From Cucumis sativus (Eukaryota; Streptophyta; Magnoliopsida; Cucurbitales; Cucurbitaceae), in assembly GCF_000004075.3 (NCBI RefSeq), contig NC_026659.2, forward strand, positions 20,788,272 to 20,852,271: a DNA stretch of 64,000 nt. Reading direction: 5' to 3'. A program made the translations under genes and the position numbers. The notes under the pieces were generated by a model, which was given only the letters and a program-made list of their open reading frames with translations, made no database searches and was not told the origin of the DNA. Shown here one piece after another: positions 1-64,000 of this stretch (positions within the stretch are counted from its first letter, which is position 1; the number at the start of each line of letters is the position of its first letter).

Positions 1-98
1 TTTTACTCTCTAAAGGCATTCACTCACTTTTCATTCTAAGTTTTTATCCAACTCTCTTGCTTTTCTTTCTCCCTTTCTTTGCTTGTTTTTGTGGCCCT

Positions 99-116
99 AC
101 TATTTATATATAGGTG
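99..116 (-). promoter_or_regulatory. Possible TATA-type promoter reading off the left edge
   Basis: On the minus strand this site reads CTATATATAAATAG, a good TATA box. It is followed, toward position 1, by a pyrimidine/purine-biased leader-like stretch. A minus-strand gene may begin beyond the left edge. No coding sequence is visible to support it. Confidence 0.25.
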
Positions 117-493
117 AGAGATCTTTGGAGTCCAAGCAGGATGATGTCTCTAGAATTTGAACTATTCTAGATTTTTCTTAGTTTATTTATGTACGTCAAC
201 ATAATTCTACATAAATCTAATTTACTTCAAGAATTTTCTTAGATTAGTTAGGCTATATATTTTAACATCCACGATCAGATTCACAGTCCCAAGTACCAAA
301 TTCTAAATTCTTTCCACAAAACTATAGTTACATTATAAGGAATGCATGAAAAGGTGGTTCATAAGGTCATTGTCTTTTTTGCAAAGACCAAGGACACAAA
401 TTTAGGTAAGGTACATGCTCAAAAGTCTTCTTTGTAAGATGTTCACGGTATTGATGCTCTTAGTTATCAGGATAATGCAAATGAAAAACTTAC

Positions 494-648
494 ATTTCTT
501 TGGTATCGATAATTTTCAAAGATGAACAACTTTAGGATCAATAGTGTGCAGTCCTTGTGTGAAGCCTCGAAGGAGCCATCCTTAATAAACTTGCAGAGAG
601 GAATATCATCAGCCTTGCTGCTACCAGGAATACAGAAACCCATATCCG
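494..648 (-). CDS. Candidate internal exon of an unrecognised gene
   Basis: A minus-strand stretch is bounded by an acceptor-like ACTGCAG and a good donor (GTAAGT at 493-488). It stays open in one frame with a protein-like composition (DMGFCIPGSSKADDIPLCKF and onward, three Cys). I do not recognise the family and can assign no partner exon: the sequence on either side is AT-rich and stop-rich. It could be a remnant exon of a lost gene or chance. No function is proposed. Confidence 0.22.
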
Positions 649-959
649 CTGCAGTCCATAGGGAAGTTTTTCTTTGCCTGTTTTTCCCGGACGAAAATTC
701 CAACATCATTTGCATTGTTCTTCGAGACATCTTTGATGGATAGATTTTTGTTACTTGTCAAAAATGTCAAATTATTCATGAGAGTTTTTAAAAAATATAA
801 CAAATCGATAAAATATTTACAATGTATAGAAAAATTTTGAAAATGAAAAAAAAAATTCATAGGACCAAGAATAGAAAATACCAAATATAATCCAGTTAAC
901 ACATGATTAATCAACCACACGTACGTGTGTAATTCTTCTTCTTCTTCTAAAGGATCGTG

Positions 960-2110
960 TAGGAAATAATGCACGATCGTATAGGTAGAATCAACACTGG
1001 AAATATGCGTGCAGGTAATTCTTTTCTAAATGATAACGATACACGATCGTGTAGTTTTTTCTAACGATGGAAAATGCTTAGTGTAATTCTTCTTATAAAC
1101 GATCATGATATACGATCATGTAGTTCTTTTTAACGATGAGAAAAAGGTTTCGAGTAATTCTTCTTCCAAATGATCATGATACGCGATTGTGTAGGAATTG
1201 ATACACGATCGTGTAGTTCATTTTAATGATGAAAAAAAAAAAATGTTTCGTGTAAATTGTAATTTTTCTTCTAAACGATCATGATACACAATCATATAGA
1301 AAATAATACACGATCGAGTAGGAAATGATACACGATCATGTAGTTCTTTTTAACGATGAAAAAAATATTTCAAATCTAAACGATCGTGTTGACTATGCTA
1401 AACGATCATGATGACTATGTAAGTGATTGTTTAGATTATATCAAAATGGTATTTAAACAATATTGATATTCTGGAAGAGCTGTAAGAAAGAAAGAGGAGA
1501 TGAAGAAAGAAAGAAGAAAATAGTAAATGATAGTTTAGATTTGACTATTATTTTATAGACGATCGTTTAGATTTGATCGTTTAGAGTTGGCTACCGTAAT
1601 CTAAACAATTTTTTTTTTAAATTCTTTAGTAAGCGATCGTTTAAATTTGACTGTTCTTTGGTACAAAATCGTTTAGATTTAATCATTCAAATTTAGGTAG
1701 TCAAATCTAAACGATTTTTTTTCCATTATTTTTTTGTACATGATTTTTTAGATTTAATTGTTTAAATTTGGGTAGCCAAATCTAACCCAAATTTAAACGA
1801 TTTTCTTACAGTATTTTTTGGTACACGGTTGTTTGTATTTGGTACAAGATCGTTTCTATTTGGTACACGATTGTTTAGATTTAATCGTTTGAATTTTGGT
1901 AGCAAAATCTCAATGCTTTTTGTTCAAGATTTTTACGTACACGATCGTTTAGATTTGATCGTTTAAATTTTGTTAAACAAATCTAAATGATTTTTTAAAG
2001 ATTATTTGGTACACGATCGTTTTAATTTAACTATTTTTTTGTATATGATCTAGATTTTGGTTAGATCTAAATGATTTCTTTTTCAAGATTTTTTATATTT
2101 GGTAGACGAT
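960..2110. repeat. CGATCG-rich degenerate repeat block (element E1)
   Basis: The block has dozens of near-copies of short modules such as ACACGATCGTGTAG, GATCGTTTAGATTTG and its inverse AAATCTAAACGAT. In DNA this AT-rich the CGATCG palindrome is strikingly over-represented. Modules occur in both orientations, so extensive hairpins are possible. The same family recurs near 7.7-8.7, 22.2-23.0 and 28.8-29.5 kb. No ORF of note lies in it. Confidence 0.8.
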
Positions 2111-3040
2111 CTTGAACAACCAACAATTAAAAAAATAGATTTTTTTTATATTTTGTACATGATCTTGAACCAAACAAAAGTTTAAAAACAAATTAAATAA
2201 AAGAAAAATGGCAGAAGAAGAGAAGAAAGACGACAGAGAGAGAGAAAAGAGAATAAAGGCAATGGAGAGAAAAAAAATCGCAAAAGAGAAAGAGAAAAAA
2301 GATGATGAAAAGAAAGGGCAAATCTAGAATATTTTTAAAAATTGGTCAACTTAATGAACTTTTTTATTTTGTTACATGAGTCGTTGGATGTTTGACTCAC
2401 GTAGTTTAATGGAAAATTGCATCAGATGACAAAAAAGATTTAGAAAAAAGCAGCTCATAGCATCTATTTTTTGCATATTACAAATATGATAAGTAATTAG
2501 ATATATAGAGGGATATCCACATATAAAATTATTGCTTTGACAATTTAGAACATGGAGTGACATGAGTCTTATTATCTTTTTTTTTTTTGTTGCTATTTTT
2601 GCAAACTTCCCTAATTTAATCATGAAACATATTTTATATATATAAATAAAAAACAGAAAAGAAATAAATAAGTGTCAATAAGAAAATAATCAAATTAAAA
2701 TTGAAAATTGGAGAGTGAGGTTTAATATATATATATATAAATAAAGGAAAAAAAAAAGAGTCAATAAGTTTTGTTAATTAAGGAAAATTGGAAAGTTGAT
2801 GTTAATTTAATAAAAAAATATTTTTAAGATTAGAATTTAGAAATGGATGTATTTAATATATATATAATTCAAATATGAAACATATTATATATATATATAT
2901 ATATTAAAAACAATAAAGAAGTTGTCTACAACTTCACTACTCTATTTTTTTTTGTTGATACTTTTTCTTTCATACTATTTTTTAATGTTATTTTTTAAAA
3001 AAATATTATTTAAAAAGAAAAAAAAAAGTTGAGGAAAGCG
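2111..3040. other. AT-rich stretch, no gene seen
   Basis: Purine-rich (GAAAGA-type) and TATATA-type low-complexity DNA. Short open frames here have no protein-like composition. Confidence 0.6.
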
Positions 3041-3042
3041 AA

Positions 3043-3089
3043 CAGAAGAAGAAGAAGAAGAAAGAAGAAGAAGAAGAAGAAAGAAGAAG
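3043..3089 (+). repeat. (GAA)n microsatellite
   Basis: Two runs of GAA/GAAG repeats are separated by single A insertions. They lie immediately before a possible untranslated exon. Confidence 0.9.
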
Positions 3090-3602
3090 TTGGGCAGCTG
3101 CATAACACACATCATAGAGAGAGTGAGATTTCTGTATCTTTGAGATCTTCGAGGGAGAAAAGGGTGTTTAACAGGTGAGTACTGCTATGTTGTGGGTACT
3201 TTGTCGAACTTGGTTTTGAAGTGAGGCGTTGGTCCACGTATAGGTCTCCCAATTCATTGGGTGTTATTTGGTGGAGTTTGCTCTCAACCTAATTGTCTCG
3301 ATCGTGGTTAAGTTACATATTGTTTATCTTTTTATTTATTTTCTGTAATTTTTATTTTCTATTGCTTTTTAATAAAATCATTTCAAGCTGTTTGAAAGTG
3401 GAATCAAACTACTATATATTGTCGTCTCTTTGTTTCTCTATTCTGGGCAATGAGTTCTAGGTTTATATTTTTATAAGTTCTATTGAAAGTTTCATTCGAT
3501 ACAAAAGATGGTGTCCGATAATTTGTTGTTTCAGTTGGAGTGCTTAGGCTAGTGGATGAGGCAACTGTTACAAACCAGTTTGATAAAGTCATTCTCAAAT
3601 AA
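3090..3602 (+). other. Possible untranslated exon, intron and short second exon
   Basis: A leader-like stretch ends at a consensus donor (AACAG|GTGAGT, exon end 3174). A TTGTTTCAG acceptor lies at 3526-3534. The sequence after it reads GVLRLVDEATVTNQFDKVIL then stops (TAA 3600-3602) in one frame. There is no ATG in the first block in that frame. This may be the start of a transcribed non-coding or broken gene; the donor and acceptor are real-looking, but the product is unrecognised. Confidence 0.25.
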
Positions 3603-3760
3603 ATTATATCTAGAAGAGAAATTCTTTAGATATAAAATGGACCAAAGTAAAGGTGTGATTTTTTTTCTTTTTATGAATTTAAAAATTTATAGTTGATCAC
3701 AATAACATCAAAGAGAAGATGTCAGATGATAATCAAGCAATTATTTTTTTAAATTCATTG

Positions 3761-4404
3761 TACTACAAAAAAAATGGTCTACAATGACAATTATTTTTTG
3801 TCACGAATAAAATCTATGACAGTTATTTACAGTCATAGTATCGAGAGGCATGGAAAGTTCTTCCATGGCAGTTTTCAATAACTGTTGCAATAACTGTTGC
3901 AATAAGTTTTTTCCTGACAAAAAATAAATGTTGTTAATTACTATTTTATGACAACAAATAAATGTCATATTTTATATTATGACAATAAATAACTGTCATC
4001 ATTTGCATATTAACAACAGTTAAAAAAATGTCGCAAGTTTGTTTATTATGACATTTTTTAAATGTTAAGGATATGTCAATCGTGATAGTTCTTTTTTTAA
4101 AAAAAATAAATGTCATATTTTCGAAATTGACGACAATTTTCTTTTTTTGTTAAATATAAGGCAATTGTGACAGTTTTTTTTAAAAAAATTAAATGTCATT
4201 GTTTTGCTATTGACGATAATTTTTTTCTGTCAAATATATGTCAATCGTGACCGTTTTTTTAGAAAACTAAATGTCATTGTTTTGCTATTGACAACAATTT
4301 TTTCATGTCAAATTTAAGGCAATCGTGATAATTTTTTTATAACAAAAATGTCATTGTTTTAATATAATGACATTTATTTTTTGTTGCAAATTTCTCAAGT
4401 AGTA
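3761..4404. mobile_element. Non-autonomous TIR element with internal subrepeats
   Basis: Ends are TACTACAAAAAAAATGG on the left and, inverted, TACTACTTGAGAAATTTG on the right. The body repeats a degenerate unit built from AAATGTCATTGTTTTGCTA and GACAATTTTTT modules. The ends resemble CACTA-type termini (CACTACAAGAAA), which is established for plant CACTA elements. There is no transposase frame, so it would be a passive derivative. Confidence 0.5.
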
Positions 4405-6060
4405 CCGTTCTTTCATATCTCCTTATCGCTTTGTCATAACACGAACCATTTTAATGACAATAATGTTATAATACATAAGACTCATATAGAAACAAATGAT
4501 CGATACTTTAATATAGATACGCTATAATAACTTTGTAATATTCGTACATTTCTAATCAAGTTTGAATAATTTACAAGTGTGGAATTACAGCCCTTAATCA
4601 AAACCAGTGTAAATACTATCATAATACATATAACATGATTTTCTGTACAAGCATAAACAACCAACCGGTAATCCTTCACCTCTAAAAATATTCTTTGTTG
4701 CTTGAACCATGGTCGAATCCTTCATTTCTAAAAACAACCAGTGCATTTTGATGACCCTGATTAGCTTCTTTGAAGGAAATATTGTGAACTTTGTAGGCTC
4801 CATTAGAATTTACAAAGATAACATGAATATGAGGAAGTAAATACTATGTTTGTGCATACCAAAAAACAGAATACAATCTGCATACCAATATTCCATCTTC
4901 ATCTCTAAAACCACCTCCACAAAAACAGAATTGTCTTCTTTAATTGATATCACAACTTCAATCTTTGAATATTTACCTCAAATCAATGGAGCCAATGGAT
5001 ATTTAAGGCATAAACAACTCAACTCACCCACCACCATACACCACACTCTATTAATTATTCAATAGTGTAAGTCAACGAGAAATGCTCAGAGGTCAGAGAT
5101 GAGCCTACCAACAATAATAGAAAAAAAAATCAGAGATGACTTTAGGAAATTAGATATGATATTCTCAACTAAAATCCTTAGTATAAAATGGGTTTGATCG
5201 GACATACAACCAAGTTAGATAACATCTTGTAGATAATGGATGAACTTGACCACTAAAACTGGGTGCTAATTACTATTAATTTCCTCGATATGTTCCTTCC
5301 CTCAACTGATAACATATTTCCCATATTATCTGCTTACCCTCCAAAGTTAAAAAAAATCTAGATATCCAACAATGCCAAACCAAATGATAATGCATAAATA
5401 ATAGAACCTATCAAAAAAACATATTTGAAATATGCAATAGAGGTGGGCTAGAGAAAGTATATAAAGAAAGTGTAGCTAATATGGAGTAAAGAGAAAATTC
5501 CTCAAACAAGTTGTAATATCTACATTTGTAACATAATAGTAAGTCTTTGTAGCTTCCCATATCATCGACATATTCTCTATCATTGTTGAAAAAGTGAAAC
5601 TGCAGAAAAAGAATGTAGTGGGGTATATTCATCTTTGAGCACAACAAAAATATGGTATTTTGAAGGGTAAGACATAAGATTAACTTTCAACTAGGTATAA
5701 AAACTTTAGTAATCACTCTTGTCTTATAAGTCAGTTCTGCACCTATAGGGAAAAAGGATAAACACTTCTCCATTGAACTACAGTTTCGACACCCTCCAAA
5801 TTGAGAAGAACACAGTTAAACTTTAATTGAGAGTACTTAAAATTAATATGACGTTATGAATTCATCAAGTTTTTTAGTGACAAAAGTTCATTTTAATATA
5901 ACTTTTTTTCCAATTGCTAAGAGACTTGTACTAGCATAATAGCTTTACGTGACTCTTGTACCACTAAAAGGAGGATCAAAATATCCTCGAAGAAGCTTAT
6001 GTAAAATAGTTTTAAGCATGATATGTTGAACACACGAAATGGTGGATATAATTGAGCATA
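4405..6060. other. AT-rich stretch, no gene seen
   Basis: Only short unconvincing open frames on either strand. No splice-linked exons could be assembled. Confidence 0.5.
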
Positions 6061-6067
6061 AATTTTT

Positions 6068-6296
6068 ACTAGAAGAAATATGGTCTTTAATGTCAGTTGA
6101 AGAAAATAAAAATGGAGGTTTAATGTCGGTTTTAAAAACACGGATGTTTAATGTCAGTTTTAAACTGACATTAAAGAGAAAAGATTAATGCTGGGTTTAA
6201 ACCGATATTAATCCTTTCCTTTTGATGTCGGTTTAAAAACGACATTAAACATCCATTTTTTGAAAAACGACATTAAAGGCCAGATTTCTTCTAGTG
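6068..6296. mobile_element. MITE-like palindromic element
   Basis: The left end ACTAGAAGAAATATGGTCTT and the inverted right end (C)ACTAGAAGAAATCTGGCCTT form terminal inverted repeats. Internally, TTTAATGTCGGTTTAAA and its inverse alternate, so most of the 229 bp can fold on itself. CACTAG-type ends suggest a CACTA-superfamily MITE. No coding capacity. Confidence 0.65.
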
Positions 6297-6299
6297 TTA

Positions 6300-7054
6300 A
6301 AAGGAAAAATATTTTGTATTGAATCTTTTTACTGTAATTTTATCCTTTGTTTACTTAATCTATATATCCATGAAGTTATAATATTTTTAATGCAGCTATG
6401 ACTTTTGACATCATTCTTTCACTTTTAGTTTTACTTGTACGCAAGTTTGGCTGCTTGCATTTTAGGGCTTTAATTTCTCCTAGCACTTTAACAATATTCA
6501 CCCAACTAAACTATGTGAAATAAAGTTTCATTTATGATCTAGGCGTTTAATATCAAGGAAACTTATTTAGGAAATCTTTCTAAAGTTTATTAAGCGAGCA
6601 AGTTTTACCTCAAACCTCTTTCGTAAAATTTTTCTGCCGAATAATCTTATCATTCATTTTTTATAATGAAGACCTTGCAAGACTCTAAATTTAGGGGTGT
6701 GTGAGGTCAGAGCTAAAGCTTGTGAAATTTTTTGAAAATCCTATTAAGATGTTTTAAAATAAGACGGTTTATTCAAAGTTAAAGCTAAGCCAAAAAGTAT
6801 AAAAATTTCAAAAATTTATTTCATTCTTTCATTCAATTAAAATAACAACTCCAATGTCGTCTCCTCTCGCCAAAAATAAGAAGCATAGCTTCAAAAGTAA
6901 AAGTCTAGAAAGTTGAGTAATAAGAGGCGATATGAGTTATAGTTGAAGAGAGAAATAGACTCGTAGAGCGCGTTTAATAAAAACATTCTTTCGCCAAATA
7001 AAAGGAGTCGGAATTCTTCATCTTTAAATAGAAATGAAAAGAAAAAAAAAAGAC
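6300..7054. other. AT-rich stretch, no gene seen
   Basis: Nothing coding or structured stands out between the MITE and the left edge of the duplicated segment. Confidence 0.5.
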
Positions 7055-7429
7055 TTTGGTGGAAGGTTAAGTTATATGCAGAAGTTTAACATTAAATTTT
7101 CAATTAAGTAGAGCTTGAAATAAATAAATAAATAAGAATAAAAGCATTGCATGTTTATATATATGGTAAGGTTTTGATTTCAAAGATGTGTATATTATAT
7201 GTCATAAGTTGGGTAAGGCGTTACTAAAGGCATATGTATATAGTAAGATAATAATAAATGCATGCAAATGCCAACAAATATTTTTCTACATTAATTTTCA
7301 TCACAAATCAAACTAAAATAACTTTATTAAACAACAATTTCCCTTTTTAACTGCCTAACAAAAAGATTCCTTGACGTTTTAAAAAAGGTATATATATATA
7401 TGGCAAGGTAATTATAATTTATAAGAATT

Positions 7430-7615
7430 CATTTTTATAAATGATAAAATGTAGCAAAAATTTTATATTGACGGATAGGTATTGATAGACTAAACATGAA
7501 TAAAAATCTATCAATGTCTATTAGTGTCTATCGTTAATAAAATTTCAAAATTTGTTGTATTTTGTAAATATTGGATCATTTTGTTATTTTTGAAAAAAAA
7601 GATCAATTTATAATA
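7430..7615. repeat. Dispersed palindromic repeat (AATAGCAAA...TTTGCTATTTT family)
   Basis: The element begins near TGTAGCAAAAATTT. It contains ATTGATAGAC...TCTATCAATG arms and ends AAATATTGGATCATTTTGTTATTTTTG. Relatives lie at about 8850-8975, 23400-23620, 26405-26500, 30830-31010 and 56165-56230. The internal TATCAATGATAGA-like arms are self-complementary, so it resembles a MITE. Confidence 0.5.
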
Positions 7616-7689
7616 AGATATGTTGGATATAGTTACGAGAGATAATGAAATAATTTTAAAAAATTATGTTGAAAAACCTCGTACCATTC

Positions 7690-8740
7690 AAAATAAAAGA
7701 GTATAAATACATTTTCAAGTGTCTAATTTAAAAAATGAGTATTTTTTTTACAAAATTTGAATATTTTGTAATATTAGGTGTAATTTTTCATTTTCTTTCC
7801 ATCGTTTTTTACTCTTCTTTCATTCAACTTTTTTTTTTATATATAAAACTGATTAAATCTAAATAGTCATGTACCAGATAGTCATATTTAAACAATCGTG
7901 TAACAAAAATTCTTGAAAAAAAAATGGCTACTGAAATCTAAATGATCAAATCTAAACAATTGTATAGGAAATAAAAGTCAAATCTAAACGATCGTTTACC
8001 AAATACATTATACGTTGGGTTTCAATTAATTACGGGACATTTTTTGTATTTTCCATTGTAGGCATGTAGGCTTTTTTCATTTTCGAAATTATTTAAATAT
8101 TTTGTCACTTTGTTATATTTTACTTTTAATTCTTTTAATCTAATTAAATAGTCATTTGGAGATAAAATTAAAATTTTCATCTAGTAAACAAACACAATTA
8201 AAATCATAAATTTTCATGGTAAGGTGATAATATAATATTTTCATCATTGGATATTGGTACACGTTTAGATTTGACTACAACCAAATCTAACAAACATAAA
8301 AGATCTTGAAAAAAAAAAAAGTTTAGATTTGGGTAGATAAAAATCTAAACGATCATTTAACCAAATCTAAACGATTTTGGTACAAGAGATCGTGTACCAA
8401 ATATATTCGTGTGCAAGTGGTCAATTAAGTGCGTGTTGACTGAGACATTTTTGGTATTTTTCATTGTGAGCTTATGATCTTTTTCCGTTTTCAAATTTGT
8501 TCTATACAATGTAAATATTTTGGTGGTTTTTATATGTTTGAAAAAATTCATCATATTTACAGATTTTTTCCAAAATAATAAAAACAAACTAACTATTTAC
8601 ATCTCACTTATAATAAAAACAATAAAAGACAAAAATACACTACACTTTATTTTTCTACAAAATATAAACATTTTTATTTGCAAATAAATTATATAGATAT
8701 TTTTATTTAATCCTTTTAGTACAAAAACTAGAGGAAAATT
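7690..8740. repeat. CGATCG-rich element E2, present only in copy 1
   Basis: Contains AAATCTAAACGATCGTTTACC-type modules. A conserved tail recurs at E3: a gggacattttttgt-like segment, a 'ttttcattgt' segment and an ACTTTGTTATATTTT end. At the matching place in copy 2 (about 31080-31100) flanking homology is nearly continuous, so about 1 kb was gained here or lost there. Confidence 0.6.
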
Positions 8741-8849
8741 CAAACGTTTCACCTCTAGATGAAATGTAATGTCAAGTATCGCTGAACACTCTTACTTTAA
8801 CTTTTACGTAATGTTATATAATTTATAACTCATACATAATATATACATA

Positions 8850-8975
8850 TATATCGGAAAACTTTTTAAAATAGTAGATTTTACAAAATAGTGATAGAAT
8901 CCAAAATTTTGCTATAGCTTGTAAATATTTTAATTTATTTTGCTATTTTTAAAGATGTTCGGAATGAATTGAGAT
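8850..8975. repeat. Partial dispersed palindromic repeat
   Basis: Right half of the same family as 7430-7615: GATAGAATCCAAAATTTTGC, then TGTAAATATTTTAATTTATT and TTGCTATTTTT. Confidence 0.5.
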
Positions 8976-9104
8976 TATTGTCTAACATTTTTTATTATTT
9001 AATAAAAATTTGTATTTTAAATTTTGATTCAATGAATATGTTTTCAGAATTTACAAAGTTGAATTCGAAAATAATTTTCTAAAACAAAACCTAAAACAAC
9101 ATAG

Positions 9105-9560
9105 CTAAATTGAAATTAAGATCATATTGCATTTTTGTGGTAAGCTCTAATCCTAATGATTATTTAAAGTCACGTTTGACAAGTCTTCGTACCATCTTCG
9201 TTAATCGAACACTTTGTGTCGTCACCGATGACCTTTCATACCTTTCGAATCAAACGTTAAATGGACAATTGGATAACCCGAAGCAACAAGTCTTTACGAG
9301 TTGCATGAAAAAGTATCAAATGAGTAAAGATTCTATACAAATTGAGAAATTGTGTTGGAGTATCATTTGTCACAAATTGATGGCTTATTAGATCTTGTTG
9401 AGATTAACTTTGAAGGATTTGTAGAAGAATCCTCAACTTGGAAGTCGAGATATGGTTAATTATGTGAACTCTCTCTTGCATCTTTCGTTACAAATCAATA
9501 ATCTCACATTATATGTAATCATATACGAAGCTCGTTATGGTCCATCCATTACTTCTTAAT
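9105..9560 (+). pseudogene. Broken pectin methylesterase inhibitor (PMEI)
   Basis: The reading SSNPNDYLKS through SNQTLNGQLDN to KKYQMSKDS matches the intact PMEI at 32556-33134 closely. It has no ATG and no signal peptide: about 290 bp of promoter, leader and first ~40 codons are missing relative to copy 2. The frame then fails after SIQIEKLCWS, where about 60 bp of coding sequence is deleted. Remnants of the C-terminal half (GFVEESSTWKS-like, off frame) continue to about 9558. PMEI proteins are secreted four-helix-bundle inhibitors of pectin methylesterase; this copy cannot encode one. Confidence 0.85.
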
Positions 9561-9851
9561 TATTATATGTATTTCATACATTTAGTTTTCATTTTATTTC
9601 GTTGTAGGTATTCTATTCTTGTCTGTTTGGTACTTTGATCTAGCTATTTTAAATTAATATGATCAATAAAGGATTTGTGTTTAACTATTCTCGTTTATTC
9701 AAATTTATAACTGCGTTTAATTTGAAATAACTTTTCAAATGCTTACTTAATTATATATATAAATGTCATCCGAAACAAGTTGCCTTAAGTAGTTTTTGGC
9801 TGCTAGTTTCTTAAAATCTTTACTGGTGGTTAGATATATTAATTGTCATTT

Positions 9852-9877
9852 GGGGGGGGGGGGGGGGGGGGGGGGGG
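9852..9877 (+). repeat. 26-nt poly(G) run
   Basis: Twenty-six consecutive G in otherwise AT-rich DNA, 140 bp beyond the PME stop codon. The duplicate locus has only four G at the same site (AATTGTCATTTGGGGTTTC, about 33412-33427). G-quadruplex formation is possible. Exact length may be a sequencing estimate. Confidence 0.9.
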
Positions 9878-10016
9878 TTTGCATGTTTTATACATCTACT
9901 AGTTTCCATATATTATTTCACCAATTGAATCATGATGCAAACGTTTTGAGTTGACACCAAAATGAGAATAAAATGCTTATTGAAATGAAGATCTATTTAC
10001 AAAGTTTTAAAAAAAC

Positions 10017-11322
10017 CTAAAAACCAGCTCTAAATGGTATGCCAGTTTGAGGTAACCATTGAGTCCCATTAATAAATATTTCAACAGTAAAAGTTGCAAC
10101 TTCTTTTGCGTTATTTAACACATGATAACCAGGCCAATTAACCCTTTGAGAAGTGTTGGCTCCTCCACCACTGTTATTGTATTCTGCATAATACAATAAA
10201 TTCTCTGGCACTCCCGGCCACTCCAACCATCCTTTAGGTTGAACCACATTGTCAAGAAATGAATCAATGAAAACAACCATTGAGTACATTCTCCATGGTC
10301 GTCCAAGAAACACTGTTACCTTGTCCTTACTTGATGCTATCTCTGGCGACACAGTCACTTTGCAGTTTTGGAAGATGAAGCCGCTCAGAGCACTTAAACT
10401 TGGTTTCGATTGTGCTGTTACGGTAATTTGAACGTCAAATAATCGAGCGTATATATTACAATCTTGGAATACAACAAGCCCGTTTCCAAAAATGAAGTCG
10501 ACGCTTCCATAGATATCACATTCTTTGAAGAACTGGGGAAGTGCTCCAGCATAGAGAGTATCTTGATAACCCAAAAACACACACTTGTAGTAAGCTGTGT
10601 GTTTTGCTTGGTCAAGAACAGCAATTGCTTGGCCTTCATTTGGTCCAGCAGTGTTTTGAAAGGTCAAGAACTGAGCCATGAAGTTTGCTCCATTTACAGC
10701 TTCCAAAATCAAACATTGTTTGAGTAATAAATTATAAAATTTACTAACCATTTGATTTTTTAAAATTAAACCTATATTTTTTTTCTTCAACTTCTTACCT
10801 GTTGTTTTCTTTAAGAGAGTTTAATTTTTAGTCAAGTGTTTGAAAACGAATGATTTTTTTAAATAAAACAAGAAAATGAAAGGTAAAATGGTGTTTCTGT
10901 ATAGATCTAATTTTTAAAAGTTAAAAACAAAAAAAATATGATTACCAAATAAGTTCTTGTTAAAATGAGGGTCAGGATAGTTGAAGCTTACTGAGAGTCG
11001 CAGAAGATGCCGTGGAGGACCCAGTGCCATTACTTCGATTGTTAACGATGATGGTAGTAGAAGCATCATCTCCAATTAAAGCAATACAAGTTTTCTCATA
11101 TGGAACTTCAATAATCTCCTTGTAAGTTCCAGGTTTTACATGAATGTAAAATCTTGTTGTACTAAAATTGGGTGCTGCTGCTATAGCATCGTTAATCTTA
11201 ACAAAATTTCCTGTACCATCTAAAGACACTGTGAAATTGAAAATAAAGCAATCAGAGAACTCAACAATAACAACAACTAACAAATACACTATAAAGAGCA
11301 TTTTAAGTGTGGATATTGTCAT
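10017..11322 (-). CDS. Pectin methylesterase (pectinesterase), secreted
   Basis: Two exons: 11322-10992 and 10699-10017, with donor A|GTAAGC and acceptor TTGGAAG|C; phases agree, giving 337 residues. The ATG at 11322 is chosen because the frame upstream offers only TTG. The N-terminus (MTISTLKMLFIVYLLVVVIV) is a signal peptide. The catalytic domain starts almost at once (FTVSLDGTGNFVKINDAI), so there is no PMEI-like pro-region. Family motifs follow in order: FQNTAGPNEGQA, GYQDTLYA with catalytic Gln/Asp, [13 protein letters not shown] with the second catalytic Asp, ITVTAQ, LGRPW with the substrate-binding Arg, and a C-terminal WLPQTGIPF. The enzyme de-esterifies homogalacturonan in the cell wall. 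It lies tail to tail with the PMEI remnant. The usual LR after QAVA is replaced by VL. Its duplicate at 33.6-34.0 kb is broken. Confidence 0.92.
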
Positions 11323-11402
11323 GATTGTTAAGTTGAAAGTAATAGACAAAATATTATTGAATGCAAAAAGGATATGTGAAAATAGGGACTAGGAAGTCCT
11401 TG

Positions 11403-11410
11403 TATTTATA
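11403..11410 (-). promoter_or_regulatory. TATA box of the PME gene
   Basis: Minus-strand CTATAAATAC lies about 80 bp upstream of the PME ATG, a normal spacing for a short plant leader. Confidence 0.55.
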
Positions 11411-11449
11411 GAGAATGGATGCTTCATTAAAAATTCATTCGGTTTAATA

Positions 11450-12610
11450 CTAATTAATGTAGTAAACTAAAATACATCTTTAAAAGGAAAAACAAGGCTA
11501 GATCGAGGATTTATGCATGCAATCAATGGATACATTTTTCTTGATTTAAATCATCAAAATTAATGATCAATATGTCATTAAACAGTATTTTTCTATTGAA
11601 TTTGGTTCATTATTATTAAAATAAATTAACTATTATGTGTTAAGAATACTAATTATTTTTCACAACAGTTTACTAATTACGTATGTTTACTTACCATTTT
11701 CTCCTCTAAATGTTCTTTTTAATTGAAATTATTGCCCCCATTTCGTGGTTTTTCTGTTGCCTCTTTTTAAAACGCTATGGAAGAAAGGCAGAAAAAATCT
11801 CAGCTTTTTTTTTTTGCATAAAATGCATTTAATATTTTCCCCATTTTTTTCTTAACTTAACAATTTGATCTTTTCTCTATTTATATTTTACTTGAACTCA
11901 CATTTCTTCTCCATTTACCCAATTTCAGTCCTCTCTTGCACATTTCTTCTCCATTTTTTTAGATTCTAATAACTCGTTTTTACTATTGTTCACCATCTCC
12001 ATTTTGCTGTCAATTTTCACTAGATTTTTGTCTCTCATTTATTGTTGTTTGTAATCACAATATATGTATAGTTTGTGTATCACTATTACTTTAGCATAAT
12101 GTAATACATATATTTGGTCGATATGTCTATAAAAAATTTACAAATACATATCAATGGTAAGGTTATAATGACGCACAAACTATATATATATATTTGGAGG
12201 ACAAAACTGCATACAGTATATATGGAAAATACAGTTCGCTTTATATACATGTGTGTTGAAAAAGGGTATATGGCAGGATAATAATAATGCACACTATTTT
12301 ACTTTATTGAGAACATAAGAATTTGATTTTTCTTGTTTAAAATTAACATACTAAAACAAAGAAAAAAATACCTTAAAAAAGGAGGAAAAGACAAAAACAG
12401 TTGAACTCCTCTTTGTGGCTCTCTTCCATCCAAATGGATGGATGGCATTCTCGGAGTTAAAATAAAAAGAGTTTACAGTTCTTTTAACTTAAAATATCTA
12501 AATGGTAAATATGGAAATAACATAAAAGGGGTTTTTTTAAAAAAAATATAATCAGCAAAATATTTACACAACAATTTTGAAAAGGAAAAAACTCACATCG
12601 ACACATATCT
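11450..12610. other. AT-rich stretch, no gene seen
   Basis: Pyrimidine-rich and TATATA-type DNA. No supported exon on either strand. Confidence 0.5.
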
Positions 12611-12616
12611 TTACTT

Positions 12617-13185
12617 TACAAGAAATATTAGTTACGATAGCATAAAAAAAATGCTATTGTTGATTTTCGATAGCGTTTTCGAGATGCTGTTGTAGCTGAT
12701 GTTATTAAAAGTCCATGACTTTTCATAGCATTTTTACAACGTTGTGTAAAACGCTATAATATGTCTCTATTGATAACACATATATGATACTATAAATGTT
12801 TTTTATCCCGTGAAAAAAATGCTAATGAAAGTTGGATAGCGTTTTTTTATTGCATTGAAAAAATCGTTATCAAAATGTTTCAATAGCATTTTCAATAACA
12901 TTAGAAAAATGCTATAAAAGACATTTTATAGCGTTTTTTTTATTGTGTTCGAAAAACGTTATCAAAACGTTTTAATAGCTATAGAGACATATTATAAAAG
13001 AGTTTTAATAACATTGAAAAAATACTATCAAAATGTTTCAATAGTGTTTTAATAACATTGGAAAAATGTTATAAAAGAGTTTTTGTAGCGATTTTTATTG
13101 CATTCGAAAAAGTGTTATCAAAATCATTCAATAGATATTTTAACAACATTGAAAAAATGCTATAAACCATTTTTTTTGTAGAGCT
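12617..13185. mobile_element. Non-autonomous TIR element with GCTATAAAA subrepeats
   Basis: The left end TTACAAGAAATATTAGTTAC and the inverted right end CTACAAAAAAAATGGTTTAT resemble each other. The body alternates modules like AAAATGCTATAAAAG and ATAGCGTTTTTTTATTG, in direct and inverted orientation, about six times. It resembles a passive CACTA derivative. No transposase frame. Confidence 0.5.
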
Positions 13186-13189
13186 ATTA

Positions 13190-14480
13190 ACAATATAAAA
13201 ATTGATATATTATAGCTTTAATTCATTGTTATGAAATGTTTCATGATATTGAAAAAGTATCATAAAAAATGTTATAACAATAGAAATACACCATAAGAGA
13301 TTAGATATGTCATTGAAGGTCTTTTATTTTTATTAGCATTATTTCTTGTAATGGAAAAAATTTATAAATACCCCATTTTTACACACAAATTTTATTGTCG
13401 ATCGACGCTCTATAACATTCTTTGTTATAATACAAACATAACTATAATTAATCTAATAGCACCTATCCAATATTATTATTGTAAAATCAAATTATTATCA
13501 TATAGATATTTATAGATCAAGCTGTAATTTTCCGTACAAAGAAGGTATAGTTCACATTCATCCAAATCTACGATCATAACTACAACCAAAATCTCAAATT
13601 TATAACATATAAAAAAAGCATTATATACATCCAACAAAGTCCTTAGCTACTCGAACAAGTAAATTCTTAATTCAAATAAAATGACTTCATATATATAATC
13701 CCAAAATTTTGATAGGATAAAAAAGGATGTTTAAATTGTAGCAATATCAGAATTATCCCACATATGTGTATTGCTCCAATGTTTTCTCCACACATCAATC
13801 ACCTAACAAAAAATAAAAAGAAATATTATTATCCAACTCTAACAATAAATTAGTTAAAGAACTAAATAAATACCTAATTCACAAAGTAACTAAGTGATTC
13901 AATTCCAACATTCATGATTCATGATTCATGACCTTGGTGTGGAATTGTTTGATAGAGTTTAGGTTGGTTTCTGCATAGTCAACACCATCGATATTTCTTG
14001 TTCAGAGTGCTTTGAACGCTTGAAGAAAGGCTTTCAACATCGAAAACTTTGGACATTAATATTTCTTCTAAATCCATATTTCACAATTAAGAATCACATA
14101 TGCCCTGTACCAAAAAACAAATGTGAATGTCAAGATTGTCACATAATGCGAAAAACAATGGTCAGTGGTCATAATGGGAGAAGGTCAAGGACCTAAAATA
14201 CAGATAAGGACACAACTACTAATACCAAATTTGGGATTATTTGTAAGGGTGTAAAGAGTTTTGAGAAGTTTTTTAAAAAGATGGGATTTAGGACAAATAA
14301 GCTATGAAAAGTTTATATTGCCCTTCAATTAAAAAAATCCTTAAAATCAACTTTTTGCTATTATTCTCCTTTTCAAAACGTAGCCGACTTCAACTCTTCT
14401 CTTTTCTCAGTCGTCGTCACCATCGCCGTTTTCTTCACTGCCGCTAATTGTTCAAACCCCCGTCACTACAACAAAAGTCA
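13190..14480. other. AT-rich stretch, no gene seen
   Basis: Includes a short triple of ATTCATG near 13912-13931. The 14390-14465 part (TCGTCGTCACCATCGCCG) is GC-richer and leader-like, but no coding exon follows that I can support. Confidence 0.4.
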
Positions 14481-14492
14481 CATTTTATAACA

Positions 14493-14593
14493 TTTTTCGT
14501 TCTTAATTTGTTTAGGCTTTAGAATCAAATTTTCCGTTCTTAATTTGTTTAGGTTTTAGAATCAAATTTTCCGTTCTTAATTTGTTTAGGTTT
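14493..14593 (+). repeat. 37-bp tandem repeat, about 2.8 copies
   Basis: Unit TTTTCCGTTCTTAATTTGTT plus TAGGTTTTAGAATCAAA, repeated nearly exactly. It follows the leader-like GC-richer stretch. Confidence 0.9.
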
Positions 14594-14599
14594 CAGTTT

Positions 14600-15415
14600 T
14601 TCGACGATCGTCGGATGATTTCTTCTCTGTTTAGGTGATTTATTTTCCTCATTTCCAGTGATTTCGGTTAGTACTTCCTCAATTTTCCTTTCTTTTCATC
14701 GTGTTTGAAGAAGATTGGGATTGTGGGTGTGGCAAATGGTTAGGGAAAATTTTCATTTTGGGTTGCATTTGGACCGGTATTCTGTAGTTTTTCATTAGGG
14801 TTATGGTGCAATGTGCGAGAAGAGATTGGGTGAAAATGTGACAACTCAATCGGAGGTTAGTTTAGACATGGGTACAGAAAAGAAAGAACACAATCATCAT
14901 GGAGCCTGACTTTGTATGATTTTGTTGTTTGTTTGTATTGCTTTTAATATTTATACAGAAAATCAACATACAATAGTATTCTACTTGGAATGACATCTTG
15001 TTGAAATAGATTGCGTTCTGAATATTTGCTTGGCATTGAGGAGAAGCGAAGGCAGATGAATTCCCATTTTTGTATTTGATTTAAGTGATAAAAAAAGAGA
15101 GTTTAAATGGTTGTCTCTCAGAAATTGATGTAAAAATGAAGCTTCAAAGCTTGAATGAGAATTTGTTGATATTTGGTTTGGACTTATAATGCTAATGAAG
15201 AGGAGATTAGCACCAAAGATTACGAAATGGGTGACAAAGAGGACCCCTCTATCAAATGCTCACATGGGATTGCTCAATTGGTTGAAGCTTTATCATTTTT
15301 AAATAATTTTATCTATTCATTTTGTCAAGTTTTGGCAAATATTATAAGTGTAGTTTTCAAATTATCCCAATTTGAAGTACTTTAAGCTTGGTATATACTA
15401 GCTCAATTAATTTTT
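14600..15415 (+). other. Unassigned stretch, possibly remnants of a transcribed region
   Basis: Contains some protein-like open segments (MGDKEDPSIKCSHGIAQLVE near 15227-15286, plus strand) and splice-like GTTAG/CAG sites. I could not link them into a gene or recognise a family. Confidence 0.2.
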
Positions 15416-15419
15416 TGCG

Positions 15420-15950
15420 TGTTTATTAAATTTATTAGGCCCTTCAATTTTATCTCGCACGCATCTTGCAACCATCTCGCAGCATCTAGCACCTATCTTG
15501 CACGTTTCAAACTTTCACTACGAGTTTCACAATCAAATTACTATCCCTCCTAAGTCATTTAGAGTGAGTTTGTGCATGTTTAGTAAGTTTATTAGGTTGG
15601 ATATTTTTATTTTACACGCATCTCGCAACCATCTCGGTCGCACGTTTCAAACTTTCACTATGAGTTTCACAATCAAATTGCTACCCCTCATAAGTCATTT
15701 AGAGTGATTTTGTGCATGTTTAGCAAGTTTATTAGGTTGGATGTCTTATTCTGCACGCATCTCGCAACCATCTCTCACCTATCTCGCACGTTTCAAACTT
15801 TCACTATGAGTTTCACAATCAAATTGCTACCCCTCCTAAGTCATTTAGAGTGATTTTATACATATTTAGTAAGTTTATTAGGTCGGATGTTTTATTTCGC
15901 ACACATCTCGCACATTTCAAACTTTCACTAATAGTTTCAAAATCAACTTT
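15420..15950 (+). repeat. Minisatellite of about 140-160 bp, 3.7 copies
   Basis: Repeats of GCACGCATCTCGCAACCATC, then CACGTTTCAAACTTTCACTA, then CCTAAGTCATTTAGAGTG and GTTTAGTAAGTTTATTAGG. Successive copies of the CGCATCTCGC module begin near 15459, 15617, 15756 and 15901. Divergence is greatest in the last, incomplete unit. Confidence 0.9.
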
Positions 15951-16834
15951 ATAAGGGGAGGAAAAAGAGATAGAGACATAATAGAGAAGGATGAAAATGA
16001 AAGAATTGTCTTTACGTTTGTGAGAAGAAGAATGTGTTGATGGATGGAGAAAATAAAGGTGCCATGGAAGGGAAGGAAGAGATAAAAGAAGAAAATGAGA
16101 GAGGAAATGAAAGGAAAGATAAAGGAAAAATTAAAAAGAGCAATTTAGACAATTCATTCTCAATTTGTCCTAAAGATCAACATTTTCAAAATCAATCCCA
16201 AAAATCTTTTATCCCTCTTTTAGCCTATTTTTGGTAATTTCCCAAGAAATATGAACTTAATCTGTTGTATGAAAACTCAGTCGTCCTTAGCGCAACTCTT
16301 TAATTCCCTCATTTAGTTTTCATCTATCAATATTCTATCCGTAAAATAAATAACACACAACATAACAACAATGTAGCTTCTCAGAGCTAACAAACCAAAC
16401 ATTACGTTAACGCAAAAAACATATATTCACACAAAAGCAAAACCTCACTTGAAAATAAACAAAAGAACACCCAAAACTCATAACAATAACCCATCAATAA
16501 AAAAAGAGAGAAACAATACAAGTTCCAGACATTCCAAACAAACAAAAACATAATTAAGTAAACAAAACAACGAGTGATGAACAAGATAATGCTGGAAAAC
16601 ATATCTAAGGGCAAAAGCAAACCCAAGACGGATTCAAAAGAACATCATATTAAAATGAGTGTGAAGAACAGATTAACAAAAATTTAGAGCATTAGAGCAT
16701 TAAGCATGAAACCAAAAGTTAAATTTAGTGGAGAAATTCATACATGCAGTCAAATAAAACTGAACAGACAACCATTAAATGACACATTTGCAAATATTTT
16801 CATTTCATGATATGAAAATCAACAGTATATATCA

Positions 16835-17414
16835 TCAATCGGAAGAAAACCAGCCGTCATTTTGCAATGTCAATACCTTGCAGCATGTGCTCATTTGAAC
16901 ATAGCCCGATCCATAGTTCAAATCTTTTGATATAACTAATATATCAACTAGACTGACAAAAGAAAACATTTAATTTATTCACTATGTTAAGGATTGTGAT
17001 TACAGAAAAATGTATGTCAACCTACGTTAAACTAATCTCATGTCAGCAATTTTACTAAAAACAACAATAACAATACTAATAATAATGATAAATGAAGTGG
17101 AAGCATACCAACAGTGGCTTGCTTGTAGATTTGGTCGCCCATTTTTAGAAGACCATCCCAACTCAGGAAAACATATGGGTTTTGATCCAACATCTAAAAG
17201 TGAAAAGATTAGAAGTGGAATCATTTTTATAAGCCTGAGTATCGATCAATTCAAATGCAATTTAACACTAATGAATTTACTCTTGTCTAAAATGAAGACA
17301 TACTGAACAAGGAGATGCGTGATAACAACATTGAAATCATGAAGTCTAAAAGGAAAGAAATGCAAAACTTGCCTTCAACTCAGAAGGGGATAATTGACGA
17401 TTGACATATTCCAA
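16835..17414 (-). CDS. Candidate 3' exons of an unrecognised gene
   Basis: Three minus-strand pieces join in phase: 17414-17373 (LEYVNRQLSPSELK), 17193-17109 (MLDQNPYVFLSWDGLLKMGD then QIYKQAT) and 16923-16835 (VDLNYGSGYVQMSTCCK on to WFSSD and TGA). Acceptors are GCTAG|, a strong TTTTCACTTTTAG| and TCAAAAG|. Donors are AG|GCAAGT (a GC-AG intron with otherwise perfect consensus) and G|GTATGC. The phase agreement and protein-like reading argue for a real gene end. The family is unknown to me and upstream exons were not found. The 16.3-16.8 kb AT-rich DNA would be its 3' UTR. Confidence 0.35.
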
Positions 17415-17781
17415 CTAGCTGCAGAAGGGGGAGAGTGGAAATGATTTAGTGTTTTTCTCACAACAAAAGATTTAAAAATTCTCTATTGAAGAATATTCCC
17501 TTGGGATGTTAAGTAGATTCCTTTGAATGGATGGAAACCGCTATAGTCCTTGGTCTTTTAAGTTTCATGTTATAAGACTTTGGCCTGATTTCAGGTAGCT
17601 AATAGCTATGGTCCCAAATATAAGGGTCCTGACTTCGTGGATCATAATTTAGCTTAGAGTTCATAGGGCCCTAACTTGACTCCATTAGTGATCACCTTAG
17701 GCATACAAGTAAAAGCTAAGTCGTTAACTTTCTATGTGGAAGGCCTAATTAGAAGACCAGTAAATAATGGTATTGTGAAAT

Positions 17782-17928
17782 TTCGACAAAGAAGCAGAAA
17801 AAGAGGCAGTAGACAAACTCACAGTGGCAGAGGCATACGTCGATCCAGAGCCTTTAATTAAAATAAGTCCATCTCGAGAAGTCTATCCATACCCTGTACA
17901 TATGCAGAAAAGAATAAGATTACAATAA
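17782..17928 (+). other. Isolated coding-like segment
   Basis: A 48-codon plus-strand stretch reads FDKEAEKEAVDKLTVAEAYV, DPEPLIKISPSREVYPYPV and on to a TAA, with natural-looking composition. A TGA lies directly before it in frame, and no acceptor is visible. It may be a gene or transposon fragment; no family recognised. Confidence 0.18.
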
Positions 17929-19497
17929 GACTTCTAAGAAGATGTTACTACATCAAGTATCTCCCGTGGTCAGATCAGATAACTTCGGCTTGTCTCAAGA
18001 CTTCATGGCATGCTGATGGATATTCTATTCAAGATTCATCTTAATTGGAATGGTTTTATTCTTCTGGTATAATCTCGCTACTTCAATGTCTTTACTTCAC
18101 TTACTTTTTCAGCAAAATTAGAAGATTGGATAGTGTATAGTGTATATCTTCCTTTGATATCTTAATCACAAGAAATTTTTTTTGTAACTAGCCTTTTCAT
18201 GATATTGTGAACAATTGGAAAATTCTTCTTTAGTTTCTTGCAAGCGAGTGTCTTCTCAGTCCAAGGCTGATTCCTTTCTCTCTATTTCTTTAAATACAAA
18301 TAGGTTTTGTTCTCGATCCACAAAGGGGAAAAGAAATGCACCAAAAATGGAGCACAAAAATTTGATAGGAAAAAAATCCCAAGGGGCAGAGAAAGACTTG
18401 TATTTTCCATGCTCACTAACTTAAAACGTTAGACTTTTCAATAGAAATTTTCAATAATTTGTTTTCGGTCCTGTTACCATCTCAATGGATCTATAGGCTT
18501 GAAAAAAACCCTCCATGATTTTGTGTGCACATGAAAGACAAGATTGATATCAGTAAATTCAATAGATATGTTGTGAAAGTGATTTCAAAATAAATTTTAT
18601 ATCAACTTTAGCAATAGAGTGACCTAAAAAAATAGAAATAATAGATACCAAGAGGATACCTTCTCAAGGCTAGCCACGTATGATTTTGAATCAACATTCA
18701 CAATGTCATCAACAAACTTTGACTTTCAAAATAAACTAAAAACTGTATGTCACTTGACTCTCACACTCACCTATAAAGCTTCTAAAAAGTGCATATACAT
18801 CCATGGCTCCACCTTGTCATCGTCAAATATCAAATATCATGAGGGGTATTTTGGAAATCTGCTTACACATTTCCTAAAAGTTATATTCCTTTTTGCTGTT
18901 ATTCAATCACAAAGGGAAAGGAAAACCAGGGAGAGATTATGATATGCCAATTTGCATAAAAGTGAACAACTAACCCCATGACATGAAATCCCACACCAGT
19001 ATAAATAGACAACAATGGGAGCTTTAAACTCATTAACAGAACAAAGAAAAAAAAAACCCAAGCCCCATTGTCCAATAAAATATCTGGATGAATTTTAAAG
19101 ACTCATTCTTGCTCCTAATGATTAAACATGATACAATTCTAACATCCAAGGGATGCAAAAAAATTTTAGGAATACAAGGGATCATCAAAACCAAAAAATG
19201 AACAAATAACTAACAAAAAAATAAAAAAAAAATTATCACTGATATCAAAGAAACCATAGCCAACAGTGATAGAGGTTGAAAACTATAGGAGATATCATGG
19301 GTTACTCCATCTTCAAAGAACTAACATAATGATAGAAATCAATGATTTTCACACGCAGATAGCAAAAACATGTTGTAAGGCTTTACCTACACAAAATGAA
19401 GATGCTAAACAATGAATATATTGATTCCAGACTTAAAGATTGGGGGATTGATTATGCTATTAGATCTCATAAACCAAAAAACATAAAGAAACGTTAT
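17929..19497. other. No gene supported
   Basis: Mixed AT-rich sequence with short open frames on both strands that lack family signatures or linkable splice sites. Confidence 0.4.
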
Positions 19498-20098
19498 ATG
19501 TACCAACTTTAAAATGTAATGTCATTCTCTTAAACTTGAAATGAAGTATTGTAATTCTTCTTTCTTAGTGTTTTCTTTAGGGAAATTGTTAATTAAAGTA
19601 TTTTCCTCACTTATGGCCCCAATTAGTCATAAGAAATGGGGGCATTTGCAAAAATAACAAAAAAAATTATGATAATAGGACCTATGTCACTACATTTTCT
19701 AAATTACAAAATTAGCAAATTTAAAAGACGATAATCTTCAGATAGTCCTGTGATAGCCCTCCGATAGTCGTCGATATCATTAGTTACTTGTCATATTTGT
19801 CATATTCGCAATATGCAAAAAAAGTATGCTATGAGCTAATTTTTTCTAAATTTATTTGTCATTTTATGCAATTTTTCTAAAAAATATGACTAGTGAAAAA
19901 ATGTCGAAAGAAAATATTTTAATATTTTTAAATTTGTGGGTCTGGGTAGAATTACAATGGTCCATTTTGTGCATCAATGATATTTAGTTGTGCATAAAAC
20001 ACAATTCTAATTGAAATTAGAGAGCTTATACAGATTTCTTATTAGCGCATAATTTTTATGCTAATGGGAAGAAATGTGTTCTCACCCAGACCAAATCA

Positions 20099-20229
20099 GG
20101 CTCGGCCCTCTCAACTTTATCCTCATATATAAAGAAACCTACTTAACTTTGAATACTGGTAGCTTAGTGGTTTCTGTTTATGAGCCCTTTCCAACACAAG
20201 TTCAAATCTTACCTATGTAATTATTTTTC
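20099..20229 (+). mobile_element. SINE-like insertion with Pol III A and B boxes
   Basis: About 131 bp are present here, while copy 2 has an unrelated ~36 bp at the same site (after CCAGACCAAATCA, before TATTTTGAATGGGT). Within it, TAGCTTAGTGG (20160-20170) fits an A box and GTTCAAATC (20200-20208) a B box, spaced as in a tRNA-derived promoter. This suggests a truncated tRNA-derived SINE. Confidence 0.4.
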
Positions 20230-21376
20230 ATATATTTTGAATGGGTCGAAATCAAGATTTCACATAACTAAAGGGGTTCCATATTTAACTACGTAGAAGG
20301 TCATGATTGAACCCTCAATTTTAGCCCCTCAATTTTAGCGAACCCTCAATTTTAGCATAGGCCAACGTCCATAAACAAGATATAAAAGGAATAAAGGATA
20401 GACATTGGGACAAATATGAAGCAAAAAAATGGCTTATTTACTTGTAAACCATTGAGCCCACTTTCGACATTTCTGTCCATTCACAGCAAAACAAATTTTT
20501 GGGGACAAGTTGTACCTCAATTGAAGAATAGTTTACTAGTCCATAAAACTAGTACACCAAGAATTCCCGGTGTACCCACCAATGGACACACGAGGTGCCT
20601 CAAGATTTTGATTAGATTGGGACAAACGTATGCTTTTTTCCACTTGCTCAAAACTCCACTCTCTCATGTTGAATTTTGTCACCCATTGTCTTCGAAAACA
20701 AATCTTTCACACATCTCCACAATGATATATGATATTCTATGTTTTGGTCATACGTCCTCACGATTTTACTTTGGAAACCACTTGAAAGATAGCATACCAA
20801 AAAAAAAATTGTCCTCACTTATATACCAGTGGATCTCTACCTTCTCTCTGCAAACCTAACAGTCCTCCCTTCATCTGTCCCACTCCAAATCACCATCCAA
20901 AGTTCGCTCTAATCAAGGCCCAGAGTAAACCCAGCTACCACAGATCAAATTGTACAATCTACTTGGTATCTACCACTATCGCACCCTTAATCTCCTCCGC
21001 TCAAACAAACACATACTCCTATCAACTTCACTTGATTAGATAAAGCTCTACTTGTCTACTGCTTCTTAGACACTTTATCCGAAATAGAGATTCATTTCCA
21101 AAGCTCACAAATTTTATTTGGAGTCCAAGAATGTCACTGACATAGCTAGGTTCACTTTAGACCATAGCTACGACATCAATTGATAAGAGCAACGGACCGT
21201 TATCCACCAATGATATAATCTATCTGGGCAAATGTATACACCCACAAATTTAATTTACAGAAAAACAAAAACAAAAACAAAAACTATGAGCTAAACAATA
21301 ACAAATATTTCAATTCATCAGCAGTTTGCAGAATCAGAGAATAAAGAGTTAAAAATTGAGAGAGATTGAGGCTGAC

Positions 21377-21856
21377 CTGCTATCTCTACGACATTTCTAC
21401 TAGAGTTGGGATTAGAAGGAGATTGATCCTTGAGCTTATTGATATTAGCAGCTTGAGCTTCCCTAATCTGCTCCATTTCTTGTAGCAAGTTGTCTTCAAT
21501 CGAAGTATCATACACCTTCCCTTCTCCAAATCCACGAGGCCTCGCCGCATGCCACTCTTTCGTGTTCTTTAACGGCAAAAGAATATCATCCTCGTCCTGA
21601 AAATTATCCTCACCCTCATCGAAAAATTCATCAAAGCCAATGTCGGAATCACTTGGCTCAGTGAGGGCAATGCCACCTTTCCCCAACCTCTTCACCGCAA
21701 AAACAGGAAACCCCATTGGTCCAGAGGCCTGGATAAGAGACAAGTTGAGGTGGGGGGGCGGAATTTTGTGGAAATTGAAGAGTTGTAATGGCAACTGTGT
21801 TGCAGCAACGGGCAAATCGTGGTGAAAGGGCAGTGAAGGGGCGTAGAATCGAACAT
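21377..21856 (-). pseudogene. RRM-protein gene fragment: frameshifted first exon only
   Basis: This is the duplicate of exon 1 of the RRM gene at 44762-37920. From the ATG at 21856 the transit-peptide-like frame starts the same way (MFDSTPLHCPFTTICPLLQH). A run of seven G at 21752-21758, against eight in copy 2, shifts the frame to an early stop. The downstream frame (VFAVKRLGKGG, the acidic stretch, RGFGEGKVYD) stays open to the donor at 21377/21376, but no in-frame upstream ATG precedes it. Exons 2 and 3, which carry the RRM, are absent: homology ends near 19.5 kb. It is at best a transcribed fragment. Confidence 0.8.
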
Positions 21857-21989
21857 CTCTGCTCCGTTCGGATAAACGATTTTCTCACTGAAGCTGAAGA
21901 TAGGGGCCGCTACATAAGCAGATGCTTCGTCATAATATCTGAGTTTTTGTGTCAAATCATAAATGTTATTTTAGTCCTTATTAGCATAT

Positions 21990-22063
21990 GGTGTCGTGGT
22001 GTAGTTGGTTATCACGTCAGTCTAACACACTGAAGGTCTCCGGTTCGAGTCCGGGCGACGCCA
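21990..22063 (+). tRNA. tRNA-Val (AAC)
   Basis: A 74-nt cloverleaf. The acceptor stem GGTGTCG pairs with CGACGCC (one T-G pair). The D-arm region is TGGTGTAGTTGGTTATCACG. The anticodon stem TCAGT/ACTGA encloses loop CTAACAC, anticodon AAC. The T arm encloses TTCGAGT. It is intron-free, with discriminator A and no encoded CCA. A T-rich Pol III terminator follows (CTATTTTTATT). Position 37 is A, as usual. Confidence 0.95.
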
Positions 22064-22199
22064 TTGTTCCTATTTTTATTATAACTCTTTTTTAAAAAAT
22101 TGTTTTTTACTCTTAATCAATAGTGAATTTTTTCTCTTTTGTTTTTTTTATTGATAAGAACTTTCCACCTTCTTTAATTGTGTGGGCATGAACACTTTT

Positions 22200-23030
22200 T
22201 ATATTTTCAGGAGGTATTTGTTGAATTTTTTTTTAATTTTCACAAATATAACACTCCGATAAAATATTTACGCTTCAGGTAATAAAATGAAAAAATCCAT
22301 AAAACTGTTTATTTTTTAAAAATATTTCAGGTTTGTCCTTCCTTTCATGTCATTCATGTTTTTTTGCGAGTTTTTTTCATCATCTTTTCTCTTTTTCTCT
22401 TTTATTTCTGCAGTTTTTTTATTCTTTTTCAAACTGTTATTTGGTTCAAGATCGTATATCAAATATAAAATGTTTATTTTTTAATTTCTTTCAAACTGTT
22501 ATTTGGTTGTTTAAAATATAAAAGATTGTGAAAAAAAAATCGTTGCTATTGGATAGCCAAATCTAAATGATCATGTACCAAAAATAGTGGAATGTAAACT
22601 ATCGTAGACAAAAAAATCTTTAAAAAATCTAAGTTTAAACGATCAAATCTACGATCGTATTCTAAATATATACGATCATATACCAAAAAATCTTGGAAAA
22701 AAACCATTGAGATTTTGCTATCTAAATTTAAACGGTCAAATCTAAATGATCATGTTTCAAATATAAATGATCATTTTCTAAATATAAACGATCGTGTACC
22801 AAAAAAATCGTTGAGATTTGTCTACCCAAATCTGAACGATCGTGTAGGAAAAAATCCAAACGATCATTTCTCAAATATATTATGCGTTTGATGTCAATTA
22901 ATCATGGGACATTTTTTGTGTTTTTCATTCTGGGTCTGTGGGCTTTTTCTGTTTTCAAAATTGTTCTATACCTTGTAAATACTTTGAAGCTTTGTTATAT
23001 TTTTTAAAAGACCTTTTTTTATATATATAT
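22200..23030. repeat. CGATCG-rich element E3, absent from copy 2
   Basis: Inserted between GGGCATGAACACTTTT (22187-22202) and AATACAAATTACTAATTGA (23041 on), which are nearly adjacent in copy 2 (45083-45170). Contains AAATCTAAACGATCGTG-type modules and the tail TCATGGGACATTTTTTGTGT...CTTTGTTATATTTTTT shared with E2. Confidence 0.75.
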
Positions 23031-23399
23031 ATTTTTTTACAATACAAATTACTAATTGAGTTTCATGTGTCAATAAAAACTTAGTTCAATTGATATTCAA
23101 ATATACTAATAATCACAAGATTTATAATTTAAATCCCGATACGTCCAATTATTTTACTAAAATTTTGAGAACATACATGTTGTATAATTTTTTAGCATTG
23201 TAATTTTTATCTATATAATCTATTCGCTTATCAAAGCTAAATAAAATTGGCATGATTTGTTATCCAATATGCTATTTAATTGATCATGAGGGTCACTTGT
23301 TGTTACAAAATTATTGTAATCTTAATGAATTTGTGTGATTTGGGAACTAAATAGCCCATCCTCACTTCAATCCCTTAATTTAAAGGAGAATTAAAGGGG

Positions 23400-23622
23400 A
23401 ACTGTCAAAAGTAACAAGTTTGACAAAATATTTATAACATATAGTAAAATTTTCAGATTCTATAATGAGTAGACATTAATAGCCATTCACATGCTTTCCT
23501 TTAGTGGCATTAATAGACAATGATAAAAGTCTATCAGTGGCTATCATTGATGGAATCCAAATTTTTTCTATAACTTATAAATATTTTTAATTTATTTTGT
23601 TATTTTTTAAAAATGCCCTTAA
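23400..23622. repeat. Dispersed palindromic repeat
   Basis: Begins AAGTAACAAGTTTGACAAAA and ends TTATTTTGTTATTTTTTAAA. Internal arms CATTAATAGACAATGATAAA and TCTATCAGTGGCTATCATTG are typical of the family listed at 7430. Confidence 0.6.
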
Positions 23623-23679
23623 TTTAAACTTTGAAAAAGCAGAAATTTTTTTTATTCATCTGGACTAAAATAGTAAGGA

Positions 23680-25080
23680 GTCTTATTCCAAAATAAGGAA
23701 TCGACCACGCAATATTCTTCGTGCCTTATCCATAGATCTTTACACCTTTTGCAAATTCTTTGCGCCTAGAAATGGAGTGTCTAGTTGACTGACTAATGGA
23801 ACTACTCCTCAACTGCACCCATTTCAACCTACTTTTCAAGGGGGATAAAAACAAAAAATTCTTTCTTACTATTCCTGACATATTGAATTGCGTCTTCGAA
23901 CCTGTCTTCTGGCACCTACGCAGTCTCTTTAGTATTTGGAATTCCACTAAAAACCATATTAACCTTCTAGGCTTTAGGCAGCCTCCTTCAATTGGGATTC
24001 TGGTGATTCAAAGATAGAATGGGGGAATCTATGGCTGACTCTGACTCATACTCAAGATCTGATGGAAGTCCGTCCCAAGGGAAGAGGAAAGCGGATTGAC
24101 CCTCGAGCCTATGGGATAAGAAGAGAGAGGGTTTGGGGCTCACTCAGTCCCAGTTCTGGAAATCATTCATTCCCTGGGTTGGTTGGAGACCCCCTTTCAG
24201 TTCTTGCACCAAAAAGGTAATTCAACAAATAGTCTCCCTTTGCCCAGCAACTCCACCAGGAAGAGATAAAGGTACTCAAGGTCACAGGGACGGAACAAGC
24301 TCTTTCAAAGTCATCCTCAGGGTCTGTTGCGGTTTCAGTTTCATAAGTGGCTGCAGAAGATCAGCCTGGATCGGGGAATGAAGTAGCAGAGGAGGTTGAA
24401 GCAGAGCCTGCTGTCGTGGAAGAAGCGGCCTTTCCTTCCCCTATCGCCTCATTCAAGGCTTCTTTCTCTTAATCCTACACATCCATCTTCTCTTTGAAAG
24501 AGATACAGTTCCATCACCGCGGAGTGGGAACGAGTAGGACTCTCGCCCTAGCACAGAGAAAGGGAAGAGGTTCTCAGACGCTCGAAAGAGTTGTATCAGG
24601 AGAGGTTCACGCTCGAGCTAAACTACTAAAAGAGTCAATGCCCACTATAGTATAGGCAAAATCTTCTCTTTTCTTAAGCAAAGCGATTATTTATTATGAA
24701 TCTCGTATATGAACTCTATTCTAAATATCAGAAGAAAGCATCCCTACCTGCACCCTCTTCTCCACGGAGGGAAAGCGCTCAACTGAGAAAGTCGACACGA
24801 CGACGGACAAATCGACCAGACGCGCTATCTCGGGCCGTCGGCCCATCCCATCGATAAGACCTTTTCTTGTGCGCATTCCGTCTACCGGCAGGCAAGGATG
24901 AAAGTAGCGGAGCAGTCTGCAATAATCAGGCAGAAGAAGAAAAGAAAGACTGCAAAGGAGCGGCAACCTACTGAAATGAAAGGAAGAAAAAAAAGGCGCG
25001 AAGCGACTGATCGATGTTATTGGAACAAGGGATAGGCTTTTTTCTTAGTATCAGTCCAAGAAAGAGGAAAGTCTACAAAC
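23680..25080. other. GC-richer block resembling plant mitochondrial DNA (NUMT candidate)
   Basis: The composition switches abruptly from AT-rich nuclear DNA to balanced sequence with plant-mitogenome-like spacer style, for example CTTATCCATAGATCTTTACA, GGAAGAGGAAAGCGGATTGA and GCGAAGCGACTGATCGATG. No intact organellar gene was recognised; open frames of 70-80 codons look incidental. Both edges grade back to AT-rich DNA. The assignment rests on style and memory only. Confidence 0.45.
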
Positions 25081-25790
25081 TAAACCAGGTTCAAAGAATA
25101 TTGACAAAGAATATTGCTCAAGAATATTTCATTGTCTTTTAGTGGACATTTTTCTTATTTCCTAATCAATATATAAAGAATTCAAGCAATATTCGATAAT
25201 TCAGGCTCGCAACTCAAATTTCATTGAGAATCTGTTAGGGAGAAGTATGTATTATAGCAGAGGACGAGGATCAGTGAATATTGAGATCGTCGTCGTTAGG
25301 ATCAAAGTCAACCCACTGATTGATTGATTGGATCTTGTAGGATGAAGGCCTTTGACTTAGTGGATAAGAGAGGTTCTTGTAAAATGTTATTTTTCATTTA
25401 GACCTTGATTTTGGACTATGAATCATATTTGACAATTGTAGGATCAAACCGAAGGTGCAAAGAATATTGCCTGATTAAAGGGCAAGTTCGACCTAAGAAT
25501 GAAGATTATTTTATTTATTTATTGTTGTTGTTGCTGTTTTTTAAATTATTATTATTGTAACAATGTTTTGTGCATCTTATTTCATATATATGATCTACTC
25601 AAACTAGAAGCACTAATTTATTCTGTAATAGTTTTTAAAAACGATAATCTATTTGTCGCAAATGGTTCATGAAATCTTTGAACTTTGTTGGTACGAAACA
25701 AGGTATCTCAACCACGTCGTATAAATTTTAAGAAAAATATATATAAAAAAAATACTCTTGTGCAATTTACAATGAAAATAAATTTTTCAT
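25081..25790. other. No gene seen
   Basis: AT-rich with repeated AAGAATATTG words at 25096-25130 and 25461-25470. Nothing coding. Confidence 0.4.
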
Positions 25791-25794
25791 TAAG

Positions 25795-25879
25795 GCAAGT
25801 AGAATTTAAGAAGAATCAAGTTTCGTTCGTGAAGTTAACGCAAGTAGAATTTAAGAAGAATCAAGTTTCGTTCGTGAAA
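25795..25879 (+). repeat. 45-bp tandem duplication
   Basis: GCAAGTAGAATTTAAGAAGA followed by ATCAAGTTTCGTTCGTGAA occurs twice without visible mismatch, units starting at 25795 and 25840. Confidence 0.95.
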
Positions 25880-26539
25880 TAAAAGCTTTAAATGGGACTT
25901 CACAACAAAAGTTTCAACATAAATTGAAATAAATTGGAACGAGTGGAGGATGCAAACTTAGTAATCAACTTCTCATTTTATGTCAAACTCAGACTTAAAG
26001 TTTCAACTTTACATCAAATTCAACTCTATAGGAATGTTCAAATAATTCGAACTACCCAACCCAAATCGTAAGAGTTGGACTAGGCTAGTTTTTATTTTGG
26101 GTTAAGTTGGGTTGATTTTTTTTTTTTTTTTTCAAATGGGATTGGATTCGAGTGACATTTTTAAGAATATGGGTTGACCTAACCTAACCCTAATTTATAA
26201 TATTATTAAAATATATATTGCAACTTATAAATATTATAATTCATACCTATTATTATAAAGTTTTTTAAAATTTGTAATAGATATGTTAAACTTTGATATT
26301 TAATATTTGAGTTTCATTTAAGTTTTATGAAATTTTAGTTACTAAAATGTGTTGCAATTTAAGTATTTTAAGTTAATGAATAATATATTTAAATAATTAG
26401 TATTTTTTAACATAGCAAAATAAATTAAAATATTTACTAGTTGTAGCAAATTTTTGAATTCTATCAATGTTAGCCATTGATAGACTTTTATTACTAGCTA
26501 TCAATGCCACTGATAGAAGCATACCACTTATTATTGATC

Positions 26540-27242
26540 ACTTGCAGAAATACAAGTTATTATAACCTCTTTTATTAGAATAGCGAGGTCAAAACACATA
26601 AGAAGAAGATCAAAACGCGTAACATATATTGCAAATTTCATAAGTATTTAGAAAATATACTTTACATAAGCATTATGCCTATTTTACGCGGTTTTTAGTG
26701 TCTAAACATAGGATTTTTAACAAAAGAAAAAGTTAGCAAATTGCAGAGTCTCTTGCGAGAAGAAGAGGCAAGAAGACCAAATCAAAATGCGAGAGCGGTT
26801 TGCTAGACAACAAGAATAATAATGGGAGATTATGTGACATGTCACAGACAGCTTTCGACGTGCAGCGTTGAAATGTTCAAGAGAACAAAAGTTTCTCCAC
26901 CAAAAGCTGTCTATAAAAAGTCTCCCTCTTCACCAAAGAAAGAGAGGCCTGTATTGGCAAAGATGGCCAGACGTCTTAATAGACCAGCCAGAGGCCTGAA
27001 TAGGTCAATCCCTAGAGAGTGGCGAAAAGGAATAGCTTTTCCGCCGTCAGTTAAAGTTTTCTTCTTCTTCTTCGATCAGTTGTAAAAGTGAGAGCTTGGC
27101 TCCTGAGTAGGGAAGAATCTATATAATCGTTGTCCCTTAACTTGTAATATTTTCCATTCTCTTTTCTCTCTATGTTCATACTTGTTTGTATGCCGCATAG
27201 AGGTACTTTCATCGCGTTAGTGGTATGCGGTTTTGGCCTTAC
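26540..27242 (-). mobile_element. LTR remnant, minus orientation
   Basis: The edge reads, on the minus strand, TGTAAGGCCAAAACCGCATA. The body matches 61940-62700 in the same orientation (CTCTTTTATTAGAATA, TTTAGAAA.TA.AACTTACAT, CTTGTAATATTTTCCAT). A TG start and the similarity to other LTR blocks here support an LTR. No internal genes are present. Confidence 0.5.
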
Positions 27243-28811
27243 AGGCGTGCCTCCTAGACACTCAACGTGTAGCTCTGATCAGGTAAACACTGAACGTCTA
27301 GTAATAAATACAACCAACAATTTTAACACACAGAATACAAACATAAATGAAATGAGACGACTTCATTGATTTTTCAAAATAAGTGAGTATATTTGATACT
27401 CAATACAAAGTCTCTTGAGAGGAAAACAAAACTTAATTACAAGATTTAGACTCGTCTCACTTAGCTTCTACATGCTATGCGAGCTGACAATGACCACTAC
27501 CAAAATAATGCGATCACAAGGCACAATAGGTGATCAAGAATTCAAGTCCAACACTGGATGCCCTTCACTACATGGGGGGGTCTTTTATCATTACCCTTAA
27601 TATCTCAATTTCTGCACAAACACATTATAAGCCATTTCGCCCAATCATGCCAAACAAATAGTATGCATTTTTAATATTAAAGTATAGAATCTAAAATCAA
27701 TCATTCCAATGCATTAGGCAATTCAATAATTCAAATCTCATGATCTCGTCATAACGTAGAATCATTCTACATAGTTAATTGCATCTTTGTACTCATTTCC
27801 TCAGCTCAAGCATTTACCACACTATTTTGTCAAGTTGTAGCTGTGCAAGGTAATCTAAACACATTTACCAAGTTTCAACAATTTTAATATACATAATGCG
27901 TCTTTCGATGTCAGATCACACAACATGTATAAGGCATCCTATTCAAGATAACACAACATGAATAGGGCATTCTATTCCAAATCACACAACAAGAATAGAG
28001 CATCTTATCCCAGATCACGCAGCAAGGATAAGGCATCTTATACCAAATCCACAGCAAGTATGAGACATTCTCATTCTCTTTCTCATTGCATAGGGTACAA
28101 AGACTATCCCGTTTTCAACTTGATCAAATCTCATATACTCTTACGAATACATCATTTTAATAACAAGTCCAATTTATTTATAAGTAATATGCACTCTAAG
28201 AATTTGAGAGCAAGAGAAACCATATAAATGATGGAATTAATAGAAATGGATTTAAGGATTTAAACACATTTTAGAATCTCTTTCACTATGAAAACATTTT
28301 ATATGAATAACCACTTACTGTTACAATCACAACTTGCTCTTCTTCCTAGCTTCCTCGGCCAAGAGTCTTCGTGTATCTTTTGAAATCTTTGTCTGAATCA
28401 AGCTCGTTTTGAGTCCAAGAAATTTCGGATACTTCCCCAATCCTTTCTTAAATAAGCTCAGGGCACAAGCAACTTCAAACTAGCGTGAATTCCTTCTATA
28501 TATTGGTCTCCCCTAAGAAGTGGCCCACTTTCAAAACGTCACGTGTCTTTATTTGACCATTATCCTAAATTTTGAACCGGTGATAGGTCCAATCAATCAT
28601 TGCCTACTAATATCATGGTCACATCACTTGTTTCTCAGGGAAGTAGCTTATACTGCTCTACTGTTCACCATGTCGTAAACTTTTTTCACGTGGAGACATT
28701 CCACTGTGCAATCCTTTCACAAAACACGTTTTACCAACAGAAGTCTCTTCACACATTCATCCTCACCGTAGGGCCTTCATCGCGTAGGTGGTACGTAATC
28801 AGGGCCTTACA
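27243..28811 (-). mobile_element. LTR remnant related to the LTR at 34 kb
   Basis: Read on the minus strand it starts TGTAAGGCCCTGATTACGTA at 28811. It carries a GGAAGCTAGGAAGAAG...GTAACAGTAAGTGGTT segment matching 34105-34140, and serial GATAAGATG/ATAGAATG modules matching 34460-34640 on the plus strand. Near 27255-27300 it has CTAGACGTTCAGTGTTTACC, like the LTR end region at 35268. Boundaries are approximate. No gag-pol lies beside it. Confidence 0.5.
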
Positions 28812-29475
28812 ATATTGAATGTAGTAAACGATTGCGTTAATGTAGGTAAACAATCATGTTGATATTGACAAATGATCGTGTTGATGTAGATAAACGATCA
28901 TGTTGATATTGATAAACGATTGTGTTGATACGTAAACGATCGTGTTGCTATTACTAAATGATTGTGTAGTTCAATGTAAATGATCGTGAAAAACTTCGTC
29001 TAACTAACGATTTTCATAATGAAATACAAAATTATATCAGTAATATTTAAATCTTCTAAACAATTGAATCAAAAATGAAATTTTGAATTCTTACCACAAA
29101 CAAAAACAAAAATGATCTTCATAATGAAATATAGAATTCTTAACGAAATTTTATAATCTTCTAAACAATTAAAACAAAAATGATGTTTAGAATTTTTATT
29201 GAAAACAAACTCACTGCAACAATCTTGATTAGAGGAATATAAATGATCTTGATATTGTCGAAGATGAGGAAGATGAAAAATTTGAAAAGAGCAAAGGAAT
29301 AAATCGCAAAGAAGAAGAGAAAAAATTGAAAAATTGTCCCGTAGTAATCAAAACCAATAAGAGCAAATATGAAATTTATGAAAAAGTAATTGGGCTTCAT
29401 GGCTTTTCTTAGTTTGTTATAAGGGCCGTAAATATTTAGCACTTTGTTATATTTTTTTTTTTTTGTAAATTTACC
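28812..29475. repeat. CGATCG-rich element E4
   Basis: Starts directly at the LTR edge with AAACGATCATGTTGATATTG-type modules. It ends with TTTAGCACTTTGTTATATTT, the tail shared with E2 and E3. The LTR probably inserted into it. Confidence 0.6.
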
Positions 29476-30435
29476 AACTTATATCAGATATAGTTGTGAA
29501 AGATAATAAAATAATTAAAACATTTTTTCTTGTCATGTTGAAAACCTCTAACCATTTAAAATAAGAGTGTAACTTTCGAGTGTCTAATTTTAAAAACAAA
29601 TAATTTCTTTTATAAAATTTGATTATTTTGTAATCATTCAATATTCAAAATAGCTTTGACGTGTATTTTAAACAATTTTAATAAAATATGTTGAAATAAA
29701 AATGATATTTTAAAAAAAACATTATTTTATCTAGTTAATTCAAACAGGCTTTGTTTTTTCATTTTAGTGCCATTTTCAAACAATAAGTTATAAAATTTAT
29801 TACTTTTATTTTTTGAAGAAAAAATAAAATTTTCGTTACTAGATCTTGAATCTACTTTTCACTTAGTGTCGATAGATAATATATAATTAAATTTACCTTC
29901 ATCCATTAATTAACTTAAGTTTTATGTAAATGGATGATTTAACAAACCGTCAAATTTCAAAATATTACAGTTTTGCTCGTGAAGTTTGATGAAATTTGAC
30001 TTCATAATTTTAATTTGTTCTATAGATTACAACATTAATTCATACTTTTAACTGCAATTGTTTCCAATAAATACTTACATTCAATCATTGGGGTCAAGTT
30101 CTATTAATTAATTTTAAATAACTGTAGAGTGAAATTTTGTATTTAATTTTTAATTATGTTAATCCAATTAAATAGGCATTTAGTAATAACATTTCTATTT
30201 CAATTAAAATAGTTAATCTTATAAAACCAAATTGAAACCAAACTCGAAACACAAATGCAAATAGAGAGTAGAAAAAGAAGATTTTATTTCTTTTAACACT
30301 ACGTAAACGAACAACTATATTTAATTAATTTGAATTTCCACAAAACGAGGTTAATTTTTATTCAAATAACTAAAATTAACATCTAACAATTCCATCCTAC
30401 TTAAATAAAAATTAAGATAATTAAATCCAAAATTG
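29476..30435. other. AT-rich stretch, no gene seen
   Basis: The part 29480-29640 resembles 7625-7790 (repeat DNA). The rest shows nothing coding. Confidence 0.5.
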
Positions 30436-30829
30436 GGGTGGAAAGTTAAGTTATATGAATAAGTTTAATTAACATTAATTTATCATCAATTAAGTAGAGC
30501 TTGAAATAGATAAATAAGAATAAAAGCATTGCATGCTTATATATATATGGCAATAAGGTTTTGATTTCAAATATGTGTATATATTCTATGTACATATTAA
30601 GGGTAAGGCGTTACTAAAGGCATATGTATTAGTAAGATAAAAACAAAAGCATGCAAATGCCAACAAATATTTTTCTACATTTGCATCATAAATCAAACTA
30701 AAACAACTCTATTAAACAACAATCTCTTTCTTTCTTTAACTGCCTAACAAAATGATTCCTTGACGTTTCAAAAAATGTATACATGCATGGCAAGGTGATT
30801 ATAATTATATTTATAAGAAAAAGTGTTAT

Positions 30830-31010
30830 AAACGATCAAATGCTAAAAATATTTAGAAAATATAACAAAATTTTATATTCAATCAATGATAGACACCGAT
30901 TACCGATAGACATTGATAGAAGTCTATTCGTATCTACCATTAATAAAATCTAAAATTTTACTATATTTTATAAATATTTTGATTTATTTTGATACTTTTT
31001 AAAATAACCT
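30830..31010. repeat. Dispersed palindromic repeat
   Basis: Orthologous position to 7430-7615: AAATGCTAAAAATATTTAG, GATAGACATTGATAGAAGTC, and end GATTTATTTTGATACTTTT. Confidence 0.55.
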
Positions 31011-31319
31011 TAGTTGTAAGAGATAATTAAATAATTTATTTATTTTTTCATGTTGAAAGCCTCTAACCATTCAAAAAAGCCTCCAACAATTTCATCCTAT
31101 TTAAAATAAAAAGTCATCTCAAGTATCGTTAAATTAAGCTCTCACTTTAACAATTATATAATGTAATATAATTTATAACTCATACCTAATATATATATGG
31201 GTACTTGTAAAAATAAGTTATAATAATTAAGTCTATAGCACACACTTTTATATTTACGAAAATGACAAAAACGAAGCCCAGCCCACACATCAAAAGATAA
31301 AATGTCACAAATGCCCTCG

Positions 31320-31690
31320 TTACTAATATACGTCTGATACACCTTACACACGTCTGATACACTTAATATACTTTTTGATACACCCAATACATTTTATTGA
31401 TACACTCGATACCTTTTGATACACACCTGAAACACTACTAATATATGTTTGATATACTCGATATACTGCAGATACATTTAGTATTTTTCACTTATACAAT
31501 TGATTGATTAAATGCACTTGATATGCTTGAAGTCCTACTTATACAATTGATTTACACTTATAAACTTGATTCATATATTTGATAATGATACACTTTACTG
31601 ATATGCTTTAACAATATATTGTGTTGATATACTTGATAATGATACACTGAGTTACATCATTCATATACTTAATAATACTTTAAGAATTAC
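31320..31690 (+). repeat. Degenerate GATACAC/GATATAC repeat array
   Basis: Many near-copies of TGATACAC, CTTGATATACTTGA and CGTCTGATACAC at irregular spacing. The array is in the ~1-kb block (31190-32215) private to copy 2; in copy 1 the flanks join near 8840. Confidence 0.7.
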
Positions 31691-32471
31691 ATAAAATTTG
31701 AAAAAACGAAAATCACGTAATAAATATATTAGCCAACTAATACATATAATATAAGTATGTCACAACACTAATATACATAACTGAGACAAAATAAAAATAA
31801 AAAATTAATGTAAAAAATAAAACAAAATCATTTTGAATCATATTTAACTCAAAATACACCTCGAAAAAAGTAAAAAAAAAATCACAAATGAAGTTAAATT
31901 ACTCCAATCAACAACCATTATATTATATTTCATATTGCAATTATTGTCTTATTTATATTTTAAAATTAAGATTAAGACAGAAAGAATAAATAATTTTTCT
32001 AGCATAAGAATAAAGAAAAAATTAGGACCTCAAAAAATGGTAAAATAAATAAATAATAAATAGGACATTAAAAAGATGAAGTTAAATAAGTCATTCAATG
32101 ATAGTTTATGAATAATAACAAATTTAAGATAAAAAAGTAAAATTTTTGATATATTTGCAAAATTCTAAAACAATGTGCTAAAATGCTATTCTATGTAATT
32201 TCCGACATATACGTATGTATCGTATTTTCTAAGAAAATGAATTGGGTTTATTTCCTAAAATTTTTTATTTAATAAAATTTTAAAATCTTGATACAATCAA
32301 AAAATAAAAACGTTGTTTTTAGAATTTGAAAACTATTTTGTAAAACAAAATTTAAAACGCGTGTCAAACACATATTCGTTGGATTTGAGTAAATTTTAAA
32401 AACATAAAACAAAATTTGATTTTCGTCCTTATTTAGAATGAAATTGAAATTTATGGTAACATTATTATGTG

Positions 32472-32479
32472 TATAAATA
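32472..32479 (+). promoter_or_regulatory. TATA box of the PMEI gene
   Basis: TATAAATA lies 77 bp upstream of the PMEI ATG. The corresponding DNA is deleted in copy 1. Confidence 0.55.
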
Positions 32480-32555
32480 TAACGTCCTGTTTCCTATGGT
32501 GTTATTGTTCACAAAAGAAGATTACATTTTGTGAGAGAGACATATATTCATCAAT

Positions 32556-33134
32556 ATGAATCAATCACTTCTTGTTTTCTTTGTTACTCTTCTTATTCTA
32601 TATCCAAAGATGATTGTAGGAAATCATAATTTCATTCAACACACATGCAACAAAGTTGAATCTGATTTGAAGGATCTTTGCATTTCTGTGGTAAGTTCTA
32701 ACCCTAATGATTATTTAAAGTCAAATTTGACAGGTCTTCTCACCATCTTCGTCAATCAAACGCTTGGTGTTGTCATCGATGACCAATTGTACCTTTCAAA
32801 TCAAACGTCAAATGGACAATTGGATAATCGGACGCAACAAATCTTTACGATCTGCATGATGCAGTATCAAATGAGTAAAGATTCTTTACAAGCTGTGTTA
32901 GAAGAGCAGTTGTTGAAGCAACAAATTAGTGGAGATTTGGATTTTGATTTGACACAAATTGTTAACTATTTACAGCTTTGTGAGATTAGTTTCCAAGGAT
33001 TTGTAGAAGAACCCTCAACTTGGAAGTCGTTGTATGATTATGTGAGCTCTCTCTTAGATCTTTCATTAGAAATCACTAATCTCATTAAATGTAATCATAT
33101 ACAAGCTTGTTTTGGCCAGGCCATTATTTCTTAA
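32556..33134 (+). CDS. Pectin methylesterase / invertase inhibitor family protein
   Basis: A single exon of 192 residues, the normal size for the family. Residues 1-22 (MNQSLLVFFVTLLILYPKMI) form a signal peptide for export to the apoplast. The N-terminal helical hairpin has the paired cysteines HTCNKVESDLKDLC; later cysteines (LQLCEISF, IKCNHIQAC) fit the second disulfide region. An NxT-type glycosylation site is seen in NQTSNGQLDN. Such proteins block pectin methylesterase or invertase; the neighbour context (tail to tail with a PME remnant, and an intact PME in copy 1) favours PME. The CDS is intact, with a TATA box upstream. Which target enzyme it binds cannot be decided from sequence alone. 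Confidence 0.85.
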   Translation: MNQSLLVFFVTLLILYPKMIVGNHNFIQHTCNKVESDLKDLCISVVSSNPNDYLKSNLTGLLTIFVNQTLGVVIDDQLYLSNQTSNGQLDNRTQQIFTICMMQYQMSKDSLQAVLEEQLLKQQISGDLDFDLTQIVNYLQLCEISFQGFVEEPSTWKSLYDYVSSLLDLSLEITNLIKCNHIQACFGQAIIS

Positions 33135-33551
33135 TTAGTATATGTATTTCATTATATATTTGGTTTTCGTTTTATTTCATTGTAGGTGTTCCATTGTTGT
33201 CTCTTCAATCATCTGTTCTAGCTATTTTAAATTAATATGATAAAATAAATGGTTTGCGTTTACTTATTCAAATTTACAACCTGTTTAATTTGAAATAACT
33301 CTTCAAATGCTTGCTTAATTATATATAAATGTCATCCGAAACAAGTTGCCTTAAATAGTTTGCGTGGCTACATGTTTCTTAAAATCTTTACTTGTATATT
33401 CACATGTATTAATTGTCATTTGGGGTTTCTGCTTGTTTATACCTCTACTAGTTTCCATATATTATTTCACCAATTGAATCATGGTTCAAAACGTTTTGAG
33501 TTGACACAGAAATGAGAATAAAATGGTTATGGAAATGAAAATTTATTTACA

Positions 33552-34014
33552 AAGTTGCAACTTCTCTTGCATTATCTAACACATGATAACCAGGCCAATT
33601 AACTCTTTGAGAAGTGTTCGCTCCTCCACCACTGTTATTGTATTCTGCATAATACAATACATTCTCTAGTACTCCATGCCACTCCAACCATCCTTTTAGG
33701 TTGAACCACATTGTCAAGAAATGAATCAATGAAAACAACTATCGAGTACATATTCCATGGTCGTCCAAGAAACATCGTTACCTTGTCCTTAGTTGATGCT
33801 ATCTTTGGCGACACAGTCACATTGTAGTTTTGGAAGATGAAGCCACTCGAACAACCTACACTCTATTTTGAATGTGCTGTTACGGTAATTTGAACGTCAA
33901 ATAATCGAGCGTATATATTACAATCTTGGAATACAGCAAACCCGTTTTCAAAAATGAAGTCGACGCTTCCATAGATATCACATTCTTTGAAGAACTGAGG
34001 AACTGATCCGGTGA
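33552..34014 (-). pseudogene. Broken pectin methylesterase
   Basis: Retains [37 protein letters not shown] and NNSGGGANTSQRVNWPGYHV, all matching the intact PME of copy 1. It is broken four ways: the N-terminal half is removed by an LTR at 34015; an in-frame TAG at 33863-33865 replaces the Gln-Ser-Lys-Pro region; one extra T in the run at 33694-33697 shifts the frame; and about 88 bp coding for the C-terminus are deleted. The Gly of DFIFGN is also changed to Glu. No function is expected. Confidence 0.92.
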
Positions 34015-35371
34015 TGTGACCTGGAGAGGTATCTAAGGATTCAAAATGCGAAAGGAGTTCATTTCTGACAAGAATTCAGATAAGTGTAAGGGAAACTTTG
34101 GCTTAGGAAGCTAGTTGATTGTAACTGTAAGTGGTTCTTCTTACCAAATGTTTTCCAAACGAAAAAGGGTTTCTAAAATGTGTTGAATCCTTAATATATT
34201 CTTATGAAACTATGATTCATATGATTCTCCATTATGCTTTTCCACCTTCATAATGTAAGTGACTTTATAAGTAGAAAAAAAAGAGTATTTGTGAATGATC
34301 TTCTAGTAGGAGGGTCGTAAAAGCATCCTCTCTGAGTCTGGTGTTGCATTATGTTGAATGCTTGAGATTAACGTTGACGTCATGTCTTGGAATGATGATT
34401 TCTGAATAATGCACAAGATTTGTTAAAGTTGAAAGAAGATGATCTCTATATTCCATGTAATATGATGTCTTATCCTTGTTGTGTGATCTAGGATAAGATG
34501 TTCTATTCTTGCAGTGTGATTTAAAATAGAATGTCTTATTCATGTTGTTTGATCTTGATTAGGATGTCTCCTACTTGTTGTGTGATCTAGTATGGGATGC
34601 CTCATCCCTACTGTGTGATCTGGTATGAGATGTCTTATACTTGCTGTGTGATCTGGCATAGGAAGACGCGTTATGCATAAGAGAATTAATGATGTTTGCT
34701 TGTGCATTGGAATTTCTCTGCATGCCTACAACTTGGTAAAATAGTGTAGTATACACTCGAGACAAGGAGAGAGTACACAAAAACGTAATTTATTGTGCAT
34801 AATAATGGACCTATAAAATAACACCTAGTAGCGAAAAGCATACTACGCGATAAAGTATGATATAGTTGATTTACATTTTGATATAGCGCCTGTTCTAAGA
34901 AATGGTTATGTGGAGATAAGGCGATTTTGATTTATTAAAAGTACTTGATAAAAGATCTAATTCACTAGGCGTTTTCGTCTAATCCTTCAAACGTTGTTTT
35001 ATTTCACCCCCGCCCCCCTCGAATTAGTGAAGGATAGTCTATCGTGCCTCATTAATGGCATCATTTTAGTATTGGCCGCCATTATCTACTATAGCATGGA
35101 GAAGCGATGTGAGTCTCAAGTCATTTTTTAGTCTACAATTCATTTTTAAAGGCACGTGTATTAAGAATCAAGTGTACACTTGCGATTTGTCTATCAATGA
35201 AGTTTTCTTATTTCATTCAAGTCCAAATTCCACGTTTAAATTTTATAGTTAAGAAGTTGTTCCGCTTACTAGACGTTCAATGTGTCATCTCGTAGGGAGA
35301 TGCACGTTAGGCAACTAAGCGGCATGCCTCCACTTGGTCGCATGGAGTGACTTTAGAGACGGGGCGTGACA
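34015..35371 (+). mobile_element. 5' LTR of a Ty3/Gypsy-type retrotransposon
   Basis: Starts TGTGACCTGGAG exactly where PME homology ends, and finishes ...GGGGCGTGACA just before a primer-binding site. Length about 1357 bp, with TG...CA ends. It contains serial GATGTCTTATAC/GTGTGATCTGGTATGAG modules (34440-34660). No 3' LTR was found in the window, so the element is truncated. Confidence 0.7.
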
Positions 35372-35373
35372 AG

Positions 35374-35386
35374 TGGTATTAGAGCA
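35374..35386 (+). other. Retrotransposon primer-binding site
   Basis: TGGTATTAGAGCA differs by one base from the site complementary to the initiator-Met tRNA 3' end used by many plant LTR elements (TGGTATCAGAGC). Confidence 0.75.
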
Positions 35387-35476
35387 TAAATTCTTGGGAT
35401 CGGTCTCAAGTAGAGTCATGCATATGGTGTCATGTATTGATAAGAACGTCTAATGTATTAATGTGATATAGGAACT

Positions 35477-36060
35477 ATAGCACCCCGAGGAAGGTCAAGA
35501 CGAGTTAGACAAGTGGCAACAAATGTTCCAGCTACTTGGAGCGCCAATAGAGCACAAGTGCAAGGCGAGGTGTCTAATAACCCACACGATTCAGTGGGGA
35601 GAAGAGCTGAGGAAGAGATGTTTGATCGTCTCCCTTAGAAGTTAGACAAAAATTCAGCATCGAGAGGCTAAAGGCGTTGGGGGCAATGACCTTTGCAGGA
35701 ACCACTAACTCGACTGACAGAGAGAAGTGGTTAAGTCTGATAGAAAAATGTTTTGGGGTGATGGACTGCCGTGAAGAAAGGAAAGTGAAATTAGCAACGC
35801 ACTTGTTGCAACATGGAGCACATGATTGGTGGATTCTCCACACAGCAAGGGCAGGCGAAGAAGGCCTCACCACGTGGGATGAATTCAGACGGGCTTTCAA
35901 AAATAAGTTCTACCCTCATTCCTTCTGTGATACGAAGAGAAGTGAGTTCATGAGTTTGGTTCAAAGCAACATGACGGTCACAAAATATGAAAAATGAGTA
36001 CCTCTGCGAGTATTCACCATGGATGATCAAACGCCGTTCAAATAAAGAATCACCGAGGAG
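35477..36060 (+). pseudogene. Ty3/Gypsy gag remnant
   Basis: Begins APRGRSRRVRQV with ATA where a start would be. It has a stop near 35636 and a frame change, then an open part (IERLKALGAMTFAG, EKWLSLIEKCFGVMDC, HDWWILHTARAG, WDEFRRAFKNKFYP) matching the plant retrotransposon gag domain with its W-W-F-Y pattern. It ends in a TGA at 35995-35997, with decayed continuation. Protease, RT and integrase are missing. The element cannot be autonomous. Confidence 0.85.
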
Positions 36061-36134
36061 CGATTAGAGGGCACGATCGTTATAAAATAATGCATGAGCA
36101 GAGAGGGGAGGGAGAGCTAGAGCAACACCTCAAC

Positions 36135-37300
36135 TGTTGGAGAATTTAAAATGCACAAGAAAGGAGAAACGTGAGTAACAAAGGAAATTGCATTGATAGA
36201 GGGAGGATGTTTACCATATTTATGAGCTAACATCCACAACTTGTAGGGATGAAGCCATTACGCAGCCAAATAAAAATTTAAGAATCCAAAACTAAATTTT
36301 AATTGGGATTTGAAAATACCTTACACTCACAAAAATACAGAGAACAAGGCTATTGTTTACTAAAATAAACATGCATTTTAAAGAAAAATAATCAGAAAAG
36401 AAATCTTACATACATTGATGTTTCTCTAGTGAGTCACGAACACCACCCCTTGGCTACCTCCTTATTCTCCTAGCAATAACGGTTGAGGTTGAATGGGAAC
36501 CTTTTAGAAAATTAGGGACTTTTACTGAGAAGAAAAGGTGGAGAGATGAGAAGAAAAGGTGGAGAGATAAAACACAGGGTGATCTTTATAGAAACAACGT
36601 AGAAAAGAAGATGGAGACCAACGTCCATAGAATCCAACGTTTGAAGTAATTCCCATGTAGGGGAGTTACTTTTCTAAAATATTTATATATATTATTTAAT
36701 CTAACTATTAATTCAATTCCTTAATAATGAATTAGATTAAAAGTTAATTAAATCTAATTTAATAAATAATTTCATTTAAATAAACATTGTTCTAATTCAA
36801 CTAATTAAATTAGTTCATATTTAACCTATATTTAAATCATAATCAATTGTATAGTTTATTTATATCTAATTGCGTTAATTTTAAGTATAGTTTTAATAAG
36901 AAATTCAATTCATATTAAATTAGTATTTGAACTCCTTTTTCAAATATTGAATTCTAAAATATAAATTTTAGATTATAATGTATAAGCATACATTATATTA
37001 TTTACCTAATTGAATTTGAATATTTCAAATTCTATCCAAAATATTATAATCTCATTGTCTTTAACGAGCGAGGAAATGAACCCAATGAACTTAAAAATCA
37101 TAAACTGCAATGATATAAGATCAATTATCTAAACTCATTAACCATACATTAACCAATATTCGTTAATTGTGTGTACAATCCACTAAAAACTCACACATAA
37201 ACTCTTCTAACTGTAGATATATTTCTATACATATATTAGATTCGAAGATTGCATAATTTATAGACCAAATAACTAGTTTATTTCATCCAACACATCCCAA
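36135..37300. mobile_element. AT-rich LTR-like block
   Basis: Starts TGTTGGAGAATTTAAAATG and contains CATCCAACA near 37284-37292; such TGTTGGA...TCCAACA ends are usual for copia LTRs. The interior is extremely AT-rich (36670-37010). No matching target duplication was found at these ends, so the boundaries, or the LTR call itself, may be wrong. Confidence 0.35.
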
Positions 37301-37919
37301 CCAATGAACTTGAAGAACTCCAACTCTTATTCACTCCAAATTACTTTCTAACCAGAATCTTTCGCTCATCTCGAAATTAATCGGTTGTTGCTTGTGAGAC
37401 TAGTAGCTCATCTATCTTACAAGGAATATGAATTTCCTACATTTTTCCAACGTGGGATTGTCTCATCATAGGAATTTGACTGCACTAGATGGAGGCAAGA
37501 ATAACCAGAATGAACAAATGAATTAGCATTGCCTTGGAGATTACAATGAATGATTCGGAAATGTGAAAAAAGGGATGATTTTAAAATAAGACCAAAAATT
37601 ATCACAAGTCTATAAAAGGCCCCTCTAACTGAACAAATTTGATGTATAATCACCAAGAAAATGAAGTTTATGCATTTAAATCACATTTCATATGAGCTTT
37701 TTGGGTTAAAGTTCTTACGTTCTTAATTTCAGGGAACTAACATCCACTCGATTTAGTTCCCTTCTTGTGAAACCAAAGCTGATTTCTTTCCATATCTTGA
37801 GTACACGTCTGTTAAGACAGCCTTCTCCTTTATCCTTAACCTGCATTTTATTCATTACATAAAAGGAAAATTTAAGTTAGTCTTTCAAAGCATTAAATGT
37901 AAAACCATGTTCTAAACAA

Positions 37920-40900
37920 TCACTTTAAGCAGCAAGACCTTTTGGCAGATCCTGGAATTTCTGTTAATAATTTCTTCTCTCCTTTTTCCTTCGGTTGCTT
38001 TTTCTTTGAAACCTTTGTTTTTCTTTTGATTGGTGAAACTTCCCTATGAATTTCCTCTCTTCCTTGAGGAAGAATTTCTTCTAGTTCAATTTTATTTACT
38101 TCCTTTTCAGATGGTGACTGAATTGTGAACTCTGTTCTTGACTCTACGCCATTATCATCCTCCTCATGCGAATGTGATTCACTGACATAAGCCAAATCGT
38201 CTTCGATATCCTCAGTTTTTGTTCTTGTGGCTTCACTGGCTAAATCCACGTCAATGTCAACAAACTGCTCTGCTTCCTCTTCAAGAATACTTAGTCGAGA
38301 ATGATTGGTACTGCTCATTGAACTATTGCGAGCGGAACTCGAAGTTTGTCGATTCATTATTTCACATTTTATTTGCTTCTGAACCCTTCCAAACGTAAGA
38401 TACCGTCCAGAAAATGCTTGCAGAAAACTGAAGAAAATAAATGTCACTCTTTTAACCAATTTATCAAGGATTATGGATGCATGAAATGTTGTTATGTTCT
38501 AGATTAAACCTAGAAACCATTCAAAAAGATAGTGCCAAGACATGAAATGTCGATTCATTATTTCACATTTTATTTGCTTCTGAACCCTTCCAAACGTAAG
38601 ATACCGTCCAGCAAATGCTTGCAGAAAACTGAAGAAAATAAATGTCACTCTTTTAACCAATTTATCAAGGATTATGGATGCATGAAATGTTGTTATGTTC
38701 TAGATTAAACCTAGAAACCATTCAAAAAGATAGTGCCAAGACATGTAAAGATGTGGTCTTACATAGTTGATGCTTTGATGACCTCATAACAAACAAAAAA
38801 TGTAAATAGCTTCAATTTTTATTTTAATGGAAAATGACTTTCACTACAAGAAATCGGAGTTATCCCGACCATGCATGTACACGTCGGTCGTCGATGCCCC
38901 ATCTAAGGCCAACGTGGAAGTGTATAGCGTCAGAGAAAGGGAAAGTTATTATTAAAATTATAATCAATCGCTACGTATACGTGCATGGCATCGGCCATCG
39001 GTCCGTCTACAACGACGTTAGCGTTAACCACATCGGCAAAGGTTGAACCTTTAAATAATTATGACAACCTTTCCGCGATTCAAAAAAGTGGAACGTCTAT
39101 AGGCCTACCTTTTGCCGACGTAAGGGCTGACAACGTAGTGAGAAATAGTGACGTTTGAAAAGATTTTGAAAACTTTTGCATGAAGCCATAAGTGACTGCG
39201 TCGACATTACATAGAGAAAAAACGACGCCCTCACTTATGGCGTCGCAATTGTGGGGTTCTCACGACATTTTCGGGACGCCCCTATTATTAAAGTTCTATG
39301 TTCACAGAACATAGAACACAATAGAGAGAAAAGGGTAAAGAGAAAGACGAAACAAAAGAGAGAAGAGACTCCACCATCCATCGAGTCGATGCCTGCAGCC
39401 ATTGCCGTTCGTCGCCCACCGTCCTCATTCGTCGTCCACTTACTTCGTTGTCTTTATCGGTAAAAATGTTATATTTATTATTTTTTATTTCTAAATAAAT
39501 ATATATTAATATATTGTAGATTGTAGATTAGGTTGTACATATATTGTATATTGAATGTATAATTTGTAAATGGTAGATTGTATATGGCATGTGTAGATGG
39601 CTAAAAAATATTCATGAGTTGGTTTTAGTTGTACATGTGAATGTGAATCTCCATTTTATCTTCTCTGTCTCTTTTATTTTTTACATCCACATATTTATCT
39701 TCTCGTCTTTTTTAATTTTGATATCCACAATTTTCTAGTTATATTTTTTCACGTATTCTAGCGTTTAGTTTAGTGTTTAGATTGTTTTAGTTATTAGTTT
39801 TAGATTTTAGATTTCAAATTAGTTTTAGTATTTAGATTTTCATTTAAGTCGTAGGTTTTAATTTACATTCGAATTTAGTGTTGTTCGGATTTAAGATTGA
39901 AGTTGAATTTGAAATTGAATTTGGAGTTGAATCTGTACGTTTTTTATTGAATTTTTCACGATACTTACATCTATCTATTGTCCTAAAGTAAGCATTTTAT
40001 TAACATATCTTGACATTGAATTATATAAATTGTATGTATAGATTGTATATTGTATGTACGTTGATATTAAATTTGTACATTTCAGAATTACAATCTGCTA
40101 TTGAAAATGAAGAGTATGAGAAGGCTATAGAAGAGCTTAGGTGCAAGAATTTAAAACTCGAATATGCAATGGACAAGCTCAACATCAAGAAATCAGACTT
40201 ATATTAGAAAGTCAAATAGTAACAGCTAGTATGGTCATAGGACATGAGCAGAATGTCCAAAGAGGGAAGTTAAACATTATTACGAGGTGCATCGAGGGAA
40301 ATATGAGGTTGCTTCAAACAGAAACGACCTTTACTTAATATGCAAGTGGAGAACTTTCTATGACTTCGGTTCTCGATCATGTCATTTACTGCTCCTCTCT
40401 TCCCAATCAATTTTTTGGAACCACCAAAGCAAAGGTCGTTTCTGTTTGAAGCAACCTCGTATTTCCCTCGACGCACCTCATAATAATGTTCAACTTCCAT
40501 CTTTGCAATTCTGCCCATATCCCTATTATCATATTAGCTAAAGTCATGCTGAGACAATGTGCAGAAGTTGGGAAAACTGGCGTCGGTGCTTAGAATTATG
40601 TTTTTATTTTTTTTTGTTTTTACTTCTTATTATTCATGTAATTTCGAAACCTACAAACGTGTAGTTTTTTAATATTTGAATTAATTTTAATATAAATTTA
40701 ATTTGGTATTTAAATATTTTTTATTAATTTTACACTAATTGTGTTTAGAATTTGATTGAGTTTAAGTCGAATTCGAACCCAACACCAAAAAAAAAATATT
40801 ATAAAAATGTTTCTCGACCCACAAAACACGTCGGACATGGACGCATTACCGACGCGTTGACCACGTCAGACAATGCTTCCCCGACGTCGTACGCCAGTCG

Positions 40901-43900
40901 ATCATAGTCCCCATCAGGCAAACAATTTTGCCGAAGTCGTCGTGTTGCACGTCGGCTTTGCCTATGACGACGCAGTATTGCCGACGCTCGGACCGACGTG
41001 GGTTTCTGCGCCAGAATAGCCATTCCCAATGCCTTTTGTGAATTTGGCCGACACAAAACAAACAAGATCTTGCTAGAATCTAGACTTTAGAGTCATTCTT
41101 ACTAAAACAAATCTAGACTCTACCGCCATTCTTACTAAAAAGGTGGGGAAAGAAAGAACTCTAGAAGGCAAAGAGAGAAGGCTTCCCATTTATTAGCAAT
41201 TTCCCAATAAAGGACATCTACAAGCCAACAAAATTGTTTTAAATGAAAAAAACTAGTAATATGCCTTTTTGTATTTCCCCTACTTTTCTACAAGAAAATA
41301 TAAAAAAAAACCATCGATAGTGAAAGGAGAATATGATAGAACCAGATATATTGATAATAACATATATAACGAAAATGCTTGTGTTCCAGGTACTTGAACC
41401 CTCCCAACATAACTCTCAAGCCCTAATTCATATTCCAAAATATGGCTTATCTTCTCCACTCCCCTTTCCCTCTATTTACAACCAACTTCCCTAACAAACT
41501 ACTCCACTGATTACTAGCATACCTTTAATATCCCTTTGACGTCTTTCCTATCAGAATGTCCTTCACGCACCTTTTATCTTTTTTGGTGCCACATGTGAGC
41601 TGAGGTACCAACTCATTTTTTATGCATTGTTCCTTTGCATCTAGTTTCTGACAGACTACTTTTTAAGCTTTTGGACGATCATTTCAATTCGCCAACAATA
41701 TTTTTGATCTTCTAGCACCATTTCTGATCAGTCATCCTTTTGGTGGTACTAAGAAGACAATTTGATTGGCAGGTAAACTTTCTTTTGAAATTTTTGCGTC
41801 GAGCAAGACGTCTTTTCGAAGTCTCTTTTTCCGCTTTTGATTGTTTTATGGATTTAGTTTTTTCTTTTTTTTTCTTCTTTTTTCGCCTTTGTGTGCAAAA
41901 CTAAGCACCCATTTACTCACTTCAGCTTATCTAACTTAATCTCCAAATTGTAGGCTTCTACTGTAGTCATCTTTTGGTGTACATTCATCAGAAAATGTTT
42001 TTATTATAAAAAAAGGGTGGTGAAATAAGAATCAGACAATAACCATTCAAGAGTTTTGAAATAAGAATGTACTTCACCAATTTTAATACGGCCTTGCTAC
42101 CTTTTTCATCTAAATAAGTTTGGTATTTTGAAGCTAGCTTGCTTATGAAAAAGATTTGAACTAAATTTCTTTGAGTTCTACAATTTCTTCTCATAAACAT
42201 ACCTTAAGGCATCTCCTTCAGATTTGCAATCAACAAATGCAAAACCCTTGCAGACTGGATCCCTAGTCTTTTTGTTTCCAATGACTGCAGGAGTTATATT
42301 GATTATTCCAGGAAACCCTTTAAAAGCCACGACCAGGTCTCTGTGAATGTTCTTTTTTCTAGGAAGGTTGATAATGCGTACACAAACTCCAGTACTAACA
42401 ATTTCTGGAGCTGAAGAAATGCATGATACTCAAGGTTAGATCAAACTAGAATAGACAAGTAGAAAAATTAGAATGAAAAAGGTTCATTAATAACTACGCA
42501 TTTTACAAGTCTAGAGTGGATTTCATACAACAGTGTGGCTAAATCTCAGACAGGATGCGATCAGAAGAAATTCTCTTTCACTATTATTGAGTTATAATAG
42601 TATTGTAGCATCTCTAGTTTTGGGAAAACTCAACTTTTACACAATGAACTTTGCAACATATATCAATTTACCCTAAAATTTCAATTTCATAGAATTGCAC
42701 CTTAAACTTTAACAATTGTCCCATTCTATACCAACTTTAAAATGTAATGTTACTGTCTTAAACTTGAAAGAAGTATTTTGTTAAGTAAAGTATTTTCCTC
42801 ACTCATAGCCCCCAATTAGTCCTAAGAAATATGTCTGGTGAAAAAGCAATCAGATGTCAAAAAAAAGTATTTTAATATTTTTAAATTTGTGGGTCTGCGT
42901 AGAACTACGACGGTTGATTTTGTGCATTAACAATATTTAGTTTTGCATAAAACGCGATTCTAATTGAAATTAGAGAGTTTCTGCAGCTTTCTTATCAGCG
43001 CATAATTTTTAAGCTAATGTGAAGAAATGTGTCACGCAACCAAATTTTGATACCCCTCCCAGACCAAATCATTTCTAGCAAGAGGTGATAGAAAACCCTT
43101 CTAAGCTATATTTTGAATGGGTTGACATCAAGATTTCAAAGAACTAAGGGGGTTCCATCTTTAACTAAGTAAAAGTAGAACCAGAACTTCAAATAAATTG
43201 ATTTGGCTGGAATAAGGAAGCTGATTTCAAATTACAACAATTGGTCATGATTGAACCCTCAATTTTAGCATAGGCTAACGTCCACAAACAAGATGATAGC
43301 GTGCAAGAAATAAAGAATAGGCATTGGGGGCCAATATGAAGCAAGAAAATGGCTTATTTACTTCTAAACCATTGTGCTCACTTTCAACATTGGGATTCTG
43401 CACATTCAGCAGTAGAGCAAAACTACTTTTTGGGGACAAGTTGTACATGTAGAATAGTGTACTAGCCCATAAAACTAGTACACCAAGAATTCCCGGTGGC
43501 CCCATCAGTGGACACACAAAGTGCCACAAGATTTTGATTAGATTGGGACAACGTATGCTTGTTTCCTCCAACTGTGCACAAAACTTCACTCTTTCATGTA
43601 TCTTTGAAAACGAATCCTTCACATATCTCCAAAATGATATGATATTCTATGTTTTGGTCATACGTCCTCACGATTTTACTTTGGAAACCACTTGAAAGAT
43701 AGCATACCAAAAAAAAAATTGTCCTCACTTATATACCAGTGGATCTCTACCTTCTCTCTGCAAACCTAACAGTCCTCCCTTCATCTGTCCCACTCCAAAT
43801 CACCATCCAAAGTTCGCTCTAATCAAGGCCCAGAGTAAACCCAGCTACCACAGATCAAATTGTACAATCTACTTGGTATCTACCACTATCGCACCCTTAA

Positions 43901-44762
43901 TCTCCTCCGCTCAAACAAACACATACTCCTATCAACTTCACTTGATTAGATAAAGCTCTACTTGTCTACTGCTTCTTAGACACTTTATCCGAAATAGAGA
44001 TTCATTTCCAAAGCTCACAAATTTTATTTGATGTCCAAGAATGTCACTGACATAGCTAGGTTCACTTTAGACCATAGTGTTTTAATTGATAAGAGCAACG
44101 GACCGTTATCCACCAATGATATAATCTATCTGGGCAAATGTCTACACCCACAAATTTAATTTACAGAAAAAACAACAACAATAACAAAAACTATGAGCTA
44201 AACAATAACAAACATTTCGATTCAGCAGCAGTTTGCAGAATCAGAGAATAAAGAGTTAAAAATTGAGAGATTGAGGCTGACCTGCTATCTCTACGACATT
44301 TCTACTAGAGTTGGGATTAGAAGAAGATTGATCCTTGAGCTTATTGATATTAGCAGCTTGAGCTTCCCTAATCTGCTCCATTTCTTGTAGCAAGTTGTCT
44401 TCAATCGAAGTATCATACACCTTCCCTTCTCCAAATCCACGAGGCCTCGCCGCATGCCACTCTTTCGTGTTCTTTAACGGCAAAAGAATATCATCCTCGT
44501 CCTGAAAATTATCCTCACCCTCATCGAAAAATTCATCAAAGCCAATGTCGGAATCACTTGGCTCAGTGAGGGCAATGCCACCTTTCCCCAACCTCTTCAC
44601 CGCAAAAACAGGAAAGCCCATTGGTCCAGAGGCCTGGATAAGAGACAAGTTGAGGTGGGGGGGGCGGAATTTTGTGGAAATTGAAGAGTTGTAATGGCAA
44701 CTGTGTTGCAGCAACGGGCAAATCGTGGTGAAAGGGCAGTGAAGGGGCGTAGAATCGAACAT
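37920..44762 (-). CDS. RRM-domain RNA-binding protein, probably plastid-targeted (RBD1-like)
   Basis: Three exons in phase: 44762-44282, 42410-42203 and 38427-37920 (398 residues). Splice sites are GCAG|GTCAG, TTCTTCAG|CTCC, TTAAG|GTATG and TTCTTCAG|TTTT. The Ser/Thr-rich N-terminus (MFDSTPLHCPFTTICPLLQH) resembles a chloroplast transit peptide. Next come an acidic stretch (FDEFFDEGEDNFQDEDD) and a conserved-looking RGFGEGKVYDTSIEDNLLQE segment. Exons 2-3 encode one RRM: RNP2 VRIINL and RNP1 CKGFAFVD, closing with YLTFGRVQKQIKCE. The tail is acidic, then Lys-rich (KRKTKVSKKKQPKEKGEKK). From memory the layout resembles Arabidopsis RBD1 (At1g70200), a chloroplast 23S rRNA processing factor; this needs an alignment. 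Intron 2 hosts a CACTA-like element and a duplicated acceptor. Head to head with tRNA-Val. Confidence 0.82.
38344..38745. repeat. 201-bp tandem duplication spanning the exon 3 acceptor
   Basis: Units 38344-38544 and 38545-38745 are nearly identical; one visible difference is CCAGAAAATG against CCAGCAAATG. Each holds the branch/acceptor region (TTCTTCAG) and the first ~80 bp of exon 3, on the minus strand. The acceptor at 38629-38628 therefore precedes the one at 38428-38427. Confidence 0.95.
39293..39317. repeat. Perfect short hairpin
   Basis: GTTCTATGTTC and GAACATAGAAC flank a 3-nt loop (ACA), an 11-bp perfect stem inside the CACTA-like element. Confidence 0.9.
40248..40514. repeat. Long inverted repeat, 85-bp arms
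   Basis: Arms 40248-40332 and 40431-40514 are inverted copies with under ten mismatches, e.g. GAGGTTGCTTCAAACAGAAA against TTTCTGTTTGAAGCAACCTC. The loop is about 98 bp. Each arm also reads as protein (RRGKYEVASNRNDL), so it looks like an inverted duplication of a transposon coding segment. Confidence 0.9.
41011..42202. other. Rest of RRM-gene intron 2
   Basis: Unremarkable intronic DNA with some leader-like CT-rich parts. No separate gene could be supported. Confidence 0.5.
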
Positions 44763-45470
44763 CTCTGCTCCGTTCGGATAAACGATTTTCTCACTGAAGC
44801 TGAAGATAGGGGCCGCTACATAAGCAGATGCTTCGTCATAATATCTGAGTTTTTGTGTCAAATCATAAATGTTATTTTAGTCCTTATGAACATATGGTGT
44901 CGTGGTGTAGTTGGTTATCACGTCAGTCTAACTCACTGAAGGTCTCCGGTTCGAGTCCGGGCGACGCCATTTTTTCTATAACTTTTTTTAAAAAATTGTT
45001 TTTTACTCTTAATCAATAGTGAATTTTTTCTCTTTTGTTTTTTTTATTGAGAAGAACTTTCCACCTTCTTTAATTGTGTGGGCATGAACACTTTTCAATA
45101 AAAATTATTTTTTTATTGTGAAAAAAATGGTAATTTTTTTTTTTCGTATTTATATTTTTCAATACAAACTAATAATTGAATAGTACGTGTCTCAACCAAA
45201 ATTTAGGTTAATTGACATTCAAATGTACTAATTGTCACGTGGTTTATAATTTGAATTACAATGTATCCAATTATTTTACTAAAAATTTGAAAACTATGCA
45301 TGTTGTATAATTTTTTAGCATATATAGTTTGTTTCCTTATGAAAGCTAATTAAAAATGGCATGATTGTGTTATCCAATATGCAATGTAATTGGTGATCTG
45401 GGTCATTTGTTGTTACAATATTGTTGTATTCTTAATGAATTTGTGTGATTGGAAACTAAATGAAGTCATT
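42723..45470. repeat. Segmental duplication copy 2, RRM/tRNA arm
   Basis: Counterpart of 19498-23372 in the same orientation. It lacks the SINE-like and CGATCG-rich insertions of copy 1. From 43640 to 45080 it is almost identical to copy 1. Confidence 0.93.
44896..44969 (+). tRNA. tRNA-Val (AAC), variant anticodon loop
   Basis: Identical to the tRNA at 21990-22063 except for one base: loop CTAACTC instead of CTAACAC. That puts T at position 37, directly 3' of the AAC anticodon, where tRNAs nearly always have a purine. All stems remain paired. A T6 terminator follows at once (CCATTTTTTC). The gene lies 133 bp from the RRM-gene ATG, on the other strand. Confidence 0.88.
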
Positions 45471-45479
45471 TTACTGTCT

Positions 45480-46500
45480 AGCTCCCTAATTTAAACTCTA
45501 TATCAAATGAAGGTCCTTTTATTTATTTACTTCATCTTCTGCAAGTTGTTCTTCTTCTTTATCCAAGATATAATTAAGAAAAAGTAGTAGGAAATACGTC
45601 AAACATACTAAGAAATTATGCATTGTGTTTGTTATGCATTCATACGTTTACGATGCGTTGACTTGTGGGAAACTATGACTTCTAAGTGTTTTTCATAGTA
45701 GAATTTTATAAAAGAGGGAGCAACTAGGCTAAATGAAACTACTCAGAGTTCTAGGGTTGTGAAGAAATGTTACAGACTAAAAGACGAAATTACTTGAAGC
45801 ATAGAAAGAAATATGAGAGATATTTAGAACACGTAAGGTCGTCCATTTGTTAGAAAAGTTAAGCGCTGAAAAACAAATATGGTGCATTTTCCAAAATTAT
45901 GGTTGAATCCCACAAGTGTAAAAATAGTCGCCAAAGAATACGGAATATGGTTAGTGGACAATGAATATTGGAGCCTATAAATATTATAATTGAATATTAG
46001 ATCTGGACACTCAGACAGCTTTTAAGATGAAACTCTGTTGAATAAAGATAGAAGATAACTTAGAAATAAGCATAAAACTTATCGGATACCATTACAACCT
46101 TTGCATCTAGAAATGGAGTACTTGTGGCATTTAGGTGCTGAAAGAACACTTGCTTTAATTAGTAATTGGATGCATGAATAATATTTGTGTTTGTTAAAGG
46201 ACTAGAGGTGGTGTGAACCTGGCAAACCTCGTCCCTAGCTACTCGACAACATCTGTCGACCCTATCTTAACTATATATACAACTAAATCTTATATGTAAC
46301 TTTACTAATCTCCAAAATCAAATTAGTGGTCCATAAGTTGGTTGAGTGAGATATATCGCATCGAGGTTGTCGTATTACAATAAATTGACATTCCTTCACT
46401 CTCTCTCACATACAAGTTATCACATTTCCATCTCATCATCCATATTCCAATTCTCTAGGTGTACATAATTATTTAGAGTTCATCCTTGCATTCTTTATAC
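45480..46500. other. No gene supported
   Basis: Non-coding, probably retrotransposon-derived DNA. Confidence 0.35.
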
Positions 46501-46504
46501 TATT

Positions 46505-46700
46505 TAATTAATTCTTTTATATTGCCTAGATGATAAGTAATCCGTAAAACTAATATCTTGAATCAGTTTCCTGTGTTTGATCTTGGATCATTAGGTAAAC
46601 CTACTGTTTCGCTTGCACTTGGGCAAGCAGTAAGAAAACTTGTACTCAATGAAGACTTAGTTGTCACATGATATGGAGAGACATAGTGAGCAACTCGCAT
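46505..46700 (+). repeat. Interspersed repeat shared with 63500-63700
   Basis: GTTTCGCTTGCACTTGGGCA and AGCAGTAAGAAAACTTGTAC match GCTTCGCTTACACTTAGGCA and AGCAATAGGAAAACTTATAC at 63611-63651; flanks agree for about 150 bp. Likely part of an LTR family. Confidence 0.65.
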
Positions 46701-47029
46701 GCAGTGAACATGATTAGTGATATATCTCCTAGACTGAATATAATTTCCATTCACCATTTGTTAATTAAGTCATGGTTGTTGAAGAGAAACAACACCTCAA
46801 CACCAAACTCCAACCACCAGTCAATCTTATTTTCAATCAGGCCGACCTCCACAACAGCTACTATGACATAATCATCTTATTCAACAAGATTAGCTTGTGG
46901 TATAGTCTGGTTCGGCCTCCCTTTTCTTTGATTTCATTAATAAGATTTATGTCCCTACTTTTCATAGACATAGCATATTAATTTCTTCTTCTCAATTTTA
47001 CCCCCGACGGCCTTGGACTGTTCCTTCTT

Positions 47030-47919
47030 TTATGATTTTCCCATTCTGCCTTTTAAATGTTTGGACTTGTCTCTGTTAACAGTAGAAGGTTCAACGAGGT
47101 TAGCATTAATAGAACTTAGATCTTTAGAAACAAGCTTATCTTTCAATCTATTTACTTCTTCCTTGCGTGTATGGTTGATCAACTTCTGAAGTTTCAAGTC
47201 CTTCTTTTTATGTTTCAGGTGATTTCAGTAGTCGTTCCATAACAAAAAAAATTTCTCAAGCAATACATTCGCTTGGAGTATTTGACATATTTTCATTCCT
47301 TCGGATAGAATATTTGCCACCAAATTTTCATATTCATGAATTTGTTCCACAATAGATTTATCGTTTGTCATTTAAAACTATAGTCATTTTCCAACAACAT
47401 ACTTTTATCGGCTTACATCATCTCCATCATCTCCATTTAAAACTATTTGCAAATAGGCTAGGCAAATTTTTGGGCCACAAACGAATCAAACATTGGATCT
47501 GGCAAATGGTTTAATAAACACCCGCAAATTGTCTTGTTGTGCTTTGCTTATTTCTCAAGATCGACTATAGACACTTGCTTCAATTGGTCAACGATTGGAG
47601 GACTTGTGGATGATTCTAGATCAGAAGAAGGTGTTGAAATGGTTACTGCTGGATCAGATGGTGGATCAGTGATAAGAACATAGTCAACTTCCAGCTGCTG
47701 GAAAAAGTTTAGAACTTTCTTGGACCATCGATGATATTTCGTTCTATCAAGCAATTCGAGCTTGGACAAATTCAGAAGAACCTTGTTGGAATTTTTATCG
47801 ACATTATTATAATTGTTTTCAGATTGTTGGAACATAAGATTAGAATGTTGAACTAAATAGGTTGTTGTGTTGTGACAAACCACTGCCCTGAAAGCAATCA
47901 CAGCCCATTGAGGTGCCAA
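47030..47919 (-). pseudogene. Ty1/copia gag remnant
   Basis: From 47919 downward the minus strand reads LELLDRTKYHRWSKKVLNFF, QQLEVDYVLITDPP. Further on come DKSIVEQIHEYENLVANILS, LLWNDY followed by an in-frame TGA, then HLKHKKKDLKLQKLINHTRK and EEVNRLKDKL. These are hallmarks of the copia gag (UBN2-type) region. Frames are broken, and no zinc knuckle, integrase or RT was found. DNA above 47920 (48060-48170, with a CTATATAATG box at about 48090-48100, minus) looks like its LTR/leader. Confidence 0.75.
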
Positions 47920-48179
47920 TCGTGTTGTCGGTTGCTCCCCAATGTTAAAATAGCTCCCCTACTCAAATGTGCACTCATTGGAATAAAGAATAGAAACAAA
48001 ACAAAGATACTCATAACAATATAGAAAACAAAAATCAGAGATGGTGGAGTTGGGAGATCGTTTTTCAGTGTGTGAGAATATGAGGATGAGCTCATTATAT
48101 AGGAGGAGAAGGGCCAACTAAAGGTCGAATGTGAAGGGTTAAACGAGTGAACTGACGAGCCCAAATGTCCATAATGAGA

Positions 48180-49120
48180 AAGAAAAATAATTAATTACCA
48201 AATTATTCTTTTGAAAATGAACAGATTTAGGTAACAAAAATTACCTGTTTATCACACAAGCGCGGAAACCCGAATCACCTATCTGACCTACCGGGCGGCA
48301 ACAACATTTGCATATGGTGACATAAAATAATTGGTTAAGATTTGTAATAAAATTTGTAATAAAATAAAATAAATATATACATATATAAGTAATGTAAATA
48401 TATGAATTTAAAAATTGCATAAAAAAATAATAAAAAATAGTACATCCTTCCTGGAATATTGTTGAGAGAGTGAAAGTTTGTTAGATAACAAGTGAGTGCT
48501 AGAAAATAGGTAAGATTTTATCTTATATTGGTTTTTTCTTTGAACAAAAATCATTTCCATAAATAAAACTATAATTTGAAGAAGAAAATTATTGATATTT
48601 AAAATAAAAATTAATTGCAAGAGATAGAATTCAAACACAAGATGTTAGAGTTAGGGGACATAACCACTCCCCAAAAATAAAATTTACTTTTAAAGAGCAT
48701 TATTTAATATAGATTGTATTTTCAAACTTCAAAATAAATATTAAAATACAAAAATCGAGAATATAAGGGAGCACGTACCCCTGACCCCTTCTTAAATCCG
48801 TCCTTGTTTCTTGCTTGTTTAAAACATAAGTTGCTGAGTTTGTTCATATAGGTAGTTTTGTGTTTCATCTTTGATATTTAATGACTTGACCACTTTACTA
48901 AGATAAATAGATTTATTGTGATTATCCTTGACATGGATGTATTGAGTTGATCTTTTAAAATGAATAATGTGTTTTTACTAGGTCTTGCAAGAACCAACGG
49001 GAGTGGTGAAGCTACCAAACAAGTGTTGACATTTGGCAAGAAAACTTGTGATAGAACATCGTGATGGAACATTTGTTGACATAAAATATATATAGTGGTT
49101 CAAATACCCTCGACAATAGA
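48180..49120. other. No gene seen
   Basis: AT-rich repeat-like DNA; no supported exon. Confidence 0.4.
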
Positions 49121-49129
49121 ATGTCATGG

Positions 49130-49482
49130 TTTCCATATTATTGGCAAGAAAAACTTGTCGTTATATATTACTTTTTGACATTTTATAATTATCGTCAATA
49201 TACATAACACCACAGAAAATGCGTAATTTTGAATCAATTGATAACAATAATAATTATATGTCATAATATACTTGGCAATGACATTTTATGATTGTTAGTA
49301 ATTTTTCATTTTCGACACTTATTTTTTGTCATGAGAAGACCAATTGTGACATTTTTGTACAACTATCATCAATAATCATACCTCTATAGACAGTACAATG
49401 ATTGCAAATAAATATCATGAATTATAGATCTGACAGATTTTAAATATCATGGTAGCTCATTTTTCTTGTAGTGGTCTATCAA
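49130..49482. mobile_element. Degraded TIR element
   Basis: Right end TTTTTCTTGTAGTGG is the inverse of the CACTACAAGAAAAA terminus. The body repeats TGACATTTTATAATT and CAATTGTGACATTTTTG modules like those at 3761-4404. The left end is not clear. Confidence 0.4.
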
Positions 49483-49484
49483 TG

Positions 49485-50850
49485 ATATACTTCTAACCTT
49501 AATAGACTCTTATGGTCTATCAATGATATACCAATATTTTCAATTAGATATGGTCTATTATTATAGACTCTAACAAATTTACTAGTTTAAAAGGTTGCTA
49601 CATATGACAGTATTTGTCCCTAAATCGAAGGTGAGAATATCTATATGAAAAAAAAAAAAGTATATCCATGTAATTTGTTTTAATTATGTTTAGTTTCCTT
49701 TTTAACTTAAGAAAACTTCCAACAAATTGACCGTCATATGAATGGTTAGGAGCATTTTTTTTTTTACTTTTACATTAAATTTTCAAAGATAATTTTCTGG
49801 TGAGAAATTAATGAATTTTGTTCAAATACTAATGATGAATGTATTTTTAAAATTCTTTTAAAGTTTAAGACTATTTGTTAAATAACGGTTTTTATCCAAA
49901 ACTAATGGTAAGTATATTTTTGAACATATTTTTGAAAGTTCAATCAAAAGTTTTGAAAGTTGAAAGAACATTTTTACAGTAAAATTTAGGGGCATTTTAT
50001 ATATATATATATATATATATAATTTAGCTTTTTTTTTTCTTTTTTCAAAAGTACTTCTTCTACACTTAATCCCCTCCAACACTTCGACCATAAAGGTGAG
50101 TTAACACTAACCTATTTAACTGGACCGCTTATAGACCATCAATTAAGGGCTCATCTGGTAGAAGACTAATGCCTCCTTTGGGTGAATTTGCAACTACTCA
50201 ACAACACATGACCACACTGATCATTAACAATCCACTCACACCACTCCTTTGTCATCCTTAAAGGTTCACGTTTCGGATTGATATTGAACTTCCAAAAGCC
50301 GATATGTGAGGGAATCTAAGGAGATCGGAGAGGACGAGGAGGTGGAGAAACCTCACAAAAACTCCCTTTGACCTAGTTGACCGCAACGAGTGCTTTTGAA
50401 TTGAAATTTTGAGAGTGTTAGTGTTGAAAGATCATTGTTTAAACAAATCTTATTTCAATAGTTATATAGGTTCTATTCTATTGGATGATCAACATACAAT
50501 CCAACAACTCTTTCATCCAAACATGAAGGTTGCCACAAATTTTAATAATCTAGCTAAGACAACAACCAATACATGAGATGGTGAATATAAACCCCAAATC
50601 TTTAAAGAGAAATTACACTGCCACATGACTTGTAGAGTAGACTTCTCATGAGATGTACAAAAAGGAGAAAACAAGTTAGTGGTACTACTACAACAGGTTC
50701 CAAAGGTGGGCACTACAAGAATCCAATGAAGCTTCACCTACAATTAGACCCGCGGGTGAGAGAATTAAAACTCCCTACGCTACAAAGCTCAACAATAAAA
50801 CGGAATACTGCCTCAGGTTGGTCCATTGAATCAATTTTCTATTTACTTTT
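49485..50850. other. No gene supported
   Basis: Holds a (TA)13-type run at about 49997-50022 and pyrimidine-rich DNA. Nothing coding was recognised upstream of the cyclin promoter. Confidence 0.45.
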
Positions 50851-51042
50851 TTTAATACACAAATTTATTTTTCCTTTGCCTTTTCATTAAAAAAAAAAGA
50901 AAGAAAAACAAAAAAAAAACAAGCGTATTAGGGACAACGACGCCGAATATTATGAAAACAAAAGTCTTTTTCCTTTGTGTTTCTGAGCTCTTTACGGTTC
51001 TCACCCCCAACGGAATTTGCATAATTTTTCCGTTACAATTTG

Positions 51043-51050
51043 TATATATA
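51043..51050 (+). promoter_or_regulatory. TATA box of the cyclin D gene
   Basis: TATATATA about 195 bp upstream of the ATG, followed by a CT-rich leader (TTCTTCTTCACC), typical for plant genes. Confidence 0.55.
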
Positions 51051-51192
51051 CATCCCAACTTCCCCTTCGTCATTCCCTCATCCAAATTCAATTTCCATCC
51101 CATCTTCATCCACCCTCACACCCACACGTCTTCCCTTTTTCTTCTTCACCTCAATACTCCCGCGGTGTCTCCGGCTGTCTTTTCTCAATTGG

Positions 51193-51225
51193 ATGGGGAT
51201 GACCATGCTCTCTGAAAGAGAATGA
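51193..51225 (+). CDS. uORF in the cyclin D leader
   Basis: ATG at 51193 opens a 10-codon frame (MGMTMLSERE) with three in-frame ATGs, closing at TGA 51223-51225. It ends 19 nt before the main ATG. Such an uORF could reduce translation of the cyclin; whether the transcript includes it depends on the start site. Confidence 0.6.
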   Translation: MGMTMLSERE

Positions 51226-51244
51226 GGGATACTAAATCCCCATC

Positions 51245-53175
51245 ATGTCCATCTCTTCTTCCTCCGACTGCTTCATTGACTCTCACTTACTCTGTGATGA
51301 AGACTCCTCCGGTATTTTGTCCGGAGACTTACTGGAGTACTCCTCTGACCTTGAATCGCCGGCCAGCAGTGAGGATTCTATCGCCAGTTTCATAGAGGAC
51401 GAGAGGCACTTCGTTCCTGGAATTGATTATTTGTCGCGCTTTCAGTCTCAATCGCTCGATTCTTCCGCAAGAGCCGATTCTGTTGCATGGATTCTCAAGG
51501 TATTCCCTTCGATTCTTATTCTCCTCTCTTCACCGATCCGATTCATTTCTAATTCTATTCGTTTGTTTTACATTTACCTCTTGAAGAATCGTCGGCGATT
51601 CTCGAGTTGTAGATCTAGGTTTATATTCTTTAAGCAGAATTCAACGATTAAATGTAATCAAGCGGTTTCGATTCCGATTACACGAAGGCATCTGATTCTC
51701 CCTAATCCACAATGAATTAACCATCTCTTTTGTGAAATACTGTATTTAATTTCTGGAAAGTGTAACGAATGAATTTGTGTTGTTTGTTGTTGTTTCAGTG
51801 AAGACGATGAGTAGTACTGATCGATTGTACTGTATTTGTTGTTTCAGGTTCAAGCATATTACGGTTTTCAACCACTCACTGCATACCTTTCCGTCAACTA
51901 CTTGGATCGATTCCTTTATTCTCGCCGCTTGCCGGTAAAAGTCACTTTTACTTTATTGAAAATCATAGCGTCAAGTTTTGTCATGATTGTGTTGTTACTG
52001 TAAAGTTTTTTGATATTACCCCTGAGATTGGACATCACTTTGATCGTGATAATCAGTTAATTTTACTTTCTCTTTGAACTGTTCTGATCGTTGCGTCCTG
52101 AGAAATTTGTTCATAATTGGTTCCGAGTGTTTGTGATGAATGTTTGTTATTGAAATGTCGTTTATCAGGAAACAAATGGGTGGCCATTGCAGCTTCTTTC
52201 AGTGGCTTGTTTATCACTTGCAGCTAAAATGGAGGAACCCATTGTTCCTTCATTCGTGGATCTGCAGGTATTAATTTAGTTTTTGATATTCAGTATCAAT
52301 TTGAAGTTTGAAGAAAGAATTAAATTTAAATGGAATATTGATGATGAGATCATATATAGATTGAAGGAGCAAAATATATATTTGAACCTAGAACAATACG
52401 TAGGATGGAGCTACTTGTGCTGACAACTTTGAATTGGCGGCTCCGATCCGTTACACCATTCAGCTTTATCGGATTCTTCGCTTACAAAGTCGATCCTACA
52501 GGAACATTTTCCAGTTTTCTCAACTCACGCTCCACGGAAATCATTCTCTCCAATACTCGAGGTCATTAATTAATTAATTAATCAATCAATCTAATGAACC
52601 TTCATTTATATTGTCAATTATTAGCTTGGATTAGGAATGGCCACATTTAATTTTGAGTACTCATTTCATAATTTAGGCTTTAATAATGGTGGATTATTAT
52701 TTTTATTGAACAGACGCTACTTTTCTTGAGTACTGGCCTTCCTGCATTGCTGCCGCTGCTTTACTTTGTGCGGCAAATGAAATTCCCAATTTGACCCTCT
52801 TGAATCCTGAACATGCCCAGTCTTGGTGCAATGGACTCAGCAAAGTGAGTCTCTCTTTTTAAATTTGTAATTGAACCTTTCAATTAGATCATTATTTTGT
52901 ATATGATAATATTTTTGTTTCTTGTTTCTGGGTTTTTATAGGATAAAATAGTTGGGTGTTATCGGTTGATGCAACCGTTGACATTGGAGAGTCGTCGGAG
53001 GAAGGCACCGAAAGTGATACCGCAGCTCCGAGTGAGAGTCCGAGCTGGGTTGAGATACAGTGACTCGTCATCCTCTTCGTCCTCATCAAGGCTACCTTTT
53101 AAAAGGAGGAAGTTAAATAATTGCGTGTGGGTAGAAGATGACAAAGAAAATTCCAAGTTTAGAGCAGACGAATAA
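51245..53175 (+). CDS. CYCD1: D-type cyclin, CYCD1 class
   Basis: Six exons: 51245-51499, 51848-51934, 52169-52267, 52360-52561, 52714-52844, 52942-53175. All introns are GT-AG and phases agree (335 residues, close to known CYCD1 proteins). Residues 15-19 are LLCDE, the LxCxE retinoblastoma-binding motif. The cyclin box begins near residue 75: AWILKVQAYYGFQPLTAYLS, then VNYLDRFLYSRRLP and WPLQLLSVACLSLAAKMEEP. The C-terminal cyclin fold holds ELLVLTTLNWRLRSVTPFSF and the C-terminus is Ser- and basic-rich (KRRKLNN, a likely nuclear signal). It activates CDKA to phosphorylate RBR and promote G1/S entry. The CYCD1 subclass rather than CYCD2-7 is my judgement from memory. No defects seen. Confidence 0.93.
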
Positions 53176-54350
53176 TAATAAATATAAAAAGAGAGATAAA
53201 AGAAAAAAAAAAAAGGGTTTTGATGGGGGGTTTCTTTGCGGTGGTGGTCCAAACTACTTATCTTCAAAAAAGAAAAAGAAAAAAAAACCTTAAATTTTAC
53301 ATAATATATATAATTTGAGAGGGAGAGAGAGAGAGAGAAAAGGATGGAAGGATATAAGGGAAATGTATGAAGAGTTCTTTTTTGTTATTTTTGGGTAATT
53401 TCCAAAACCCAGTTCAGATTAAAAGAAAAAGAGAGAGAAATAGAAAATAAAGAGAGGAAAGTATTGGTTGGGTTTTGCAGATTCCCAAAGGCAACAAGGA
53501 GAGGTCTGGTTGTTGTTTGATTGTAGATATTATTTTGGTGTGAGAAATAAAAGGAAAATACAAAGAAAGAAAGAAAGAAAGATAAATACATAATTATATT
53601 TGTTTTGTTTGAAGAAAAGAAAAGACAAGAAAAAAGGAGTGAAGTGGTGGTGGGGGGTTGAATTCAGAGGGAGCATTTATGAATGATTTGAAAGAATATA
53701 GAGGGGTGGGTTCCACTGTCAGTAATGGTGGTGATAAAGAGAAAAGAGGAAAGTAGTTAATTTTTGCAGAGAATTGTTTTGTTTTGTGATTCAGCAGAGT
53801 GAAAAAAGAAAATAATAACATTAAAAAAAGTTAATGCAAAGGAATGGAAGGAGATGAACAGATCAATCCTCTTTCATCTATTACTTTGTTGAGTTAGAAT
53901 TAAATACTGTGGCGCACGTGGGAATGAAGCGTGTGTCTAAGTTAAATGTTATTTTATTTTATTTTTAATTTTTTTGCGGGAACTCAGTAGAGTATTTGTG
54001 TTTTATTTAGTTGGAGTTTCAATGTCAATGTTTTTGGCCTAATTATATATAAATATGTAATGAGGAATTTGTTTAATATTCATATGGAAAAGGGTGTTAT
54101 TATTTTTAATACTTTTGTTTTATAAAAAAAATAAAAAAAGAAAGATATATAAAAATGGTGGGATGGTTGGATTGGTGTTGTAGTTGTGAGTGAAGATAAT
54201 AGTTCCCATGTCTGCTGCATTGCACGTGATTCACTGCTGATTGTTTTTGTTCCCTTCTGCTCTCTTTTTAGTTTTTCTTATACCTCTCTCTCTCTTTTTC
54301 ATCTTTCATTTTGGTCATTTACCTTTTTTCTTTTATATATATATATAAAA
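53176..54350. other. Cyclin D 3' flank, no gene seen
   Basis: AATAATAAATATAAAA just after the stop may serve as poly(A) signal. The rest is purine-rich, with a (GA)n microsatellite near 53320-53340 and (GAAA)n near 53563-53582. Confidence 0.5.
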
Positions 54351-54351
54351 G

Positions 54352-54477
54352 AATCATTTTGTTCTTTTGTTTTTTAATAATTAAGCTTTAAGAAGTACCC
54401 TCTCCCTATATAACAATCATTTTGTTCTTTTGTTTTTTAATAATTAAGCTTTAAGAAGTACCCTCTCCCTATATAAC
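54352..54477 (+). repeat. 63-bp exact tandem duplication
   Basis: AATCATTTTGTTCTTTTGTT through CTCCCTATATAAC occurs twice with no visible mismatch (54352-54414, 54415-54477). Confidence 0.95.
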
Positions 54478-54479
54478 TA

Positions 54480-57400
54480 AGTTTCAAATAGTAAAAAAAG
54501 AATTTTGTTTTTTGTTCGTAAAATTTGACTAATATATGTTTTTTTTTTTTTAAAAAAAGTATCGTAAGTATTGTAAGAAAAAACTTTTCAACGCTTGAAA
54601 AAATAGTAATAAAACTCATCTCTTTCTCATGCCAACAAATACGGTTTAATATTTTTGGCAAGGGTTATATCATGTCATGGATGCTTATTTTTATTAATCT
54701 TTGTTAATTGTTTGGTCTTTTTAACACGTAAAGTTTTTTTTTTTTTTGGTTATTCACTTTCTATCAAAAAAATTTAATAAGTAGTGTTAAGAACTTGATA
54801 TTGTTTTTAAACTTTGATAATTATCAAAATTTTAAAAAATAAAGTTAAATTTTAATAAGTAGTTTATTTATTTTTAAACTTTGAAAAATAATTGTATAAA
54901 ATTGAGAAGAAATAAGCACAAAATTAAGATCCTATTATCATCATTGAAGTTTTAGCTTGGAAAATAGAAAGAAAAAAATGTATAAAAAAAAAGTTTTAAG
55001 GTTTGAAGAATTTTTAAGTTGTAAAATTTATGACCATTAATTTATTAGTTAATTTCTTTGAGTTATTTATTGGTCATTACTAATTTTAAATTAATTAGTA
55101 TTTTTTAATTCAATTTAATAATTAAGATGAAGTATATGTGAGATGTAGGTGACTTATGCACAACTGAGCTAGTATTTTGACGAAATAGTTTACTTCAAGG
55201 TGCTACATTATCAATTTGTATATTTTTTTAAGAGTGTAGAAGCAAAATCAAGATAAAAATTAAAATTGTATTTTTAAAATTTTCATGATCAAATAGATGT
55301 CCATGTTGCTAAACGTCAAGAGAATATATGATTATGTTTTTTTTTTTCTTTTTAGTTTCTTTTTATTCATATTTCTCATTTTTCTTAAGAAACACATTTG
55401 TTTTATAATTTATTAGCATTTTTTCAATTTTCAAAATTCATTTTTAAAAAGGCCAAGGGAGAGAAACTACACAAAATGGTTATTTAAATTTACATTATTT
55501 AAGTACTTATTACTTTTAATAAAACTTAAATATGCTAAAATCGAGCTATCTTGAGTTATTTTTTTATTAGTACAATTCCTTAGGCTGAACTAATCAACAA
55601 AAAAAAAAAAAAAATGACATTTACTTTTGAAACGAGGGATTGTTCATGTGACCTCTCAATGTCTCTTGAGCTAAGTCCAGTCGGTAAAATTGGGGGTTGA
55701 GTTGAGTTGGGGCAAACTCAACCAAAAATGAGTATGAATTCTGGTGTGGTCAAGTGAGAAAACGTATAGGGAAAATGAAAAAGAGTTTGTGAGGGAAAAA
55801 ACACGGCAAAATATTGTTATATCCTTAATTATTATTTTTTAAATGACCATCAATTACAATTACCTATATATTATAAGCTTCAAGTGTATTTAAATAAAAC
55901 AAAATTGAGAGTTTAAATTATGAAAATTCAAAATTTAAATGAATATCTAATTTAAATGATATAATTTTAGTTTAAAGTTTAATTCGATCAAAGTTTATGT
56001 TTGACTCTTTTCTATATTAAATATCTTAATTTTATTTAGAGGTACCATTTTTTATATCTATAAGAAATTAACTAAAGAATGTAAGTATGGTATATGATTA
56101 AGGTGGATTATGTATCTTATTGTATACTATTCATTTTGTAATTATTACACTTTGATCTAAATTGATTTTACAAAAAGGAAATCGTAAAAAATAGCAAATT
56201 TGACAAAATATTTACCTCATATAGCAAAAAGAGTACGTCGATGGAGATTGACCTTATGAATGGTAACCAATCCAAAAAAATTGTTGACTATAGGATTTTA
56301 AGTTAGAAAAAAAATGTAAAGATTAAGACTTGAATAACGAGTTAGAAAAGACTAAATGACAATTTTACCACTAAACTAGCTGTAAATATTGATATTATTT
56401 CAGTTTATATATAAAGAGCATAATGTTGAGCCCCTGAAACTATACCAAACCTATCAGTGCATATGAAGTTGGTGTATAAAGAAACAAAGACTCGCAACAC
56501 ATTCCCTTAAAACTTACTTGGTTTAATTTCAAGTAAGTTTAATACTAAATAAGATCAAAGACAATTCAATAATTTTTTGGACTATTTTTAAATATACAAA
56601 ATATCTAATCTATCTATAATAGACTATCTGTATTATGATAGATACATATAGTAATCTATCTTTGTCTATTGTAATCTATCACACGTAAATTATGATATAG
56701 TTGAAAGAAAAACAAGAAACTAAAATAGTGCTTTTGATAACAACTTTATATTGCTTCTTGTTCGGAGGATTTCAAAAACTAATTTTTGTGATTTTTCAAA
56801 AGTAATTCCATATTTCAAAAAGGAGTTTTTAGAAACATTACCATGAATGTACTCGTATTAAAATACGACATATTCATATCTAAATGATCAAAAGAGGATG
56901 TATAAATGAAAAAGAAGATGAAGAAAAGAAGTAAAAAAAGAAGTTGAAAAGATGGAGTAGGGAAGGGATATAGATCCGAAACATGTGGTATATTAGTTTA
57001 TTTGCATGTAGTAACAAAAACACAATGGCCCAATACAAAAAACATACACACCAAACGTAAGAGATTTGTGTAAGAGATGTAATATCATTATGATCACAAT
57101 GTTAAAAGAAAAAAGAAAGATATTGTGTATTGCATATTTGCATATGCATTTAAGAGGCATCTGACGAGCCACCTCTATATCCCTTCCTTTTATCTTATAG
57201 TTCCCTAAGCCTTCAACACATGGAATCCATTCAATGGAACATTTCTTTCTCTACTCCCCCACATGCTTCTTTTTCCATCACTCACATCACTCTTATCCTC
57301 TTTTCTTCTTTCAACCCTCCCATTTTTCAATTATTGAATTTCAAATTTTGAAAATGTACATTTCAATTTGAATAGGAACCCTGGTGTATCTTTTTTTTTT

Positions 57401-58400
57401 TTCTCTATCATTTTTTTATTATTTGAATAGGAAGGAGTGTGTATCTGGCCGTACATTAGGATTAGACAATTTAGTAAAGTGTATAAATATGGTTGTAGCT
57501 TATAATAGAAGACATTTTTCATGCAAAAATCGTCATAGTATTCAAGCTCATCATAATTCACTGATACCTAAGAATTGCATGCATGGCTAACTATGTCATG
57601 ATTTAAAGGATGGAAAAAAATGTTGTTTTACCTATTGTTTTTAGATGTCAAACCTATGATTTAAAGGATTTTAAGATTGTTGTTTAGCAAGAGATTTGTA
57701 TTGAATGACATTCGGTAGCTCCAAAAGAAATTATCTCGATTGTCATGATTAATTAAAGACATTCGTGTCAAGACCACTTGTGAAAGTTTTAATTCTATCA
57801 AACTACAAATCAACCTCTAAAAGGTTGCAAACTTTACTCTATGAGTGACCTTTTTTTTAATGAATTTTTAAGGCTCTGATCCAAGAAAAAAGGAGTGCCA
57901 TTGAAGAGGAGTCATGATAAGAAGAGTTATTTTGGCTAAGTATAAATAAGGGGGAATTTTGCGATGAACGATGCATTTGAGGAAAGCTAACGCGAGGAGA
58001 AATGCTTGCGTCCACTGTTGCATTGAAACAAGGCGACGCAATAGGATTGGCTAGCGAGGAAGAGGCATATGTTTGATGCAAAGAGCTATGCGTTCTGTGT
58101 AGTAATGAGGGGAAAAGTACTTGCGCCTAAATGTTATTGCGATGAAGTAGGTGTTTTGATTGAAAGGATGGACATTCATATGAGGTGACTAGACAACCAT
58201 ATGAGAGGAAGTAACTATTCTGTTTTTTTTTTTTTTTTTTCTGAAAAAAGAGTCAGGCGATAAATAGTTAAGCATTCCAAGAAGATAAAGTTAGCATTTC
58301 AAGGAAAATGTCTAATCGGAGGTGATAATCGACAACATGTCGAAATTATGTTGGTTGCATGACCTAATGAATTGTAGCTCTTGACAAGGGTAAAGGGTGA
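54480..58400. other. AT-rich intergenic DNA, no gene seen
   Basis: Open frames are short and low-complexity. A dispersed AATAGCAAATTTGACAAAAT repeat fragment lies at 56189-56230, and TCTATCTATAATAGAC-type repeats at 56600-56690. Confidence 0.5.
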
Positions 58401-58559
58401 AAATAACCCACTTATTTAAAAAGTCACTATAAATAGGTCCAAAGAGGTAAAAAAAAAATGAAGCATAAGATACTAAATGTTTTGATCAATTGTTAAGAGA
58501 AGGTGCATGGTGTTGAAAAACCAGTTGAGGGAATCACTAGACGAGAAGAGAAAACAAGA

Positions 58560-59359
58560 AGCAAAAAAGGAAAAAAATTGAGGCCAAGTATTTTCGTGAG
58601 TGATTTTTTTATTATAAATAAATGAATGTTTATAAATTATCTTTTATAAGTAAAAGAGATGTCAATGTTATTGTTTTTCTGAATAAAAGAAGTGTTTTAT
58701 GAATGATTGTATTGCAAAGTATTTCCTTCGTAATTTTATGTTTGATGTTTGTCATATGATTGATATCAACGTGATGTTTTGTATTGAAAGTAAGTTGTTG
58801 AATAAACGCTTCTCATTTGTTGACTGCAATTACCGTGAGATGCATGTTTGGCGCCGTATGACCAATCGCAAGACACTGGTGGAAATCCCAAGTTTAACGC
58901 AAGACACTAGTGGAAGTGAATCTCAGGTCTAAGCGAGTAAAGTGAATCCCATATCTAAATGAGGTTGAATCGTGAGACGTTGGTGAAGTGAATCCCAAGT
59001 CTCGACAATGAGTGATGAACCTCCTGATGAATGAAATGCGTGGAATTTATTTTGATTGTTGTGTTTATAATTTGATGTGATGAGAATTTATGTTCATAAG
59101 AGTAAGATTGCTATTATTGAAAGTGTTATTGTAAGGCCCTGATCGCATATCCCAATGCGATGAAGGCCTGGCGATAAGGATGATGCATGAAGAGACTTCT
59201 ATTGGTAAAATACAATTTGACGAAGGACTATACAACGAGAGACCTTTATGCAAAGAGGGTTGCGTGACGAACAAACAGACAAGTTGATCTACTTCACCTA
59301 CAAACATTGATGTGACCTAGGATGGCATTAGGTTGGCGATTGATTGATCCAGTTGCCTT
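58560..59359 (+). mobile_element. LTR-related sequence
   Basis: At 59130 the plus strand reads TGTAAGGCCCTGATCGCATA, then GATGAAGGCC and AGAGACTTCTATTGGTAAAA, matching the LTR start at 28811 read on the minus strand. The DNA before it (GCAAGACACTGGTGGAAATC, repeated with variation) is probably internal retrotransposon sequence. Confidence 0.45.
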
Positions 59360-61777
59360 GTCATACCCCGCTACAAGCACCTGCTTGCTCGTCTCAAGAC
59401 GTGGTGTGATATCAGTCAAAGTCATTTGCCTTCGAAACAACCTCCACTGACACATGACATGAACACTTGCAAAACTTTTAAAAAGCGAAAGTCTTTTATT
59501 AAAATTAACATTTAAATTATACTTTGAAATTCGTAGTGCTGCTCATAAGAAATCTTTTGAAACATATCATGGAAAATAAATAAACATGAAGTTACAAATA
59601 CTTAAACAATCACAATACTACTTTAAATAAAACAATGCACTTGCATAACAAAAAACTAAGTTGGTCTGATAGTAGTAAGTTTAGCATGTGCGGAGATCCA
59701 CAATCTATACCTAAAAGGGGAAAAATATTTTGAAAGAGTAAATCGAAAGACGTAGTGAGCAACGGTGCCCATTGACATGAGGAAATGAGGATGGCTGTGT
59801 ACTAACGGCCTGGGGCCTGCCGCATGCTTGAAAGGATAAAAGCCCTATGGCAAAGGATGATTTTACAGACCCATTACATAATTTAATTTGAGTATTCTCA
59901 AAATACTAGTACATTGGCAAAAATAATTAAGAAACTAATTTTTCTATTAAGACTTAAAAACTAAACATGCTTTCTAATTATAGATTAGAGAAAAGAAACA
60001 GTTACTTGTTTATGTCTATGAATCTACAAAGTAAATCTCCAAATTGAGACACCACCTATCGAATATCTTCCTATCCTCTAGTATCAGATTGGTTTGTGGG
60101 AACAAATTGTTCTTCTCTTTTCTTCCTTTTCCGTTCGACGCCGACCATCAGACGAAGCCGGAAATCCAGCCGCCATCCTTCTTTCCTTTTCGCTCGTCCG
60201 CCAACCACCATCACGCCTAAATCGCAGCGTTTTCGTCTGCAATCGCTGACCGTCATCCCTGTCTCCTTTCGCGAACAGTCTCGCAAAGCTCAGGTCACAC
60301 CGCGCGCTCTCTCCCTTCACAAAATCGGTGTCGCACGCGTCAATACAACCGACGACTAATCGGAGCCGAGGCCAAATCTGCGTCGGCCCTATTTCGCGAA
60401 GCTCCGCCACTCCAACTGCTACCGACGTCAGCCAACTAGCGGCTGTAACTATGAGTTCGACACTAGTGTGTCGTGGGTGCCACTGCCTCTGTTTTACAAT
60501 TTAGTCGAGGTTGTTCTGTTGGTAATAAATTAAGTATGAATGGTAAATTGCTTCAAAATTGTTCGAGCGTATGGTTGGGATGTTCGGCTAATTTGTTAAT
60601 TGATTTTTGAAGGTGTTGGAAGTAGTGTTGGGTCCCTTGAATTCACAACCAATTTGTGAATTTTTGAGGGTTTGGTTCGCCAATATCTTGGATTTCTTCG
60701 TGGACGTTAGTTGATTAAGGAGCTTTCCTAACTTTGAGGTAAGGGTTCCTACTATTGGACTCAACGATGAAATTGAGATGTATCGTCTGCACGGACCCCG
60801 CTAAATTGGGATGGACTGACTGATATGCAAAGCTTATATTTAATTGACTCTTTAGCTGTATGAAATTTTGTTGAACTGAAATGAATTGAATGATACGTAT
60901 ACTTGGTAGGTTATGACGACGGAACTGATTAAGTTATGGTTTGTTGGTTGTTATGTTTGGGCATAGGTAGTGTCCTATAGTTGAGGAACTAAATTGGATT
61001 GACTGAGTTGAGAAGAGCGATGCTTGTGTGTAAATTTATTCATTGAGGAACCGTTATAATAATGTTGACTAGGTGTTGGATTGCATAAATTGACTGTAAA
61101 CGTGTTGAACTCAGAAAATGAAATAGAGGTAGCTTGAACTGCAAAATTTGACTGATTGATTAAAAATGTTAGATTGTGACTGAGGGGAAATTGTTAAGTT
61201 TATCTATAGGGTAGTGTACCTTGCAGGTGTCCTACGGGATCACCACCTGTTGTGCATTCTTCGGAAGCACTAGACTGATATGTGTTTTCTGCAGAACACT
61301 AGACCGATATGTACGTCCCTCGGGACGACTGATTATGTGTATCCTACGGGATCGCAAGCTTGTGACTGTGCAGGGTACCCCGATAGGAAGTTAACAGTTT
61401 ATTTTTCCTCTAACGGGACCAATAGTTGGTCTCTTATTGAGTATGTTTATACTCACCCCTTTATGTTTAAATTTTTTCAGGCAAAGGTAACAAAGGTGGC
61501 AAACCGACGAGGGGCAGGAAGAAAGCGTGATCGCCATAGGGGACATTTGTTTTGTTCTCATACTTGAGACTGTTTAGAAAATTTGAGGTTTAACTATATC
61601 CAAAAACTGGAAAATTATAAGTTTTTCTTGAAAGTTTTGGTTATTTTAAAAAGGGCCCAAACATAAATTTTATATTCTTAAGTTTTTAAATTTAATTGAA
61701 TTTGGTACTTTGTGTAAACTCAAGTCTTTGTGTTAATTTAACGACTTTGGCTTAGTTAGAAAAGTTGGGTCGTTACA
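59360..61777 (-). mobile_element. Solo LTR, about 2.4 kb, Ty3/Gypsy style
   Basis: On the minus strand it starts TGTAACGACCCAACTTTTC and ends GCGGGGTATGACA, typical plant Gypsy LTR termini. Flanking 5-bp words are TGCCT (59355-59359) and CGCCT (61778-61782), a target duplication with one change. It contains CTACGGGATC/CCTCGGGACG repeats (61230-61370) and a GC-rich part (60120-60440). No primer-binding site or internal genes are attached. Confidence 0.7.
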
Positions 61778-62710
61778 CGCCTGTTAAGCCTGTGTTTACA
61801 CCTCAGCAACTCGTCCACATCTTTCTTGATTGTATAATACATGAATACATGGTTAAGACATTTGGACTTACATTAACTGAAAGCCCTAATCATGCCACGT
61901 ACATTATTCAATTGCATGGTGATAACGTGTATAAATACCAGTTATTATACCCTCTTTTATTAGAATAATGATATCAAAACGCATAAGAAAAGGATTAAAG
62001 CGTGTAACTCACGTTATAAATTCATAAATATTTAGAAATACAACTTACATAAGCATCATGCTTGTTTTACGCAATTACTATGTCTAAATGCAAGATAAAT
62101 GGGAAAAGAAGAAAGGAGAAATTCGCGAAGAACATCTCACGTAGAGGTTATGTGATGGAAATTTGCGTGGGGATTAACAACCTAGGCGAAGAACATGTCA
62201 TCATGCGAGGAAAGCTTACTAGAAGACAAGAATGATAATTGGAATGACGTGACTTCACAATGTCAGAGTCAATATTGGTATGCTTAGAGGAATATAAGTT
62301 TTGTGCTGAAAAGTAGCCTATACAAGTACTTCATCTTCCAAGGCCAATGGGGCCCAAATAGGCCAATTGAGAGCAGAGAGTTCAAGCAAGAGACAAGTCC
62401 TTCCCTCATTTTCTCCTAACTTGTAATATATTTCCATCTTTCTTTCTCTCCATTCTTACACTTAATTGTAATATATGTTCATATTGTACAATGGCCAATG
62501 CCTATATTATTTATGCATCTATTACATGTTTACGCATTTTCAATCTATCACTTGCCTTTTCATCTGTCAATATGTGTTATTAATGGTTACAGTTATGATA
62601 GATATTTGATAAGGAGTCTAGCTCATAAGCCTTACCGCATTAGTGGATCTATATTCATCACTAGGGCAGTATCAATAGCCTATGGTGGCCTTGACTCTTT
62701 ATGTACACAT
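61778..62710 (-). mobile_element. LTR remnant, same family as 26540-27242
   Basis: Shares CTCTTTTATTAGAATA, TAAATATTTAGAAATAC and CTTGTAATATATTTCCAT with 26.5-27.2 kb in the same orientation. Interrupted on its left by the solo LTR. Confidence 0.5.
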
Positions 62711-64000
62711 AAAAGTTAGCATCATCTCAAGGAATCAACTAATGGTTTGAAAACCATTTCATAGCATGGAAATCATTATCATCAAATCAAGCTTTAACAC
62801 TTTCTCATTTGAAACAATTTCACAACTTCTTTTTTAAACACTTTCTCATTTAAAATTATCTTACAAAATAGTAAAACGGAACCACAAAACATTTAAGAAG
62901 AAAATCACTCACCACACTTTAGAAAAAAATTTCCTTTTCCTTCTCTTCTCGTGGAGAGGGAAGAGACATTTTCTTAATTTTACACGTTAACCCCAGTCAA
63001 ATAGAATTTGATATTTTCTTAGCCAGACGTTACTTCTCGCCTAACCCCATATAACAAATAACTTTAAACACAACACTTTTTGCGAATAACCTTTTCGCGT
63101 AGTTATATTTTTACAAGAAATCTTCCTCGCGAACTAACCAACTTTTACTCGCTTAGAACACTTATCACGAATTTAAACTTCAAGACTTCCTTGCATACTT
63201 CTTCATCACGAAACTTTTTGGTTCTTATCGGGAAGTCTACCCAAACGCCTAGTCGTTTTAAAACTTATGGACTTTCTTCTGAGAGCATTTCAACTTATAG
63301 ATTCTATTGCAAACCCTTCTTTCCTCAAAACTAACTCGTGAATTAACTTCTTAATCGCAAAACTTATTCTAACTATAAAAGATCTTATTGCTTAATCCTT
63401 TCCGCGCATATATTCAAATGCTAATTTCTATAGTAGTTTTAACCAAAATTTTACTTTCTATACTCGAATTAAAACGGGTTTCACATTATGATTTTGTTTA
63501 TATTCTTTTAACTCATTTTTCATAATGCCTAATTGATGAGTAGACCTTAGAACCAAGCTTTGATATCCATTCCCTGTCCTCAACCCTGGTTCATCTGAAA
63601 AAACCTATTGCTTCGCTTACACTTAGGCAAGCAATAGGAAAACTTATACAATGAGGACTTGGAAATAGGTGGTGGGGACATTGGGAGCATTTTGCATACA
63701 ATGATCATGTCTACTTGCATGATGAAGAGAATAATGGAGAGCGTTTTGCATGCAATGATCTGTATTCAATGTCACATCACGAGGAGTTAAATATTAAGGT
63801 CGTACAATGTTGATCTGGATAATTAAGTCTTTATGCCTTAATTTAAGACAAGTTTTTTACAATATTGTTCTTAGAGCGACAAGCAAGTATCACCATAGTT
63901 AGGTTGCTAGTTTGAGTGGGATTGAGTGGTGCAAACCCTCAAACCAAACAAACAAACAACCTTTAATCAAGCCAAGTAGACCATGTTGCGTAGAATGAGC
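62711..64000. other. Repeat-derived DNA, no gene seen
   Basis: Contains the element shared with 46505-46700 (63500-63700) and an imperfect ~60-bp direct repeat near 63680-63755 (GCATTTTGCATACAATGATC / GCGTTTTGCATGCAATGATC). Confidence 0.5.

Follow-up and report, generated by a model that had tools for sequence, protein, structure and literature searches.

A probable single tandem segmental duplication with complementary gene losses on cucumber chromosome 5

Fractionation, or reciprocal gene loss, is usually described for whole-genome duplications. The cucumber locus analyzed here resembles such cases in the complementary retention of genes between two duplicated segments, but it is a local tandem segment with only three protein genes. 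Closer in scale is the cucumber femaleness (F) locus, a tandem repeat of 30.2 kb in which a chimeric gene sits at a junction (PMC7072070). Both are cucumber tandem segmental duplications of similar size. The F locus is recent, polymorphic and functional, whereas the C5 segment is old (12% diverged), decayed and has no known variation. Return to single copy is given as the most common fate of duplicates in PMC9252495, and in each of the three cucumber pairs one member is broken or deleted; what differs here is that the mixed pattern is legible within a single short tandem segment and that repeats are present at two of the breaks. A survey of the cucumber PME and PMEI families counts 52 PME genes, 33 PMEI genes and a single tandem pair (PMC12073293). 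Literature searches with queries other than gene identifiers found no description of this locus.

The window, a stretch of 64,000 nucleotides (C5:20788272-20852271), was compared with itself and with a cucumber assembly of 226.6 Mb in 88 contigs. Self-comparison reveals two colinear copies on the plus strand, at 7024-23352 and 30401-45461, which are the outer limits of detectable homology and bracket 16.3 and 15.1 kb, respectively. In the left arm (7024-10547 versus 30401-34009), the main blocks pair 7024-7599 with 30401-31007 (offset 23.38 kb), 9127-10006 with 32678-33556 (23.55 kb) and 10090-10547 with 33551-34009 (23.46 kb). In the right arm (19501-23352 versus 42729-45461), they pair 19877-20096 with 42822-43045 (22.95 kb), 20231-22199 with 43107-45095 (22.88 kb) and 23014-23352 with 45137-45461 (22.12 kb). 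The E values of these six blocks, from 1e-62 to 0, exclude chance, and three minor plus-strand blocks are consistent with their order: 8759 with 31106 (E 2e-15, offset 22.35 kb), 8963 with 32236 (3e-7, 23.27 kb) and 19501 with 42729 (1e-12, 23.23 kb). An initial annotation had proposed a tandem duplication of about 23 kb. The tandem duplication is well supported, but 23 kb is the offset between the copies (22.1-23.6 kb), and each bracketed copy measures only 15-16 kb. The segment middles, about 9 kb each (10548-19500 and 34010-42728), share no homology at E 1e-4 in the self-comparison. The 7.0-kb spacer (23353-30400) has no counterpart to the right of 45461 within the window; it contains no recognizable copy junction, and no mediating repeat was found either. 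These absences weigh against a single tandem duplication; erosion can explain that of the junction.

The colinear plus-strand blocks bear out the gene order that had been proposed for both copies, namely PMEI(+), PME(-), RRM gene(-) and tRNA-Val(+), and the gene models agree with the assignment of PMEI and the RRM gene to copy 2 and of PME and the standard tRNA to copy 1. PMEI in copy 2 (32559..33134, plus strand) consists of one open exon, whose start is predicted to resemble a signal peptide, and has a Pfam PMEI match of 43 bits. The copy 1 remnant (9083..9547, plus strand; C5:20797354-20797818) has three stops over residues 27-188 and an unrecognizable 5' part. A relative in Citrullus is 74% identical to copy 2 PMEI over 97%; no melon PMEI was found among four proteins from 63 candidates. 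For PME, it is copy 1 that is open, with two exons in frame and GT-AG borders on the minus strand: exon 1 (10992..11322; Pfam Pectinesterase, 67 bits) runs from the ATG, its position counted from the translation, to the GT donor, and exon 2 spans 10017..10699 (260.8 bits including flanking intron codons). In copy 2, a fragment at 33551..34009 on the minus strand carries one in-frame stop and is missing both ends, lacking the last 24 codons and the 5' half.

The RRM gene of copy 2, on the minus strand, keeps an open frame across four exons, which have GT-AG borders. Exons 1 and 2 lie in reading frames at 44256..44876 and 42181..42414, exon 3 is at 37923..38432 and exon 4 at 37756..37842; the first half of the RRM is in exon 2, and the second half is in exon 3 with the C-terminal part. 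Copy 1 retains only part of intron 1 and exon 1 (21321..21970, minus strand), in which a C run has lost 1 bp compared with copy 2, while exons 2-4 are exclusive to copy 2. Exon 2 has no second copy genome-wide (one of one candidate scored) and is 60-94% identical to its relatives. The RRM_1 Pfam score on the joined exons, 16.6 bits, is below the curated cut-off of 20.7, and the gene is thus named from its homologues (P0023 and P0028 carry PF00076). A 201-bp tandem repeat (99%) at 38347-38745 contains the start of exon 3, so that the splice acceptor is present twice. The first acceptor, if used, meets a stop, and the open frame is therefore no proof of a sound gene. The tRNA-Val(AAC) genes, both on the plus strand, differ at 1 of 76 bases: copy 1 (21989..22064, 60.9 bits) has A at position 37 and copy 2 (44895..44970, 55.2 bits) has T at this position of the anticodon loop. 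The genome holds 18 exact copies of the 35-base tRNA core, and the T of copy 2 departs from all 18.

Judging from sequence comparison, this layout very probably goes back to one tandem segmental duplication, after which the copies suffered complementary losses, since they share order and orientation, their arms are equally diverged outside one tract, and no third full copy appears among the candidates scored. Mismatches amount to 200/1783 in the left arm (11.2%, summed over block rows with the forced alignment 7600-9126 excluded) and to 138/1104 (12.5%) in the right arm outside a tract at 20721-22199. A third full copy of the right arm was not found genome-wide, with 32 of 32 candidates scored, and none of the outer left segment was found among the 40 of 221 candidates that were scored. 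The two parallel diagonals of similar divergence that had been predicted for a dot plot are thus present as colinear blocks, but their divergence is similar only outside that tract. Unequal synonymous divergence, previously named as an argument against one duplication, does appear in the raw values for PMEI (dN 0.169, dS 0.239), PME (dN 0.075, dS 0.104) and RRM exon 1 (dS 0.010); a single duplication survives this discrepancy solely through the restriction of the low value to the sharp-edged tract.

The same inequality between the left-arm genes and RRM exon 1 is what two independent duplications would offer, in which the PMEI-PME and RRM-tRNA blocks were copied separately and ended up in the same order; the PME block has in fact moved alone to contigs C4, C47 and C48. 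However, divergence of the right arm outside the tract matches that of the left, and separate tandem duplications would give A-A-B-B, while A-B-A-B in one orientation is the product of a single A-B duplication, so that independent events appear very improbable. Even harder to credit is transduplication, in which a transposable element, not a tandem duplication, would have carried the left block of copy 2. Related inverted repeats at 27788-28329 and 34116-34777 do flank this block, but these LTR-like fragments belong to a dispersed family that occurs in many places where the block is absent, and the colinear right arm would be left without account. With a single duplication, an unequal exchange or replication error on chromosome 5 would have doubled the PMEI(+)-PME(-)-RRM(-)-tRNA-Val(+) segment, with the junctions no longer recognizable.

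Ectopic gene conversion between tandem paralogues is a known process, recognizable as a sharply bounded low-divergence tract between otherwise diverged copies. The tract shared with copy 2 at 20721..22199 has this appearance, differing in that it links a gene with a truncated relic and includes a tRNA gene. It has 18 mismatches in 1459 positions (1.2%) against 92/724 in the rest of the same arm, and its lnL gain is 63.2, whereas 100 permutations, run on a coarser grid, reached at most 9.3. Part of RRM intron 1, exon 1, upstream DNA and the tRNA all fall within the tract, whose edges are sharp and whose divergence is far below that of neighboring sequence. The left edge lies inside intron 1, where adjacent stretches have 57/484 (20231-20744) and 10/570 (20745-21320) mismatches. 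Genome-wide, with 32 of 32 candidates scored, the tract has only two full copies; the remaining 31 matches cover just the tRNA or part of it. It is most simply explained as an ectopic conversion tract. As no third copy covers it, this explanation comes from a single sequence pair, which gives room to a second recent local copying, purifying selection or assembly error; the right edge of the tract, moreover, falls where copy 1 has an insertion (22200-23013). These alternatives seem unlikely, given that the divergence jump within an intron is not accounted for by selection acting on a truncated gene, and polishing errors would hardly span 1.46 kb between copies 12% apart at the edges. Conversion of about 1.46 kb would then have re-homogenized RRM exon 1 with the intron 1 sequence next to it, the DNA upstream and the tRNA much later than the duplication. 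Divergence in the left arm is also uneven, at 6-17% per block, with a changepoint near 9639 (lnL gain 11.1 versus a maximum of 8.7 in 500 permutations). Conversion was set aside there because copy 1 and the C4 paralogue share the same slow and fast stretches, which favors local rate.

The PME paralogues are at C4:10681484-10683528, C47:204204-206235 and C48:61590-63627, with 93-94% identity, and one of them is annotated as a 337-residue protein (P0032). The PME block as a whole (window 9361-12393) has copies at C4:10681484-10684497, C47:204204-207205 and C48:61590-64606. These are 98-99% alike across 5 kb, and C47 and C48 may be redundant contigs. Over window 9361-10547, they are 2-9% diverged from copy 1 and 7-18% from copy 2; the coding comparison of copy 1 with C4 gives dN 0.017 and dS 0.061. 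They were rejected as further copies of the whole segment because the RRM-tRNA arm is absent there. An isolated PME exon-intron fragment at C5:21098536-21099046 corresponds to window 10585-11100, beginning near the copy 2 break; its exon and intron sequence are both about 15% diverged (18/112, 42/275 and 15/109). That the 5' half of copy 2 PME moved there, 277 kb downstream, is an unproven lead, given this divergence and the flanks, which for 1.5 kb on either side have no match in the window.

Dispersed repeats fill the middle of each copy and make up most of the spacer. In copy 1, they form a nest at 12606..18713. In copy 2, an LTR-retrotransposon-like fragment (34018..35997, plus strand), itself a dispersed repeat with a gag frame (Retrotrans_gag, 45.1 bits), begins at most 10 bp from the PME break, and further repeats lie at about 36.7-37.2 kb and at 38869..41055, the latter within intron 2 of the RRM gene. 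Repeat counts for both middles are lower bounds, with 40 candidates scored per search. A dispersed repeat of about 1 kb, found in at least 36 places, interrupts the left arm of copy 2 (31210..32190). It may be that an LTR-retrotransposon-like element inserted in PME exon 2 of copy 2 and that a later deletion, suggested by what is missing, took the rest of the element together with the PME 5' half. In copy 1, the repeat nest would have accompanied the loss of RRM exons 2-4, while PMEI presumably decayed through stops and indels. Two of the three protein-gene losses are deletions adjoining repeats.

Each copy retains a gene that the other has lost, PME in copy 1 and both PMEI and the RRM gene in copy 2. 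The further claim that the copies together preserve one of each gene does not extend to the genome, in which PME has its paralogues on C4, C47 and C48 and the tRNA core its 18 occurrences. Only for the RRM gene and PMEI does the pair hold the sole close copies; the next-best PMEI match is 38% identical. If one member of each of three pairs is lost at random, a mixed pattern has a probability of 6/8, and the complementary pattern is therefore expected by chance. Apart from the ordinary reversion of duplicates to single copy, no selection for complementarity need be invoked, and the locus is a clear yet fairly ordinary case of duplicated DNA decay. As it stands, it illustrates known processes; its value lies in a compact, datable stretch of 45 kb where the marks of duplication, repeat-associated deletion, point decay and late conversion are each distinguishable.

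A comparison with melon bears on the age of the duplication. In a tree of 176 PME codons, copy 2 groups with melon P0033 (SH-aLRT 92.8, bootstrap 94) and copy 1 with C4 (36.1/64), and the AU test gives p 0.048 for the two alternatives. With other models or outgroups, the AU p value of the second of these trees is 0.034, 0.047 and 0.042, but it rises to 0.092 when only the nearest outgroups are used; neither the KH nor the SH test rejects the alternatives (0.08-0.14). At the 22 PME sites that differ between the copies, 5 pair copy 2 and melon against copy 1 and C4, while 13 unite copy 1, C4 and melon to the exclusion of copy 2, mostly through changes private to the dead copy 2 gene. A PMEI tree built to root the duplication does not resolve it (support 46.2/43). 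The PME tree hints weakly that the duplication predates the cucumber-melon split. That it is older than the split and was resolved in opposite ways, with cucumber keeping copy 1 PME and melon the copy 2 orthologue, is a tentative and somewhat doubtful extension. Divergent resolution of duplicates is a proposed source of hybrid incompatibility, and if this extension is true, the locus would be a direct test case for such resolution between sister species. The split between C. hystrix and cucumber has been put at 4.5 million years (PMC7917098).

Apart from dispersed-repeat matches, which make up most of it, the spacer between the copies contains an insert at 23909-25200 with 99% identity to contig C85. 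This contig (1,555,935 bases) has the size of the main cucumber mitochondrial chromosome, and the insert is probably a recent nuclear insertion of mitochondrial DNA. Elsewhere on C5, nine match pairs between 7.63-8.15 and 8.39-8.90 Mb have a near-constant offset of 753.35-753.40 kb and equal or nearly equal scores, which suggests that a large region was duplicated recently or that the assembly contains it twice. At C1:5649569-5651521, another PME (63% identity) is located beside convergently oriented PMEI fragments, and PME-PMEI linkage thus recurs in the cucumber genome.
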